Shown: piece after piece, positions 1 to 64,000 of the stretch
Numbering within the stretch: position 1 is the first letter of the stretch
Layout: each line of letters begins with the position of its first letter
Origin: Aphelocoma coerulescens
Lineage: Eukaryota; Chordata; Aves; Passeriformes; Corvidae
NCBI RefSeq assembly: GCF_041296385.1
Contig: NW_027184062.1
Span: forward strand, 1,493,501 to 1,557,500
DNA length: 64,000 bases
Direction: 5' to 3'
The notes under the pieces: model-generated
Databases searched by the model: none
What the model was told of the DNA's origin: nothing
Seen by the model: only the letters and a program-made list of their open reading frames with translations
Translations under genes and position numbers: made by a program

Positions 1-308
1 GGTTTTAATATTTAGCATTGTTATCCTTTTCCTGTGTGTTTGTTAAAAAAGTAGTTTTTATCTCTTTCACTTTCTTCCCAGGAAAGTTCTTTTTTCCAAA
101 AACCTGGTGAGGGAGGGCTGGGTGTAACCTGCCTTCTATCAGAGGATATTTTCCTCCACATTTGTCCAAACCGGCACAGCCTGTCCTTTCCTGGGTCTCT
201 GTTGCAGATGGAAGCTGCTGGTGCCATTGTCAGCTTGAAGCCCTCTTTTGATGCAAGCAGATGTTGCCAGGTGTGTTCAGCAGCTGTTGCTCAATGCTTA
301 TGCCAAGC
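1..308 (+). other. T-rich head block with two acceptor-like sites, no gene
   Basis: This is single-copy sequence within the unit. Two pyrimidine-rich stretches end in AG: the one at 61-81 ends in cttcccag, and the one at 182-207 ends in tctctgttgcag, directly before an ATG at 208. Both resemble vertebrate 3' splice sites. The stretch with atcagaggatattttcctcc and tttgtccaaaccggcac recalls, from memory only, the 3' internal end of avian endogenous retroviruses. No transcript evidence is available from sequence. Confidence 0.5.
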
Positions 309-1112
309 TATTGTGTTCCTCATGGAACCAAGGAGCCATTGTGACACTGCAGGGGCTGATGGCATCAAGGAGGCAATTGTGACAGTACAGAACCTCCTAG
401 AAACAAGGCTCCATTGTGACACCGTGGGGAATCATGGAATCAAGGAGCCCATTGTGACACGGCTGCATGGAACCAATGGTCCATGGTTACACGGCGGATT
501 CAAGAAGAGCACGGTGACACCACGCAACATCACGGAACCATAGGTCCATTGTGACACAGCGGGGCCTCATGGAAACAAGGGGACCATTGTGGCAAAGCAG
601 GGCCTAATGGAAGCATGGAGAGCATTGTGACACTAAGGAAACTCCTGGAACCAAGATGACCACTGGCACATAATGGAACCTCATGGAAGCAAGCCTCCAC
701 GATGGTTTTGGAGGGCCTCAGGGACCACAGGACCCATTGTGACACAGCAGGACCTGGTGGAACCAAGGAGCCTTTGTGATACTCCAGATCCACATGGAAG
801 CCAGGGTGCACTGAGACACAGCGGGGCCTTGTTGGAACCAAAGACACCTCTGCAAAAAGCAGGCTAGCTCATAGAAGCAAGGAGTCCTTTGTTACAACAT
901 CAAACCTATGGAAGCAAGGGACCATTGTGACACTGCGGGGCCTCATGGAACCAATTGTCCATGATGACAGTGCGGATCAAAGGAGACCATGGTGACACTG
1001 CGGAACCTGATGGAACCAAGGAGCCATTGTGACACAGTGGGGCCTCATGGAATCAAGGAGACCATTGTGACCCAGGTGTTGCATGTGAAGGCAAGGAGCC
1101 ATTGTGACACTT
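309..1112 (+). repeat. Internal minisatellite, about 23 degenerate 36-39 bp sub-repeats
   Basis: About 800 bp of each unit is built from diverged copies of a motif of about 37 bp: cattgtgacac, then a variable middle (often tgcggggcctcatgg), then aaccaaggag. Copies start for example at 337, 375, 412, 550, 588, 741, 925, 1026 and 1064. They are much more diverged from one another than the same positions are between 2.18 kb units, so this array predates expansion of the unit. The motif has few stop codons and a length that is not a multiple of three, which opens reading frames on both strands. The same block lies at the same phase in every unit. Confidence 0.93.
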
Positions 1113-1369
1113 TGGGCTTCTTCCCTTGAGCTCTGCAGCTGGCTGTCCCAGCCCAGCGCACCATGTGCCACCTGCTCTCCTCAGGGCTCTGCCTGCACAC
1201 AGCCCCAGGAGAAGTTTTCCTGTTTGCAAGGAAAGAATGGAAAAGCCTGAGCAGGTTTCCTAAACAACAAACCCCACTCAGGAGCCACATGCTCAGTACA
1301 GGCTGCCTGGAACGATGTCCCCTTTCTACAAGGGTCAGTGTGAGCAGGAATGAATGATCTCTGGGAGCA
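1113..1369 (+). other. Single-copy block between minisatellite and LTR-like part
   Basis: I recognise no gene or element here. The block includes gagctctgcagctggctgtc and ends in gtcagtgtgagcagg near 1335. In units 13, 19, 22, 23 and 24 the last motif reads gtcagggtgagcagg, which is closer to a vertebrate 5' splice site (agg|gtgagc). The one-base ccacctgc/ccactgc indel that separates A from B units lies at about 1169. Confidence 0.45.
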
Positions 1370-1421
1370 GAATTCTCGGAGTCTTTCCACTGAATTCTCT
1401 GTCCCTGTGTCTTGGGGTGAC

Positions 1422-1427
1422 TTTATT
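1422..1427 (-). promoter_or_regulatory. AATAAA on the minus strand
   Basis: The plus-strand TTTATT in gactttattgtgtg reads AATAAA on the opposite strand. It is lost in units 2, 6, 14, 20, 23 and 24 (tttatcatg) and in unit 25 (tttatcgtg). It could end an antisense transcript, or be chance. Confidence 0.3.
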
Positions 1428-1460
1428 GTGTGTATCCCCTATTGCTGCTCTATGCCCAGA

Positions 1461-1466
1461 AGTAAA
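1461..1466 (+). promoter_or_regulatory. AGTAAA polyadenylation-like signal, present in only some units
   Basis: AGTAAA is followed by the GT-rich ctttgtgcatttctgtgcc. Units 1, 2, 3, 5, 7, 9, 11, 15 and 17 keep AGTAAA. The rest read AGTGAA, and unit 21 reads CGTGAA. Function is inferred from the known variant polyadenylation hexamer. Confidence 0.4.
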
Positions 1467-1499
1467 CTTTGTGCATTTCTGTGCCTTTCAACTGAGCCT

Positions 1500-1523
1500 G
1501 AGAGGGGGGAGAGGAAAAAAAAG
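1500..1523 (+). other. Purine tract with variable A-run
   Basis: An uninterrupted run of 24 purines in unit 1: a G-rich half, then eight A. A-type units continue with gccagac, others with ccggac one base shorter. Unit 25 has ten A. Confidence 0.75.
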
Positions 1524-1570
1524 CCAGACAAACTTCTCAGAGCGTTTGTTCAAGGACACACATACACACT

Positions 1571-1602
1571 CCTCTGCATCCTGCTTGCAGCAAGAGCAGA
1601 GG
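1571..1602 (+). other. Hairpin, 7 bp stem with 18 nt loop
   Basis: CCTCTGC at 1571-1577 pairs with GCAGAGG at 1596-1602. The loop contains ctgcttgcagcaag, which can pair within itself. In units 26-29 the 3' arm is GTGGAGG, which in RNA still pairs through two G-U wobbles. In units 24 and 25 an extra G follows the arm. Confidence 0.55.
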
Positions 1603-1693
1603 AAGCAACTTTGTTTCTTTTTAGCCAGTTTTCAGCTCCTTTTCTCTGGGGGGAGATGGAGAGTTGAACTTTGTTTTCCTGGGACTTTGGGGG

Positions 1694-1716
1694 TTTTTTC
1701 CCCTTCTTCTCTTCTT
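1694..1716 (+). other. Pyrimidine tract, length-variable
   Basis: A 23-base T/C run. The junction before it varies between copies: ggggg then six T and four C, eight T and three C, or seven T and three or four C. It accounts for one-base length changes in units 2, 6, 12, 13, 18, 19, 22, 24 and 25. Confidence 0.75.
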
Positions 1717-1741
1717 GACTCTTTCAACATCAGACCACATT

Positions 1742-1757
1742 GGGAGAATTTTCTCCC
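1742..1757 (+). other. Hairpin gggagaa-tt-ttctccc
   Basis: Two 7-base arms are separated by two bases, close to a perfect palindrome. It is present at this phase in every complete unit I looked at. The two-base loop is tight for RNA but possible as a cruciform in DNA. Confidence 0.6.
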
Positions 1758-1764
1758 GAGGTGG

Positions 1765-1783
1765 GGGCCCTGAATGTGGGCCC
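1765..1783 (+). other. Paired GGGCCC palindromes
   Basis: GGGCCC occurs at 1765-1770 and 1778-1783, separated by tgaatgt. Each is self-complementary, and the two can pair with each other to form a 6 bp stem with a 7-base loop. In units 12, 18 and 26-30, where seen, ggttgggg precedes the first site in place of ggtggggg, but both GGGCCC sites are kept. Confidence 0.6.
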
Positions 1784-1861
1784 ATGAGCCAGCTGCAAGG
1801 AGGAGGAGAGAGACTACACCTACGGAAGTGTTGGGGTTCCTCCCCCCTGCCATGAGGTCAT

Positions 1862-1925
1862 GGGAGAGGGGACCCTGGGGTAGAGGCATGGCCTGGGCAC
1901 GGGGGTCTCCCTGCTCCCTGCTCAC
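1862..1925 (+). other. G-rich stretch with indel hotspot
   Basis: Five G-runs of three or more (1862, 1868, 1877, 1895 and 1901) could form a G-quadruplex with one long loop. The last run is four to six G long across the copies. It is followed by a partial tandem repeat of ctccctg at 1908-1921, one copy of which is lost in units 7, 14, 20, 23 and 25. This is the most length-variable site of the unit. Confidence 0.6.
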
Positions 1926-2019
1926 ATGTGCCCTAACCCTGTTCAGCACTGCTTATTTTGTGTTGCCCTGTGCGAGGAGGGCCCTGGTTGTGCTGTGATT
2001 GCTCAGTTCTTTGGCAGTG

Positions 2020-2027
2020 CCCCGCCC
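2020..2027 (-). promoter_or_regulatory. GC box (CCCCGCCC)
   Basis: This is the reverse complement of GGGCGGGG, an Sp1-type site, about 160 bases before the AT-rich ttttaatattta at the start of the next unit. Units 10 and 16 read CCCCACCC. A U3-like promoter role is a guess from position only. Confidence 0.3.
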
Positions 2028-2178
2028 ATGTGGCTGGAGAAGAAAGAGCTCTGAAACTTCTCTCAAGAATCGCTCCCTGTTTCTTTGCACGGGCCTCGCT
2101 GTCTATGGATGTTTCAGGAGACCCCACCGAAACACAGAAGGACTCTCAAATTATCCCAGCTTTCTCTGCACAGCGAGA

Positions 2179-4356
2179 GGTTTTAATATTTAGCATTGTT
2201 ATCCTTTTCCTGTGTGTTTGTTAAAAAAATAGTTTTTATCTCTTTCACTTTCTTCCCAGGAAAGTTCTTTTTTCCAAAAACCTGGTGGGGGAGGGCTGGG
2301 TGTAACCTGCCTTCTATCAGAGGATATTTTCCTCCACATTTGTCCAAACCGGCACAGCCTGTCCTTTCCTGGGTCTCTGTTGCAGATGGAAGCTGCTGGT
2401 GCCATTGTCAGCTTGAAGCCCTCTTTTGATGCAAGCAGATGTTGCCAGGTGTGTTCAGCAGCTGTTGCTCAATGCTTATGCCAAGCTATTGTGTTCCTCA
2501 TGGAACCAAGGAGCCATTGTGACACTGCAGGGGCTGATGGCATCAAGGAGGCAATTGTGACAGTACAGAACCTCCTAGAAACAAGGCTCCATTGTGACAC
2601 CGTGGGGAATCATGGAATCAAGGAGCCCATTGTGACACGGCTGCATGGAACCAATGGTCCATGGTTACACGGCGGATTCAAGAAGAGCACGGTGACACCA
2701 CGCAACATCATGGAACCATAGGTCCATTGTGACACAGCGGGGCCTCATGGAAACAAGGGGACCATTGTGGCAAAGCAAGGCCTAATGGAAGCATGGAGGG
2801 CATTGTGACACTAAGGAAACTCCTGGAACCAAGATGACCACTGGCACATAATGGAACCTCATGGAAGCAAGCCTCCACGATGGTTTTGGAGGGCCTCAGG
2901 GACCACAGGACCCATTGTGACACAGCAGGACCTGGTGGAACCAAGGAGCCTTTGTGATACTCCAGATCCACATGGAAGCCAGGGTGCACTGAGACACAGC
3001 GGGGCCTTGTTGGAACCAAAGACACCTCTGCAAAAAGCAGGCTAGCTCATAGAAGCAAGGAGTCCTTTGTTACAACATCAAACCTATGGAAGCAAGGGAC
3101 CATTGTGACACTGCGGGGCCTCATGGAACCAATTGTCCATGATGACAGTGCGGATCAAAGGAGACCATGGTGACACTGCGGAACCTGATGGAACCAAGGA
3201 GCCATTGTGACACAGTGGGGCCTCATGGAATCAAGGAGACCATTGTGACCCAGGTGTTGCATGTGAAGGCAAGGAGCCATTGTGACACTTTGGGCTTCTT
3301 CCCTTGAGCTCTGCAGCTGGCTGTCCCAGCCCAGCGCACCATGTGCCACTGCTCTCCTCAGGGCTCTGCCTGCACACAGCCCCAGGAGAAGTTTTCCTGT
3401 TTGCAAGGAAAGAATGGAAAAGCCGGAGCAGGTTTCCTAAACAACAAACCCCACTCAGGAGCCACATGCTCAGTACAGGCTGCCTGGAACGATGTCCCCT
3501 TTCTACAAGGGTCAGTGTGAGCAGGAATGAATGATCTCTGGGAGCAGAATTCTCGGAGTCTTTCCACTGAATTCTCTGTCCCTGTGTCTTGGGGTGACTT
3601 TATCATGTGTATCCCCCTATTGCTGCTCTATGCCCAGAAGTAAACTTTGTGCATTTCTGTGCCTTTCAACTGAGCCTGAGAGGGGGGAGAGGAAAAAAAA
3701 GCCAGACAAACTTCTCAGAGCGTTTGTTCAAGGACACACATACACACTCCTCTGCATCCTGCTTGCAGCAAGAGCAGAGGAAGCAACTTTGTTTCTTTTT
3801 AGCCAGTTTTCAGCTCCTTTTCTCTGGAGGGAGATGGAGAGTTGAACTTTGTTTTCCTGGGACTTCGGGGGTTTTTTTTCCCTTCTTCTCTTCTTGACTC
3901 TTTCAACATCAGAGCACATTGGGAGAATTTTCTCCCGAGGTGGGGGCCCTGAATGTGGGCCCATGAGCCAGCTGCAAGGAGGAGGAGAGAGACTGCACCT
4001 ACGGAAGTGTTGGGGTTCCTCCCTCCTGCCATGAGGTCATGGGAGAGGGGACCCTGGGGTAGAGGCATGGCCTGGGCACGGGGTCTCCCTGCTCCCTGCT
4101 CACATGTGCCCTAATCCTGTTCAGCACTGCTTATTTTGTGTTGCCTTGTGCGAGGAGGGCCCTGGTTGTGCTGTGATTGCTCAGTTCTTTGGCAGTGCCC
4201 CGCCCATGTGGCTGGAGAAGAAAGAGCTCTGAAACTTCTCTCAAGAATGGCTCCCTGTTTCTTTGCACGGGCCTCGCTGTCTATGGATGTTTCAGGAGAC
4301 CCCACCGAAACACAGAAGGACTCTCAAATTATCCCAGCTTTCTCTGCACAGCGAGA
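2179..4356 (+). repeat. Unit 2, B head with a unit-6-like tail
   Basis: The head carries B markers (tggtggggg, catcatgg, and ccactgc with one base lost). The tail differs from other B copies: tttatcatg, five Cs in gtatccccc (private), actgcacc, cacggggtctcc and gtgccttgtg. That tail matches unit 6 at offset 8,747. Two losses and two gains of one base leave the length at 2,178 bp. Confidence 0.96.
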
Positions 4357-6534
4357 GGTTTTAATATTTAGCATTGTTATCCTTTTCCTGTGTGTTTGTT
4401 AAAAAAGTAGTTTTTATCTCTTTCACTTTCTTCCCAGGAAAGTTCTTTTTTCCAAAAACCTGGTGAGGGAGGGCTGGGTGTAACCTGCCTTCTATCAGAG
4501 GATATTTTCCTCCACATTTGTCCAAACCGGCACAGCCTGTCCTTTCCTGGGTCTCTGTTGCAGATGGAAGCTGCTGGTGCCATTGTCAGCTTGAAGCCCT
4601 CTTTTGATGCAAGCAGATGTTGCCAGGTGTGTTCAGCAGCTGTTGCTCAATGCTTATGCCAAGCTATTGTGTTCCTCATGGAACCAAGGAGCCATTGTGA
4701 CACTGCAGGGGCTGATGGCATCAAGGAGGCAATTGTGACAGTACAGAACCTCCTAGAAACAAGGCTCCATTGTGACACCGTGGGGAATCATGGAATCAAG
4801 GAGCCCATTGTGACACGGCTGCATGGAACCAATGGTCCATGGTTACACGGCGGATTCAAGAAGAGCACGGTGACACCACGCAACATCACGGAACCATAGG
4901 TCCATTGTGACACAGCGGGGCCTCATGGAAACAAGGGGACCATTGTGGCAAAGCAGGGCCTAATGGAAGCATGGAGAGCATTGTGACACTAAGGAAACTC
5001 CTGGAACCAAGATGACCACTGGCACATAATGGAACCTCATGGAAGCAAGCCTCCACGATGGTTTTGGAGGGCCTCAGGGACCACAGGACCCATTGTGACA
5101 CAGCAGGACCTGGTGGAACCAAGGAGCCTTTGTGATACTCCAGATCCACATGGAAGCCAGGGTGCACTGAGACACAGCGGGGCCTTGTTGGAACCAAAGA
5201 CACCTCTGCAAAAAGCAGGCTAGCTCATAGAAGCAAGGAGTCCTTTGTTACAACATCAAACCTATGGAAGCAAGGGACCATTGTGACACTGCGGGGCCTC
5301 ATGGAACCAATTGTCCATGATGACAGTGCGGATCAAAGGAGACCATGGTGACACTGCGGAACCTGATGGAACCAAGGAGCCATTGTGACACAGTGGGGCC
5401 TCATGGAATCAAGGAGACCATTGTGACCCAGGTGTTGCATGTGAAGGCAAGGAGCCATTGTGACACTTTGGGCTTCTTCCCTTGAGCTCTGCAGCTGGCT
5501 GTCCCAGCCCAGCGCACCATGTGCCACCTGCTCTCCTCAGGGCTCTGCCTGCACACAGCCCCAGGAGAAGTTTTCCTGTTTGCAAGGAAAGAATGGAAAA
5601 GCCTGAGCAGGTTTCCTAAACAACAAACCCCACTCAGGAGCCACATGCTCAGTACAGGCTGCCTGGAACGATGTCCCCTTTCTACAAGGGTCAGTGTGAG
5701 CAGGAATGAATGATCTCTGGGAGCAGAATTCTCGGAGTCTTTCCACTGAATTCTCTGTCCCTGTGTCTTGGGGTGACTTTATTGTGTGTATCCCCTATTG
5801 CTGCTCTATGCCCAGAAGTAAACTTTGTGCATTTCTGTGCCTTTCAACTGAGCCTGAGAGGGGGGAGAGGAAAAAAAAGCCAGACAAACTTCTCAGAGCG
5901 TTTGTTCAAGGACACACATACACACTCCTCTGCATCCTGCTTGCAGCAAGAGCAGAGGAAGCAACTTTGTTTCTTTTTAGCCAGTTTTCAGCTCCTTTTC
6001 TCTGGGGGGAGATGGAGAGTTGAACTTTGTTTTCCTGGGACTTTGGGGGTTTTTTCCCCTTCTTCTCTTCTTGACTCTTTCAACATCAGACCACATTGGG
6101 AGAATTTTCTCCCGAGGTGGGGGCCCTGAATGTGGGCCCATGAGCCAGCTGCAAGGAGGAGGAGAGAGACTACACCTACGGAAGTGTTGGGGTTCCTCCC
6201 CCCTGCCATGAGGTCATGGGAGAGGGGACCCTGGGGTAGAGGCATGGCCTGGGCACGGGGGTCTCCCTGCTCCCTGCTCACATGTGCCCTAACCCTGTTC
6301 AGCACTGCTTATTTTGTGTTGCCCTGTGCGAGGAGGGCCCTGGTTGTGCTGTGATTGCTCAGTTCTTTGGCAGTGCCCCGCCCATGTGGCTGGAGAAGAA
6401 AGAGCTCTGAAACTTCTCTCAAGAATCGCTCCCTGTTTCTTTGCACGGGCCTCGCTGTCTATGGATGTTTCAGGAGACCCCACCGAAACACAGAAGGACT
6501 CTCAAATTATCCCAGCTTTCTCTGCACAGCGAGA
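4357..6534 (+). repeat. Unit 3, type A
   Basis: This 2,178 bp copy looks near-identical to unit 1 at offset 4,356, with all A markers including AGTAAA. It is the source or sister of unit 7 at offset 8,747. Confidence 0.97.
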
Positions 6535-8710
6535 GGTTTTAATATTTAGCATTGTTATCCTTTTCCTGTGTGTTTGTTAAAAAAATAGTTTTTATCTCTT
6601 TCACTTTCTTCCCAGGAAAGTTCTTTTTTCCAAAAACCTGGTGGGGGAGGGCTGGGTGTAACCTGCCTTCTATCAGAGGATATTTTCCTCCACATTTGTC
6701 CAAACCGGCACAGCCTGTCCTTTCCTGGGTCTCTGTTGCAGATGGAAGCTGCTGGTGCCATTGTCAGCTTGAAGCCCTCTTTTGATGCAAGCAGATGTTG
6801 CCAGGTGTGTTCAGCAGCTGTTGCTCAATGCTTATGCCAAGCTATTGTGTTCCTCATGGAACCAAGGAGCCATTGTGACACTGCAGGGGCTGATGGCATC
6901 AAGGAGGCAATTGTGACAGTACAGAACCTCCTAGAAACAAGGCTCCATTGTGACACCGTGGGGAATCATGGAATCAAGGAGCCCATTGTGACACGGCTGC
7001 ATGGAACCAATGGTCCATGGTTACACGGCGGATTCAAGAAGAGCACGGTGACACCACGCAACATCATGGAACCATAGGTCCATTGTGACACAGCGGGGCC
7101 TCATGGAAACAAGGGGACCATTGTGGCAAAGCAGGGCCTAATGGAAGCATGGAGGGCATTGTGACACTAAGGAAACTCCTGGAACCAAGATGACCACTGG
7201 CACATAATGGAACCTCATGGAAGCAAGCCTCCACGATGGTTTTGGAGGGCCTCAGGGACCACAGGACCCATTGTGACACAGCAGGACCTGGTGGAACCAA
7301 GGAGCCTTTGTGATACTCCAGATCCACATGGAAGCCAGGGTGCACTGAGACACAGCGGGGCCTTGTTGGAACCAAAGACACCTCTGCAAAAAGCAGGCTA
7401 GCTCATAGAAGCAAGGAGTCCTTTGTTACAACATCAAACCTATGGAAGCAAGGGACCATTGTGACACTGCGGGGCCTCATGGAACCAATTGTCCATGATG
7501 ACAGTGCGGATCAAAGGAGACCATGGTGACACTGCGGAACCTGATGGAACCAAGGAGCCATTGTGACACAGTGGGGCCTCATGGAATCAAGGAGACCATT
7601 GTGACCCAGGTGTTGCATGTGAAGGCAAGGAGCCATTGTGACACTTTGGGCTTCTTCCCTTGAGCTCTGCAGCTGGCTGTCCCAGCCCAGCGCACCATGT
7701 GCCACTGCTCTCCTCAGGGCTCTGCCTGCACACAGCCCCAGGAGAAGTTTTCCTGTTTGCAAGGAAAGAATGGAAAAGCCGGAGCAGGTTTCCTAAACAA
7801 CAAACCCCACTCAGGAGCCACATGCTCAGTACAGGCTGCCTGGAACGATGTCCCCTTTCTACAAGGGTCAGTGTGAGCAGGAATGAATGATCTCTGGGAG
7901 CAGAATTCTCGGAGTCTTTCCACTGAATTCTCTGTCCCTGTGTCTTGGGGTGACTTTATTGTGTGTATCCCCTATTGCTGCTCTATGCCCAGAAGTGAAC
8001 TTTGTGCATTTCTGTGCCTTTCAACTGAGCCTGAGAGGGGGGAGAGGAAAAAAAACCGGACAAACTTCTCAGAGCGTTTGTTCAAGGACACACATACACA
8101 CTCCTCTGCATCCTGCTTGCAGCAAGAGCAGAGGAAGCAACTTTGTTTCTTTTTAGCCAGTTTTCAGCTCCTTTTCTCTGGGGGGAGATGGAGAGTTGAA
8201 CTTTGTTTTCCTGGGACTTTGGGGGTTTTTTCCCCTTCTTCTCTTCTTGACTCTTTCAACATCAGAGCACATTGGGAGAATTTTCTCCCGAGGTGGGGGC
8301 CCTGAATGTGGGCCCATGAGCCAGCTGCAAGGAGGAGGAGAGAGACTACACCTACGGAAGTGTTGGGGTTCCTCCCCCCTGCCATGAGGTCATGGGAGAG
8401 GGGACCCTGGGGTAGAGGCATGGCCTGGGCACGGGGGTCTCCCTGCTCCCTGCTCACATGTGCCCTAACCCTGTTCAGCACTGCTTATTTTGTGTTGCCC
8501 TGTGCGAGGAGGGCCCTGGTTGTGCTGTGATTGCTCAGTTCTTTGGCAGTGCCCCGCCCATGTGGCTGGAGAAGAAAGAGCTCTGAAACTTCTCTCAAGA
8601 ATGGCTCCCTGTTTCTTTGCACGGGCCTCGCTGTCTATGGATGTTTCAGGAGACCCCACCGAAACACAGAAGGACTCTCAAATTATCCCAGCTTTCTCTG
8701 CACAGCGAGA
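6535..8710 (+). repeat. Unit 4, type B
   Basis: The length is 2,176 bp, from one base lost at ccactgc and one at the A-run (aaccgg in place of aagccag). The AGTAAA site reads AGTGAA. It closely matches units 8 and 10. Confidence 0.97.
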
Positions 8711-10888
8711 GGTTTTAATATTTAGCATTGTTATCCTTTTCCTGTGTGTTTGTTAAAAAAGTAGTTTTTATCTCTTTCACTTTCTTCCCAGGAAAGTTCT
8801 TTTTTCCAAAAACCTGGTGAGGGAGGGCTGGGTGTAACCTGCCTTCTATCAGAGGATATTTTCCTCCACATTTGTCCAAACCGGCACAGCCTGTCCTTTC
8901 CTGGGTCTCTGTTGCAGATGGAAGCTGCTGGTGCCATTGTCAGCTTGAAGCCCTCTTTTGATGCAAGCAGATGTTGCCAGGTGTGTTCAGCAGCTGTTGC
9001 TCAATGCTTATGCCAAGCTATTGTGTTCCTCATGGAACCAAGGAGCCATTGTGACACTGCAGGGGCTGATGGCATCAAGGAGGCAATTGTGACAGTACAG
9101 AACCTCCTAGAAACAAGGCTCCATTGTGACACCGTGGGGAATCATGGAATCAAGGAGCCCATTGTGACACGGCTGCATGGAACCAATGGTCCATGGTTAC
9201 ACGGCGGATTCAAGAAGAGCACGGTGACACCACGCAACATCACGGAACCATAGGTCCATTGTGACACAGCGGGGCCTCATGGAAACAAGGGGACCATTGT
9301 GGCAAAGCAGGGCCTAATGGAAGCATGGAGAGCATTGTGACACTAAGGAAACTCCTGGAACCAAGATGACCACTGGCACATAATGGAACCTCATGGAAGC
9401 AAGCCTCCACGATGGTTTTGGAGGGCCTCAGGGACCACAGGACCCATTGTGACACAGCAGGACCTGGTGGAACCAAGGAGCCTTTGTGATACTCCAGATC
9501 CACATGGAAGCCAGGGTGCACTGAGACACAGCGGGGCCTTGTTGGAACCAAAGACACCTCTGCAAAAAGCAGGCTAGCTCATAGAAGCAAGGAGTCCTTT
9601 GTTACAACATCAAACCTATGGAAGCAAGGGACCATTGTGACACTGCGGGGCCTCATGGAACCAATTGTCCATGATGACAGTGCGGATCAAAGGAGACCAT
9701 GGTGACACTGCGGAAGCTGATGGAACCAAGGAGCCATTGTGACACAGTGGGGCCTCATGGAATCAAGGAGACCATTGTGACCCAGGTGTTGCATGGGAAG
9801 GCAAGGAGCCATTGTGACACTTTGGGCTTCTTCCCTTGAGCTCTGCAGCTGGCTGTCCCAGCCCAGCGCACCATGTGCCACCTGCTCTCCTCAGGGCTCT
9901 GCCTGCACACAGCCCCAGGAGAAGTTTTCCTGTTTGCAAGGAAAGAATGGAAAAGCCTGAGCAGGTTTCCTAAACAACAAACCCCACTCAGGAGCCACAT
10001 GCTCAGTACAGGCTGCCTGGAACGATGTCCCCTTTCTACAAGGGTCAGTGTGAGCAGGAATGAATGATCTCTGGGAGCAGAATTCTCGGAGTCTTTCCAC
10101 TGAATTCTCTGTCCCTGTGTCTTGGGGTGACTTTATTGTGTGTATCCCCTATTGCTGCTCTATGCCCAGAAGTAAACTTTGTGCATTTCTGTGCCTTTCA
10201 ACTGAGCCTGAGAGGGGGGAGAGGAAAAAAAAGCCAGACAAACTTCTCAGAGCGTTTGTTCAAGGACACACATACACACTCCTCTGCATCCTGCTTGCAG
10301 CAAGAGCAGAGGAAGCAACTTTGTTTCTTTTTAGCCAGTTTTCAGCTCCTTTTCTCTGGGGGGAGATGGAGAGTTGAACTTTGTTTTCCTGGGACTTTGG
10401 GGGTTTTTTCCCCTTCTTCTCTTCTTGACTCTTTCAACATCAGACCACATTGGGAGAATTTTCTCCCGAGGTGGGGGCCCTGAATGTGGGCCCATGAGCC
10501 AGCTGCAAGGAGGAGGAGAGAGACTACACCTACGGAAGTGTTGGGGTTCCTCCCCCCTGCCATGAGGTCATGGGAGAGGGGACCCTGGGGTAGAGGCATG
10601 GCCTGGGCACGGGGGTCTCCCTGCTCCCTGCTCACATGTGCCCTAACCCTGTTCAGCACTGCTTATTTTGTGTTGCCCTGTGCGAGGAGGGCCCTGGTTG
10701 TGCTGTGATTGCTCAGTTCTTTGGCAGTGCCCCGCCCATGTGGCTGGAGAAGAAAGAGCTCTGAAACTTCTCTCAAGAATCGCTCCCTGTTTCTTTGCAC
10801 GGGCCTCGCTGTCTATGGATGTTTCAGGAGACCCCACCGAAACACAGAAGGACTCTCAAATTATCCCAGCTTTCTCTGCACAGCGAGA
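8711..10888 (+). repeat. Unit 5, type A
   Basis: This 2,178 bp A copy carries gttgcatggg in place of gttgcatgtg at about 9795, a variant shared with units 9, 11, 15, 17 and several right-hand copies. It has a private change cggaagctg near 9713. Confidence 0.96.
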
Positions 10889-13103
10889 GGTTTTAATATT
10901 TAGCATTGTTATCCTTTTCCTGTGTGTTTGTTAAAAAAATAGTTTTTATCTCTTTCACTTTCTTCCCAGGAAAGTACTTTTTTCCAAAAACCTGGTGGGG
11001 GAGGGCTGGGTGTAACCTGCCTTCTATCAGAGGATATTTTCCTCCACATTTGTCCAAACCGGCACAGCCTGTCCTTTCCTGGGTCTCTGTTGCAGATGGA
11101 AGCTGCTGGTGCCATTGTCAGCTTGAAGCCCTCTTTTGATGCAAGCAGATGTTGCCAGGTGTGTTCAGCAGCTGTTGCTCAATGCTTATGCCAAGCTATT
11201 GTGTTCCTCATGGAACCAAGGAGCCATTGTGACACTGCAGGGGCTGATGGCATCAAGGAGGCAATTGTGACAGTACAGAACCTCCTAGAAACAAGGCTCC
11301 ATTGTGACACCGTGGGGAATCATGGAATCAAGGAGCCCATTGTGACACGGCTGCATGGAACCAATGGTCCATGGTTACACGGCGGATTCAAGAAGAGCAC
11401 GGTGACACCACGCAACATCATGGAACCATAGGTCCATTGTGACACAGCGGGGCCGCATGGAAACAAGGGGACCATTGTGGCAAAGCAGGGCCTAATGGAA
11501 GCCTGGAGAGCATTGTGACATTGTGGGGAATCATGGAAACATGGAGAGCATTGTGACACTAAGGAAACTCCTGGAACCAAGATGACCACTGGCACATAAT
11601 GGAACCTCATGGAAGCAAGCATCCATGATGACTTTGGAGGGCCTCAGGGACCACAGGACCCATTGTGACACAGCAGGACCTGGTGGAACCAAGGAGCCTT
11701 TGTGATACTCCAGATCCACATGGAAGCCAGGGTGCACTGAGACACAGCGGGGCCTTGTTGGAACCAAAGACACCTCTGCAAAAAGCAGGCTAGCTCATAG
11801 AAGCAAGGAGTCCTTTGTTACAACATCAAACCTATGGAAGCAAGGGACCATTGTGACACTGCGGGGCCTCATGGAACCAATTGTCCATGATGACAGTGCG
11901 GATCAAAGCAGACCATGGTGACACTGCGGAACCTGATGGAACCAAGGAGCCATTGTGACACAATGGGGCCTCATGGAATCAAGGAGACCATTGTGACCCA
12001 GGTGTTGCATGTGAAGGCAAGGAGCCATTGTGACACTTTGGGCTTCTTCCCTTGAGCTCTGCAGCTGGCTGTCCCAGCCCAGCGCACCATGTGCCACCTG
12101 CTCTCCTCAGGGCTCTGCCTGCACACAGCCCCAGGAGAAGTTTTCCTGTTTGCAAGGAAAGAATGGAAAAGCCGGAGCAGGTTTCCTAAACAACAAACCC
12201 CACTCAGGAGCCACATGCTCAGTACAGGCTGCCTGGAACGATGTCCCCTTTCTACAAGGGTCAGTGTGAGCAGGAATGAATGATCTCTGGGAGCAGAATT
12301 CTCGGAGTCTTTCCACTGAATTCTCTCTCCCTGTGTCTTGGGGTGACTTTATCATGTGTATCCCCTATTGCTGCTCTATGCCCAGAAGTGAACTTTGTGC
12401 ATTTCTGTGCCTTTCAACTGAGCCTGAGAGGGGGGAGAGGAAAAAAAACCGGACAAACTTCTCAGAGCGTTTGTTCAAGGACACACATACACACTCCTCT
12501 GCATCCTGCTTGCAGCAAGAGCAGAGGAAGCAACTTTGTTTCTTTTTAGCCAGTTTTCAGCTCCTTTTCTCTGGAGGGAGATGGAGAGTTGAACTTTGTT
12601 TTCCTGGGACTTCGGGGGGTTTTTTTCCCTTCTTCTCTTCTTGACTCTTTCAACATCAGAGCACATTGGGAGAATTTTCTCCCGAGGTGGGGGCCCTGAA
12701 TGTGGGCCCATGAGCCAGCTGCAAGGAGGAGGAGAGAGACTGCACCTACGGAAGTGTTGGGGTTCCTCCCTCCTGCCATGAGGTCATGGGAGAGGGGACC
12801 CTGGGGTAGAGGCATGGCCTGGGCACGGGGTCTCCCTGCTCCCTGCTCACATGTGCCCTAATCCTGTTCAGCACTGCTTATTTTGTGTTGCCTTGTGCGA
12901 GGAGGGCCCTGGTTGTGCTGTGATTGCTCAGTTCTTTGGCAGTGCCCCGCCCATGTGGCTGGAGAAGAAAGAGCTCTGAAACTTCTCTCAAGAATGGCTC
13001 CCTGTTTCTTTGCACGGGCCTCGCTGTCTATGGATGTTTCAGGAGACCCCACCGAAACACAGAAGGACTCTCAAATTATCCCAGCTTTCTCTGCACAGCG
13101 AGA
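10889..13103 (+). repeat. Unit 6, chimeric, 2,215 bp, extra sub-repeat
   Basis: This is the longest copy. A 38 bp sub-repeat is added at 11511-11548. One-base losses at the A-run and G-run and one gain in the G/T run account for the rest. The head has ggaaagtac (a at 10976), otherwise seen only in units 12 and 18. The middle has catccatgatgac, shared with units 24, 29 and 30. The tail matches unit 2. It reads as a mosaic of at least three sources. Confidence 0.95.
11511..11548 (+). repeat. Extra 38 bp sub-repeat, unit 6 only
   Basis: Unit 6 has one more sub-repeat than every other copy, inserted between two cattgtgaca starts at 11511 and 11549. Its middle, gtggggaatcatgg, resembles the sub-repeat at phase 412-449. 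Its end, catggagag, matches its left neighbour. This is the only whole sub-repeat gain or loss among the complete units. Confidence 0.9.
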
Positions 13104-15275
13104 GGTTTTAATATTTAGCATTGTTATCCTTTTCCTGTGTGTTTGTTAAAAAAGTAGTTTTTATCTCTTTCACTTTCTTCCCAGGAAAGTTCTTTTTTCC
13201 AAAAACCTGGTGAGGGAGGGCTGGGTGTAACCTGCCTTCTATCAGAGGATATTTTCCTCCACATTTGTCCAAACCGGCACAGCCTGTCCTTTCCTGGGTC
13301 TCTGTTGCAGATGGAAGCTGCTGGTGCCATTGTCAGCTTGAAGCCCTCTTTTGATGCAAGCAGATGTTGCCAGGTGTGTTCAGCAGCTGTTGCTCAATGC
13401 TTATGCCAAGCTATTGTGTTCCTCATGGAACCAAGGAGCCATTGTGACACTGCAGGGGCTGATGGCATCAAGGAGGCAATTGTGACAGTACAGAACCTCC
13501 TAGAAACAAGGCTCCATTGTGACACCGTGGGGAATCATGGAATCAAGGAGCCCATTGTGACACGGCTGCATGGAACCAATGGTCCATGGTTACACGGCGG
13601 ATTCAAGAAGAGCACGGTGACACCACGCAACATCACGGAACCATAGGTCCATTGTGACACAGCGGGGCCTCATGGAAACAAGGGGACCATTGTGGCAAAG
13701 CAGGGCCTAATGGAAGCATGGAGAGCATTGTGACACTAAGGAAACTCCTGGAACCAAGATGACCACTGGCACATAATGGAACCTCATGGAAGCAAGCCTC
13801 CACGATGGTTTTGGAGGGCCTCAGGGACCACAGGACCCATTGTGACACAGCAGGACCTGGTGGAACCAAGGAGCCTTTGTGATACTCCAGATCCACATGG
13901 AAGCCAGGGTGCACTGAGACACAGCGGGGCCTTGTTGGAACCAAAGACACCTCTGCAAAAAGCAGGCTAGCTCATAGAAGCAAGGAGTCCTTTGTTACAA
14001 CATCAAACCTATGGAAGCAAGGGACCATTGTGACACTGCGGGGCCTCATGGAACCAATTGTCCATGATGACAGTGCGGATCAAAGGAGACCATGGTGACA
14101 CTGCGGAACCTGATGGAACCAAGGAGCCATTGTGACACAGTGGGGCCTCATGGAATCAAGGAGACCATTGTGACCCAGGTGTTGCATGTGAAGGCAAGGA
14201 GCCATTGTGACACTTTGGGCTTCTTCCCTTGAGCTCTGCAGCTGGCTGTCCCAGCCCAGCGCACCATGTGCCACCTGCTCTCCTCAGGGCTCTGCCTGCA
14301 CACAGCCCCAGGAGAAGTTTTCCTGTTTGCAAGGAAAGAATGGAAAAGCCTGAGCAGGTTTCCTAAACAACAAACCCCACTCAGGAGCCACATGCTCAGT
14401 ACAGGCTGCCTGGAACGATGTCCCCTTTCTACAAGGGTCAGTGTGAGCAGGAATGAATGATCTCTGGGAGCAGAATTCTCGGAGTCTTTCCACTGAATTC
14501 TCTGTCCCTGTGTCTTGGGGTGACTTTATTGTGTGTATCCCCTATTGCTGCTCTATGCCCAGAAGTAAACTTTGTGCATTTCTGTGCCTTTCAACTGAGC
14601 CTGAGAGGGGGGAGAGGAAAAAAAAGCCAGACAAACTTCTCAGAGCGTTTGTTCAAGGACACACATACACACTCCTCTGCATCCTGCTTGCAGCAAGAGC
14701 AGAGGAAGCAACTTTGTTTCTTTTTAGCCAGTTTTCAGCTCCTTTTCTCTGGGGGGAGATGGAGAGTTGAACTTTGTTTTCCTGGGACTTTGGGGGTTTT
14801 TTCCCCTTCTTCTCTTCTTGACTCTTTCAACATCAGACCACATTGGGAGAATTTTCTCCCGAGGTGGGGGCCCTGAATGTGGGCCCATGAGCCAGCTGCA
14901 AGGAGGAGGAGAGAGACTACACCTACGGAAGTGTTGGGGTTCCTCCCCCCTGCCATGAGGTCATGGGAGAGGGGACCCTGGGGTAGAGGCATGGCCTGGG
15001 CACGGGGGGTCTCCCTGCTTACATGTGCCCTAATCCTGTTCAGCACTGCTTATTTTGTGTTGCCCTGTGCGAGGAGGGCCCTGGTTGTGCTGTGATTGCT
15101 CAGTTCTTTGGCAGTGCCCCGCCCATGTGGCTGGAGAAGAAAGAGCTCTGAAACTTCTCTCAAGAATCGCTCCCTGTTTCTTTGCACGGGCCTCGCTGTC
15201 TATGGATGTTTCAGGAGACCCCACCGAAACACAGAAGGACTCTCAAATTATCCCAGCTTTCTCTGCACAGCGAGA
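13104..15275 (+). repeat. Unit 7, type A with six-base net deletion
   Basis: The length is 2,172 bp. It looks like unit 3 except near 15006-15025, where ggggggtctccctgct runs straight into tacatg: one G gained and one of two ctccctg-like copies lost. Confidence 0.96.
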
Positions 15276-17451
15276 GGTTTTAATATTTAGCATTGTTATC
15301 CTTTTCCTGTGTGTTTGTTAAAAAAGTAGTTTTTATCTCTTTCACTTTCTTCCCAGGAAAGTTCTTTTTTCCAAAAACCTGGTGGGGGAGGGCTGGGTGT
15401 AACCTGCCTTCTATCAGAGGATATTTTCCTCCACATTTGTCCAAACCGGCACAGCCTGTCCTTTCCTGGGTCTCTGTTGCAGATGGAAGCTGCTGGTGCC
15501 ATTGTCAGCTTGAAGCCCTCTTTTGATGCAAGCAGATGTTGCCAGGTGTGTTCAGCAGCTGTTGCTCAATGCTTATGCCAAGCTATTGTGTTCCTCATGG
15601 AACCAAGGAGCCATTGTGACACTGCAGGGGCTGATGGCATCAAGGAGGCAATTGTGACAGTACAGAACCTCCTAGAAACAAGGCTCCATTGTGACACCGT
15701 GGGGAATCATGGAATCAAGGAGCCCATTGTGACACGGCTGCATGGAACCAATGGTCCATGGTTACACGGCGGATTCAAGAAGAGCACGGTGACACCACGC
15801 AACATCATGGAACCATAGGTCCATTGTGACACAGCGGGGCCTCATGGAAACAAGGGGACCATTGTGGCAAAGCAGGGCCTAATGGAAGCATGGAGGGCAT
15901 TGTGACACTAAGGAAACTCCTGGAACCAAGATGACCACTGGCACATAATGGAACCTCATGGAAGCAAGCCTCCACGATGGTTTTGGAGGGCCTCAGGGAC
16001 CACAGGACCCATTGTGACACAGCAGGACCTGGTGGAACCAAGGAGCCTTTGTGATACTCCAGATCCACATGGAAGCCAGGGTGCACTGAGACACAGCGGG
16101 GCCTTGTTGGAACCAAAGACACCTCTGCAAAAAGCAGGCTAGCTCATAGAAGCAAGGAGTCCTTTGTTACAACATCAAACCTATGGAAGCAAGGGACCAT
16201 TGTGACACTGCGGGGCCTCATGGAACCAATTGTCCATGATGACAGTGCGGATCAAAGCAGACCATGGTGACACTGCGGAACCTGATGGAACCAAGGAGCC
16301 ATTGTGACACAGTGGGGCCTCATGGAATCAAGGAGACCATTGTGACCCAGGTGTTGCATGTGAAGGCAAGGAGCCATTGTGACACTTTGGGCTTCTTCCC
16401 TTGAGCTCTGCAGCTGGCTGTCCCAGCCCAGCGCACCATGTGCCACTGCTCTCCTCAGGGCTCTGCCTGCACACAGCCCCAGGAGAAGTTTTCCTGTTTG
16501 CAAGGAAAGAATGGAAAAGCCGGAGCAGGTTTCCTAAACAACAAACCCCACTCAGGAGCCACATGCTCAGTACAGGCTGCCTGGAGCGATGTCCCCTTTC
16601 TACAAGGGTCAGTGTGAGCAGGAATGAATGATCTCTGGGAGCAGAATTCTCGGAGTCTTTCCACTGAATTCTCTGTCCCTGTGTCTTGGGGTGACTTTAT
16701 TGTGTGTATCCCCTATTGCTGCTCTATGCCCAGAAGTGAACTTTGTGCATTTCTGTGCCTTTCAACTGAGCCTGAGAGGGGGGAGAGGAAAAAAAACCGG
16801 ACAAACTTCTCAGAGCGTTTGTTCAAGGACACACATACACACTCCTCTGCATCCTGCTTGCAGCAAGAGCAGAGGAAGCAACTTTGTTTCTTTTTAGCCA
16901 GTTTTCAGCTCCTTTTCTCTGGGGGGAGATGGAGAGTTGAACTTTGTTTTCCTGGGACTTTGGGGGTTTTTTCCCCTTCTTCTCTTCTTGACTCTTTCAA
17001 CATCAGAGCACATTGGGAGAATTTTCTCCCGAGGTGGGGGCCCTGAATGTGGGCCCATGAGCCAGCTGCAAGGAGGAGGAGAGAGACTACACCTACGGAA
17101 GTGTTGGGGTTCCTCCCCCCTGCCATGAGGTCATGGGAGAGGGGACCCTGGGGTAGAGGCATGGCCTGGGCACGGGGGTCTCCCTGCTCCCTGCTCACAT
17201 GTGCCCTAACCCTGTTCAGCACTGCTTATTTTGTGTTGCCCTGTGCGAGGAGGGCCCTGGTTGTGCTGTGATTGCTCAGTTCTTTGGCAGTGCCCCGCCC
17301 ATGTGGCTGGAGAAGAAAGAGCTCTGAAACTTCTCTCAAGAATGGCTCCCTGTTTCTTTGCACGGGCCTCGCTGTCTATGGATGTTTCAGGAGACCCCAC
17401 CGAAACACAGAAGGACTCTCAAATTATCCCAGCTTTCTCTGCACAGCGAGA
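15276..17451 (+). repeat. Unit 8, type B
   Basis: The 2,176 bp copy resembles unit 4 at offset 8,741. It has tggagcgatg near 16583 where most copies read tggaacgatg. The left edge of the six-unit duplication falls in its last 260 bases. Confidence 0.96.
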
Positions 17452-19629
17452 GGTTTTAATATTTAGCATTGTTATCCTTTTCCTGTGTGTTTGTTAAAAA
17501 AGTAGTTTTTATCTCTTTCACTTTCTTCCCAGGAAAGTTCTTTTTTCCAAAAACCTGGTGAGGGAGGGCTGGGTGTAACCTGCCTTCTATCAGAGGATAT
17601 TTTCCTCCACATTTGTCCAAACCGGCACAGCCTGTCCTTTCCTGGGTCTCTGTTGCAGATGGAAGCTGCTGGTGCCATTGTCAGCTTGAAGCCCTCTTTT
17701 GATGCAAGCAGATGTTGCCAGGTGTGTTCAGCAGCTGTTGCTCAATGCTTATGCCAAGCTATTGTGTTCCTCATGGAACCAAGGAGCCATTGTGACACTG
17801 CAGGGGCTGATGGCATCAAGGAGGCAATTGTGACAGTACAGAACCTCCTAGAAACAAGGCTCCATTGTGACACCGTGGGGAATCATGGAATCAAGGAGCC
17901 CATTGTGACACGGCTGCATGGAACCAATGGTCCATGGTTACACGGCGGATTCAAGAAGAGCACGGTGACACCACGCAACATCACGGAACCATAGGTCCAT
18001 TGTGACACAGCGGGGCCTCATGGAAACAAGGGGACCATTGTGGCAAAGCAGGGCCTAATGGAAGCATGGAGAGCATTGTGACACTAAGGAAACTCCTGGA
18101 ACCAAGATGACCACTGGCACATAATGGAACCTCATGGAAGCAAGCCTCCACGATGGTTTTGGAGGGCCTCAGGGACCACAGGACCCATTGTGACACAGCA
18201 GGACCTGGTGGAACCAAGGAGCCTTTGTGATACTCCAGATCCACATGGAAGCCAGGGTGCACTGAGACACAGCGGGGCCTTGTTGGAACCAAAGACACCT
18301 CTGCAAAAAGCAGGCTAGCTCATAGAAGCAAGGAGTCCTTTGTTACAACATCAAACCTATGGAAGCAAGGGACCATTGTGACACTGCGGGGCCTCATGGA
18401 ACCAATTGTCCATGATGACAGTGCGGATCAAAGGAGACCATGGTGACACTGCGGAACCTGATGGAACCAAGGAGCCATTGTGACACAGTGGGGCCTCATG
18501 GAATCAAGGAGACCATTGTGACCCAGGTGTTGCATGGGAAGGCAAGGAGCCATTGTGACACTTTGGGCTTCTTCCCTTGAGCTCTGCAGCTGGCTGTCCC
18601 AGCCCAGCGCACCATGTGCCACCTGCTCTCCTCAGGGCTCTGCCTGCACACAGCCCCAGGAGAAGTTTTCCTGTTTGGAAGGAAAGAATGGAAAAGCCTG
18701 AGCAGGTTTCCTAAACAACAAACCCCACTCAGGAGCCACATGCTCAGTACAGGCTGCCTGGAACGATGTCCCCTTTCTACAAGGGTCAGTGTGAGCAGGA
18801 ATGAATGATCTCTGGGAGCAGAATTCTCGGAGTCTTTCCACTGAATTCTCTGTCCCTGTGTCTTGGGGTGACTTTATTGTGTGTATCCCCTATTGCTGCT
18901 CTATGCCCAGAAGTAAACTTTGTGCATTTCTGTGCCTTTCAACTGAGCCTGAGAGGGGGGAGAGGAAAAAAAAGCCAGACAAACTTCTCAGAGCGTTTGT
19001 TCAAGGACACACATACACACTCCTCTGCATCCTGCTTGCAGCAAGAGCAGAGGAAGCAACTTTGTTTCTTTTTAGCCAGTTTTCAGCTCCTTTTCTCTGG
19101 GGGGAGATGGAGAGTTGAACTTTGTTTTCCTGGGACTTTGGGGGTTTTTTCCCCTTCTTCTCTTCTTGACTCTTTCAACATCAGACCACATTGGGAGAAT
19201 TTTCTCCCGAGGTGGGGGCCCTGAATGTGGGCCCATGAGCCAGCTGCAAGGAGGAGGAGAGAGACTACACCTACGGAAGTGTTGGGGTTCCTCCCCCCTG
19301 CCATGAGGTCATGGGAGAGGGGACCCTGGGGTAGAGGCATGGCCTGGGCACGGGGGTCTCCCTGCTCCCTGCTCACATGTGCCCTAATCCTGTTCAGCAC
19401 TGCTTATTTTGTGTTGCCCTGTGCGAGGAGGGCCCTGGTTGTGCTGTGATTGCTCAGTTCTTTGGCAGTGCCCCGCCCATGTGGCTGGAGAAGAAAGAGC
19501 TCTGAAACTTCTCTCAAGAATCGCTCCCTGTTTCTTTGCACGGGCCTCGCTGTCTATGGATGTTTCAGGAGACCCCACCGAAACACAGAAGGACTCTCAA
19601 ATTATCCCAGCTTTCTCTGCACAGCGAGA
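17452..19629 (+). repeat. Unit 9, type A, member 1 of higher-order copy 1
   Basis: A 2,178 bp A copy with gttgcatggg and ctgtttgg (18678). It ends in gagagc rather than gagagg. Confidence 0.96.
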
Positions 19630-21805
19630 GCTTTTAATATTTAGCATTGTTATCCTTTTCCTGTGTGTTTGTTAAAAAAATAGTTTTTATCTCTTTCACT
19701 TTCTTCCCAGGAAAGTTCTTTTTTCCAAAAACCTGGTGGGGGAGGGCTGGGTGTAACCTGCCTTCTATCAGAGGATATTTTCCTCCACATTTGTCCAAAC
19801 CGGCACAGCCTGTCCTTTCCTGGGTCTCTGTTGCAGATGGAAGCTGCTGGTGCCATTGTCAGCTTGAAGCCCTCTTTTGATGCAAGCAGATGTTGCCAGG
19901 TGTGTTCAGCAGCTGTTGCTCAATGCTTATGCCAAGCTATTGTGTTCCTCATGGAACCAAGGAGCCATTGTGACACTGCAGGGGCTGATGGCATCAAGGA
20001 GGCAATTGTGACAGTACAGAACCTCCTAGAAACAAGGCTCCATTGTGACACCGTGGGGAATCATGGAATCAAGGAGCCCATTGTGACACGGCTGCATGGA
20101 ACCAATGGTCCATGGTTACACGGCGGATTCAAGAAGAGCACGGTGACACCACGCAACATCATGGAACCATAGGTCCATTGTGACACAGCGGGGCCTCATG
20201 GAAACAAGGGGACCATTGTGGCAAAGCAGGGCCTAATGGAAGCATGGAGGGCATTGTGACACTAAGGAAACTCCTGGAACCAAGATGACCACTGGCACAT
20301 AATGGAACCTCATGGAAGCAAGCCTCCACGATGGTTTTGGAGGGCCTCAGGGACCACAGGACCCATTGTGACACAGCAGGACCTGGTGGAACCAAGGAGC
20401 CTTTGTGATACTCCAGATCCACATGGAAGCCAGGGTGCACTGAGACACAGCGGGGCCTTGTTGGAACCAAAGACACCTCTGCAAAAAGCAGGCTAGCTCA
20501 TAGAAGCAAGGAGTCCTTTGTTACAACATCAAACCTATGGAAGCAAGGGACCATTGTGACACTGCGGGGCCTCATGGAACCAATTGTCCATGATGACAGT
20601 GCGGATCAAAGCAGACCATGGTGACACTGCGGAACCTGATGGAACCAAGGAGCCATTGTGACACAGTGGGGCCTCATGGAATCAAGGAGACCATTGTGAC
20701 CCAGGTGTTGCATGTGAAGGCAAGGAGCCATTGTGACACTTTGGGCTTCTTCCCTTGAGCTCTGCAGCTGGCTGTCCCAGCCCAGCGCACCATGTGCCAC
20801 TGCTCTCCTCAGGGCTCTGCCTGCACACAGCCCCAGGAGAAGTTTTCCTGTTTGCAAGGAAAGAATGGAAAAGCCGGAGCAGGTTTCCTAAACAACAAAC
20901 CCCACTCAGGAGCCACATGCTCAGTACAGGCTGCCTGGAACGATGTCCCCTTTCTACAAGGGTCAGTGTGAGCAGGAATGAATGATCTCTGGGAGCAGAA
21001 TTCTCGGAGTCTTTCCACTGAATTCTCTGTCCCTGTGTCTTGGGGTGACTTTATTGTGTGTATCCCCTATTGCTGCTCTATGCCCAGAAGTGAACTTTGT
21101 GCATTTCTGTGCCTTTCAACTGAGCCTGAGAGGGGGGAGAGGAAAAAAAACCGGACAAACTTCTCAGAGCGTTTGTTCAAGGACACACATACACACTCCT
21201 CTGCATCCTGCTTGCAGCAAGAGCAGAGGAAGCAACTTTGTTTCTTTTTAGCCAGTTTTCAGCTCCTTTTCTCTGGGGGGAGATGGAGAGTTGAACTTTG
21301 TTTTCCTGGGACTTTGGGGGTTTTTTCCCCTTCTTCTCTTCTTGACTCTTTCAACATCAGAGCACATTGGGAGAATTTTCTCCCGAGGTGGGGGCCCTGA
21401 ATGTGGGCCCATGAGCCAGCTGCAAGGAGGAGGAGAGAGACTACACCTACGGAAGTGTTGGGGTTCCTCCCCCCTGCCATGAGGTCATGGGAGAGGGGAC
21501 CCTGGGGTAGAGGCATGGCCTGGGCACGGGGGTCTCCCTGCTCCCTGCTCACATGTGCCCTAACCCTGTTCAGCACTGCTTATTTTGTGTTGCCCTGTGC
21601 GAGGAGGGCCCTGGTTGTGCTGTGATTGCTCAGTTCTTTGGCAGTGCCCCACCCATGTGGCTGGAGAAGAAAGAGCTCTGAAACTTCTCTCAAGAATGGC
21701 TCCCTGTTTCTTTGCACGGGCCTCGCTGTCTATGGATGTTTCAGGAGACCCCACCGAAACACAGAAGGACTCTCAAATTATCCCAGCTTTCTCTGCACAG
21801 CGAGA
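19630..21805 (+). repeat. Unit 10, type B, member 2 of higher-order copy 1
   Basis: A 2,176 bp B copy. It begins gcttttaat where its partner unit 16 begins ggttttaat. Its GC box reads CCCCACCC (a at 21651), a change shared only with unit 16. Confidence 0.96.
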
Positions 21806-23983
21806 GGTTTTAATATTTAGCATTGTTATCCTTTTCCTGTGTGTTTGTTAAAAAAGTAGTTTTTATCTCTTTCACTTTCTTCCCAGGAAAGTTCTTTTTT
21901 CCAAAAACCTGGTGAGGGAGGGCTGGGTGTAACCTGCCTTCTATCAGAGGATATTTTCCTCCACATTTGTCCAAACCGGCACAGCCTGTCCTTTCCTGGG
22001 TCTCTGTTGCAGATGGAAGCTGCTGGTGCCATTGTCAGCTTGAAGCCCTCTTTTGATGCAAGCAGATGTTGCCAGGTGTGTTCAGCAGCTGTTGCTCAAT
22101 GCTTATGCCAAGCTATTGTGTTCCTCATGGAAGCAAGGAGCCATTGTGACACTGCAGGGGCTGATGGCATCAAGGAGGCAATTGTGACAGTACAGAACCT
22201 CCTAGAAACAAGGCTCCATTGTGACACCGTGGGGAATCATGGAATCAAGGAGCCCATTGTGACACGGCTGCATGGAACCAATGGTCCATGGTTACACGGC
22301 GGATTCAAGAAGAGCACGGTGACACCACGCAACATCACGGAACCATAGGTCCATTGTGACACAGCGGGGCCTCATGGAAACAAGGGGACCATTGTGGCAA
22401 AGCAGGGCCTAATGGAAGCATGGAGAGCATTGTGACACTAAGGAAACTCCTGGAACCAAGATGACCACTGGCACATAATGGAACCTCATGGAAGCAAGCC
22501 TCCACGATGGTTTTGGAGGGCCTCAGGGACCACAGGACCCATTGTGACACAGCAGGACCTGGTGGAACCAAGGAGCCTTTGTGATACTCCAGATCCACAT
22601 GGAAGCCAGGGTGCACTGAGACACAGCGGGGCCTTGTTGGAACCAAAGACACCTCTGCAAAAAGCAGGCTAGCTCATAGAAGCAAGGAGTCCTTTGTTAC
22701 AACATCAAACCTATGGAAGCAAGGGACCATTGTGACACTGCGGGGCCTCATGGAACCAATTGTCCATGATGACAGTGCGGATCAAAGGAGACCATGGTGA
22801 CACTGCGGAACCTGATGGAACCAAGGAGCCATTGTGACACAGTGGGGCCTCATGGAATCAAGGAGACCATTGTGACCCAGGTGTTGCATGGGAAGGCAAG
22901 GAGCCATTGTGACACTTTGGGCTTCTTCCCTTGAGCTCTGCAGCTGGCTGTCCCAGCCCAGCGCACCATGTGCCACCTGCTCTCCTCAGGGCTCTGCCTG
23001 CACACAGCCCCAGGAGAAGTTTTCCTGTTTGCAAGGAAAGAATGGAAAAGCCTGAGCAGGTTTCCTAAACAACAAACCCCACTCAGGAGCCACATGCTCA
23101 GTACAGGCTGCCTGGAACGATGTCCCCTTTCTACAAGGGTCAGTGTGAGCAGGAATGAATGATCTCTGGGAGCAGAATTCTCGGAGTCTTTCCACTGAAT
23201 TCTCTGTCCCTGTGTCTTGGGGTGACTTTATTGTGTGTATCCCCTATTGCTGCTCTATGCCCAGAAGTAAACTTTGTGCATTTCTGTGCCTTTCAACTGA
23301 GCCTGAGAGGGGGGAGAGGAAAAAAAAGCCAGACAAACTTCTCAGAGCGTTTGTTCAAGGACACACATACACACTCCTCTGCATCCTGCTTGCAGCAAGA
23401 GCAGAGGAAGCAACTTTGTTTCTTTTTAGCCAGTTTTCAGCTCCTTTTCTCTGGGGGGAGATGGAGAGTTGAACTTTGTTTTCCTGGGACTTTGGGGGTT
23501 TTTTCCCCTTCTTCTCTTCTTGACTCTTTCAACATCAGACCACATTGGGAGAATTTTCTCCCGAGGTGGGGGCCCTGAATGTGGGCCCATGAGCCAGCTG
23601 CAAGGAGGAGGAGAGAGACTACACCTACGGAAGTGTTGGGGTTCCTCCCCCCTGCCATGAGGTCATGGGAGAGGGGACCCTGGGGTAGAGGCATGGCCTG
23701 GGCACGGGGGTCTCCCTGCTCCCTGCTCACATGTGCCCTAACCCTGTTCAGCACTGCTTATTTTGTGTTGCCCTGTGCGAGGAGGGCCCTGGTTGTGCTG
23801 TGATTGCTCAGTTCTTTGGCAGTGCCCCGCCCATGTGGCTGGAGAAGAAAGAGCTCTGCAACTTCTCTCAAGAATCGCTCCCTGTTTCTTTGCACGGGCC
23901 TCGCTGTCTATGGATGTTTCAGGAGACCCCACCGAAACACAGAAGGACTCTCAAATTATCCCAGCTTTCTCTGCACAGCGAGA
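21806..23983 (+). repeat. Unit 11, type A variant, member 3 of higher-order copy 1
   Basis: A 2,178 bp A copy with catggaagcaagg near 22128 in place of catggaaccaagg. It shares gctctgca (c at 23859) only with unit 17. Confidence 0.96.
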
Positions 23984-26161
23984 GGTTTTAATATTTAGCA
24001 TTGTTATCCTTTTCCTGTGTGTTTGTTAAAAAAATAGTTTTTATCTCTTTCACTTTCTTCCCAGGAAAGTACTTTTTTCCAAAAACCTGGTGGGGGAGGG
24101 CTGGGTGTAACCTGCCTTCTATCAGAGGATATTTTCCTCCACATTTGTCCAAACCGGCACAGCCTGTCCTTTCCTGGGTCTCTGTTGCAGATGGAAGCTG
24201 CTGGTGCCATTGTCAGCTTGAAGCCCTCTTTTGATGCAAGCAGATGTTGCCAGGTGTGTTCAGCAGCTGTTGCTCAATGCTTATGCCAAGCTATTGTGTT
24301 CCTCATGGAACCAAGGAGCCATTGTGACACTGCAGGGGCTGATGGCATCAAGGAGGCAATTGTGACAGTACAGAACCTCCTAGAAACAAGGCTCCATTGT
24401 GACACCGTGGGGAATCATGGAATCAAGGAGCCCATTGTGACACGGCTGCATGGAACCAATGGTCCATGGTTACACGGCGGATTCAAGAAGAGCACGGTGA
24501 CACCACGCAACATCATGGAACCATAGGTCCATTGTGACACAGCGGGGCCTCATGGAAACAAGGGGACCATTGTGGCAAAGCAGGGCCTAATGGAAGCATG
24601 GAGGGCATTGTGACACTAAGGAAACTCCTGGAACCAAGATGACCACTGGCACATAATGGAACCTCATGGAAGCAAGCCTCCACGATGGTTTTGGAGGGCC
24701 TCAGGGACCACAGGACCCATTGTGACACAGCAGGACCTGGTGGAACCAAGGAGCCTTTGTGATACTCCAGATCCACATGGAAGCCAGGGTGCACTGAGAC
24801 ACAGCGGGGCCTTGTTGGAACCAAAGACACCTCTGCAAAAAGCAGGCTAGCTCATAGAAGCAAGGAGTCCTTTGTTACAACATCAAACCTATGGAAGCAA
24901 GGGACCATTGTGACACTGCGGGGCCTCATGGAACCAATTGTCCATGATGACAGTGCGGATCAAAGGAGACCATGGTGACACTGCGGAACCTGATGGAACC
25001 AAGGAGCCATTGTGACACAGTGGGGCCTCATGGAATCAAGGAGACCATTGTGACCCAGGTGTTGCATGTGAAGGCAAGGAGCCATTGTGACACTTTGGGC
25101 TTCTTCCCTTGAGCTCTGCAGCTGGCTGTCCCAGCCCAGCGCACCATGTGCCACCTGCTCTCCTCAGGGCTCTGCCTGCACACAGCCCCAGGAGAAGTTT
25201 TCCTGTTTGGAAGGAAAGAATGGAAAAGCCTGAGCAGGTTTCCTAAACAACAAACCCCACTCAGGAGCCACATGCTCAGTACAGGCTGCCTGGAACGATG
25301 TCCCCTTTCTACAAGGGTCAGTGTGAGCAGGAATGAATGATCTCTGGGAGCAGAATTCTCGGAGTCTTTCCACTGAATTCTCTGTCCCTGTGTCTTGTGG
25401 TGACTTTATTGTGTGTATCCCCTATTGCTGCTCTATGCCCAGAAGTGAACTTTGTGCATTTCTGTGCCTTTCAACTGAGCCTGAGAGGGGGGAGAGGAAA
25501 AAAAACCGGACAAACTTCTCAGAGCGTTTGTTCAAGGACACACATACACACTCCTCTGCATCCTGCTTGCAGCAAGAGCAGAGGAAGCAACTTGGTTTCT
25601 TTTTAGCCAGTTTTCAGCTCCTTTTCTCTGGGGGGAGATGGAGAGTTGAACTTTGTTTTCATGGGACTTCGGGGGTTTTTTTTCCCTTCTTCTCTTCTTG
25701 ACTCTTTCAACATCAGAGCACATTGGGAGAATTTTCTCCCGAGGTTGGGGCCCTGAATGTGGGCCCATGAGCCAGCTGCAAGGAGGAGGAGAGAGACTAC
25801 ACCTACGGAAGTGTTGGGGTTCCTCCCCCCTGCCATGAGGTCATGGGAGAGGGGACCCTGGGGTAGAGGCATGGCCTGGGCACGGGGGTCTCCCTGCTCC
25901 CTGCTCACATGTGCCCTAACCCTGTTCAGCACTGCTTATTTTGTGTTGCCTTGTGCGAGGAGGGCCCTGGTTGTGCCGTGATTGTTCAGTTCTTTGGCAG
26001 TGCCCCGCCCATGTGGCTGGAGAAGAAAGAGCTCTGAAACTTCTCTCAAGAATCGCTCCCTGTTTCTTTGCACGGGCCTCGCTGTCTATGGATGTTTCAG
26101 GAGACCCCACCGAAACACGGAAGGACTCTCAAATTATCCCAGCTTTCTCTGCACAGCGAGA
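23984..26161 (+). repeat. Unit 12, chimeric, member 4 of higher-order copy 1
   Basis: The head resembles unit 6 (ggaaagtac, a at 24071). From about 25390 on (cttgtggtg, acttggttt, tttcatggg) it matches unit 13. The length stays 2,178 bp through one loss at the A-run and one gain in the T-run. Confidence 0.95.
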
Positions 26162-28339
26162 GCTTTTAATATTTAGCATTGCTATCCTTTTCCTGTGTGT
26201 TTGTTAAAAAAATAGTTTTTATCTCTTTCACTTTCTTCCCAGGAAAGTTCTTTTTTCCAAAAACCTGGTGGGGGAGGGCTGGGTGTAACCTGCCTTCTAT
26301 CAGAGGATATTTTCCTCCACATTTGTCCAAACCGGCACAGCCTGTCCTTTCCTGGGTCTCTGTTGCAGATGGAAGCTGCTGGTGCCATTGTCAGCTTGAA
26401 GCCCTCTTTTGATGCAAGCAGATGTTGCCAGGTGTGTTCAGCAGCTGTTGCTCAATGCTTATGCCAAGCTATTGTGTTCCTCATGGAAGCAAGGAGCCAT
26501 TGTGACACTGCAGGGGCTGATGGCATCAAGGAGGCAATTGTGACAGTACAGAACCTCCTAGAAACAAGGCTCCATTGTGACACCGTGGGGAATCATGGAA
26601 TCAAGGAGCCCATTGTGACACGGCTGCATGGAACCAATGGTCCATGGTTACACGGCGGATTCAAGAAGAGCACGGTGACACCACGCAACATCACGGAACC
26701 ATAGGTCCATTGTGACACAGCGGGGCCTCATGGAAACAAGGGGACCATTGTGGCAAAGCAGGGCCTAATGGAAGCATGGAGGGCATTGTGACACTAAGGA
26801 AACTCCTGGAACCAAGATGACCACTGGCACATAATGGAACCTCATGGAAGCAAGCCTCCACAATGACTTTGGAGGGCCTCAGGGACCACAGGACCCATTG
26901 TGACACAGCAGGACCTGGTGGAACCAAGGAGCCTTTGTGATACTCCAGATCCACATGGAAGCCAGGGTGCACTGAGACACAGCGGGGCCTTGTTGGAACC
27001 AAAGACACCTCTGCAAAAAGCAGGCTAGCTCATAGAAGCAAGGAGTCCTTTGTTACAACATCAAACCTATGGAAGCAAGGGACCATTGTGACACTGCGGG
27101 GCCTCATGGAACCAATTGTCCATGATGACAGTGCGGATCAAAGCAGACCATGGTGACACTGCGGAACCTGATGGAACCAAGGAGCCATTGTGACACAGTG
27201 GGGCCTCATGGAATCAAGGAGACCATTGTGACCCAGGTGTTGCATGTGAAGGCAAGGAGCCATTGTGACACTTTGGGCTTCTTCCCTTGAGCTCTGCAGC
27301 TGGCTGTCCCAGCCCAGCGCACCATGTGCCACCTGCTCTCCTCAGGGCTCTGCCTGCACACAGCCCCAGGAGAAGTTTTCCTGTTTGCAAGGAAAGAATG
27401 GAAAAGCCGGAGCAGGTTTCCTAAACAACAAACCCCACTCAGGAGCCACATGCTCAGTACAGGCTGCCTGGAACGATGTCCCCTTTCTACAAGGGTCAGG
27501 GTGAGCAGGAATGAATGATCTCTGGGAGCAGAATTCTCGGAGTCTTTCCACTGAATTCTCTGTCCCTGTGTCTTGTGGTGACTTTATTGTGTGTATCCCC
27601 TATTGCTGCTCTATGCCCAGAAGTGAACTTTGTGCATTTCTGTGCCTTTCAACTGAGCCTGAGAGGGGGGAGAGGAAAAAAAACCGGACAAACTTCTCAG
27701 AGCGTTTGTTCAAGGACACACATACACACTCCTCTGCATCCTGCTTGCAGCAAGAGCAGAGGAAGCAACTTGGTTTCTTTTTAGCCAGTTTTCAGCTCCT
27801 TTTCTCTGGGGGGAGATGGAGAGTTGAACTTTGTTTTCATGGGACTTCGGGGGTTTTTTTTCCCTTCTTCTCTTCTTGACTCTTTCAACATCAGAGCACA
27901 TTGGGAGAATTTTCTCCCGAGGTGGGGGCCCTGAATGTGGGCCCATGAGCCAGCTGCAAGGAGGAGGAGAGAGACTACACCTACGGAAGTGTTGGGGTTC
28001 CTCCCCCCTGCCATGAGGTCATGGGAGAGGGGACCCTGGGGTAGAGGCATGGCCTGGGCACGGGGGTCTCCCTGCTCCCTGCTCACATGTGCCCTAACCC
28101 TGTTCAGCACTGCTTATTTTGTGTTGCCCTGTGCGAGGAGGGCCCTGGTTGTGCCGTGATTGCTCAGTTCTTTGGCAGTGCCCCGCCCATGTGGCTGGAG
28201 AAGAAAGAGCTCTGAAACTTCTCTCAAGAATGGCTCCCTGTTTCTTTGCACGGGCCTCGCTGTCTATGGATGTTTCAGGAGACCCCACCGAAACACGGAA
28301 GGACTCTCAAATTATCCCAGCTTTCTCTGCACAGCGAGA
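26162..28339 (+). repeat. Unit 13, member 5 of higher-order copy 1
   Basis: A 2,178 bp copy with cctccacaatgac near 26863, gtcagggtgagc near 27495, and the same tail block as unit 12. It has gctatcc in place of gttatcc near the start. Confidence 0.96.
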
Positions 28340-30510
28340 GGTTTTAATATTTAGCATTGCTATCCTTTTCCTGTGTGTTTGTTAAAAAAATAGTTTTTAT
28401 CTCTTTCACTTTCTTCCCAGGAAAGTTCTTTTTTCCAAAAACCTGGTGGGGGAGGGCTGGGTGTAACCTGCCTTCTATCAGAGGATATTTTCCTCCACAT
28501 TTGTCCAAACCGGCACAGCCTGTCCTTTCCTGGGTCTCTGTTGCAGATGGAAGCTGCTGGTGCCATTGTCAGCTTGAAGCCCTCTTTTGATGCAAGCAGA
28601 TGTTGCCAGGTGTGTTCAGCAGCTGTTGCTCAATGCTTATGCCAAGCTATTGTGTTCCTCATGGAAGCAAGGAGCCATTGTGACACTGCAGGGGCTGATG
28701 GCATCAAGGAGGCAATTGTGACAGTACAGAACCTCCTAGAAACAAGGCTCCATTGTGACACCGTGGGGAATCATGGAATCAAGGAGCCCATTGTGACACG
28801 GCTGCATGGAACCAATGGTCCATGGTTACACGGCGGATTCAAGAAGAGCACGGTGACACCACGCAACATCACGGAACCATAGGTCCATTGTGACACAGCG
28901 GGGCCTCATGGAAACAAGGGGACCATTGTGGCAAAGCAGGGCCTAATGGAAGCATGGAGAGCATTGTGACACTAAGGAAACTCCTGGAACCAAGATGACC
29001 ACTGGCACATAATGGAACCTCATGGAAGCAAGCCTCCACAATGACTTTGGAGGGCCTCAGGGACCACAGGACCCATTGTGACACAGCAGGACCTGGTGGA
29101 ACCAAGGAGCCTTTGTGATACTCCACATCCACATGGAAGCCAGGGTGCACTGAGACACAGTGGGGCCTTGTTGGAACCAAAGACACCTCTGCAAAAAGCA
29201 GGCTAGCTCATAGAAGCAAGGAGTCCATTGTTACAACGTAAAAGCTATGGAAGCAAGGGACCATTGTGACACTGCGGGGCCTCATGGAACCAATTGTCCA
29301 TGATGACAGTGCGGATCAAAGCAGACCATGGTGACACTGCGGAACCTGATGGAACCAAGGAGCCATTGTGACACAGTGGGGCCTCATGGAATCAAGGAGA
29401 CCATTGTGACCCAGGTGTTGCATGTGAAGGCAAGGAGCCATTGTGACACTTTGGGCTTCTTCCCTTGAGCTCTGCAGCTGGCTGTCCCAGCCCAGCGCAC
29501 CATGTGCCACCTGCTCTCCTCAGGGCTCTGCCTGCACACAGCCCCAGGAGAAGTTTTCCTGTTTGCAAGGAAAGAATGGAAAAGCCTGAGCAGGTTTCCT
29601 AAACAACAAACCCTACTCAGGAGCCACATGCTCAGTACAGGCTGCCTGGAACGATGTCCCCTTTCTACAAGGGTCAGTGTGAGCAGGAATGAATGATCTC
29701 TGGGAGCAGAATTCTCGGAGTCTTTCCACTGAATTCTCTGTCCCTGTGTCTTGGGGTGACTTTATCATGTGTATCCCCTATCGCTGCTCTATGCCCAGAA
29801 GTGAACTTTGTGCATTTCTGTGCCTTTCAACTGAGCCTGAGAGGGGGGAGAGGAAAAAAAACCGGACAAACTTCTCAGAGCGTTTGTTCAAGGACACACA
29901 TACACACTCCTCTGCATCCTGCTTGCAGCAAGAGCAGAGGAAGCAACTTTGTTTCTTTTTAGCCAGTTTTCAGCTCCTTTTCTCTGGGGGGAGATGGAGA
30001 GTTGAACTTTGTTTTCCTGGGACTTTGGGGGTTTTTTCCCCTTCTTCTCTTCTTGACTCTTTCAACATCAGAGCACATTGGGAGAATTTTCTCCCGAGGT
30101 GGGGGCCCTGAATGTGGGCCCATGAGCCAGCTGCAAGGAGGAGGAGAGAGACTACACCTACGGAAGTGTTGGGGTTCCTCCCCCCTGCCATGAGGTCATG
30201 GGAGAGGGGACCCTGGGGTAGAGGCATGGCCTGGGCACGGGGGGTCTCCCTGCTCACATGTGCCCTAACCCTGTTCAGCACTGCTTATTTTGTGTTGCCC
30301 TGTGCGAGGAGGGCCCTGGTTGTGCTGTGATTGCTCAGTTCTTTGGCAGTGCCCCGCCCATGTGGCTGGAGAAGAAAGAGCTCTGAAACTTCTCTCAAGA
30401 ATGGCTCCCTGTTTCTTTGCACGGGCCTCGCTGTCTATGGATGTTTCAGGAGACCCCACCGAAACACAGAAGGACTCTCAAATTATCCCAGCTTTCTCTG
30501 CACAGCGAGA
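28340..30510 (+). repeat. Unit 14, member 6 of higher-order copy 1
   Basis: A 2,171 bp copy, from one base lost at the A-run and six net bases at the G-run/ctccctg site. It carries gtccattgttacaacgtaaa near 29223, shared with units 20, 22 and 25, and cctatcgctg near 29777. The junction between the two 13 kb blocks lies near its end. Confidence 0.96.
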
Positions 30511-32688
30511 GGTTTTAATATTTAGCATTGTTATCCTTTTCCTGTGTGTTTGTTAAAAAAGTAGTTTTTATCTCTTTCACTTTCTTCCCAGGAAAGTTCT
30601 TTTTTCCAAAAACCTGGTGAGGGAGGGCTGGGTGTAACCTGCCTTCTATCAGAGGATATTTTCCTCCACATTTGTCCAAACCGGCACAGCCTGTCCTTTC
30701 CTGGGTCTCTGTTGCAGATGGAAGCTGCTGGTGCCATTGTCAGCTTGAAGCCCTCTTTTGATGCAAGCAGATGTTGCCAGGTGTGTTCAGCAGCTGTTGC
30801 TCAATGCTTATGCCAAGCTATTGTGTTCCTCATGGAACCAAGGAGCCATTGTGACACTGCAGGGGCTGATGGCATCAAGGAGGCAATTGTGACAGTACAG
30901 AACCTCCTAGAAACAAGGCTCCATTGTGACACCGTGGGGAATCATGGAATCAAGGAGCCCATTGTGACACGGCTGCATGGAACCAATGGTCCATGGTTAC
31001 ACGGCGGATTCAAGAAGAGCACGGTGACACCACGCAACATCACGGAACCATAGGTCCATTGTGACACAGCGGGGCCTCATGGAAACAAGGGGACCATTGT
31101 GGCAAAGCAGGGCCTAATGGAAGCATGGAGAGCATTGTGACACTAAGGAAACTCCTGGAACCAAGATGACCACTGGCACATAATGGAACCTCATGGAAGC
31201 AAGCCTCCACGATGGTTTTGGAGGGCCTCAGGGACCACAGGACCCATTGTGACACAGCAGGACCTGGTGGAACCAAGGAGCCTTTGTGATACTCCAGATC
31301 CACATGGAAGCCAGGGTGCACTGAGACACAGCGGGGCCTTGTTGGAACCAAAGACACCTCTGCAAAAAGCAGGCTAGCTCATAGAAGCAAGGAGTCCTTT
31401 GTTACAACATCAAACCTATGGAAGCAAGGGACCATTGTGACACTGCGGGGCCTCATGGAACCAATTGTCCATGATGACAGTGCGGATCAAAGGAGACCAT
31501 GGTGACACTGCGGAACCTGATGGAACCAAGGAGCCATTGTGACACAGTGGGGCCTCATGGAATCAAGGAGACCATTGTGACCCAGGTGTTGCATGGGAAG
31601 GCAAGGAGCCATTGTGACACTTTGGGCTTCTTCCCTTGAGCTCTGCAGCTGGCTGTCCCAGCCCAGCGCACCATGTGCCACCTGCTCTCCTCAGGGCTCT
31701 GCCTGCACACAGCCCCAGGAGAAGTTTTCCTGTTTGGAAGGAAAGAATGGAAAAGCCTGAGCAGGTTTCCTAAACAACAAACCCCACTCAGGAGCCACAT
31801 GCTCAGTACAGGCTGCCTGGAACGATGTCCCCTTTCTACAAGGGTCAGTGTGAGCAGGAATGAATGATCTCTGGGAGCAGAATTCTCGGAGTCTTTCCAC
31901 TGAATTCTCTGTCCCTGTGTCTTGGGGTGACTTTATTGTGTGTATCCCCTATTGCTGCTCTATGCCCAGAAGTAAACTTTGTGCATTTCTGTGCCTTTCA
32001 ACTGAGCCTGAGAGGGGGGAGAGGAAAAAAAAGCCAGACAAACTTCTCAGAGCGTTTGTTCAAGGACACACATACACACTCCTCTGCATCCTGCTTGCAG
32101 CAAGAGCAGAGGAAGCAACTTTGTTTCTTTTTAGCCAGTTTTCAGCTCCTTTTCTCTGGGGGGAGATGGAGAGTTGAACTTTGTTTTCCTGGGACTTTGG
32201 GGGTTTTTTCCCCTTCTTCTCTTCTTGACTCTTTCAACATCAGACCACATTGGGAGAATTTTCTCCCGAGGTGGGGGCCCTGAATGTGGGCCCATGAGCC
32301 AGCTGCAAGGAGGAGGAGAGAGACTACACCTACGGAAGTGTTGGGGTTCCTCCCCCCTGCCATGAGGTCATGGGAGAGGGGACCCTGGGGTAGAGGCATG
32401 GCCTGGGCACGGGGGTCTCCCTGCTCCCTGCTCACATGTGCCCTAATCCTGTTCAGCACTGCTTATTTTGTGTTGCCCTGTGCGAGGAGGGCCCTGGTTG
32501 TGCTGTGATTGCTCAGTTCTTTGGCAGTGCCCCGCCCATGTGGCTGGAGAAGAAAGAGCTCTGAAACTTCTCTCAAGAATCGCTCCCTGTTTCTTTGCAC
32601 GGGCCTCGCTGTCTATGGATGTTTCAGGAGACCCCACCGAAACACAGAAGGACTCTCAAATTATCCCAGCTTTCTCTGCACAGCGAGA
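30511..32688 (+). repeat. Unit 15, type A, member 1 of higher-order copy 2
   Basis: The counterpart of unit 9, with ctgtttgg at 31737 and gttgcatggg. It ends in gagagg rather than gagagc. Confidence 0.96.
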
Positions 32689-34864
32689 GGTTTTAATATT
32701 TAGCATTGTTATCCTTTTCCTGTGTGTTTGTTAAAAAAATAGTTTTTATCTCTTTCACTTTCTTCCCAGGAAAGTTCTTTTTTCCAAAAACCTGGTGGGG
32801 GAGGGCTGGGTGTAACCTGCCTTCTATCAGAGGATATTTTCCTCCACATTTGTCCAAACCGGCACAGCCTGTCCTTTCCTGGGTCTCTGTTGCAGATGGA
32901 AGCTGCTGGTGCCATTGTCAGCTTGAAGCCCTCTTTTGATGCAAGCAGATGTTGCCAGGTGTGTTCAGCAGCTGTTGCTCAATGCTTATGCCAAGCTATT
33001 GTGTTCCTCATGGAACCAAGGAGCCATTGTGACACTGCAGGGGCTGATGGCATCAAGGAGGCAATTGTGACAGTACAGAACCTCCTAGAAACAAGGCTCC
33101 ATTGTGACACCGTGGGGAATCATGGAATCAAGGAGCCCATTGTGACACGGCTGCATGGAACCAATGGTCCATGGTTACACGGCGGATTCAAGAAGAGCAC
33201 GGTGACACCACGCAACATCATGGAACCATAGGTCCATTGTGACACAGCGGGGCCTCATGGAAACAAGGGGACCATTGTGGCAAAGCAGGGCCTAATGGAA
33301 GCATGGAGGGCATTGTGACACTAAGGAAACTCCTGGAACCAAGATGACCACTGGCACATAATGGAACCTCATGGAAGCAAGCCTCCACGATGGTTTTGGA
33401 GGGCCTCAGGGACCACAGGACCCATTGTGACACAGCAGGACCTGGTGGAACCAAGGAGCCTTTGTGATACTCCAGATCCACATGGAAGCCAGGGTGCACT
33501 GAGACACAGCGGGGCCTTGTTGGAACCAAAGACACCTCTGCAAAAAGCAGGCTAGCTCATAGAAGCAAGGAGTCCTTTGTTACAACATCAAACCTATGGA
33601 AGCAAGGGACCATTGTGACACTGCGGGGCCTCATGGAACCAATTGTCCATGATGACAGTGCGGATCAAAGCAGACCATGGTGACACTGCGGAACCTGATG
33701 GAACCAAGGAGCCATTGTGACACAGTGGGGCCTCATGGAATCAAGGAGACCATTGTGACCCAGGTGTTGCATGTGAAGGCAAGGAGCCATTGTGACACTT
33801 TGGGCTTCTTCCCTTGAGCTCTGCAGCTGGCTGTCCCAGCCCAGCGCACCATGTGCCACTGCTCTCCTCAGGGCTCTGCCTGCACACAGCCCCAGGAGAA
33901 GTTTTCCTGTTTGCAAGGAAAGAATGGAAAAGCCGGAGCAGGTTTCCTAAACAACAAACCCCACTCAGGAGCCACATGCTCAGTACAGGCTGCCTGGAAC
34001 GATGTCCCCTTTCTACAAGGGTCAGTGTGAGCAGGAATGAATGATCTCTGGGAGCAGAATTCTCGGAGTCTTTCCACTGAATTCTCTGTCCCTGTGTCTT
34101 GGGGTGACTTTATTGTGTGTATCCCCTATTGCTGCTCTATGCCCAGAAGTGAACTTTGTGCATTTCTGTGCCTTTCAACTGAGCCTGAGAGGGGGGAGAG
34201 GAAAAAAAACCGGACAAACTTCTCAGAGCGTTTGTTCAAGGACACACATACACACTCCTCTGCATCCTGCTTGCAGCAAGAGCAGAGGAAGCAACTTTGT
34301 TTCTTTTTAGCCAGTTTTCAGCTCCTTTTCTCTGGGGGGAGATGGAGAGTTGAACTTTGTTTTCCTGGGACTTTGGGGGTTTTTTCCCCTTCTTCTCTTC
34401 TTGACTCTTTCAACATCAGAGCACATTGGGAGAATTTTCTCCCGAGGTGGGGGCCCTGAATGTGGGCCCATGAGCCAGCTGCAAGGAGGAGGAGAGAGAC
34501 TACACCTACGGAAGTGTTGGGGTTCCTCCCCCCTGCCATGAGGTCATGGGAGAGGGGACCCTGGGGTAGAGGCATGGCCTGGGCACGGGGGTCTCCCTGC
34601 TCCCTGCTCACATGTGCCCTAACCCTGTTCAGCACTGCTTATTTTGTGTTGCCCTGTGCGAGGAGGGCCCTGGTTGTGCTGTGATTGCTCAGTTCTTTGG
34701 CAGTGCCCCACCCATGTGGCTGGAGAAGAAAGAGCTCTGAAACTTCTCTCAAGAATGGCTCCCTGTTTCTTTGCACGGGCCTCGCTGTCTATGGATGTTT
34801 CAGGAGACCCCACCGAAACACAGAAGGACTCTCAAATTATCCCAGCTTTCTCTGCACAGCGAGA
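32689..34864 (+). repeat. Unit 16, type B, member 2 of higher-order copy 2
   Basis: The counterpart of unit 10, 2,176 bp, sharing the CCCCACCC change in the GC box (34710). Confidence 0.96.
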
Positions 34865-37042
34865 GGTTTTAATATTTAGCATTGTTATCCTTTTCCTGTG
34901 TGTTTGTTAAAAAAGTAGTTTTTATCTCTTTCACTTTCTTCCCAGGAAAGTTCTTTTTTCCAAAAACCTGGTGAGGGAGGGCTGGGTGTAACCTGCCTTC
35001 TATCAGAGGATATTTTCCTCCACATTTGTCCAAACCGGCACAGCCTGTCCTTTCCTGGGTCTCTGTTGCAGATGGAAGCTGCTGGTGCCATTGTCAGCTT
35101 GAAGCCCTCTTTTGATGCAAGCAGATGTTGCCAGGTGTGTTCAGCAGCTGTTGCTCAATGCTTATGCCAAGCTATTGTGTTCCTCATGGAAGCAAGGAGC
35201 CATTGTGACACTGCAGGGGCTGATGGCATCAAGGAGGCAATTGTGACAGTACAGAACCTCCTAGAAACAAGGCTCCATTGTGACACCGTGGGGAATCATG
35301 GAATCAAGGAGCCCATTGTGACACGGCTGCATGGAACCAATGGTCCATGGTTACACGGCGGATTCAAGAAGAGCACGGTGACACCACGCAACATCACGGA
35401 ACCATAGGTCCATTGTGACACAGCGGGGCCTCATGGAAACAAGGGGACCATTGTGGCAAAGCAGGGCCTAATGGAAGCATGGAGAGCATTGTGACACTAA
35501 GGAAACTCCTGGAACCAAGATGACCACTGGCACATAATGGAACCTCATGGAAGCAAGCCTCCACGATGGTTTTGGAGGGCCTCAGGGACCACAGGACCCA
35601 TTGTGACACAGCAGGACCTGGTGGAACCAAGGAGCCTTTGTGATACTCCACATCCACATGGAAGCCAGGGTGCACTGAGACACAGCGGGGCCTTGTTGGA
35701 ACCAAAGACACCTCTGCAAAAAGCAGGCTAGCTCATAGAAGCAAGGAGTCCTTTGTTACAACATCAAACCTATGGAAGCAAGGGACCATTGTGACACTGC
35801 GGGGCCTCATGGAACCAATTGTCCATGATGACAGTGCGGATCAAAGGAGACCATGGTGACACTGCGGAACCTGATGGAACCAAGGAGCCATTGTGACACA
35901 GTGGGGCCTCATGGAATCAAGGAGACCATTGTGACCCAGGTGTTGCATGGGAAGGCAAGGAGCCATTGTGACACTTTGGGCTTCTTCCCTTGAGCTCTGC
36001 AGCTGGCTGTCCCAGCCCAGCGCACCATGTGCCACCTGCTCTCCTCAGGGCTCTGCCTGCACACAGCCCCAGGAGAAGTTTTCCTGTTTGCAAGGAAAGA
36101 ATGGAAAAGCCTGAGCAGGTTTCCTAAACAACAAACCCCACTCAGGAGCCACATGCTCAGTACAGGCTGCCTGGAACGATGTCCCCTTTCTACAAGGGTC
36201 AGTGTGAGCAGGAATGAATGATCTCTGGGAGCAGAATTCTCGGAGTCTTTCCACTGAATTCTCTGTCCCTGTGTCTTGGGGTGACTTTATTGTGTGTATC
36301 CCCTATTGCTGCTCTATGCCCAGAAGTAAACTTTGTGCATTTCTGTGCCTTTCAACTGAGCCTGAGAGGGGGGAGAGGAAAAAAAAGCCAGACAAACTTC
36401 TCAGAGCGTTTGTTCAAGGACACACATACACACTCCTCTGCATCCTGCTTGCAGCAAGAGCAGAGGAAGCAACTTTGTTTCTTTTTAGCCAGTTTTCAGC
36501 TCCTTTTCTCTGGGGGGAGATGGAGAGTTGAACTTTGTTTTCCTGGGACTTTGGGGGTTTTTTCCCCTTCTTCTCTTCTTGACTCTTTCAACATCAGAGC
36601 ACATTGGGAGAATTTTCTCCCGAGGTGGGGGCCCTGAATGTGGGCCCATGAGCCAGCTGCAAGGAGGAGGAGAGAGACTACACCTACGGAAGTGTTGGGG
36701 TTCCTCCCCCCTGCCATGAGGTCATGGGAGAGGGGACCCTGGGGTAGAGGCATGGCCTGGGCACGGGGGTCTCCCTGCTCCCTGCTCACATGTGCCCTAA
36801 CCCTGTTCAGCACTGCTTATTTTGTGTTGCCCTGTGCGAGGAGGGCCCTGGTTGTGCTGTGATTGCTCAGTTCTTTGGCAGTGCCCCGCCCATGTGGCTG
36901 GAGAAGAAAGAGCTCTGCAACTTCTCTCAAGAATCGCTCCCTGTTTCTTTGCACGGGCCTCGCTGTCTATGGATGTTTCAGGAGACCCCACCGAAACACA
37001 GAAGGACTCTCAAATTATCCCAGCTTTCTCTGCACAGCGAGA
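34865..37042 (+). repeat. Unit 17, type A variant, member 3 of higher-order copy 2
   Basis: The counterpart of unit 11, sharing gctctgca (36918). It differs from unit 11 at 35651 (c for g) and 36599 (g for c). Both alternative bases occur in other unit types, so short conversion tracts are possible. Confidence 0.96.
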
Positions 37043-39220
37043 GGTTTTAATATTTAGCATTGTTATCCTTTTCCTGTGTGTTTGTTAAAAAAATAGTTTT
37101 TATCTCTTTCACTTTCTTCCCAGGAAAGTACTTTTTTCCAAAAACCTGGTGGGGGAGGGCTGGGTGTAACCTGCCTTCTATCAGAGGATATTTTCCTCCA
37201 CATTTGTCCAAACCGGCACAGCCTGTCCTTTCCTGGGTCTCTGTTGCAGATGGAAGCTGCTGGTGCCATTGTCAGCTTGAAGCCCTCTTTTGATGCAAGC
37301 AGATGTTGCCAGGTGTGTTCAGCAGCTGTTGCTCAATGCTTATGCCAAGCTATTGTGTTCCTCATGGAACCAAGGAGCCATTGTGACACTGCAGGGGCTG
37401 ATGGCATCAAGGAGGCAATTGTGACAGTACAGAACCTCCTAGAAACAAGGCTCCATTGTGACACCGTGGGGAATCATGGAATCAAGGAGCCCATTGTGAC
37501 ACGGCTGCATGGAACCAATGGTCCATGGTTACACGGCGGATTCAAGAAGAGCACGGTGACACCACGCAACATCATGGAACCATAGGTCCATTGTGACACA
37601 GCGGGGCCTCATGGAAACAAGGGGACCATTGTGGCAAAGCAGGGCCTAATGGAAGCATGGAGGGCATTGTGACACTAAGGAAACTCCTGGAACCAAGATG
37701 ACCACTGGCACATAATGGAACCTCATGGAAGCAAGCCTCCACGATGGTTTTGGAGGGCCTCAGGGACCACAGGACCCATTGTGACACAGCAGGACCTGGT
37801 GGAACCAAGGAGCCTTTGTGATACTCCAGATCCACATGGAAGCCAGGGTGCACTGAGACACAGCGGGGCCTTGTTGGAACCAAAGACACCTCTGCAAAAA
37901 GCAGGCTAGCTCATAGAAGCAAGGAGTCCTTTGTTACAACATCAAACCTATGGAAGCAAGGGACCATTGTGACACTGCGGGGCCTCATGGAACCAATTGT
38001 CCATGATGACAGTGCGGATCAAAGGAGACCATGGTGACACTGCGGAACCTGATGGAACCAAGGAGCCATTGTGACACAGTGGGGCCTCATGGAATCAAGG
38101 AGACCATTGTGACCCAGGTGTTGCATGTGAAGGCAAGGAGCCATTGTGACACTTTGGGCTTCTTCCCTTGAGCTCTGCAGCTGGCTGTCCCAGCCCAGCG
38201 CACCATGTGCCACCTGCTCTCCTCAGGGCTCTGCCTGCACACAGCCCCAGGAGAAGTTTTCCTGTTTGGAAGGAAAGAATGGAAAAGCCTGAGCAGGTTT
38301 CCTAAACAACAAACCCCACTCAGGAGCCACATGCTCAGTACAGGCTGCCTGGAACGATGTCCCCTTTCTACAAGGGTCAGTGTGAGCAGGAATGAATGAT
38401 CTCTGGGAGCAGAATTCTCGGAGTCTTTCCACTGAATTCTCTGTCCCTGTGTCTTGTGGTGACTTTATTGTGTGTATCCCCTATTGCTGCTCTATGCCCA
38501 GAAGTGAACTTTGTGCATTTCTGTGCCTTTCAACTGAGCCTGAGAGGGGGGAGAGGAAAAAAAACCGGACAAACTTCTCAGAGCGTTTGTTCAAGGACAC
38601 ACATACACACTCCTCTGCATCCTGCTTGCAGCAAGAGCAGAGGAAGCAACTTGGTTTCTTTTTAGCCAGTTTTCAGCTCCTTTTCTCTGGGGGGAGATGG
38701 AGAGTTGAACTTTGTTTTCATGGGACTTCGGGGGTTTTTTTTCCCTTCTTCTCTTCTTGACTCTTTCAACATCAGAGCACATTGGGAGAATTTTCTCCCG
38801 AGGTTGGGGCCCTGAATGTGGGCCCATGAGCCAGCTGCAAGGAGGAGGAGAGAGACTACACCTACGGAAGTGTTGGGGTTCCTCCCCCCTGCCATGAGGT
38901 CATGGGAGAGGGGACCCTGGGGTAGAGGCATGGCCTGGGCACGGGGGTCTCCCTGCTCCCTGCTCACATGTGCCCTAACCCTGTTCAGCACTGCTTATTT
39001 TGTGTTGCCTTGTGCGAGGAGGGCCCTGGTTGTGCCGTGATTGTTCAGTTCTTTGGCAGTGCCCCGCCCATGTGGCTGGAGAAGAAAGAGCTCTGAAACT
39101 TCTCTCAAGAATCGCTCCCTGTTTCTTTGCACGGGCCTCGCTGTCTATGGATGTTTCAGGAGACCCCACCGAAACACGGAAGGACTCTCAAATTATCCCA
39201 GCTTTCTCTGCACAGCGAGA
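37043..39220 (+). repeat. Unit 18, chimeric, member 4 of higher-order copy 2
   Basis: The counterpart of unit 12, with ggaaagtac in the head (a at 37130) and the tttcatggg tail block. I see no difference from unit 12. Confidence 0.95.
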
Positions 39221-41398
39221 GCTTTTAATATTTAGCATTGCTATCCTTTTCCTGTGTGTTTGTTAAAAAAATAGTTTTTATCTCTTTCACTTTCTTCCCA
39301 GGAAAGTTCTTTTTTCCAAAAACCTGGTGGGGGAGGGCTGGGTGTAACCTGCCTTCTATCAGAGGATATTTTCCTCCACATTTGTCCAAACCGGCACAGC
39401 CTGTCCTTTCCTGGGTCTCTGTTGCAGATGGAAGCTGCTGGTGCCATTGTCAGCTTGAAGCCCTCTTTTGATGCAAGCAGATGTTGCCAGGTGTGTTCAG
39501 CAGCTGTTGCTCAATGCTTATGCCAAGCTATTGTGTTCCTCATGGAAGCAAGGAGCCATTGTGACACTGCAGGGGCTGATGGCATCAAGGAGGCAATTGT
39601 GACAGTACAGAACCTCCTAGAAACAAGGCTCCATTGTGACACCGTGGGGAATCATGGAATCAAGGAGCCCATTGTGACACGGCTGCATGGAACCAATGGT
39701 CCATGGTTACACGGCGGATTCAAGAAGAGCACGGTGACACCACGCAACATCACGGAACCATAGGTCCATTGTGACACAGCGGGGCCTCATGGAAACAAGG
39801 GGACCATTGTGGCAAAGCAGGGCCTAATGGAAGCATGGAGGGCATTGTGACACTAAGGAAACTCCTGGAACCAAGATGACCACTGGCACATAATGGAACC
39901 TCATGGAAGCAAGCCTCCACAATGACTTTGGAGGGCCTCAGGGACCACAGGACCCATTGTGACACAGCAGGACCTGGTGGAACCAAGGAGCCTTTGTGAT
40001 ACTCCAGATCCACATGGAAGCCAGGGTGCACTGAGACACAGCGGGGCCTTGTTGGAACCAAAGACACCTCTGCAAAAAGCAGGCTAGCTCATAGAAGCAA
40101 GGAGTCCTTTGTTACAACATCAAACCTATGGAAGCAAGGGACCATTGTGACACTGCGGGGCCTCATGGAACCAATTGTCCATGATGACAGTGCGGATCAA
40201 AGCAGACCATGGTGACACTGCGGAACCTGATGGAACCAAGGAGCCATTGTGACACAGTGGGGCCTCATGGAATCAAGGAGACCATTGTGACCCAGGTGTT
40301 GCATGTGAAGGCAAGGAGCCATTGTGACACTTTGGGCTTCTTCCCTTGAGCTCTGCAGCTGGCTGTCCCAGCCCAGCGCACCATGTGCCACCTGCTCTCC
40401 TCAGGGCTCTGCCTGCACACAGCCCCAGGAGAAGTTTTCCTGTTTGCAAGGAAAGAATGGAAAAGCCGGAGCAGGTTTCCTAAACAACAAACCCCACTCA
40501 GGAGCCACATGCTCAGTACAGGCTGCCTGGAACGATGTCCCCTTTCTACAAGGGTCAGGGTGAGCAGGAATGAATGATCTCTGGGAGCAGAATTCTCGGA
40601 GTCTTTCCACTGAATTCTCTGTCCCTGTGTCTTGTGGTGACTTTATTGTGTGTATCCCCTATTGCTGCTCTATGCCCAGAAGTGAACTTTGTGCATTTCT
40701 GTGCCTTTCAACTGAGCCTGAGAGGGGGGAGAGGAAAAAAAACCGGACAAACTTCTCAGAGCGTTTGTTCAAGGACACACATACACACTCCTCTGCATCC
40801 TGCTTGCAGCAAGAGCAGAGGAAGCAACTTGGTTTCTTTTTAGCCAGTTTTCAGCTCCTTTTCTCTGGGGGGAGATGGAGAGTTGAACTTTGTTTTCATG
40901 GGACTTCGGGGGTTTTTTTTCCCTTCTTCTCTTCTTGACTCTTTCAACATCAGAGCACATTGGGAGAATTTTCTCCCGAGGTGGGGGCCCTGAATGTGGG
41001 CCCATGAGCCAGCTGCAAGGAGGAGGAGAGAGACTACACCTACGGAAGTGTTGGGGTTCCTCCCCCCTGCCATGAGGTCATGGGAGAGGGGACCCTGGGG
41101 TAGAGGCATGGCCTGGGCACGGGGGTCTCCCTGCTCCCTGCTCACATGTGCCCTAACCCTGTTCAGCACTGCTTATTTTGTGTTGCCCTGTGCGAGGAGG
41201 GCCCTGGTTGTGCCGTGATTGCTCAGTTCTTTGGCAGTGCCCCGCCCATGTGGCTGGAGAAGAAAGAGCTCTGAAACTTCTCTCAAGAATGGCTCCCTGT
41301 TTCTTTGCACGGGCCTCGCTGTCTATGGATGTTTCAGGAGACCCCACCGAAACACGGAAGGACTCTCAAATTATCCCAGCTTTCTCTGCACAGCGAGA
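39221..41398 (+). repeat. Unit 19, member 5 of higher-order copy 2
   Basis: The counterpart of unit 13, with cctccacaatgac and gtcagggtgagc. I see no difference from unit 13. Confidence 0.95.
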
Positions 41399-43569
41399 GG
41401 TTTTAATATTTAGCATTGCTATCCTTTTCCTGTGTGTTTGTTAAAAAAATAGTTTTTATCTCTTTCACTTTCTTCCCAGGAAAGTTCTTTTTTCCAAAAA
41501 CCTGGTGGGGGAGGGCTGGGTGTAACCTGCCTTCTATCAGAGGATATTTTCCTCCACATTTGTCCAAACCGGCACAGCCTGTCCTTTCCTGGGTCTCTGT
41601 TGCAGATGGAAGCTGCTGGTGCCATTGTCAGCTTGAAGCCCTCTTTTGATGCAAGCAGATGTTGCCAGGTGTGTTCAGCAGCTGTTGCTCAATGCTTATG
41701 CCAAGCTATTGTGTTCCTCATGGAAGCAAGGAGCCATTGTGACACTGCAGGGGCTGATGGCATCAAGGAGGCAATTGTGACAGTACAGAACCTCCTAGAA
41801 ACAAGGCTCCATTGTGACACCGTGGGGAATCATGGAATCAAGGAGCCCATTGTGACACGGCTGCATGGAACCAATGGTCCATGGTTACACGGCGGATTCA
41901 AGAAGAGCACGGTGACACCACGCAACATCACGGAACCATAGGTCCATTGTGACACAGCGGGGCCTCATGGAAACAAGGGGACCATTGTGGCAAAGCAGGG
42001 CCTAATGGAAACATGGAGAGCATTGTGACACTAAGGAAACTCCTGGAACCAAGATGACCACTGGCACATAATGGAACCTCATGGAAGCAAGCCTCCACAA
42101 TGACTTTGGAGGGCCTCAGGGACCACAGGACCCATTGTGACACAGCAGGACCTGGTGGAACCAAGGAGCCTTTGTGATACTCCACATCCACATGGAAGCC
42201 AGGGTGCACTGAGACACAGTGGGGCCTTGTTGGAACCAAAGACACCTCTGCAAAAAGCAGGCTAGCTCATAGAAGCAAGGAGTCCATTGTTACAACGTAA
42301 AAGCTATGGAAGCAAGGGACCATTGTGACACTGCGGGGCCTCATGGAACCAATTGTCCATGATGACAGTGCGGATCAAAGCAGACCATGGTGACACTGCG
42401 GAACCTGATGGAACCAAGGAGCCATTGTGACACAGTGGGGCCTCATGGAATCAAGGAGACCATTGTGACCCAGGTGTTGCATGTGAAGGCAAGGAGCCAT
42501 TGTGACACTTTGGGCTTCTTCCCTTGAGCTCTGCAGCTGGCTGTCCCAGCCCAGCGCACCATGTGCCACCTGCTCTCCTCAGGGCTCTGCCTGCACACAG
42601 CCCCAGGAGAAGTTTTCCTGTTTGCAAGGAAAGAATGGAAAAGCCTGAGCAGGTTTCCTAAACAACAAACCCTACTCAGGAGCCACATGCTCAGTACAGG
42701 CTGCCTGGAACGATGTCCCCTTTCTACAAGGGTCAGTGTGAGCAGGAATGAATGATCTCTGGGAGCAGAATTCTCGGAGTCTTTCCACTGAATTCTCTGT
42801 CCCTGTGTCTTGGGGTGACTTTATCATGTGTATCCCCTATCGCTGCTCTATGCCCAGAAGTGAACTTTGTGCATTTCTGTGCCTTTCAACTGAGCCTGAG
42901 AGGGGGGAGAGGAAAAAAAACCGGACAAACTTCTCAGAGCGTTTGTTCAAGGACACACATACACACTCCTCTGCATCCTGCTTGCAGCAAGAGCAGAGGA
43001 AGCAACTTTGTTTCTTTTTAGCCAGTTTTCAGCTCCTTTTCTCTGGGGGGAGATGAAGAGTTGAACTTTGTTTTCCTGGGACTTTGGGGGTTTTTTCCCC
43101 TTCTTCTCTTCTTGACTCTTTCAACATCAGAGCACATTGGGAGAATTTTCTCCCGAGGTGGGGGCCCTGAATGTGGGCCCATGAGCCAGCTGCAAGGAGG
43201 AGGAGAGAGACTACACCTACGGAAGTGTTGGGGTTCCTCCCCCCTGCCATGAGGTCATGGGAGAGGGGACCCTGGGGTAGAGGCATGGCCTGGGCACGGG
43301 GGGTCTCCCTGCTCACATGTGCCCTAACCCTGTTCAGCACTGCTTATTTTGTGTTGCCCTGTGCCAGGAGGGCCCTGGTTGTGCTGTGATTGCTCAGTTC
43401 TTTGGCAGTGCCCCGCCCATGTGGCTGGAGAAGAAAGAGCTCTGAAACTTCTCTCAAGAATCGCTCCCTGTTTCTTTGCACGGGCCTCGCTGTCTATGGA
43501 TGTTTCAGGAGACCCCACCGAAACACAGAAGGACTCTCAAATTATCCCAGCTTTCTCTGCACAGCGAGA
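41399..43569 (+). repeat. Unit 20, member 6 of higher-order copy 2
   Basis: The counterpart of unit 14, 2,171 bp. It has 42011 a and 43056 a where unit 14 has g. The second change creates a stop in the frame that is open for 140 codons in unit 14. Its last 200 bases (gtgccagg, aatcgctcc, gagagc) leave the duplication and resemble unit 23. Confidence 0.95.
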
Positions 43570-45746
43570 GCTTTTAATATTTAGCATTGTTATCCTTTTC
43601 CTGTGTGTTTGTTAAAAAAATAGTTTTTATCTCTTTCACTTTCTTCCCAGGAAAGTTCTTTTTTCCAAAAACCTGGTGGGGGAGGGCTGGGTGTAACCTG
43701 CCTTCTATCAGAGGATATTTTCCTCCACATTTGTCCAAACCGGCACAGCCTGTCCTTTCCTGGGTCTCTGTTGCAGATGGAAGCTGCTGGTGCCATTGTC
43801 AGCTTGAAGCCCTCTTTTGATGCAAGCAGATGTTGCCAGGTGTGTTCAGCAGCTGTTGCTCAATGCTTATGCCAAGCTATTGTGTTCCTCATGGAAGCAA
43901 GGAGCCATTGTGACACTGCAGGGGCTGATGGCATCAAGGAGGCAATTGTGACAGTACAGAACCTCCTAGAAACAAGGCTCCATTGTGACACCGTGGGGAA
44001 TCATGGAATCAAGGAGCCCATTGTGACACAGCTGCATGGAACCAATGGTCCATGGTTACACGGCGGATTCAAGAAGAGCACGGTGACACCACGCAACATC
44101 ACGGAACCATAGGTCCATTGTGACACAGCGGGGCCTCATGGAAACAAGGGGACCATTGTGGCAAAGCAGGGCCTAATGGAAGCATGGAGAGCATTGTGAC
44201 ACTAAGGAAACTCCTGGAACCAAGATGACCACTGGCACATAATGGAACCTCATGGAAGCAAGCCTCCACGATGGTTTTGGAGGGCCTCAGGGACCACAGG
44301 ACCCATTGTGACACAGCAGGACCTGGTGGAACCAAGGAGCCTTTGTGATACTCCAGATCCACATGGAAGCCAGGGTGCACTGAGACACAGCGGGGCCTTG
44401 TTGGAACCAAAGACACCTCTGCAAAAAGCAGGCTAGCTCATAGAAGCAAGGAGTCCTTTGTTACAACATCAAACCTATGGAAGCAAGGGACCATTGTGAC
44501 ACTGCGGGGCCTCATGGAACCAATTGTCCATGATGACAGTGCGGATCAAAGGAGACCATGGTGACACTGCGGAACCTGATGGAACCAAGGAGCCATTGTG
44601 ACACAGTGGGGCCTCATGGAATCAAGGAGACCATTGTGACCCAGGTGTTGCATGTGAAGGCAAGGAGCCATTGTGACACTTTGGGCTTCTTCCCTTGAGC
44701 TCTGCAGCTGGCTGTCCCAGCCCAGCGCACCATGTGCCACCTGCTCTCCTCAGGGCTCTGCCTGCACACAGCCCCAGGAGAAGTTTTCCTGTTTGCAAGG
44801 AAAGAATGGAAAAGCCGGAGCAGGTTTCCTAAACAACAAACCCCACTCAGGAGCCACATGCTCAGTACAGGCTGCCTGGAACGATGTCCCCTTTCTACAA
44901 GGGTCAGTGTGAGCAGGAATGAATGATCTCTGGGAGCAGAATTCTCGGAGTCTTTCCACTGAATTCTCTGTCCCTGTGTCTTGGGGTGACTTTATTGTGT
45001 GTATCCCCTATCGCTGCTCTATGCCCAGACGTGAACTTTGTGCATTTCTGTGCCTTTCAACTGAGCCTTAGAGGGGGGAGAGGAAAAAAAACCGGACAAA
45101 CTTCTCAGAGCGTTTGTTCAAGGACACACATACACACTCCTCTGCATCCTGCTTGCAGCAAGAGCAGAGGAAGCAACTTGGTTTCTTTTTAGCCAGTTTT
45201 CAGCTCCTTTTCTCTGGGGGGAGATGGAGAGTTGAACTTTGTTTTCCTGGGACTTTGGGGGTTTTTTCCCCTTCTTCTCTTCTTGACTCTTTCAACATCA
45301 GACCACATTGGGAGAATTTTCTCCCGAGGTGGGGGCCCTGAATGTGGGCCCATGAGCCAGCTGCAAGGAGGAGGAGAGAGACTACACCTACGGAAGTGTT
45401 GGGGTTCCTCCCCCCTGCCATGAGGTCATGGGAGAGGGGACCCTGGGGTAGAGGCATGGCCTGGGCACGGGGGTCTCCCTGCTCCCTGCTCACATGTGCC
45501 CTAACCCTGTTCAGCACTGGTTATTTTGTGTTGCCCTGTGTGAGGAGGGCCCTAGTTGTGCCGTGATTGCTCAGTTCTTTGGCAGTGCCCCGCCCATGTG
45601 GCTGGAGAAGAAAGAGCTCTGAAACTTCTCTCAAGAATCGCTCCCTGTTTCTTTGCACGGGCCTCGCTGTCTATGGATGTTTCAGGAGACCCCACCGAAA
45701 CACGGAAGGACTCTCAAATTATCCCAGCCTTCTCTGCACAGCGAGA
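43570..45746 (+). repeat. Unit 21, mosaic
   Basis: A 2,177 bp copy with a private cagacgtgaac at about 45028 in place of the AGTAAA/AGTGAA site, gagccttag near 45065, and cactggttat near 45518. Its 3' part starts the gtgtgagg, gtgccgtg group. Confidence 0.95.
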
Positions 45747-47924
45747 GGTTTTAATATTTAGCATTGCTATCCTTTTCCTGTGTGTTTGTTAAAAAAATAG
45801 TTTTTATCTCTTTCACTTTCTTCCCAGGAAAGTTCTTTTTTCCAAAAACCTGGTGGGGGAGGGCTGGGTGTAACCTGCCTTCTATCAGAGGATATTTTCC
45901 TCCACATTTGTCCAAACCGGCACAGCCTGTCCTTTCCTGGGTCTCTGTTGCAGATGGAAGCTGCTGGTGCCATTGTCAGCTTGAAGCCCTCTTTTGATGC
46001 AAGCAGATGTTGCCAGGTGTGTTCAGCAGCTGTTGCTCAATGCTTATGCCAAGCTATTGTGTTCCTCACGGAACCAAGGAGCCATTGTGACACTGCAGGG
46101 GCTGATGGCATCAAGGAGGCAATTGTGACAGTACAGAACCTCCTAGAAACAAGGCTCCATTGTGACACCGTGGGGAATCATGGAATCAAGGAGCCCATTG
46201 TGACACGGCTGTATGGAACCAATGGTCCATGGTTACACGGCGGATTCAAGAAGAGCACGGTGACACCACGCAACATCATGGAACCATAGGTCCATTGTGA
46301 CACAGCGGGGCCTCATGGAAACAAGGGGACCATTGTGGCAAAGCAGGGCCTAATGGAAGCATGGAGAGCATTGTGACACTAAGGAAACTCCTGGAACCAA
46401 GATGACCACTGGCACATAATGGAACCTCATGGAAGCAAGCCTCCACAATGACTTTGGAGGGCCTCAGGGACCACAGGACCCATTGTGACACAGCAGGACC
46501 TGGTGGAACCAAGGAGCCTTTGTGATACTCCACATCCACATGGAAGCCAGGGTGCACTGAGACACAGCGGGGCCTTGTTGGAACCAAAGACACCTCTGCA
46601 AAAAGCAGGCTAGCTCATAGAAGCAAGGAGTCCATTGTTACAACGTAAAAGCTATGGAAGCAAGGGACCATTGTGACACTGCGGGGCCTCATGGAACCAA
46701 TTGTCCATGATGACAATGCGGATCAAAGGAGACCATGGTGACACTGCGGAACCTGATGGAACCAAGGAGCCATTGTGACACAGTGGGGCCTCATGGAATC
46801 AAGGAGACCATTGTGACCCAGGTGTTGCATGTGAAGGCAAGGAGCCATTGTGACACTTTGGGCTTCTTCCCTTGAGCTCTGCAGCTGGCTGTCCCAGCCC
46901 AGCGCACCATGTGCCACCTGCTCTCCTCAGGGCTCTGCCTGCACACAGCCCCAGGAGAAGTTTTCCTGTTTGCAAGGAAAGAATGGAAAAGCCGGAGCAG
47001 GTTTCCTAAACAACAAACCCTACTCAGGAGCCACATGCTCAGTACAGGCTGCCTGGAACGATGTCCCCTTTCTACAAGGGTCAGGGTGAGCAGGAATGAA
47101 TGATCTCTGGGAGCAGAATTCTCGGAGTCTTTCCACTGAATTCTCTGTCCCTGTGTCTTGTGGTGACTTTATTGTGTGTATCCCCTATCGCTGCTCTATG
47201 CCCAGAAGTGAACTTTGTGCATTTCTGTGCCTTTCAACTGAGCCTGAGAGGGGGGAGAGGAAAAAAAACCGGACAAACTTCTCAGAGCGTTTGTTCAAGG
47301 ACACACATACACACTCCTCTGCATCCTGCTTGCAGCAAGAGCAGAGGAAGCAACTTGGTTTCTTTTTAGCCAGTTTTCAGCTCCTTTTCTCTGGGGGGAG
47401 ATGGAGAGTTGAACTTTGTTTTCATGGGACTTCGGGGGTTTTTTTTCCCTTCTTCTCTTCTTGACTCTTTCAACATCAGAGCACATTGGGAGAATTTTCT
47501 CCCGAGGTGGGGGCCCTGAATGTGGGCCCATGAGCCAGCTGCAAGGAGGAGGAGAGAGACTACACCTACGGAAGTGTTGGGGTTCCTCCCCCCTGCCATG
47601 AGGTCATGGGAGAGGGGACCCTGGGGTAGAGGCATGGCCTGGGCACGGGGGTCTCCCTGCTCCCTGCTCACATGTGCCCTAATCCTGTTCAGCACTGCTT
47701 ATTTTGTGTTGCCTTGTGCGAGGAGGGCCCTGGTTGTGCTGTGATTGTTCAGTTCTTTGGCAGTGCCCCGCCCATGTGGCTGGAGAAGAAAGAGCTCTGA
47801 AACTTCTCTCAAGAATCGCTCCCTGTTTCTTTGCACGGGCCTCGCTGTCTATGGATGTTTCAGGAGACCCCACCGAAACACAGAAGGACTCTCAAATTAT
47901 CCCAGCTTTCTCTGCACAGCGAGA
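45747..47924 (+). repeat. Unit 22, mosaic
   Basis: A 2,178 bp copy with the unit-12/13 tail block (cttgtggtg, tttcatggg) and the unit-14 acaacgtaaaagc stretch near 46636. Private changes are cctcacggaacc near 46066 and ggctgtatgg near 46207. Confidence 0.95.
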
Positions 47925-50095
47925 GCTTTTAATATTTAGCATTGTTATCCTTTTCCTGTGTGTTTGTTAAAAAAATAGGTTTTATCTCTTTCACTTTCTT
48001 CCCAGGAAAGTTCTTTTTTCCAAAAACCTGGTGGGGGAGGGCTGGGTGTAACCTGCCTTCTATCAGAGGATATTTTCCTCCACATTTGTCCAAACCGGCA
48101 CAGCCTGTCCTTTCCTGGGTCTCTGTTGCAGATGGAAGCTGCTGGTGCCATTGTCAGCTTGAAGCACTCTTTTGATGCAAGCAGATGTTGCCAGGTGTGT
48201 TCAGCAGCTGTTGCTCAATGCTTATGCCAAGCTATTGTGTTCCTCATGGAAGCAAGGAGCCATTGTGACACTGCAGGGGCTGATGGCATCAAGGAGGCAA
48301 TTGTGACAGTACAGAACCTCCTAGAAACAAGGCTCCATTGTGACACCGTGGGGAATCATGGAATCAAGGAGCCCATTGTGACACGGCTGCATGGAACCAA
48401 TGGTCCATGGTTACATGGCGGATTCAAGAAGAGCACGGTGACACCACGCAACATCACGGAACCATAGGTCCATTGTGACACAGCGGGGCCTCATGGAAAC
48501 AAGGGGACCATTGTGGCAAAGCAGGGCCTAATGGAAGCATGGAGGGCATTGTGACACTAAGGAAACTCCTGGAACCAAGATGACCACTGGCACATAATGG
48601 AACCTCATGGAAGCAAGCCTCCACGATGGTTTTGGAGGGCCTCAGGGACCACAGGACCCATTGTGACACAGCAGGACCTGGTGGAACCAAGGAGCCTTTG
48701 TGATACTCCAGATCCACATGGAAGCCAGGGTGCACTGAGACACAGCGGGGCCTTGTTGGAACCAAAGACACCTCTGCAAAAAGCAGGCTAGCTCATAGAA
48801 GCAAGGAGTCCTTTGTTACAACATCAAACCTATGGAAGCAAGGGACCATTGTGACACTGCGGGGCCTCATGGAACCAATTGTCCATGATGACAGTGCGGA
48901 TCAAAGGAGACCATGGTGACACTGCGGAACCTGATGGAACCAAGGAGCCATTGTGACACAGTGGGGCCTCATGGAATCAAGGAGACCATTGTGACCCAGG
49001 TGTTGCATGTGAAGGCAAGGAGCCATTGTGACACTTTGGGCTTCTTCCCTTGAGCTCTGCAGCTGGCTGTCCCAGCCCAGCGCACCATGTGCCACCTGCT
49101 CTCCTCAGGGCTCTGCCTGCACACAGCCCCAGGAGAAGTTTTCCTGTTTGCAAGGAAAGAATGGAAAAGCCGGAGCAGGTTTCCTAAACAACAAACCCCA
49201 CTCAGGAGCCACATGCTCAGTACAGGCTGCCTGGAACGATGTCCCCTTTCTACAAGGGTCAGGGTGAGCAGGAATGAATGATCTCTGGGAGCAGAATTCT
49301 CGGAGTCTTTCCACTGAATTCTCTGTCCCTGTGTCTTGGGGTGACTTTATCATGTGTATCCCCTATCGCTGCTCTATGCCCAGAAGTGAACTTTGTGCAT
49401 TTCTGTGCCTTTCAACTGAGCCTGAGAGGGGGGAGAGGAAAAAAAACTGGACAAACTTCTCCGAGCGTTTGTTCAAGGACACACATACACACTCCTCTGC
49501 ATCCTGCTTGCAGCAAGAGCAGAGGAAGCAACTTGGTTTCTTTTTAGCCAGTTTTCAGCTCCTTTTCTCTGGGGGGAGATGGAGAGTTGAACTTTGTTTT
49601 CCTGGGACTTCGGGGGTTTTTTTCCCTTCTTCTCTTCTTGACTCTTTCAACATCAGAGCACATTGGGAGAATTTTCTCCCGAGGTGGGGGCCCTGAATGT
49701 GGGCCCATGAGCCAGCTGCAAGGAGGAGGAGAGAGACTACACCTACGGAAGTGTTGGGGTTCCTCCCTCCTGCCATGCGGTCATGGGAGAGGGGACCCTG
49801 GGGTAGAGGCATGGCCTGGGCACGGGGGGTCTCCCTGCTCACATGTGCCCTAACCCTGTTCAGCACTGCTTATTTTGTGTTGCCCTGTGCCAGGAGGGCC
49901 CTGGTTGTGCTGTGATTGCTCAGTTCTTTGGCAGTGCCCCGCCCGTGTGGCTGGAGAAGAAAGAGCTCTGAAACTTCTCTCAAGAATCGCTCCCTGTTTC
50001 TTTGCACGGGCCTCGCTGTCTATGGATGTTTCAGGAGACCCCACCGAAACACGGAAGGACTCTCAAATTATCCCAGCTTTCTCTGCACAGCGAGA
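47925..50095 (+). repeat. Unit 23, mosaic with six-base net deletion
   Basis: A 2,171 bp copy with aataggtttta in the head (shared with units 25, 29 and 30), gaagcactc near 48164, and ggggggtctccctgctcac near 49824. It has a private GC-box flank cccgcccgtg near 49940. Confidence 0.95.
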
Positions 50096-52273
50096 GCTTT
50101 TAATATTTAGCATTGCTATCCTTTTCCTGTGTGTTTGTTAAAAAAATAGTTTTTATCTCTTTCACTTTCTTCCCAGGAAAGTTCTTTTTTCCAAAAACCT
50201 GGTGGGGGAGGGCTGGGTGTAACCTGCCTTCTATCAGAGGATATTTTCCTCCACATTTGTCCAAACCGGCACAGCCTGTCCTTTCCTGGGTCTCTGTTGC
50301 AGATGGAAGCTGCTGGTGCCATTGTCAGCTTGAAGCCCTCTTTTGATGCAAGCAGATGTTGCCAGGTGTGTTCAGCAGCTGTTGCTCAATGCTTATGCCA
50401 AGCTATTGTGTTCCTCATGGAACCAAGGAGCCATTGTGACACTGCAGGGGCTGATGGCATCAAGGAGGCAATTGTGACAGTACAGAACCTCCTAGAAACA
50501 AGGCTCCATTGTGACACCGTGGGGAATCATGGAATCAAGGAGCCCATTGTGACACAGCTGCATGGAACCAATGGTCCATGGTTACACGGCGGATTCAAGA
50601 AGAGCACGGTGACACCACGCAACATCACGGAACCATAGGTCCATTGTGACACAGCGGGGCCTCATGGAAACAAGGGGACCATTGTGGCAAAGCAGGGCCT
50701 AATGGAAGCATGGAGGGCATTGTGACACTAAGGAAACTCCTGGAACCAAGATGACCACTGGCACATAATGGAACCTCATGGAAGCAAGCATCCATGATGA
50801 CTTTGGAGGGCCTCAGGGACCACAGGACCCATTGTGACACAGCAGGACCTGGTGGAACCAAGGAGCCTTTGTGATACTCCAGATCCACATGGAAGCCAGG
50901 GTGCACTGAGACACAGCGGGGCCTTGTTGGAACCAAAGACACCTCTGCAAAAAGCAGGCTAGCTCATAGAAGCAAGGAGTCCTTTGTTACAACATCAAAC
51001 CTATGGAAGCAAGGGACCATTGTGACACTGCGGGGCCTCATGGAACCAATTGTCCATGATGACAGTGCGGATCAAAGGAGACCATGGTGACACTGCGGAA
51101 CCTGATGGAACCAAGGAGCCATTGTGACACAGTGGGGCCTCATGGAATCAAGGAGACCATTGTGACCCAGGTGTTGCATGGGAAGGCAAGGAGCCATTGT
51201 GACACTTTGGGCTTCTTCCCTTGAGCTCTGCAGCTGGCTGTCCCAGCCCAGCGCACCATGTGCCACCTGCTCTCCTCAGGGCTCTGCCTGCACACAGCCC
51301 CAGGAGAAGTTTTCCTGTTTGCAAGGAAAGAATGGAAAAGCCGGAGCAGGTTTCCTAAACAACAAACCCCACTCAGGAGCCACATGCTCAGTACAGGCTG
51401 CCTGGAACGATGTCCCCTTTCTACAAGGGTCAGGGTGAGCAGGAATGAATGATCTCTGGGAGCAGAATTCTCGGAGTCTTTCCACTGAATTCTCTGTCCC
51501 TGTGTCTTGGGGTGACTTTATCATGTGTATCCCCTATTGCTGCTCTATGCCCAGAAGTGAACTTTGTGCATTTCTGTGCCTTTCAACTGAGCCTGAGAGG
51601 GGGGAGAGGAAAAAAAACCGGACAAACTTCTCAGAGCGTTTGTTCAAGGACACACATACACACTCCTCTGCATCCTGCTTGCAGCAAGAGCAGAGGGAAG
51701 CAACTTTGTTTCTTTTTAGCCAGTTTTCAGCTCCTTTTCTCTGGAGGGAGATGGAGAGTTGAACTTTGTTTTCCTGGGACTTTGGGGGTTTTTTTTCCCT
51801 TCTTCTCTTCTTGACTCTTTCAACATCAGAGCACATTGGGAGAATTTTCTCCCGAGGTGGGGGCCCTGAATGTGGGCCCATGAGCCAGCTGCAAGGAGGA
51901 GGAGAGAGACTGCACCTACGGAAGTGTTGGGGTTCCTCCCCCCTGCCATGAGGTCATGGGAGAGGGGACCCTGGGGTAGAGGCATGGCCTGGGCACGGGG
52001 TCTCCCTGCTCCCTGCTCACATGTGCCCTAATCCTGTTCAGCACTGCTTATTTTGTGTTGCCTTGTGCGAGGAGGGCCCTGGTTGTGCCGTGATTGCTCA
52101 GTTCTTTGGCAGTGCCCCGCCCATGTGGCTGGAGAAGAAAGAGCTCTGAAACTTCTCTCAAGAATCGCTCCCTGTTTCTTTGCACGGGCCTCGCTGTCTA
52201 TGGATGTTTCAGGAGACCCCACCGAAACACAGAAGGACTCTCAAATTATCCCAGCTTTCTCTGCACAGCGAGA
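50096..52273 (+). repeat. Unit 24, mosaic
   Basis: A 2,178 bp copy with catccatgatgac near 50789, as in units 6, 29 and 30, and gcagaggg (one extra G) near 51691. The tail is unit-2-like, with actgcacc and cacggggtctcc. Two gains and two losses cancel. Confidence 0.95.
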
Positions 52274-54447
52274 GCTTTTAATATTTAGCATTGTTATCCT
52301 TTTCCTGTGTGTTTGTTAAAAAAATAGGTTTTATCTCTTTCACTTTCTTCCCAGGAAAGTTCTTTTTTCCAAAAACCTGGTGGGGGAGGGCTGGGTGTAA
52401 CCTGCCTTCTATCAGAGGATATTTTCCTCCACATTTGTCCAAACCGGCACAGCCTGTCCTTTCCTGGGTCTCTGTTGCAGATGGAAGCTGCTGGTGCCAT
52501 TGTCAGCTTGAAGCCCTCTTTTGATGCAAGCAGATGTTGCCAGGTGTGTTCAGCAGCTGTTGCTCAATGCTTATGCCAAGCTATTGTGTTCCTCATGGAA
52601 CCAAGGAGCCATTGTGACACTGCAGGGGCTGATGGCATCAAGGAGGCAATTGTGACAGTACAGAACCTCCTAGAAACAAGGCTCCATTGTGACACCGTGG
52701 GGAATCATGGAATCAAGGAGCCCATTGTGACACGGCTGCATGGAACCAATGGTCCATGGTTACACTGCGGATTCAAGAAGAGCACGGTGACACCACGCAA
52801 CATCACGGAACCATAGGTCCATTGTGACACAGCGGGGCCTCATGGAAACAAGGGGACCATTGTGGCAAAGCAGGGCCTAATGGAAGCATGGAGGGCATTG
52901 TGACACTAAGGAAACTCCTGGAACCAAGATGACCACTGGCACATAATGGAACCTCATGGAAGCAAGCCTCCACAATGACTTTGGAGGGCCTCAGGGACCA
53001 CAGGACCCATTGTGACACAGCAGGACCTGGTGGAACCAAGGAGCCTTTGTGATACTCCACATCCACATGGAAGCCAGGGTGCACTGAGACACAGTGGGGC
53101 CTTGTTGGAACCAAAGACACCTCTGCAAAAAGCAGGCTAGCTCATAGAAGCAAGGAGTCCATTGTTACAACGTAAAAGCTATGGAAGCAAGGGACCATTG
53201 TGACACTGCGGGGCCTCATGGAACCAATTGTCCATGATGACAGTGCGGATCAAAGGAGACCATGGTGACACTGCGGAACCTGATGGAACCAAGGAGCCAT
53301 TGTGACACAGTGGGGCCTCATGGAATCAAGGAGACCATTGTGACCCAGGTGTTGCATGTGAAGGCAAGGAGCCATTGTGACACTTTGGGCTTCTTCCCTT
53401 GAGCTCTGCAGCTGGCTGTCCCAGCCCAGCGCACCATGTGCCACCTGCTCTCCTCAGGGCTCTGCCTGCACACAGCCCCAGGAGAAGTTTTCCTGTTTGC
53501 AAGGAAAGAATGGAAAAGCCGGAGCAGGTTTCCTAAACAACAAACCCCACTCAGGAGCCACATGCTCAGTCCAGGCTGCCTGGAGCGATGTCCCCTTTCT
53601 ACAAGGGTCAGTGTGAGCAGGAATGAATGATCTCTGGGAGCAGAATTCTCGGAGTCTTTCCACTGAATTCTCTGTCCCTGTGTCTTGGGGTGACTTTATC
53701 GTGTGTATCCCCTATCGCTGCTCTATGCCCAGAAGTGAACTTTGTGCATTTCTGTGCCTTTCAACTGAGCCTGAGAGGGGGGAGAGGAAAAAAAAAACCG
53801 GACAAACTTCTCAGAGCGTTTGTTCAAGGACACACATACACACTCCTCTGCATCCTGCTTGCAGCAAGAGCAGAGGGAAGCAACTTTGTTTCTTTTTAGC
53901 CAGTTTTCAGCTCCTTTTCTCTGGGGGGAGATGGAGAGTTGAACTTTGTTTTCCTGGGACTTCGGGGGTTTTTTTCCCCTTCTTCTCTTCTTGACTCTTT
54001 CAACATCAGAGCACATTGGGAGAATTTTCTCCCGAGGTGGGGGCCCTGAATGTGGGCCCATGAGCCAGCTGCAAGGAGGAGGAGAGAGACTACACCTACG
54101 GAAGTGTTGGGGTTCCTCCCCCCTGCCATGAGGTCATGGGAGAGGGGACCCTGGGGTAGAGGCATGGCCTGGGCACAGGGGTCTCCCTGCTCACATGTGC
54201 CCTAACCCTGTTCAGCACTGCTTATTTTGTGTTGCCCTGTGTGAGGAGGGCCCTGGTTGTGCCGTGATTGCTCAGTTCTTTGGCAGTGCCCCGCCCATGT
54301 GGCTGGAGAAGAAAGAGCTCTGAAACTTCTCTCAAGAATCGCTCCCTGTTTCTTTGCACGGGCCTCGCTATCTATGGATGTTTCAGGAGACCCCACCGAA
54401 ACACAGAAGGACTCTCAAATTATCCCAGCTTCCTCTGCACAGCGAGA
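52274..54447 (+). repeat. Unit 25, mosaic with ten-A run
   Basis: A 2,174 bp copy. The A-run near 53788 is ten long instead of eight, gcagaggg has an extra G, one T is gained, and seven bases are lost at the ctccctg site. Private changes are ttacactgcgg near 52761 and cgctatctatgg near 54367. Confidence 0.95.
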
Positions 54448-56625
54448 GCTTTTAATATTTAGCATTGTTATCCTTTTCCTGTGTGTTTGTTAAAAAAATA
54501 GTTTTTATCTCTTTCACTTTCTTCCCAGGAAAGTTCTTTTTTCCAAAAACCTGGTGGGGGAGGGCTGGGTGTAACCTGCCTTCTATCAGAGGATATTTTC
54601 CTCCACATTTGTCCAAACCGGCACAGCCTGTCCTTTCCTGGGTCTCTGTTGCAGATGGAAGCTGCTGGTGCCATTGTCAGCTTGAAGCACTCTTTTGATG
54701 CAAGCAGATGTTGCCAGGTGTGTTCAGCAGCTGTTGCTCAATGCTTATGCCAAGCTATTGTGTTCCTCATGGAAGCAAGGAGCCATTGTGACACTGCAGG
54801 GGCTGATGGCATCAAGGAGGCAATTGTGACAGTACAGAACCTCCTAGAAACAAGGCTCCATTGTGACACCGTGGGGAATCATGGAATCAAGGAGCCCATT
54901 GTGACACGGCTGCATGGAACCAATGGTCCATGGTTACATGGCGGATTCAAGAAGAGCACGGTGACACCACGCAACATCACGGAACCATAGGTCCATTGTG
55001 ACACAGCGGGGCCTCATGGAAACAAGGGGACCATTGTGGCAAAGCAGGGCCTAATGGAAGCATGGAGGGCATTGTGACACTAAGGAAACTCCTGGAACCA
55101 AGATGACCACTGGCACATAATGGAACCTCATGGAAGCAAGCCTCCACGATGGTTTTGGAGGGCCTCAGGGACCACAGGACCCATTGTGACACAGCAGGAC
55201 CTGGTGGAACCAAGGAGCCTTTGTGATACTCCAGATCCACATGGAAGCCAGGGTGCACTGAGACACAGCGGGGCCTTGTTGGAACCAAAGACACCTCTGC
55301 AAAAAGCAGGCTAGCTCATAGAAGCAAGGAGTCCTTTGTTACAACATCAAACCTATGGAAGCAAGGGACCATTGTGACACTGCGGGGCCTCATGGAACCA
55401 ATTGTCCATGATGACAGTGCGGATCAAAGGAGACCATGGTGACACTGCGGAACCTGATGGAACCAAGGAGCCATTGTGACACAGTGGGGCCTCATGGAAT
55501 CAAGGAGACCATTGTGACCCAGGTGTTGCATGGGAAGGCAAGGAGCCATTGTGACACTTTGGGCTTCTTCCCTTGAGCTCTGCAGCTGGCTGTCCCAGCC
55601 CAGCGCACCATGTGCCACCTGCTCTCCTCAGGGCTCTGCCTGCACACAGCCCCAGGAGAAGTTTTCCTGTTTGCAAGGAAAGAATGGAAAAGCCGGAGCA
55701 GGTTTCCTAAACAACAAACCCCACTCAGGAGCCACATGCTCAGTCCAGGCTGCCTGGAGCGATGTCCCCTTTCTACAAGGGTCAGTGTGAGCAGGAATGA
55801 ATGATCTCTGGGAGCAGAATTCTCGGAGTCTTTCCACTGAATTCTCTGTCCCTGTGTCTTGGGGTGACTTTATTGTGTGTATCCCCTATTGCTGCTCTAT
55901 GCCCAGAAGTGAACTTTGTGCATTTCTGTGCCTTTCAACTGAGCCTGAGAGGGGGGAGAGGAAAAAAAACCGGACAAACTTCTCAGAGCGTTTGTTCAAG
56001 GACACACATACACACTCCTCTGCATCCTGCTTGCAGCAAGAGTGGAGGAAGCAACCTTGTTTCTTTTTAGCCAATTTTCAGCTCCTTTTCTCTGGAGGGA
56101 GATGGAGAGTTGAACTTTGTTTTCCTGGGACTTCGGGGGTTTTTTTCCCTTCTCCTCTTCTTGACTCTTTCAACATCAGACCACATTGGGAGAATTTTCT
56201 CCCGAGGTTGGGGCCCTGAATGTGGGCCCATGAGCCAGCTGCAAGGAGGAGGAGAGAGACTACACCTACGGAAGTGTTGGGGTTCCTCCCTCCTGCCATG
56301 CGGTCATGGGAGAGGGGACCCTGGGGTAGAGGCATGGCCTGGGCACGGGGGGTCTCCCTGCTCCCTGCTCACATGTGCCCTAACCCTGTTCAGCACTGCT
56401 TATTTTGTGTTGCCCTGTGTGAGGAGGGCCCTGGTTGTGCCGTGATTGCTCAGTTCTTTGGCAGTGCCCCGCCCATGTGGCTGGAGAAGAAAGAGCTCTG
56501 AAACTTCTCTCAAGAATCGCTCCCTGTTTCTTTGCACGGGCCTCGCTGTCTATGGATGTTTCAGGAGACCCCACCGAAACACAGAAGGACTCTCAAATTA
56601 TCCCAGCTTTCTCTGCACAGCGAGA
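54448..56625 (+). repeat. Unit 26, start of the young right-hand group
   Basis: A 2,178 bp copy with tacatggcgg near 54936, cagtccaggctg near 55741 and agtggagg near 56041. From 54776 on it matches unit 27 with no difference seen. Confidence 0.95.
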
Positions 56626-59150
56626 GCTTTTAATATTTAGCATTGTTATCCTTTTCCTGTGTGTTTGTTAAAAAAATAGTTTTTATCTCTTTCACTTTCT
56701 TCCCAGGAATGTTCTTTTTTCCAAAAACCTGGTGGGGGAGGGCTGGGTGTAACCTGCCTTCTATCAGAGGATATTTTCCTCCACATTTGTCCAAACCGGC
56801 ACAGCCTGTCCTTTCCTGGGTCTCTGTTGCAGATGGAAGCTGCTGGTGCCATTGTCAGCTTGAAGCACTCTTTTGATGCAAGCAGATGTTGCCAGGTGTG
56901 TTCAGCAGCTGTTGCTCAATGCTTATGCCAAGCTATTGTGTTCCTCATGGAACCAAGGAGCCATTGTGACACTGCAGGGGCTGATGGCATCAAGGAGGCA
57001 ATTGTGACAGTACAGAACCTCCTAGAAACAAGGCTCCATTGTGACACCGTGGGGAATCATGGAATCAAGGAGCCCATTGTGACACGGCTGCATGGAACCA
57101 ATGGTCCATGGTTACATGGCGGATTCAAGAAGAGCACGGTGACACCACGCAACATCACGGAACCATAGGTCCATTGTGACACAGCGGGGCCTCATGGAAA
57201 CAAGGGGACCATTGTGGCAAAGCAGGGCCTAATGGAAGCATGGAGGGCATTGTGACACTAAGGAAACTCCTGGAACCAAGATGACCACTGGCACATAATG
57301 GAACCTCATGGAAGCAAGCCTCCACGATGGTTTTGGAGGGCCTCAGGGACCACAGGACCCATTGTGACACAGCAGGACCTGGTGGAACCAAGGAGCCTTT
57401 GTGATACTCCAGATCCACATGGAAGCCAGGGTGCACTGAGACACAGCGGGGCCTTGTTGGAACCAAAGACACCTCTGCAAAAAGCAGGCTAGCTCATAGA
57501 AGCAAGGAGTCCTTTGTTACAACATCAAACCTATGGAAGCAAGGGACCATTGTGACACTGCGGGGCCTCATGGAACCAATTGTCCATGATGACAGTGCGG
57601 ATCAAAGGAGACCATGGTGACACTGCGGAACCTGATGGAACCAAGGAGCCATTGTGACACAGTGGGGCCTCATGGAATCAAGGAGACCATTGTGACCCAG
57701 GTGTTGCATGGGAAGGCAAGGAGCCATTGTGACACTTTGGGCTTCTTCCCTTGAGCTCTGCAGCTGGCTGTCCCAGCCCAGCGCACCATGTGCCACCTGC
57801 TCTCCTCAGGGCTCTGCCTGCACACAGCCCCAGGAGAAGTTTTCCTGTTTGCAAGGAAAGAATGGAAAAGCCGGAGCAGGTTTCCTAAACAACAAACCCC
57901 ACTCAGGAGCCACATGCTCAGTCCAGGCTGCCTGGAGCGATGTCCCCTTTCTACAAGGGTCAGTGTGAGCAGGAATGAATGATCTCTGGGAGCAGAATTC
58001 TCGGAGTCTTTCCACTGAATTCTCTGTCCCTGTGTCTTGGGGTGACTTTATTGTGTGTATCCCCTATTGCTGCTCTATGCCCAGAAGTGAACTTTGTGCA
58101 TTTCTGTGCCTTTCAACTGAGCCTGAGAGGGGGGAGAGGAAAAAAAACCGGACAAACTTCTCAGAGCGTTTGTTCAAGGACACACATACACACTCCTCTG
58201 CATCCTGCTTGCAGCAAGAGTGGAGGAAGCAACCTTGTTTCTTTTTAGCCAATTTTCAGCTCCTTTTCTCTGGAGGGAGATGGAGAGTTGAACTTTGTTT
58301 TCCTGGGACTTCGGGGGTTTTTTTCCCTTCTCCTCTTCTTGACTCTTTCAACATCAGACCACATTGGGAGAATTTTCTCCCGAGGTTGGGGCCCTGAATG
58401 TGGGCCCATGAGCCAGCTGCAAGGAGGAGGAGAGAGACTACACCTACGGAAGTGTTGGGGTTCCTCCCTCCTGCCATGCGGTCATGGGAGAGGGGACCCT
58501 GGGGTAGAGGCATGGCCTGGGCACGGGGGGTCTCCCTGCTCCCTGCTCACATGTGCCCTAACCCTGTTCAGCACTGCTTATTTTGTGTTGCCCTGTGTGA
58601 GGAGGGCCCTGGTTGTGCCGTGATTGCTCAGTTCTTTGGCAGTGCCCCGCCCATGTGGCTGGAGAAGAAAGAGCTCTGAAACTTCTCTCAAGAATCGCTC
58701 CCTGTTTCTTTGCACGGGCCTCGCTGTCTATGGATGTTTCAGGAGACCCCACCGAAACACAGAAGGACTCTCAAATTATCCCAGCTTTCTCTGCACAGCG
58801 AGAGCTTTTAATATTTAGCATTGTTATCCTTTTCCTGTGTGTTTGTTAAAAAAATAGTTTTTATCTCTTTCACTTTCTTCCCAGGAATGTTCTTTTTTCC
58901 AAAAACCTGGTGGGGGAGGGCTGGGTGTAACCTGCCTTCTATCAGAGGATATTTTCCTCCACATTTGTCCAAACCGGCACAGCCTGTCCTTTCCTGGGTC
59001 TCTGTTGCAGATGGAAGCTGCTGGTGCCATTGTCAGCTTGAAGCACTCTTTTGATGCAAGCAGATGTTGCCAGGTGTGTTCAGCAGCTGTTGCTCAATGC
59101 TTATGCCAAGCTATTGTGTTCCTCATGGAACCAAGGAGCCATTGTGACAC
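54776..59150 (+). repeat. Recent single-unit duplication (units 26-28)
   Basis: Bases 54776-56972 and 56954-59150 show no difference I can see at offset 2,178, a stretch of about 2.2 kb. The stretch is bounded by 54775 g/56953 c on the left and 56973 tg/59151 at on the right. It includes private changes such as gtggagg near 56042 and 58220. Such identity between neighbours suggests a very young single-unit duplication or conversion. Confidence 0.85.
56626..58803 (+). repeat. Unit 27
   Basis: A 2,178 bp copy with ccaggaatgttc near 56703, shared only with unit 28. Otherwise it matches unit 26 apart from its first 330 bases. Confidence 0.95.
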
Positions 59151-60981
59151 ATCAGGGGCTGATGGCATCAATGAGGCAATTGTGACAGTACAGAACCTCC
59201 TAGAAACAAGGCTCCATTGTGACACCGTGGGGAATCATGGAATCAAGGAGCCCATTGTGACACGGCTGCATGGAACCAATGGTCCATGGTTACACGGCGG
59301 ATTCAAGAAGAGCACGGTGACACCACGCAACATCACGGAACCATAGGTCCATTGTGACACAGCGGGGCCTCATGGAAACAAGGGGACCATTGTGGCAAAG
59401 CAGGGCATAATGGAAGCATGGAGAGCACTGTGACACTAAGGAAACTCCTGGAACCAAGATGACCACTGGCACATAATGGAACCTCATGGAAGCAAGCCTC
59501 CACGATGGTTTTGGAGGGCCTCAGGGACCACAGGACCCATTGTGACACAGCAGGACCTGGTGGAACCAAGGAGCCTTTGTGATACTCCAGATCCACATGG
59601 AAGCCAGGGTGCACTGAGACACAGCGGGGCCTTGTTGGAACCAAAGACACCTCTGCAAAAAGCAGGCTAGCTCATAGAAGCAAGGAGTCCTTTGTTACAA
59701 CATCAAACCTATGGAAGCAAGGGACCATTGTGACACTGCGGGGCCTCATGGAACCAATTGTCCATGATGACAGTGCGGATCAAAGGAGACCATGGTGACA
59801 CTGCGGAACCTGATGGAACCAAGGAGCCATTGTGACACAGTGGGGCCTCATGGAATCAAGGAGACCATTGTGACCCAGGTGTTGCATGGGAAGGCAAGGA
59901 GCCATTGTGACACTTTGGGCTTCTTCCCTTGAGCTCTGCAGCTGGCTGTCCCAGCCCAGCGCACCATGTGCCACCTGCTCTCCTCAGGGCTCTGCCTGCA
60001 CACAGCCCCAGGAGAAGTTTTCCTGTTTGCAAGGAAAGAATGGAAAAGCCGGAGCAGGTTTCCTAAACAACAAACCCCACTCAGGAGCCACATGCTCAGT
60101 ACAGGCTGCCTGGAACGATGTCCCCTTTCTACAAGGGTCAGTGTGAGCAGGAATGAATGATCTCTGGGAGCAGAATTCTCGGAGTCTTTCCACTGAATTC
60201 TCTGTCCCTGTGTCTTGGGGTGACTTTATTGTGTGTATCCCCTATTGCTGCTCTATGCCCAGAAGTGAACTTTGTGCATTTCTGTGCCTTTCAACTGAGC
60301 CTGAGAGGGGGGAGAGGAAAAAAAACCGGACAAACTTCTCAGAGCGTTTGTTCAAGGACACACATACACACTCCTCTGCATCCTGCTTGCAGCAAGAGTG
60401 GAGGAAGCAACCTTGTTTCTTTTTAGCCAGTTTTCAGCTCTTTTTCTCTGGGGGGAGATGGAGAGTTGAACTTTGTTTTCCTGGGACTTCGGGGGTTTTT
60501 TTCCCTTCTTCTCTTCTTGACTCTTTCAACATCAGACCACATTGGGAGAATTTTCTCCCGAGGTTGGGGCCCTGAATGTGGGCCCATGAGCCAGCTGCAA
60601 GGAGGAGGAGAGAGACTACACCTACGGAAGTGTTGGGGTTCCTCCCCCCTGCCATGAGGTCATGGGAGAGGGGACCCTGGGGTAGAGGCATGGCCTGGGC
60701 ACGGGGGGTCTCCCTGCTCCCTGCTCACATGTGCCCTAACCCTGTTCAGCACTGCTTATTTTGTGTTGCCCTGTGCGAGGAGGGCCCTGGTTGTGCCGTG
60801 ATTGCTCAGTTCTTTGGCAGTGCCCCGCCCATGTGGCTGGAGAAGAAAGAGCTCTGAAACTTCTCTCAAGAATCGCTCCCTGTTTCTTTGCACGGGCCTC
60901 GCTGTCTATGGATGTTTCAGGAGACCCCACCGAAACACAGAAGGACTCTCAAATTATCCCAGCTTTCTCTGCACAGCGAGA
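58804..60981 (+). repeat. Unit 28
   Basis: A 2,178 bp copy. The head matches unit 27 up to 59150. It then has private gacacatcagg and cataatggaagc (near 59406), and from 59786 it matches unit 29. It is a clear chimera of two duplication tracts. Confidence 0.95.
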
Positions 60982-63159
60982 GCTTTTAATATTTAGCATT
61001 GTTATCCTTTTCCTGTGTGTTTGTTAAAAAAATAGGTTTTATCTCTTTCACTTTCTTCCCAGGAAAGTTCTTTTTTCCAAAAACCTGGTGGGGGAGGGCT
61101 GGGTGTAACCTGCCTTCTATCAGAGGATATTTTCCTCCAAATTTGTCCAAACCGGCACAGCCTGTCCTTTCCTGGGTCTCTGTTGCAGATGGAAGCTGCT
61201 GGTGCCATTGTCAGCTTGAAGCCCTCTTTTGATGCAAGCAGATGTTGCCAGGTGTGTTCAGCAGCTGTTGCTCAATGCTTATGCCAAGCTATTGTGTTCC
61301 TCATGGAACCAAGGAGCCATTGTGACACTGCAGGGGCTGATGGCATCAATGAGGCAATTGTGACAGTAAAGAACCTCCTAGAAACAAGGCTCCATTGTGA
61401 CACCGTGGGGAATCATGGAATCAAGGAGCCCATTGTGACACGGCTGCACGGAACCAATGGTCCATGGTTACACGGCGGATTCAAGAAGAGCACAGTGACA
61501 CCACGCAACATCACGGAACCATAGGTCCATTGTGACACAGCGGGGCCTCATGGAAACAAGGGGACCATTGTGGCAAAGCAGGGCCTAATGGAAGCATGGA
61601 GAGCATTGTGACACTAAGGAAACTCCTGGAACCAAGATGACCACTGGCACATAATGGAACCTCATGGAAGCAAGCATCCATGATGACTTTGGAGGGCCTC
61701 AGGGACCACAGGACCCATTGTGACACAGCAGGACCTGGTGGAACCAAGGAGCCTTTGTGATACTCCAGATCCACATGGAAGCCAGGGTGCACTGAGACAC
61801 AGCGGGGCCTTGTTGGAACCAAAGACACCTCTGCAAAAAGCAGGCTAGCTCATAGAAGCAAGGAGTCCATTGTTACAACATCAAAGCTATGGAAGCAAGG
61901 GACCATTGTGACACTGCGGGGCCTCATGGAACCAATTGTCCATGATGACAGTGCGGATCAAAAGAGACCATGGTGACACTGCGGAACCTGATGGAACCAA
62001 GGAGCCATTGTGACACAGTGGGGCCTCATGGAATCAAGGAGACCATTGTGACCCAGGTGTTGCATGGGAAGGCAAGGAGCCATTGTGACACTTTGGGCTT
62101 CTTCCCTTGAGCTCTGCAGCTGGCTGTCCCAGCCCAGCGCACCATGTGCCACCTGCTCTCCTCAGGGCTCTGCCTGCACACAGCCCCAGGAGAAGTTTTC
62201 CTGTTTGCAAGGAAAGAATGGAAAAGCCGGAGCAGGTTTCCTAAACAACAAACCCCACTCAGGAGCCACATGCTCAGTACAGGCTGCCTGGAACGATGTC
62301 CCCTTTCTACAAGGGTCAGTGTGAGCAGGAATGAATGATCTCTGGGAGCAGAATTCTCGGAGTCTTTCCACTGAATTCTCTGTCCCTGTGTCTTGGGGTG
62401 ACTTTATTGTGTGTATCCCCTATTGCTGCTCTATGCCCAGAAGTGAACTTTGTGCATTTCTGTGCCTTTCAACTGAGCCTGAGAGGGGGGAGAGGAAAAA
62501 AAACCGGACAAACTTCTCAGAGCGTTTGTTCAAGGACACACATACACACTCCTCTGCATCCTGCTTGCAGCAAGAGTGGAGGAAGCAACCTTGTTTCTTT
62601 TTAGCCAGTTTTCAGCTCTTTTTCTCTGGGGGGAGATGGAGAGTTGAACTTTGTTTTCCTGGGACTTCGGGGGTTTTTTTCCCTTCTTCTCTTCTTGACT
62701 CTTTCAACATCAGACCACATTGGGAGAATTTTCTCCCGAGGTTGGGGCCCTGAATGTGGGCCCATGAGCCAGCTGCAAGGAGGAGGAGAGAGACTACACC
62801 TACGGAAGTGTTGGGGTTCCTCCCCCCTGCCATGAGGTCATGGGAGAGGGGACCCTGGGGTAGAGGCATGGCCTGGGCACGGGGGGTCTCCCTGCTCCCT
62901 GCTCACATGTGCCCTAACCCTGTTCAGCACTGCTTATTTTGTGTTGCCCTGTGCGAGGAGGGCCCTGGTTGTGCCGTGATTGCTCAGTTCTTTGGCAGTG
63001 CCCCGCCCATGTGGCTGGAGAAGAAAGAGCTCTGAAACTTCTCTCAAGAATCGCTCCCTGTTTCTTTGCACGGGCCTCGCTGTCTATGGATGTTTCAGGA
63101 GACCCCACCGAAACACAGAAGGACTCTCAAATTATCCCAGCTTTCTCTGCACAGCGAGA
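60982..63159 (+). repeat. Unit 29
   Basis: A 2,178 bp copy with aataggtttt, cctccaaatttg near 61134, agtaaagaacc, ggctgcacgg, catccatgatgac, and aaaagagacc at 61960. Confidence 0.95.
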
Positions 63160-64000
63160 GCTTTTAATATTTAGCATTGTTATCCTTTTCCTGTGTGTTT
63201 GTTAAAAAAATAGGTTTTATCTCTTTCACTTTCTTCCCAGGAAAGTTCTTTTTTCCAAAAACCTGGTGGGGGAGGGCTGGGTGTAACCTGCCTTCTATCA
63301 GAGGATATTTTCCTCCAAATTTGTCCAAACCGGCACAGCCTGTCCTTTCCTGGGTCTCTGTTGCAGATGGAAGCTGCTGGTGCCATTGTCAGCTTGAAGC
63401 CCTCTTTTGATGCAAGCAGATGTTGCCAGGTGTGTTCAGCAGCTGTTGCTCAATGCTTATGCCAAGCTATTGTGTTCCTCATGGAACCAAGGAGCCATTG
63501 TGACACTGCAGGGGCTGATGGCATCAATGAGGCAATTGTGACAGTAAAGAACCTCCTAGAAACAAGGCTCCATTGTGACACCGTGGGGAATCATGGAATC
63601 AAGGAGCCCATTGTGACACGGCTGCACGGAACCAATGGTCCATGGTTACACGGCGGATTCAAGAAGAGCACAGTGACACCACGCAACATCACGGAACCAT
63701 AGGTCCATTGTGACACAGCGGGGCCTCATGGAAACAAGGGGACCATTGTGGCAAAGCAGGGCCTAATGGAAGCATGGAGAGCATTGTGACACTAAGGAAA
63801 CTCCTGGAACCAAGATGACCACTGGCACATAATGGAACCTCATGGAAGCAAGCATCCATGATGACTTTGGAGGGCCTCAGGGACCACAGGACCCATTGTG
63901 ACACAGCAGGACCTGGTGGAACCAAGGAGCCTTTGTGATACTCCAGATCCACATGGAAGCCAGGGTGCACTGAGACACAGCGGGGCCTTGTTGGAACCAA
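63160..64000 (+). repeat. Unit 30, cut by the window edge
   Basis: The first 841 bases of a copy, matching 60982-61822 with no difference seen. The array continues beyond the window. Confidence 0.97.

What the first reader, a model, noticed from the sequence alone, without database searches (positions are those of the whole stretch)
17452..43569. Six-unit, 13,059 bp higher-order repeat inside the macrosatellite
Units 9-14 and 15-20 match in order, individual length (including the odd 2176 and 2171 bp members) and private variants, all at offset exactly 13,059. Neighbouring units differ far more than units six apart. This is the organisation known from primate alpha satellite, here with a 2.18 kb unit, giving a 13 kb higher-order period. 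Five internal substitutions show the two blocks are separate copies.
Basis: seen in the sequence. Interest (0 to 1): 0.75.

Follow-up and report, generated by a model that had tools for sequence, protein, structure and literature searches.

The report
Doubled six-unit block in satellite array
In a long array of 2.2-kb repeats, one run of six repeats has been copied once, side by side; the join can be placed to within 60 bases and looks like the everyday by-product of misaligned exchange inside tandem repeats.

Summary
Units 9-14 (17452-30510) and 15-20 (30511-43569) are consecutive 13,059-bp copies differing at 7 sites. Paired units differ by 0, 1, 2, 0, 0 and 4 changes, neighbours by 20.8 on average; 0 of 2000 shuffled unit orders come close, and the unit tree pairs 9-15 to 14-20.

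"Higher-order repeat as in alpha satellite" is only partly right. The full six-unit block occurs twice in the 264 kb examined. The same stretch holds repeats with other registers, among them 12, 7, 3 and 2 units. On contig C604 a six-unit block of different units is doubled; the one unit tested for a third copy lacks it. Monomers differ by about 1%.

Unit 14 is a recombinant: left part like unit 20, right part identical to unit 8, exchange within 30246-30305, as one exchange displaced by six units predicts. A neutral simulation at similar diversity gives 2.3-2.5 doublets per 117 units and no triplets; observed 2 and 0.

Verdict: a real, recent multi-unit tandem duplication, at most an incipient higher-order repeat. 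Assembly error is unlikely but was not tested with reads.

The parts
17452..30510 (+). first copy of the six-unit block, units U9-U14 (2178, 2176, 2178, 2178, 2178, 2171 bp)
   Evidence: unit segmentation and all-against-all differences; lag scan
30511..43569 (+). second copy of the six-unit block, units U15-U20, same lengths in order
   Evidence: 7 differences of 13,059 against the first copy
17187..17451 (+). tail of U8, identical to the tail of U14 (30246-30510); left end of the lag-13,059 identity
28340..30510 (+). U14, recombinant unit: left part like U20, right part identical to U8
   Evidence: pairwise differences U14/U20 and U14/U8
30246..30305 (+). 60-bp interval identical in U8, U14 and U20 in which the exchange point is placed
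   Evidence: three-way identity scan
41399..43569 (+). U20, the probable original of unit 14, with its own tail
   Evidence: 4 differences from U14, two of them right of the exchange interval
1..23983 (+). units U1-U11; odd-numbered units belong to one close type (0-8 differences among U1,3,5,7,9,11), U4, U8, U10 to a second (3-4 differences); a dimer-like alternation broken by U2 and U6
   Evidence: distance matrix, variant table, tree
17769..18522 (+). stretch of U9 in which a degenerate minisatellite of about 32-38 bp lies; the same rows recur in other units
   Evidence: Tandem Repeats Finder; motif spacing in U9

Best explanation
The feature is one recent tandem duplication of six units in a macrosatellite array of 2.17-2.22-kb units. 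Two copies of the array, most likely sister chromatids, paired out of register by six units; an exchange then joined the left part of unit 14 to the tail of unit 8, so that units 9-14 were repeated. Shown: exact doubling, preserved phase, the recombinant unit and a 60-bp exchange interval. Inferred: that the partners were sister chromatids rather than homologues, and crossover rather than break-induced or other template-switch replication. After duplication the copies came to differ at five further sites: one allele unique among the sequences held, one rare allele, and three alleles common elsewhere in the array (probably small conversions). Nothing seen here indicates that the block itself does anything; it is what a long homogeneous array can produce by chance.
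For: Exact lag and 7 differences. U14 differs from U20 at 4 sites and from U8 at many sites, all of the latter left of the interval; right of it U14 equals U8 over 265 bp, including both diagnostic sites where U20 differs. U15 equals U9 (0 differences), while U21 differs from U15 by 22, as expected if the original continuation follows the second copy. Other registers in the same 264 kb: 12 units (26,530 bp, 2 mismatches and a 1-base lag shift; 357-bp three-way interval), 7 units (31 mismatches over 18,988 bp), 2 units (0 mismatches over 4485; 137-bp interval), 3 units (0 over 4123). C604: a six-unit block of different units repeated at lag 13,054 with 0 mismatches over at least 11,247 bp (the sixth unit of the second copy was not read whole), and the single unit tested for a third copy differs by 23. 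Neutral simulation at m=0.01: mean 2.33 and 2.50 doublets per 117 units, 11 of 12 replicates with at least one in each of two settings, triplets in 0 of 24; observed 2 doublets, 0 triplets; mean pair difference 38.1 and 35.3 against 34.9 observed, neighbour difference 27.8 and 31.4 against 24.3.
Against: No reads, coverage or second individual were available. Six simulation settings were run and the two closest in diversity are quoted; the two at low mutation gave doublets in 2 of 12 and 0 of 12 replicates. One of the two observed doublets (12 units) passes the criterion although one of its unit pairs differs by 14. The 3-unit repeat has no three-way identical interval under the same ungapped scan. 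The six-unit register recurs: 3 of the 15 long segments on C642 have it (one full, two partial), C604 has it, and on C220 the best lag was 13,058 with unit lengths 2178, 2176, 2178, 2178, 2177, 2171 in nearly the block's order. This could hint at a preferred register or a shared six-unit order, although the last two C220 units of that run are not close to units 13 and 14 (29 and 24 changes).
Confidence: 0.77

Rival explanations
1. Assembly artefact: the assembler walked the same stretch twice, or laid the two haplotypes of one 13-kb block end to end.
For: Such an error is reported for a kb-unit array: in a Drosophila strain hifiasm appears to have visited one node twice and duplicated part of the histone cluster (passage of PMC12400953). 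The block here has exactly two copies, and the C604 repeat has no differences over at least 11,247 bp.
Against: A node walked twice should give identical copies; here 7 sites differ, one with an allele found nowhere else in the sequence held (28952, second copy). No N lies in the 264 kb joined from the window and its neighbours. Repeat sizes and junction phases differ from place to place. Haplotypes laid end to end would not predict that unit 14 ends in unit 8's tail unless the join fell at shared sequence, which remains possible.
Confidence: 0.13
2. A true higher-order repeat array in the alpha-satellite sense, with a 13.06-kb block selected or homogenised as a unit, for example at a centromere.
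For: Inter-block identity far above inter-unit identity. On C220 (19 kb read) unit types and lengths follow the block's order for four units (A, B, A, X-like) and the best lag is 13,058. Chicken CNM satellites form centromeric HORs (abstract and passages of PMC9974502), relevant if this is a bird.
Against: Only two copies; no third in the 264 kb read and none at the one place tested on C604; different registers side by side; the fifth and sixth C220 units are not those of the block; no exact CENP-B box in the window (consensus recalled).
Confidence: 0.07
3. Replication-based copying (break-induced replication or template switching) rather than reciprocal unequal exchange made the duplication. 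This is a variant of the best explanation and its odds overlap with it.
For: Gives the same sequence outcome; one stretch of 4977 bp (window 42674-47650) recurs 113,295 bp away with 2 mismatches, which a single neighbouring exchange does not explain.
Against: Nothing specific; the two cannot be told apart from one chromosome.
Confidence: 0.2

Closest known systems
Drosophila melanogaster histone cluster (about 5-kb units, about 110 copies), PMC12400953
   Same: kb-scale units at most about 1.2% apart, multi-unit duplications, unequal sister chromatid exchange suggested by the authors (abstract and passages seen)
   Different: gene-bearing units; here Rfam and Pfam on 8 of 23 listed frames found nothing in the unit
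Primate alpha-satellite HORs
   Same: blocks of several monomers more alike than the monomers within a block
   Different: 171-bp monomers about 70% identical inside a HOR, arrays up to megabases (passages of PMC8122249, PMC11062924); here 2.18-kb monomers about 99% identical and two blocks
Chicken CNM satellite HORs, PMC9974502
   Same: a satellite with multi-unit repeats
   Different: 41-bp monomer, 26-98 monomers per HOR unit and 5-162 HOR units per cluster (passage); sequence relation to the present repeat not tested
Human macrosatellites such as D4Z4 and DXZ4
   Same: kb-scale tandem units (passage of PMC8122249)
   Different: those are 3-3.3 kb and DXZ4 is described as CpG-rich; here CpG observed/expected is 0.19 in U9; no sequence comparison made

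Membership tests
Higher-order repeat (alpha-satellite sense) | block of n monomers, copies of the block far more alike than monomers within it | tested here: met
   0,1,2,0,0,4 differences between copies against a mean of 20.8 between neighbours
Higher-order repeat (alpha-satellite sense) | block iterated many times in tandem | tested here: not met
   two copies; no third in 117 units over 264 kb; the array continues beyond what was read
Higher-order repeat (alpha-satellite sense) | monomers strongly diverged within a block (about 70% identity, PMC8122249 passage) | tested here: not met
   mean of 25.1 changes over all window pairs, about 1.15% of 2178 bp
Alpha satellite itself | 171-bp monomer, CENP-B box | tested here: not met
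   unit 2171-2217 bp apart from one interval with an insert; 0 exact CENP-B boxes on either strand of the window (consensus recalled)
Centromeric satellite | CENP-A occupancy | not testable with these tools
   no chromatin data
Macrosatellite | head-to-tail units of kilobase length in a long array | tested here: met
   119 anchors on the + strand and 0 on the - strand over 264 kb; 6 of 20 samples of the contig match, at 1.35, 1.40, 1.75, 1.80, 1.90 Mb and the contig end; 12 from 0.15 to 1.25 Mb do not, 2 read N
Unequal-exchange duplication in a tandem array | phase-preserving doublet with a recombinant unit at the junction | tested here: met
   U14 = U20-like left, U8-like right; 60-bp exchange interval

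The most novel reading that the evidence does not exclude
Exchange in this satellite family may have a preferred register of six units (about 13 kb): the doublet here is 13,059 bp, an array on C604 has one of 13,054 bp made of different units, the best lag on C220 is 13,058, and the next doublet on this contig is twelve units (26.17 kb). If real, some physical period (loop, replicon or nucleoprotein fold of about 13 kb) would set the size of new higher-order repeats, tying HOR length to chromatin rather than to chance. The 7-, 8-, 3- and 2-unit registers in the same stretch speak against it.
Probability: 0.06. Interest if true: 0.6.

Novelty: new member of a known kind. Interest (0 to 1): 0.27.

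Why it matters
It shows a higher-order repeat at about the moment of birth: two copies, an exchange point placed to 60 bp and five later differences, in a long-unit array where variants are dense enough to read single events. Several repeats of different sizes in one stretch make the array a good place to measure how often, and how far out of register, satellite arrays recombine. It does not overturn any view of satellite evolution that I know of.

Tried and rejected
Rejected: that the six-unit period is the array's general period. Over 117 units, runs of at least three close pairs occur at lags 4, 6, 7, 8, 12, 14, 15, 19 and 21 (lags 1-24 scanned); the base-level scan added lags of 2 and 3 units and others; within the 264 kb read no second full six-unit doublet was found, only two partial lag-six segments (7308 bp with 9 mismatches, 6607 bp with 5). 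Rejected: an older third copy of the block upstream (units 3-8). Only the first three positions match (3, 3, 3 differences) and the other three do not (28, 30, 24); the matches come from the two alternating unit types. Not supported: a shared breakpoint hotspot. Left-edge phases in the unit are 1912, 626, 329, 2136 and 1903 for the 6-, 12-, 2-, 3- and 7-unit repeats; two lie close together, but an edge is only the nearest variable site, and five cases are few.

No coding or RNA content seen: 0 Pfam families at E 0.1 in 8 of the 23 listed frames of one unit, 0 Rfam families above gathering score over two units. No match in the plasmid collection (an uninformative control). Contig C220 carries units close to those just left of and at the start of the block (2 changes from u026 and u027, then B, A and X-like), but its next two units are 18 and 9 changes from the nearest held unit of C642. 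Only 19 kb of it were read, too short to hold a 26-kb doublet, so whether it is the other haplotype or another locus, and whether it has the doublet, is open.

Literature: none of the listings or 46 (several of them capped at 20 of more papers) named a 2.18-kb satellite of this kind in a title or abstract start. I do not claim that it is absent from print. Unit and contig counts genome-wide could not be obtained; one search scored 40 of 226 candidates and listed 43 matches on 10 contigs.

Full report
What was checked. The window lies at C642:1493501-1557500 of an unnamed 1.33-Gb genome in 660 contigs. It consists of head-to-tail units of about 2178 bp, with an internal degenerate minisatellite of about 32-38 bp. 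With an anchor found by fuzzy match I cut 29 complete units and aligned them all against all.

How strong it is. Units 9-14 and 15-20 differ by 0, 1, 2, 0, 0 and 4 changes; the 11 adjacent pairs in the same stretch differ by 20.8 on average, and all pairs in the window by 25.1. No six-unit run in 2000 random orders of the same units came below 33, against 7 observed. In the tree, three of the six pairs are identical rows and the other three are sisters, with support 99/93, 99/95 and 96/77. The copies differ at 7 sites of 13,059.

How it arose. Ungapped identity at lag 13,059 does not begin at the unit border but at 17187, in the tail of unit 8. Unit 14 differs from unit 20 at only 4 sites, two of them near its end; it differs from unit 8 at many sites, none of them in the last 265 bp. 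Unit 14 is therefore best read as a recombinant, and the exchange lies in the 60 bp (30246-30305) where units 8, 14 and 20 are all identical. Unit 15 equals unit 9, and the unit after the second copy (U21) is unlike unit 15 (22 changes), as expected if the original sequence continues there. This is the signature of one exchange between array copies displaced by six units.

What happened afterwards. Of the 7 differences, two (30306, 30403) lie right of the exchange and come with it. Three (19631, 22592, 23540) swap between alleles that are each common in the 264 kb (25-mer counts of 22 to 97), which suggests small conversions. One (29997, second copy) is an allele seen 3 times in the 264 kb, itself included, and once on another contig. 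One (28952, second copy) is found nowhere else in the sequence held. The duplication is thus young relative to the roughly 1% spread among units; I give no date because the mutation rate and the organism are not known here.

Is it a higher-order repeat array? I joined the window with 200 kb of neighbouring contig: 119 anchors, all in one direction. Of the 118 intervals between anchors, 117 under 2500 bp were compared; the one with an insert was left out. The full six-unit block is present twice and no more. A base-level scan for ungapped segments of at least 4000 bp found 15 (candidate lags came from shared exact 300-mers, so gapped or older copies can be missed). Among them: a 12-unit doublet (89916-142617 in window-based coordinates, beyond the window; 2 mismatches plus a one-base lag shift), a 7-unit repeat running for 1.25 lags with 31 mismatches, an 8-unit-lag segment of 7534 bp without mismatch, a 2-unit and a 3-unit repeat with no mismatch, two partial six-unit-lag segments (9 and 5 mismatches), and copies up to 113 kb apart. 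Three-way identical intervals at the junction are 60, 357 and 137 bp for the 6-, 12- and 2-unit cases and 928 bp for the 7-unit case; the 3-unit case gave none. Left-edge phases in the unit vary.

Other arrays. One search listed 43 matches on 10 contigs (40 of 226 candidates scored, so a lower bound). On C604, 29 kb were read: a six-unit block of different units is repeated at lag 13,054 with no mismatch over at least 11,247 bp (the last unit of the second copy was not read whole), and the unit where a third copy would begin differs by 23 changes. On C220, 19 kb were read. Its best lag is 13,058, its unit lengths 2178, 2176, 2178, 2178, 2177, 2171 nearly repeat the block's order, and its unit types run A, B, A, X-like; but the next two units are not units 13 and 14 of the block, of its two unit pairs six apart one differs by 7 and the other by 41, and a pair four apart is identical. 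So part of the order is shared between contigs, while the block as a whole is not seen there; 19 kb cannot show or exclude a doublet.

Does chance suffice? A simulation with random duplications and deletions of runs of units (geometric, mean 3 or 6) plus mutation was run at three mutation settings, 12 replicates each. At the setting whose diversity is closest to the real array (mean pair difference 38.1 and 35.3, against 34.9 observed; neighbours 27.8 and 31.4, against 24.3) there were 2.33 and 2.50 doublets of 4-12 units per 117 units, at least one in 11 of 12 and 11 of 12 replicates, and no triplets. The real 117 units, by the same criterion, hold two doublets (six and twelve units; the latter includes one pair 14 apart) and no triplet. 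At the lowest mutation setting doublets were rare (2 of 12, 0 of 12); at the highest they were common (11 of 12, 10 of 12), with one triplet replicate. So no special mechanism or selection is called for, though the test has little power against a mild preference for six.

Against known systems. The nearest analogue that I saw is the Drosophila histone cluster: kb-scale units, small divergence, multi-unit duplications, unequal sister chromatid exchange suggested, and also a warning that hifiasm appears once to have duplicated a stretch falsely (abstract and passages of PMC12400953). Alpha-satellite HORs share the principle but not the iteration, monomer length or monomer divergence (passages of PMC8122249; PMC11062924). 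Chicken CNM HORs (abstract and passages of PMC9974502) are iterated 5-162 times. The 2017 crow tandem-repeat paper that seemed relevant is not held, so nothing from it is used.

What remains open. The duplication has not been checked with reads. The array's left end lies between 1.25 and 1.35 Mb of the contig (one sample at 1.30 Mb reads N) and the sample at the contig's end still matches; about 340-440 kb of it were not read apart from short samples. Whether the array is centromeric is unknown. CpG is strongly depleted (observed/expected 0.19 in U9), which would fit long-standing methylation, by inference.

Noticed in passing
C642:1583416-1636117 (window-based 89916-142617, beyond the window): A 12-unit block of about 26.2 kb is doubled in tandem with 2 mismatches and a one-base lag shift.
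   Followed up: partly
C642 at window-based 65063-99293, mostly beyond the window: A 7-unit (15,243-bp) repeat runs for 18,988 bp with 31 mismatches, 24 of them between 71.7 and 76.6 kb, so probably an older and partly converted duplication.
   Followed up: partly
window 42674-47650 and window-based 155969-160945: A 4977-bp stretch recurs 113,295 bp (52 units) away with only 2 mismatches; a single neighbouring exchange does not explain this.
   Followed up: no
C642:1677508-1682171 (approximate): An insert inside one unit is flanked by 635-bp direct repeats 99.7% identical, so it looks like a young LTR element in the array; only located, not studied.
   Followed up: no
L049-L051 (C604:2044293-2073292, reverse strand): A six-unit repeat of different units with lag 13,054 and no mismatch over at least 11,247 bp; either very recent or an assembly duplication.
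   Followed up: partly
C642:1433865-1471514: The 17 units here, left of the window, are 2208-2217 bp, about one minisatellite repeat longer; most have another unit within 10 changes. In the window 17 of 29 complete units are 2178 bp.
   Followed up: partly
window 10889-13103: Unit 6 is 2215 bp because of a 38-base insertion inside the minisatellite, i.e. about one extra short repeat.
   Followed up: yes
window 1-23983: Units 1-11 largely alternate between two unit types, a dimer-like pattern of about 4.35 kb, broken at units 2 and 6.
   Followed up: yes
L052-L053 (C220:109001-128000): A 146-kb contig carries units nearly the same as those at the window's left edge, in a shorter order; possibly the other haplotype of this locus.
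   Followed up: partly
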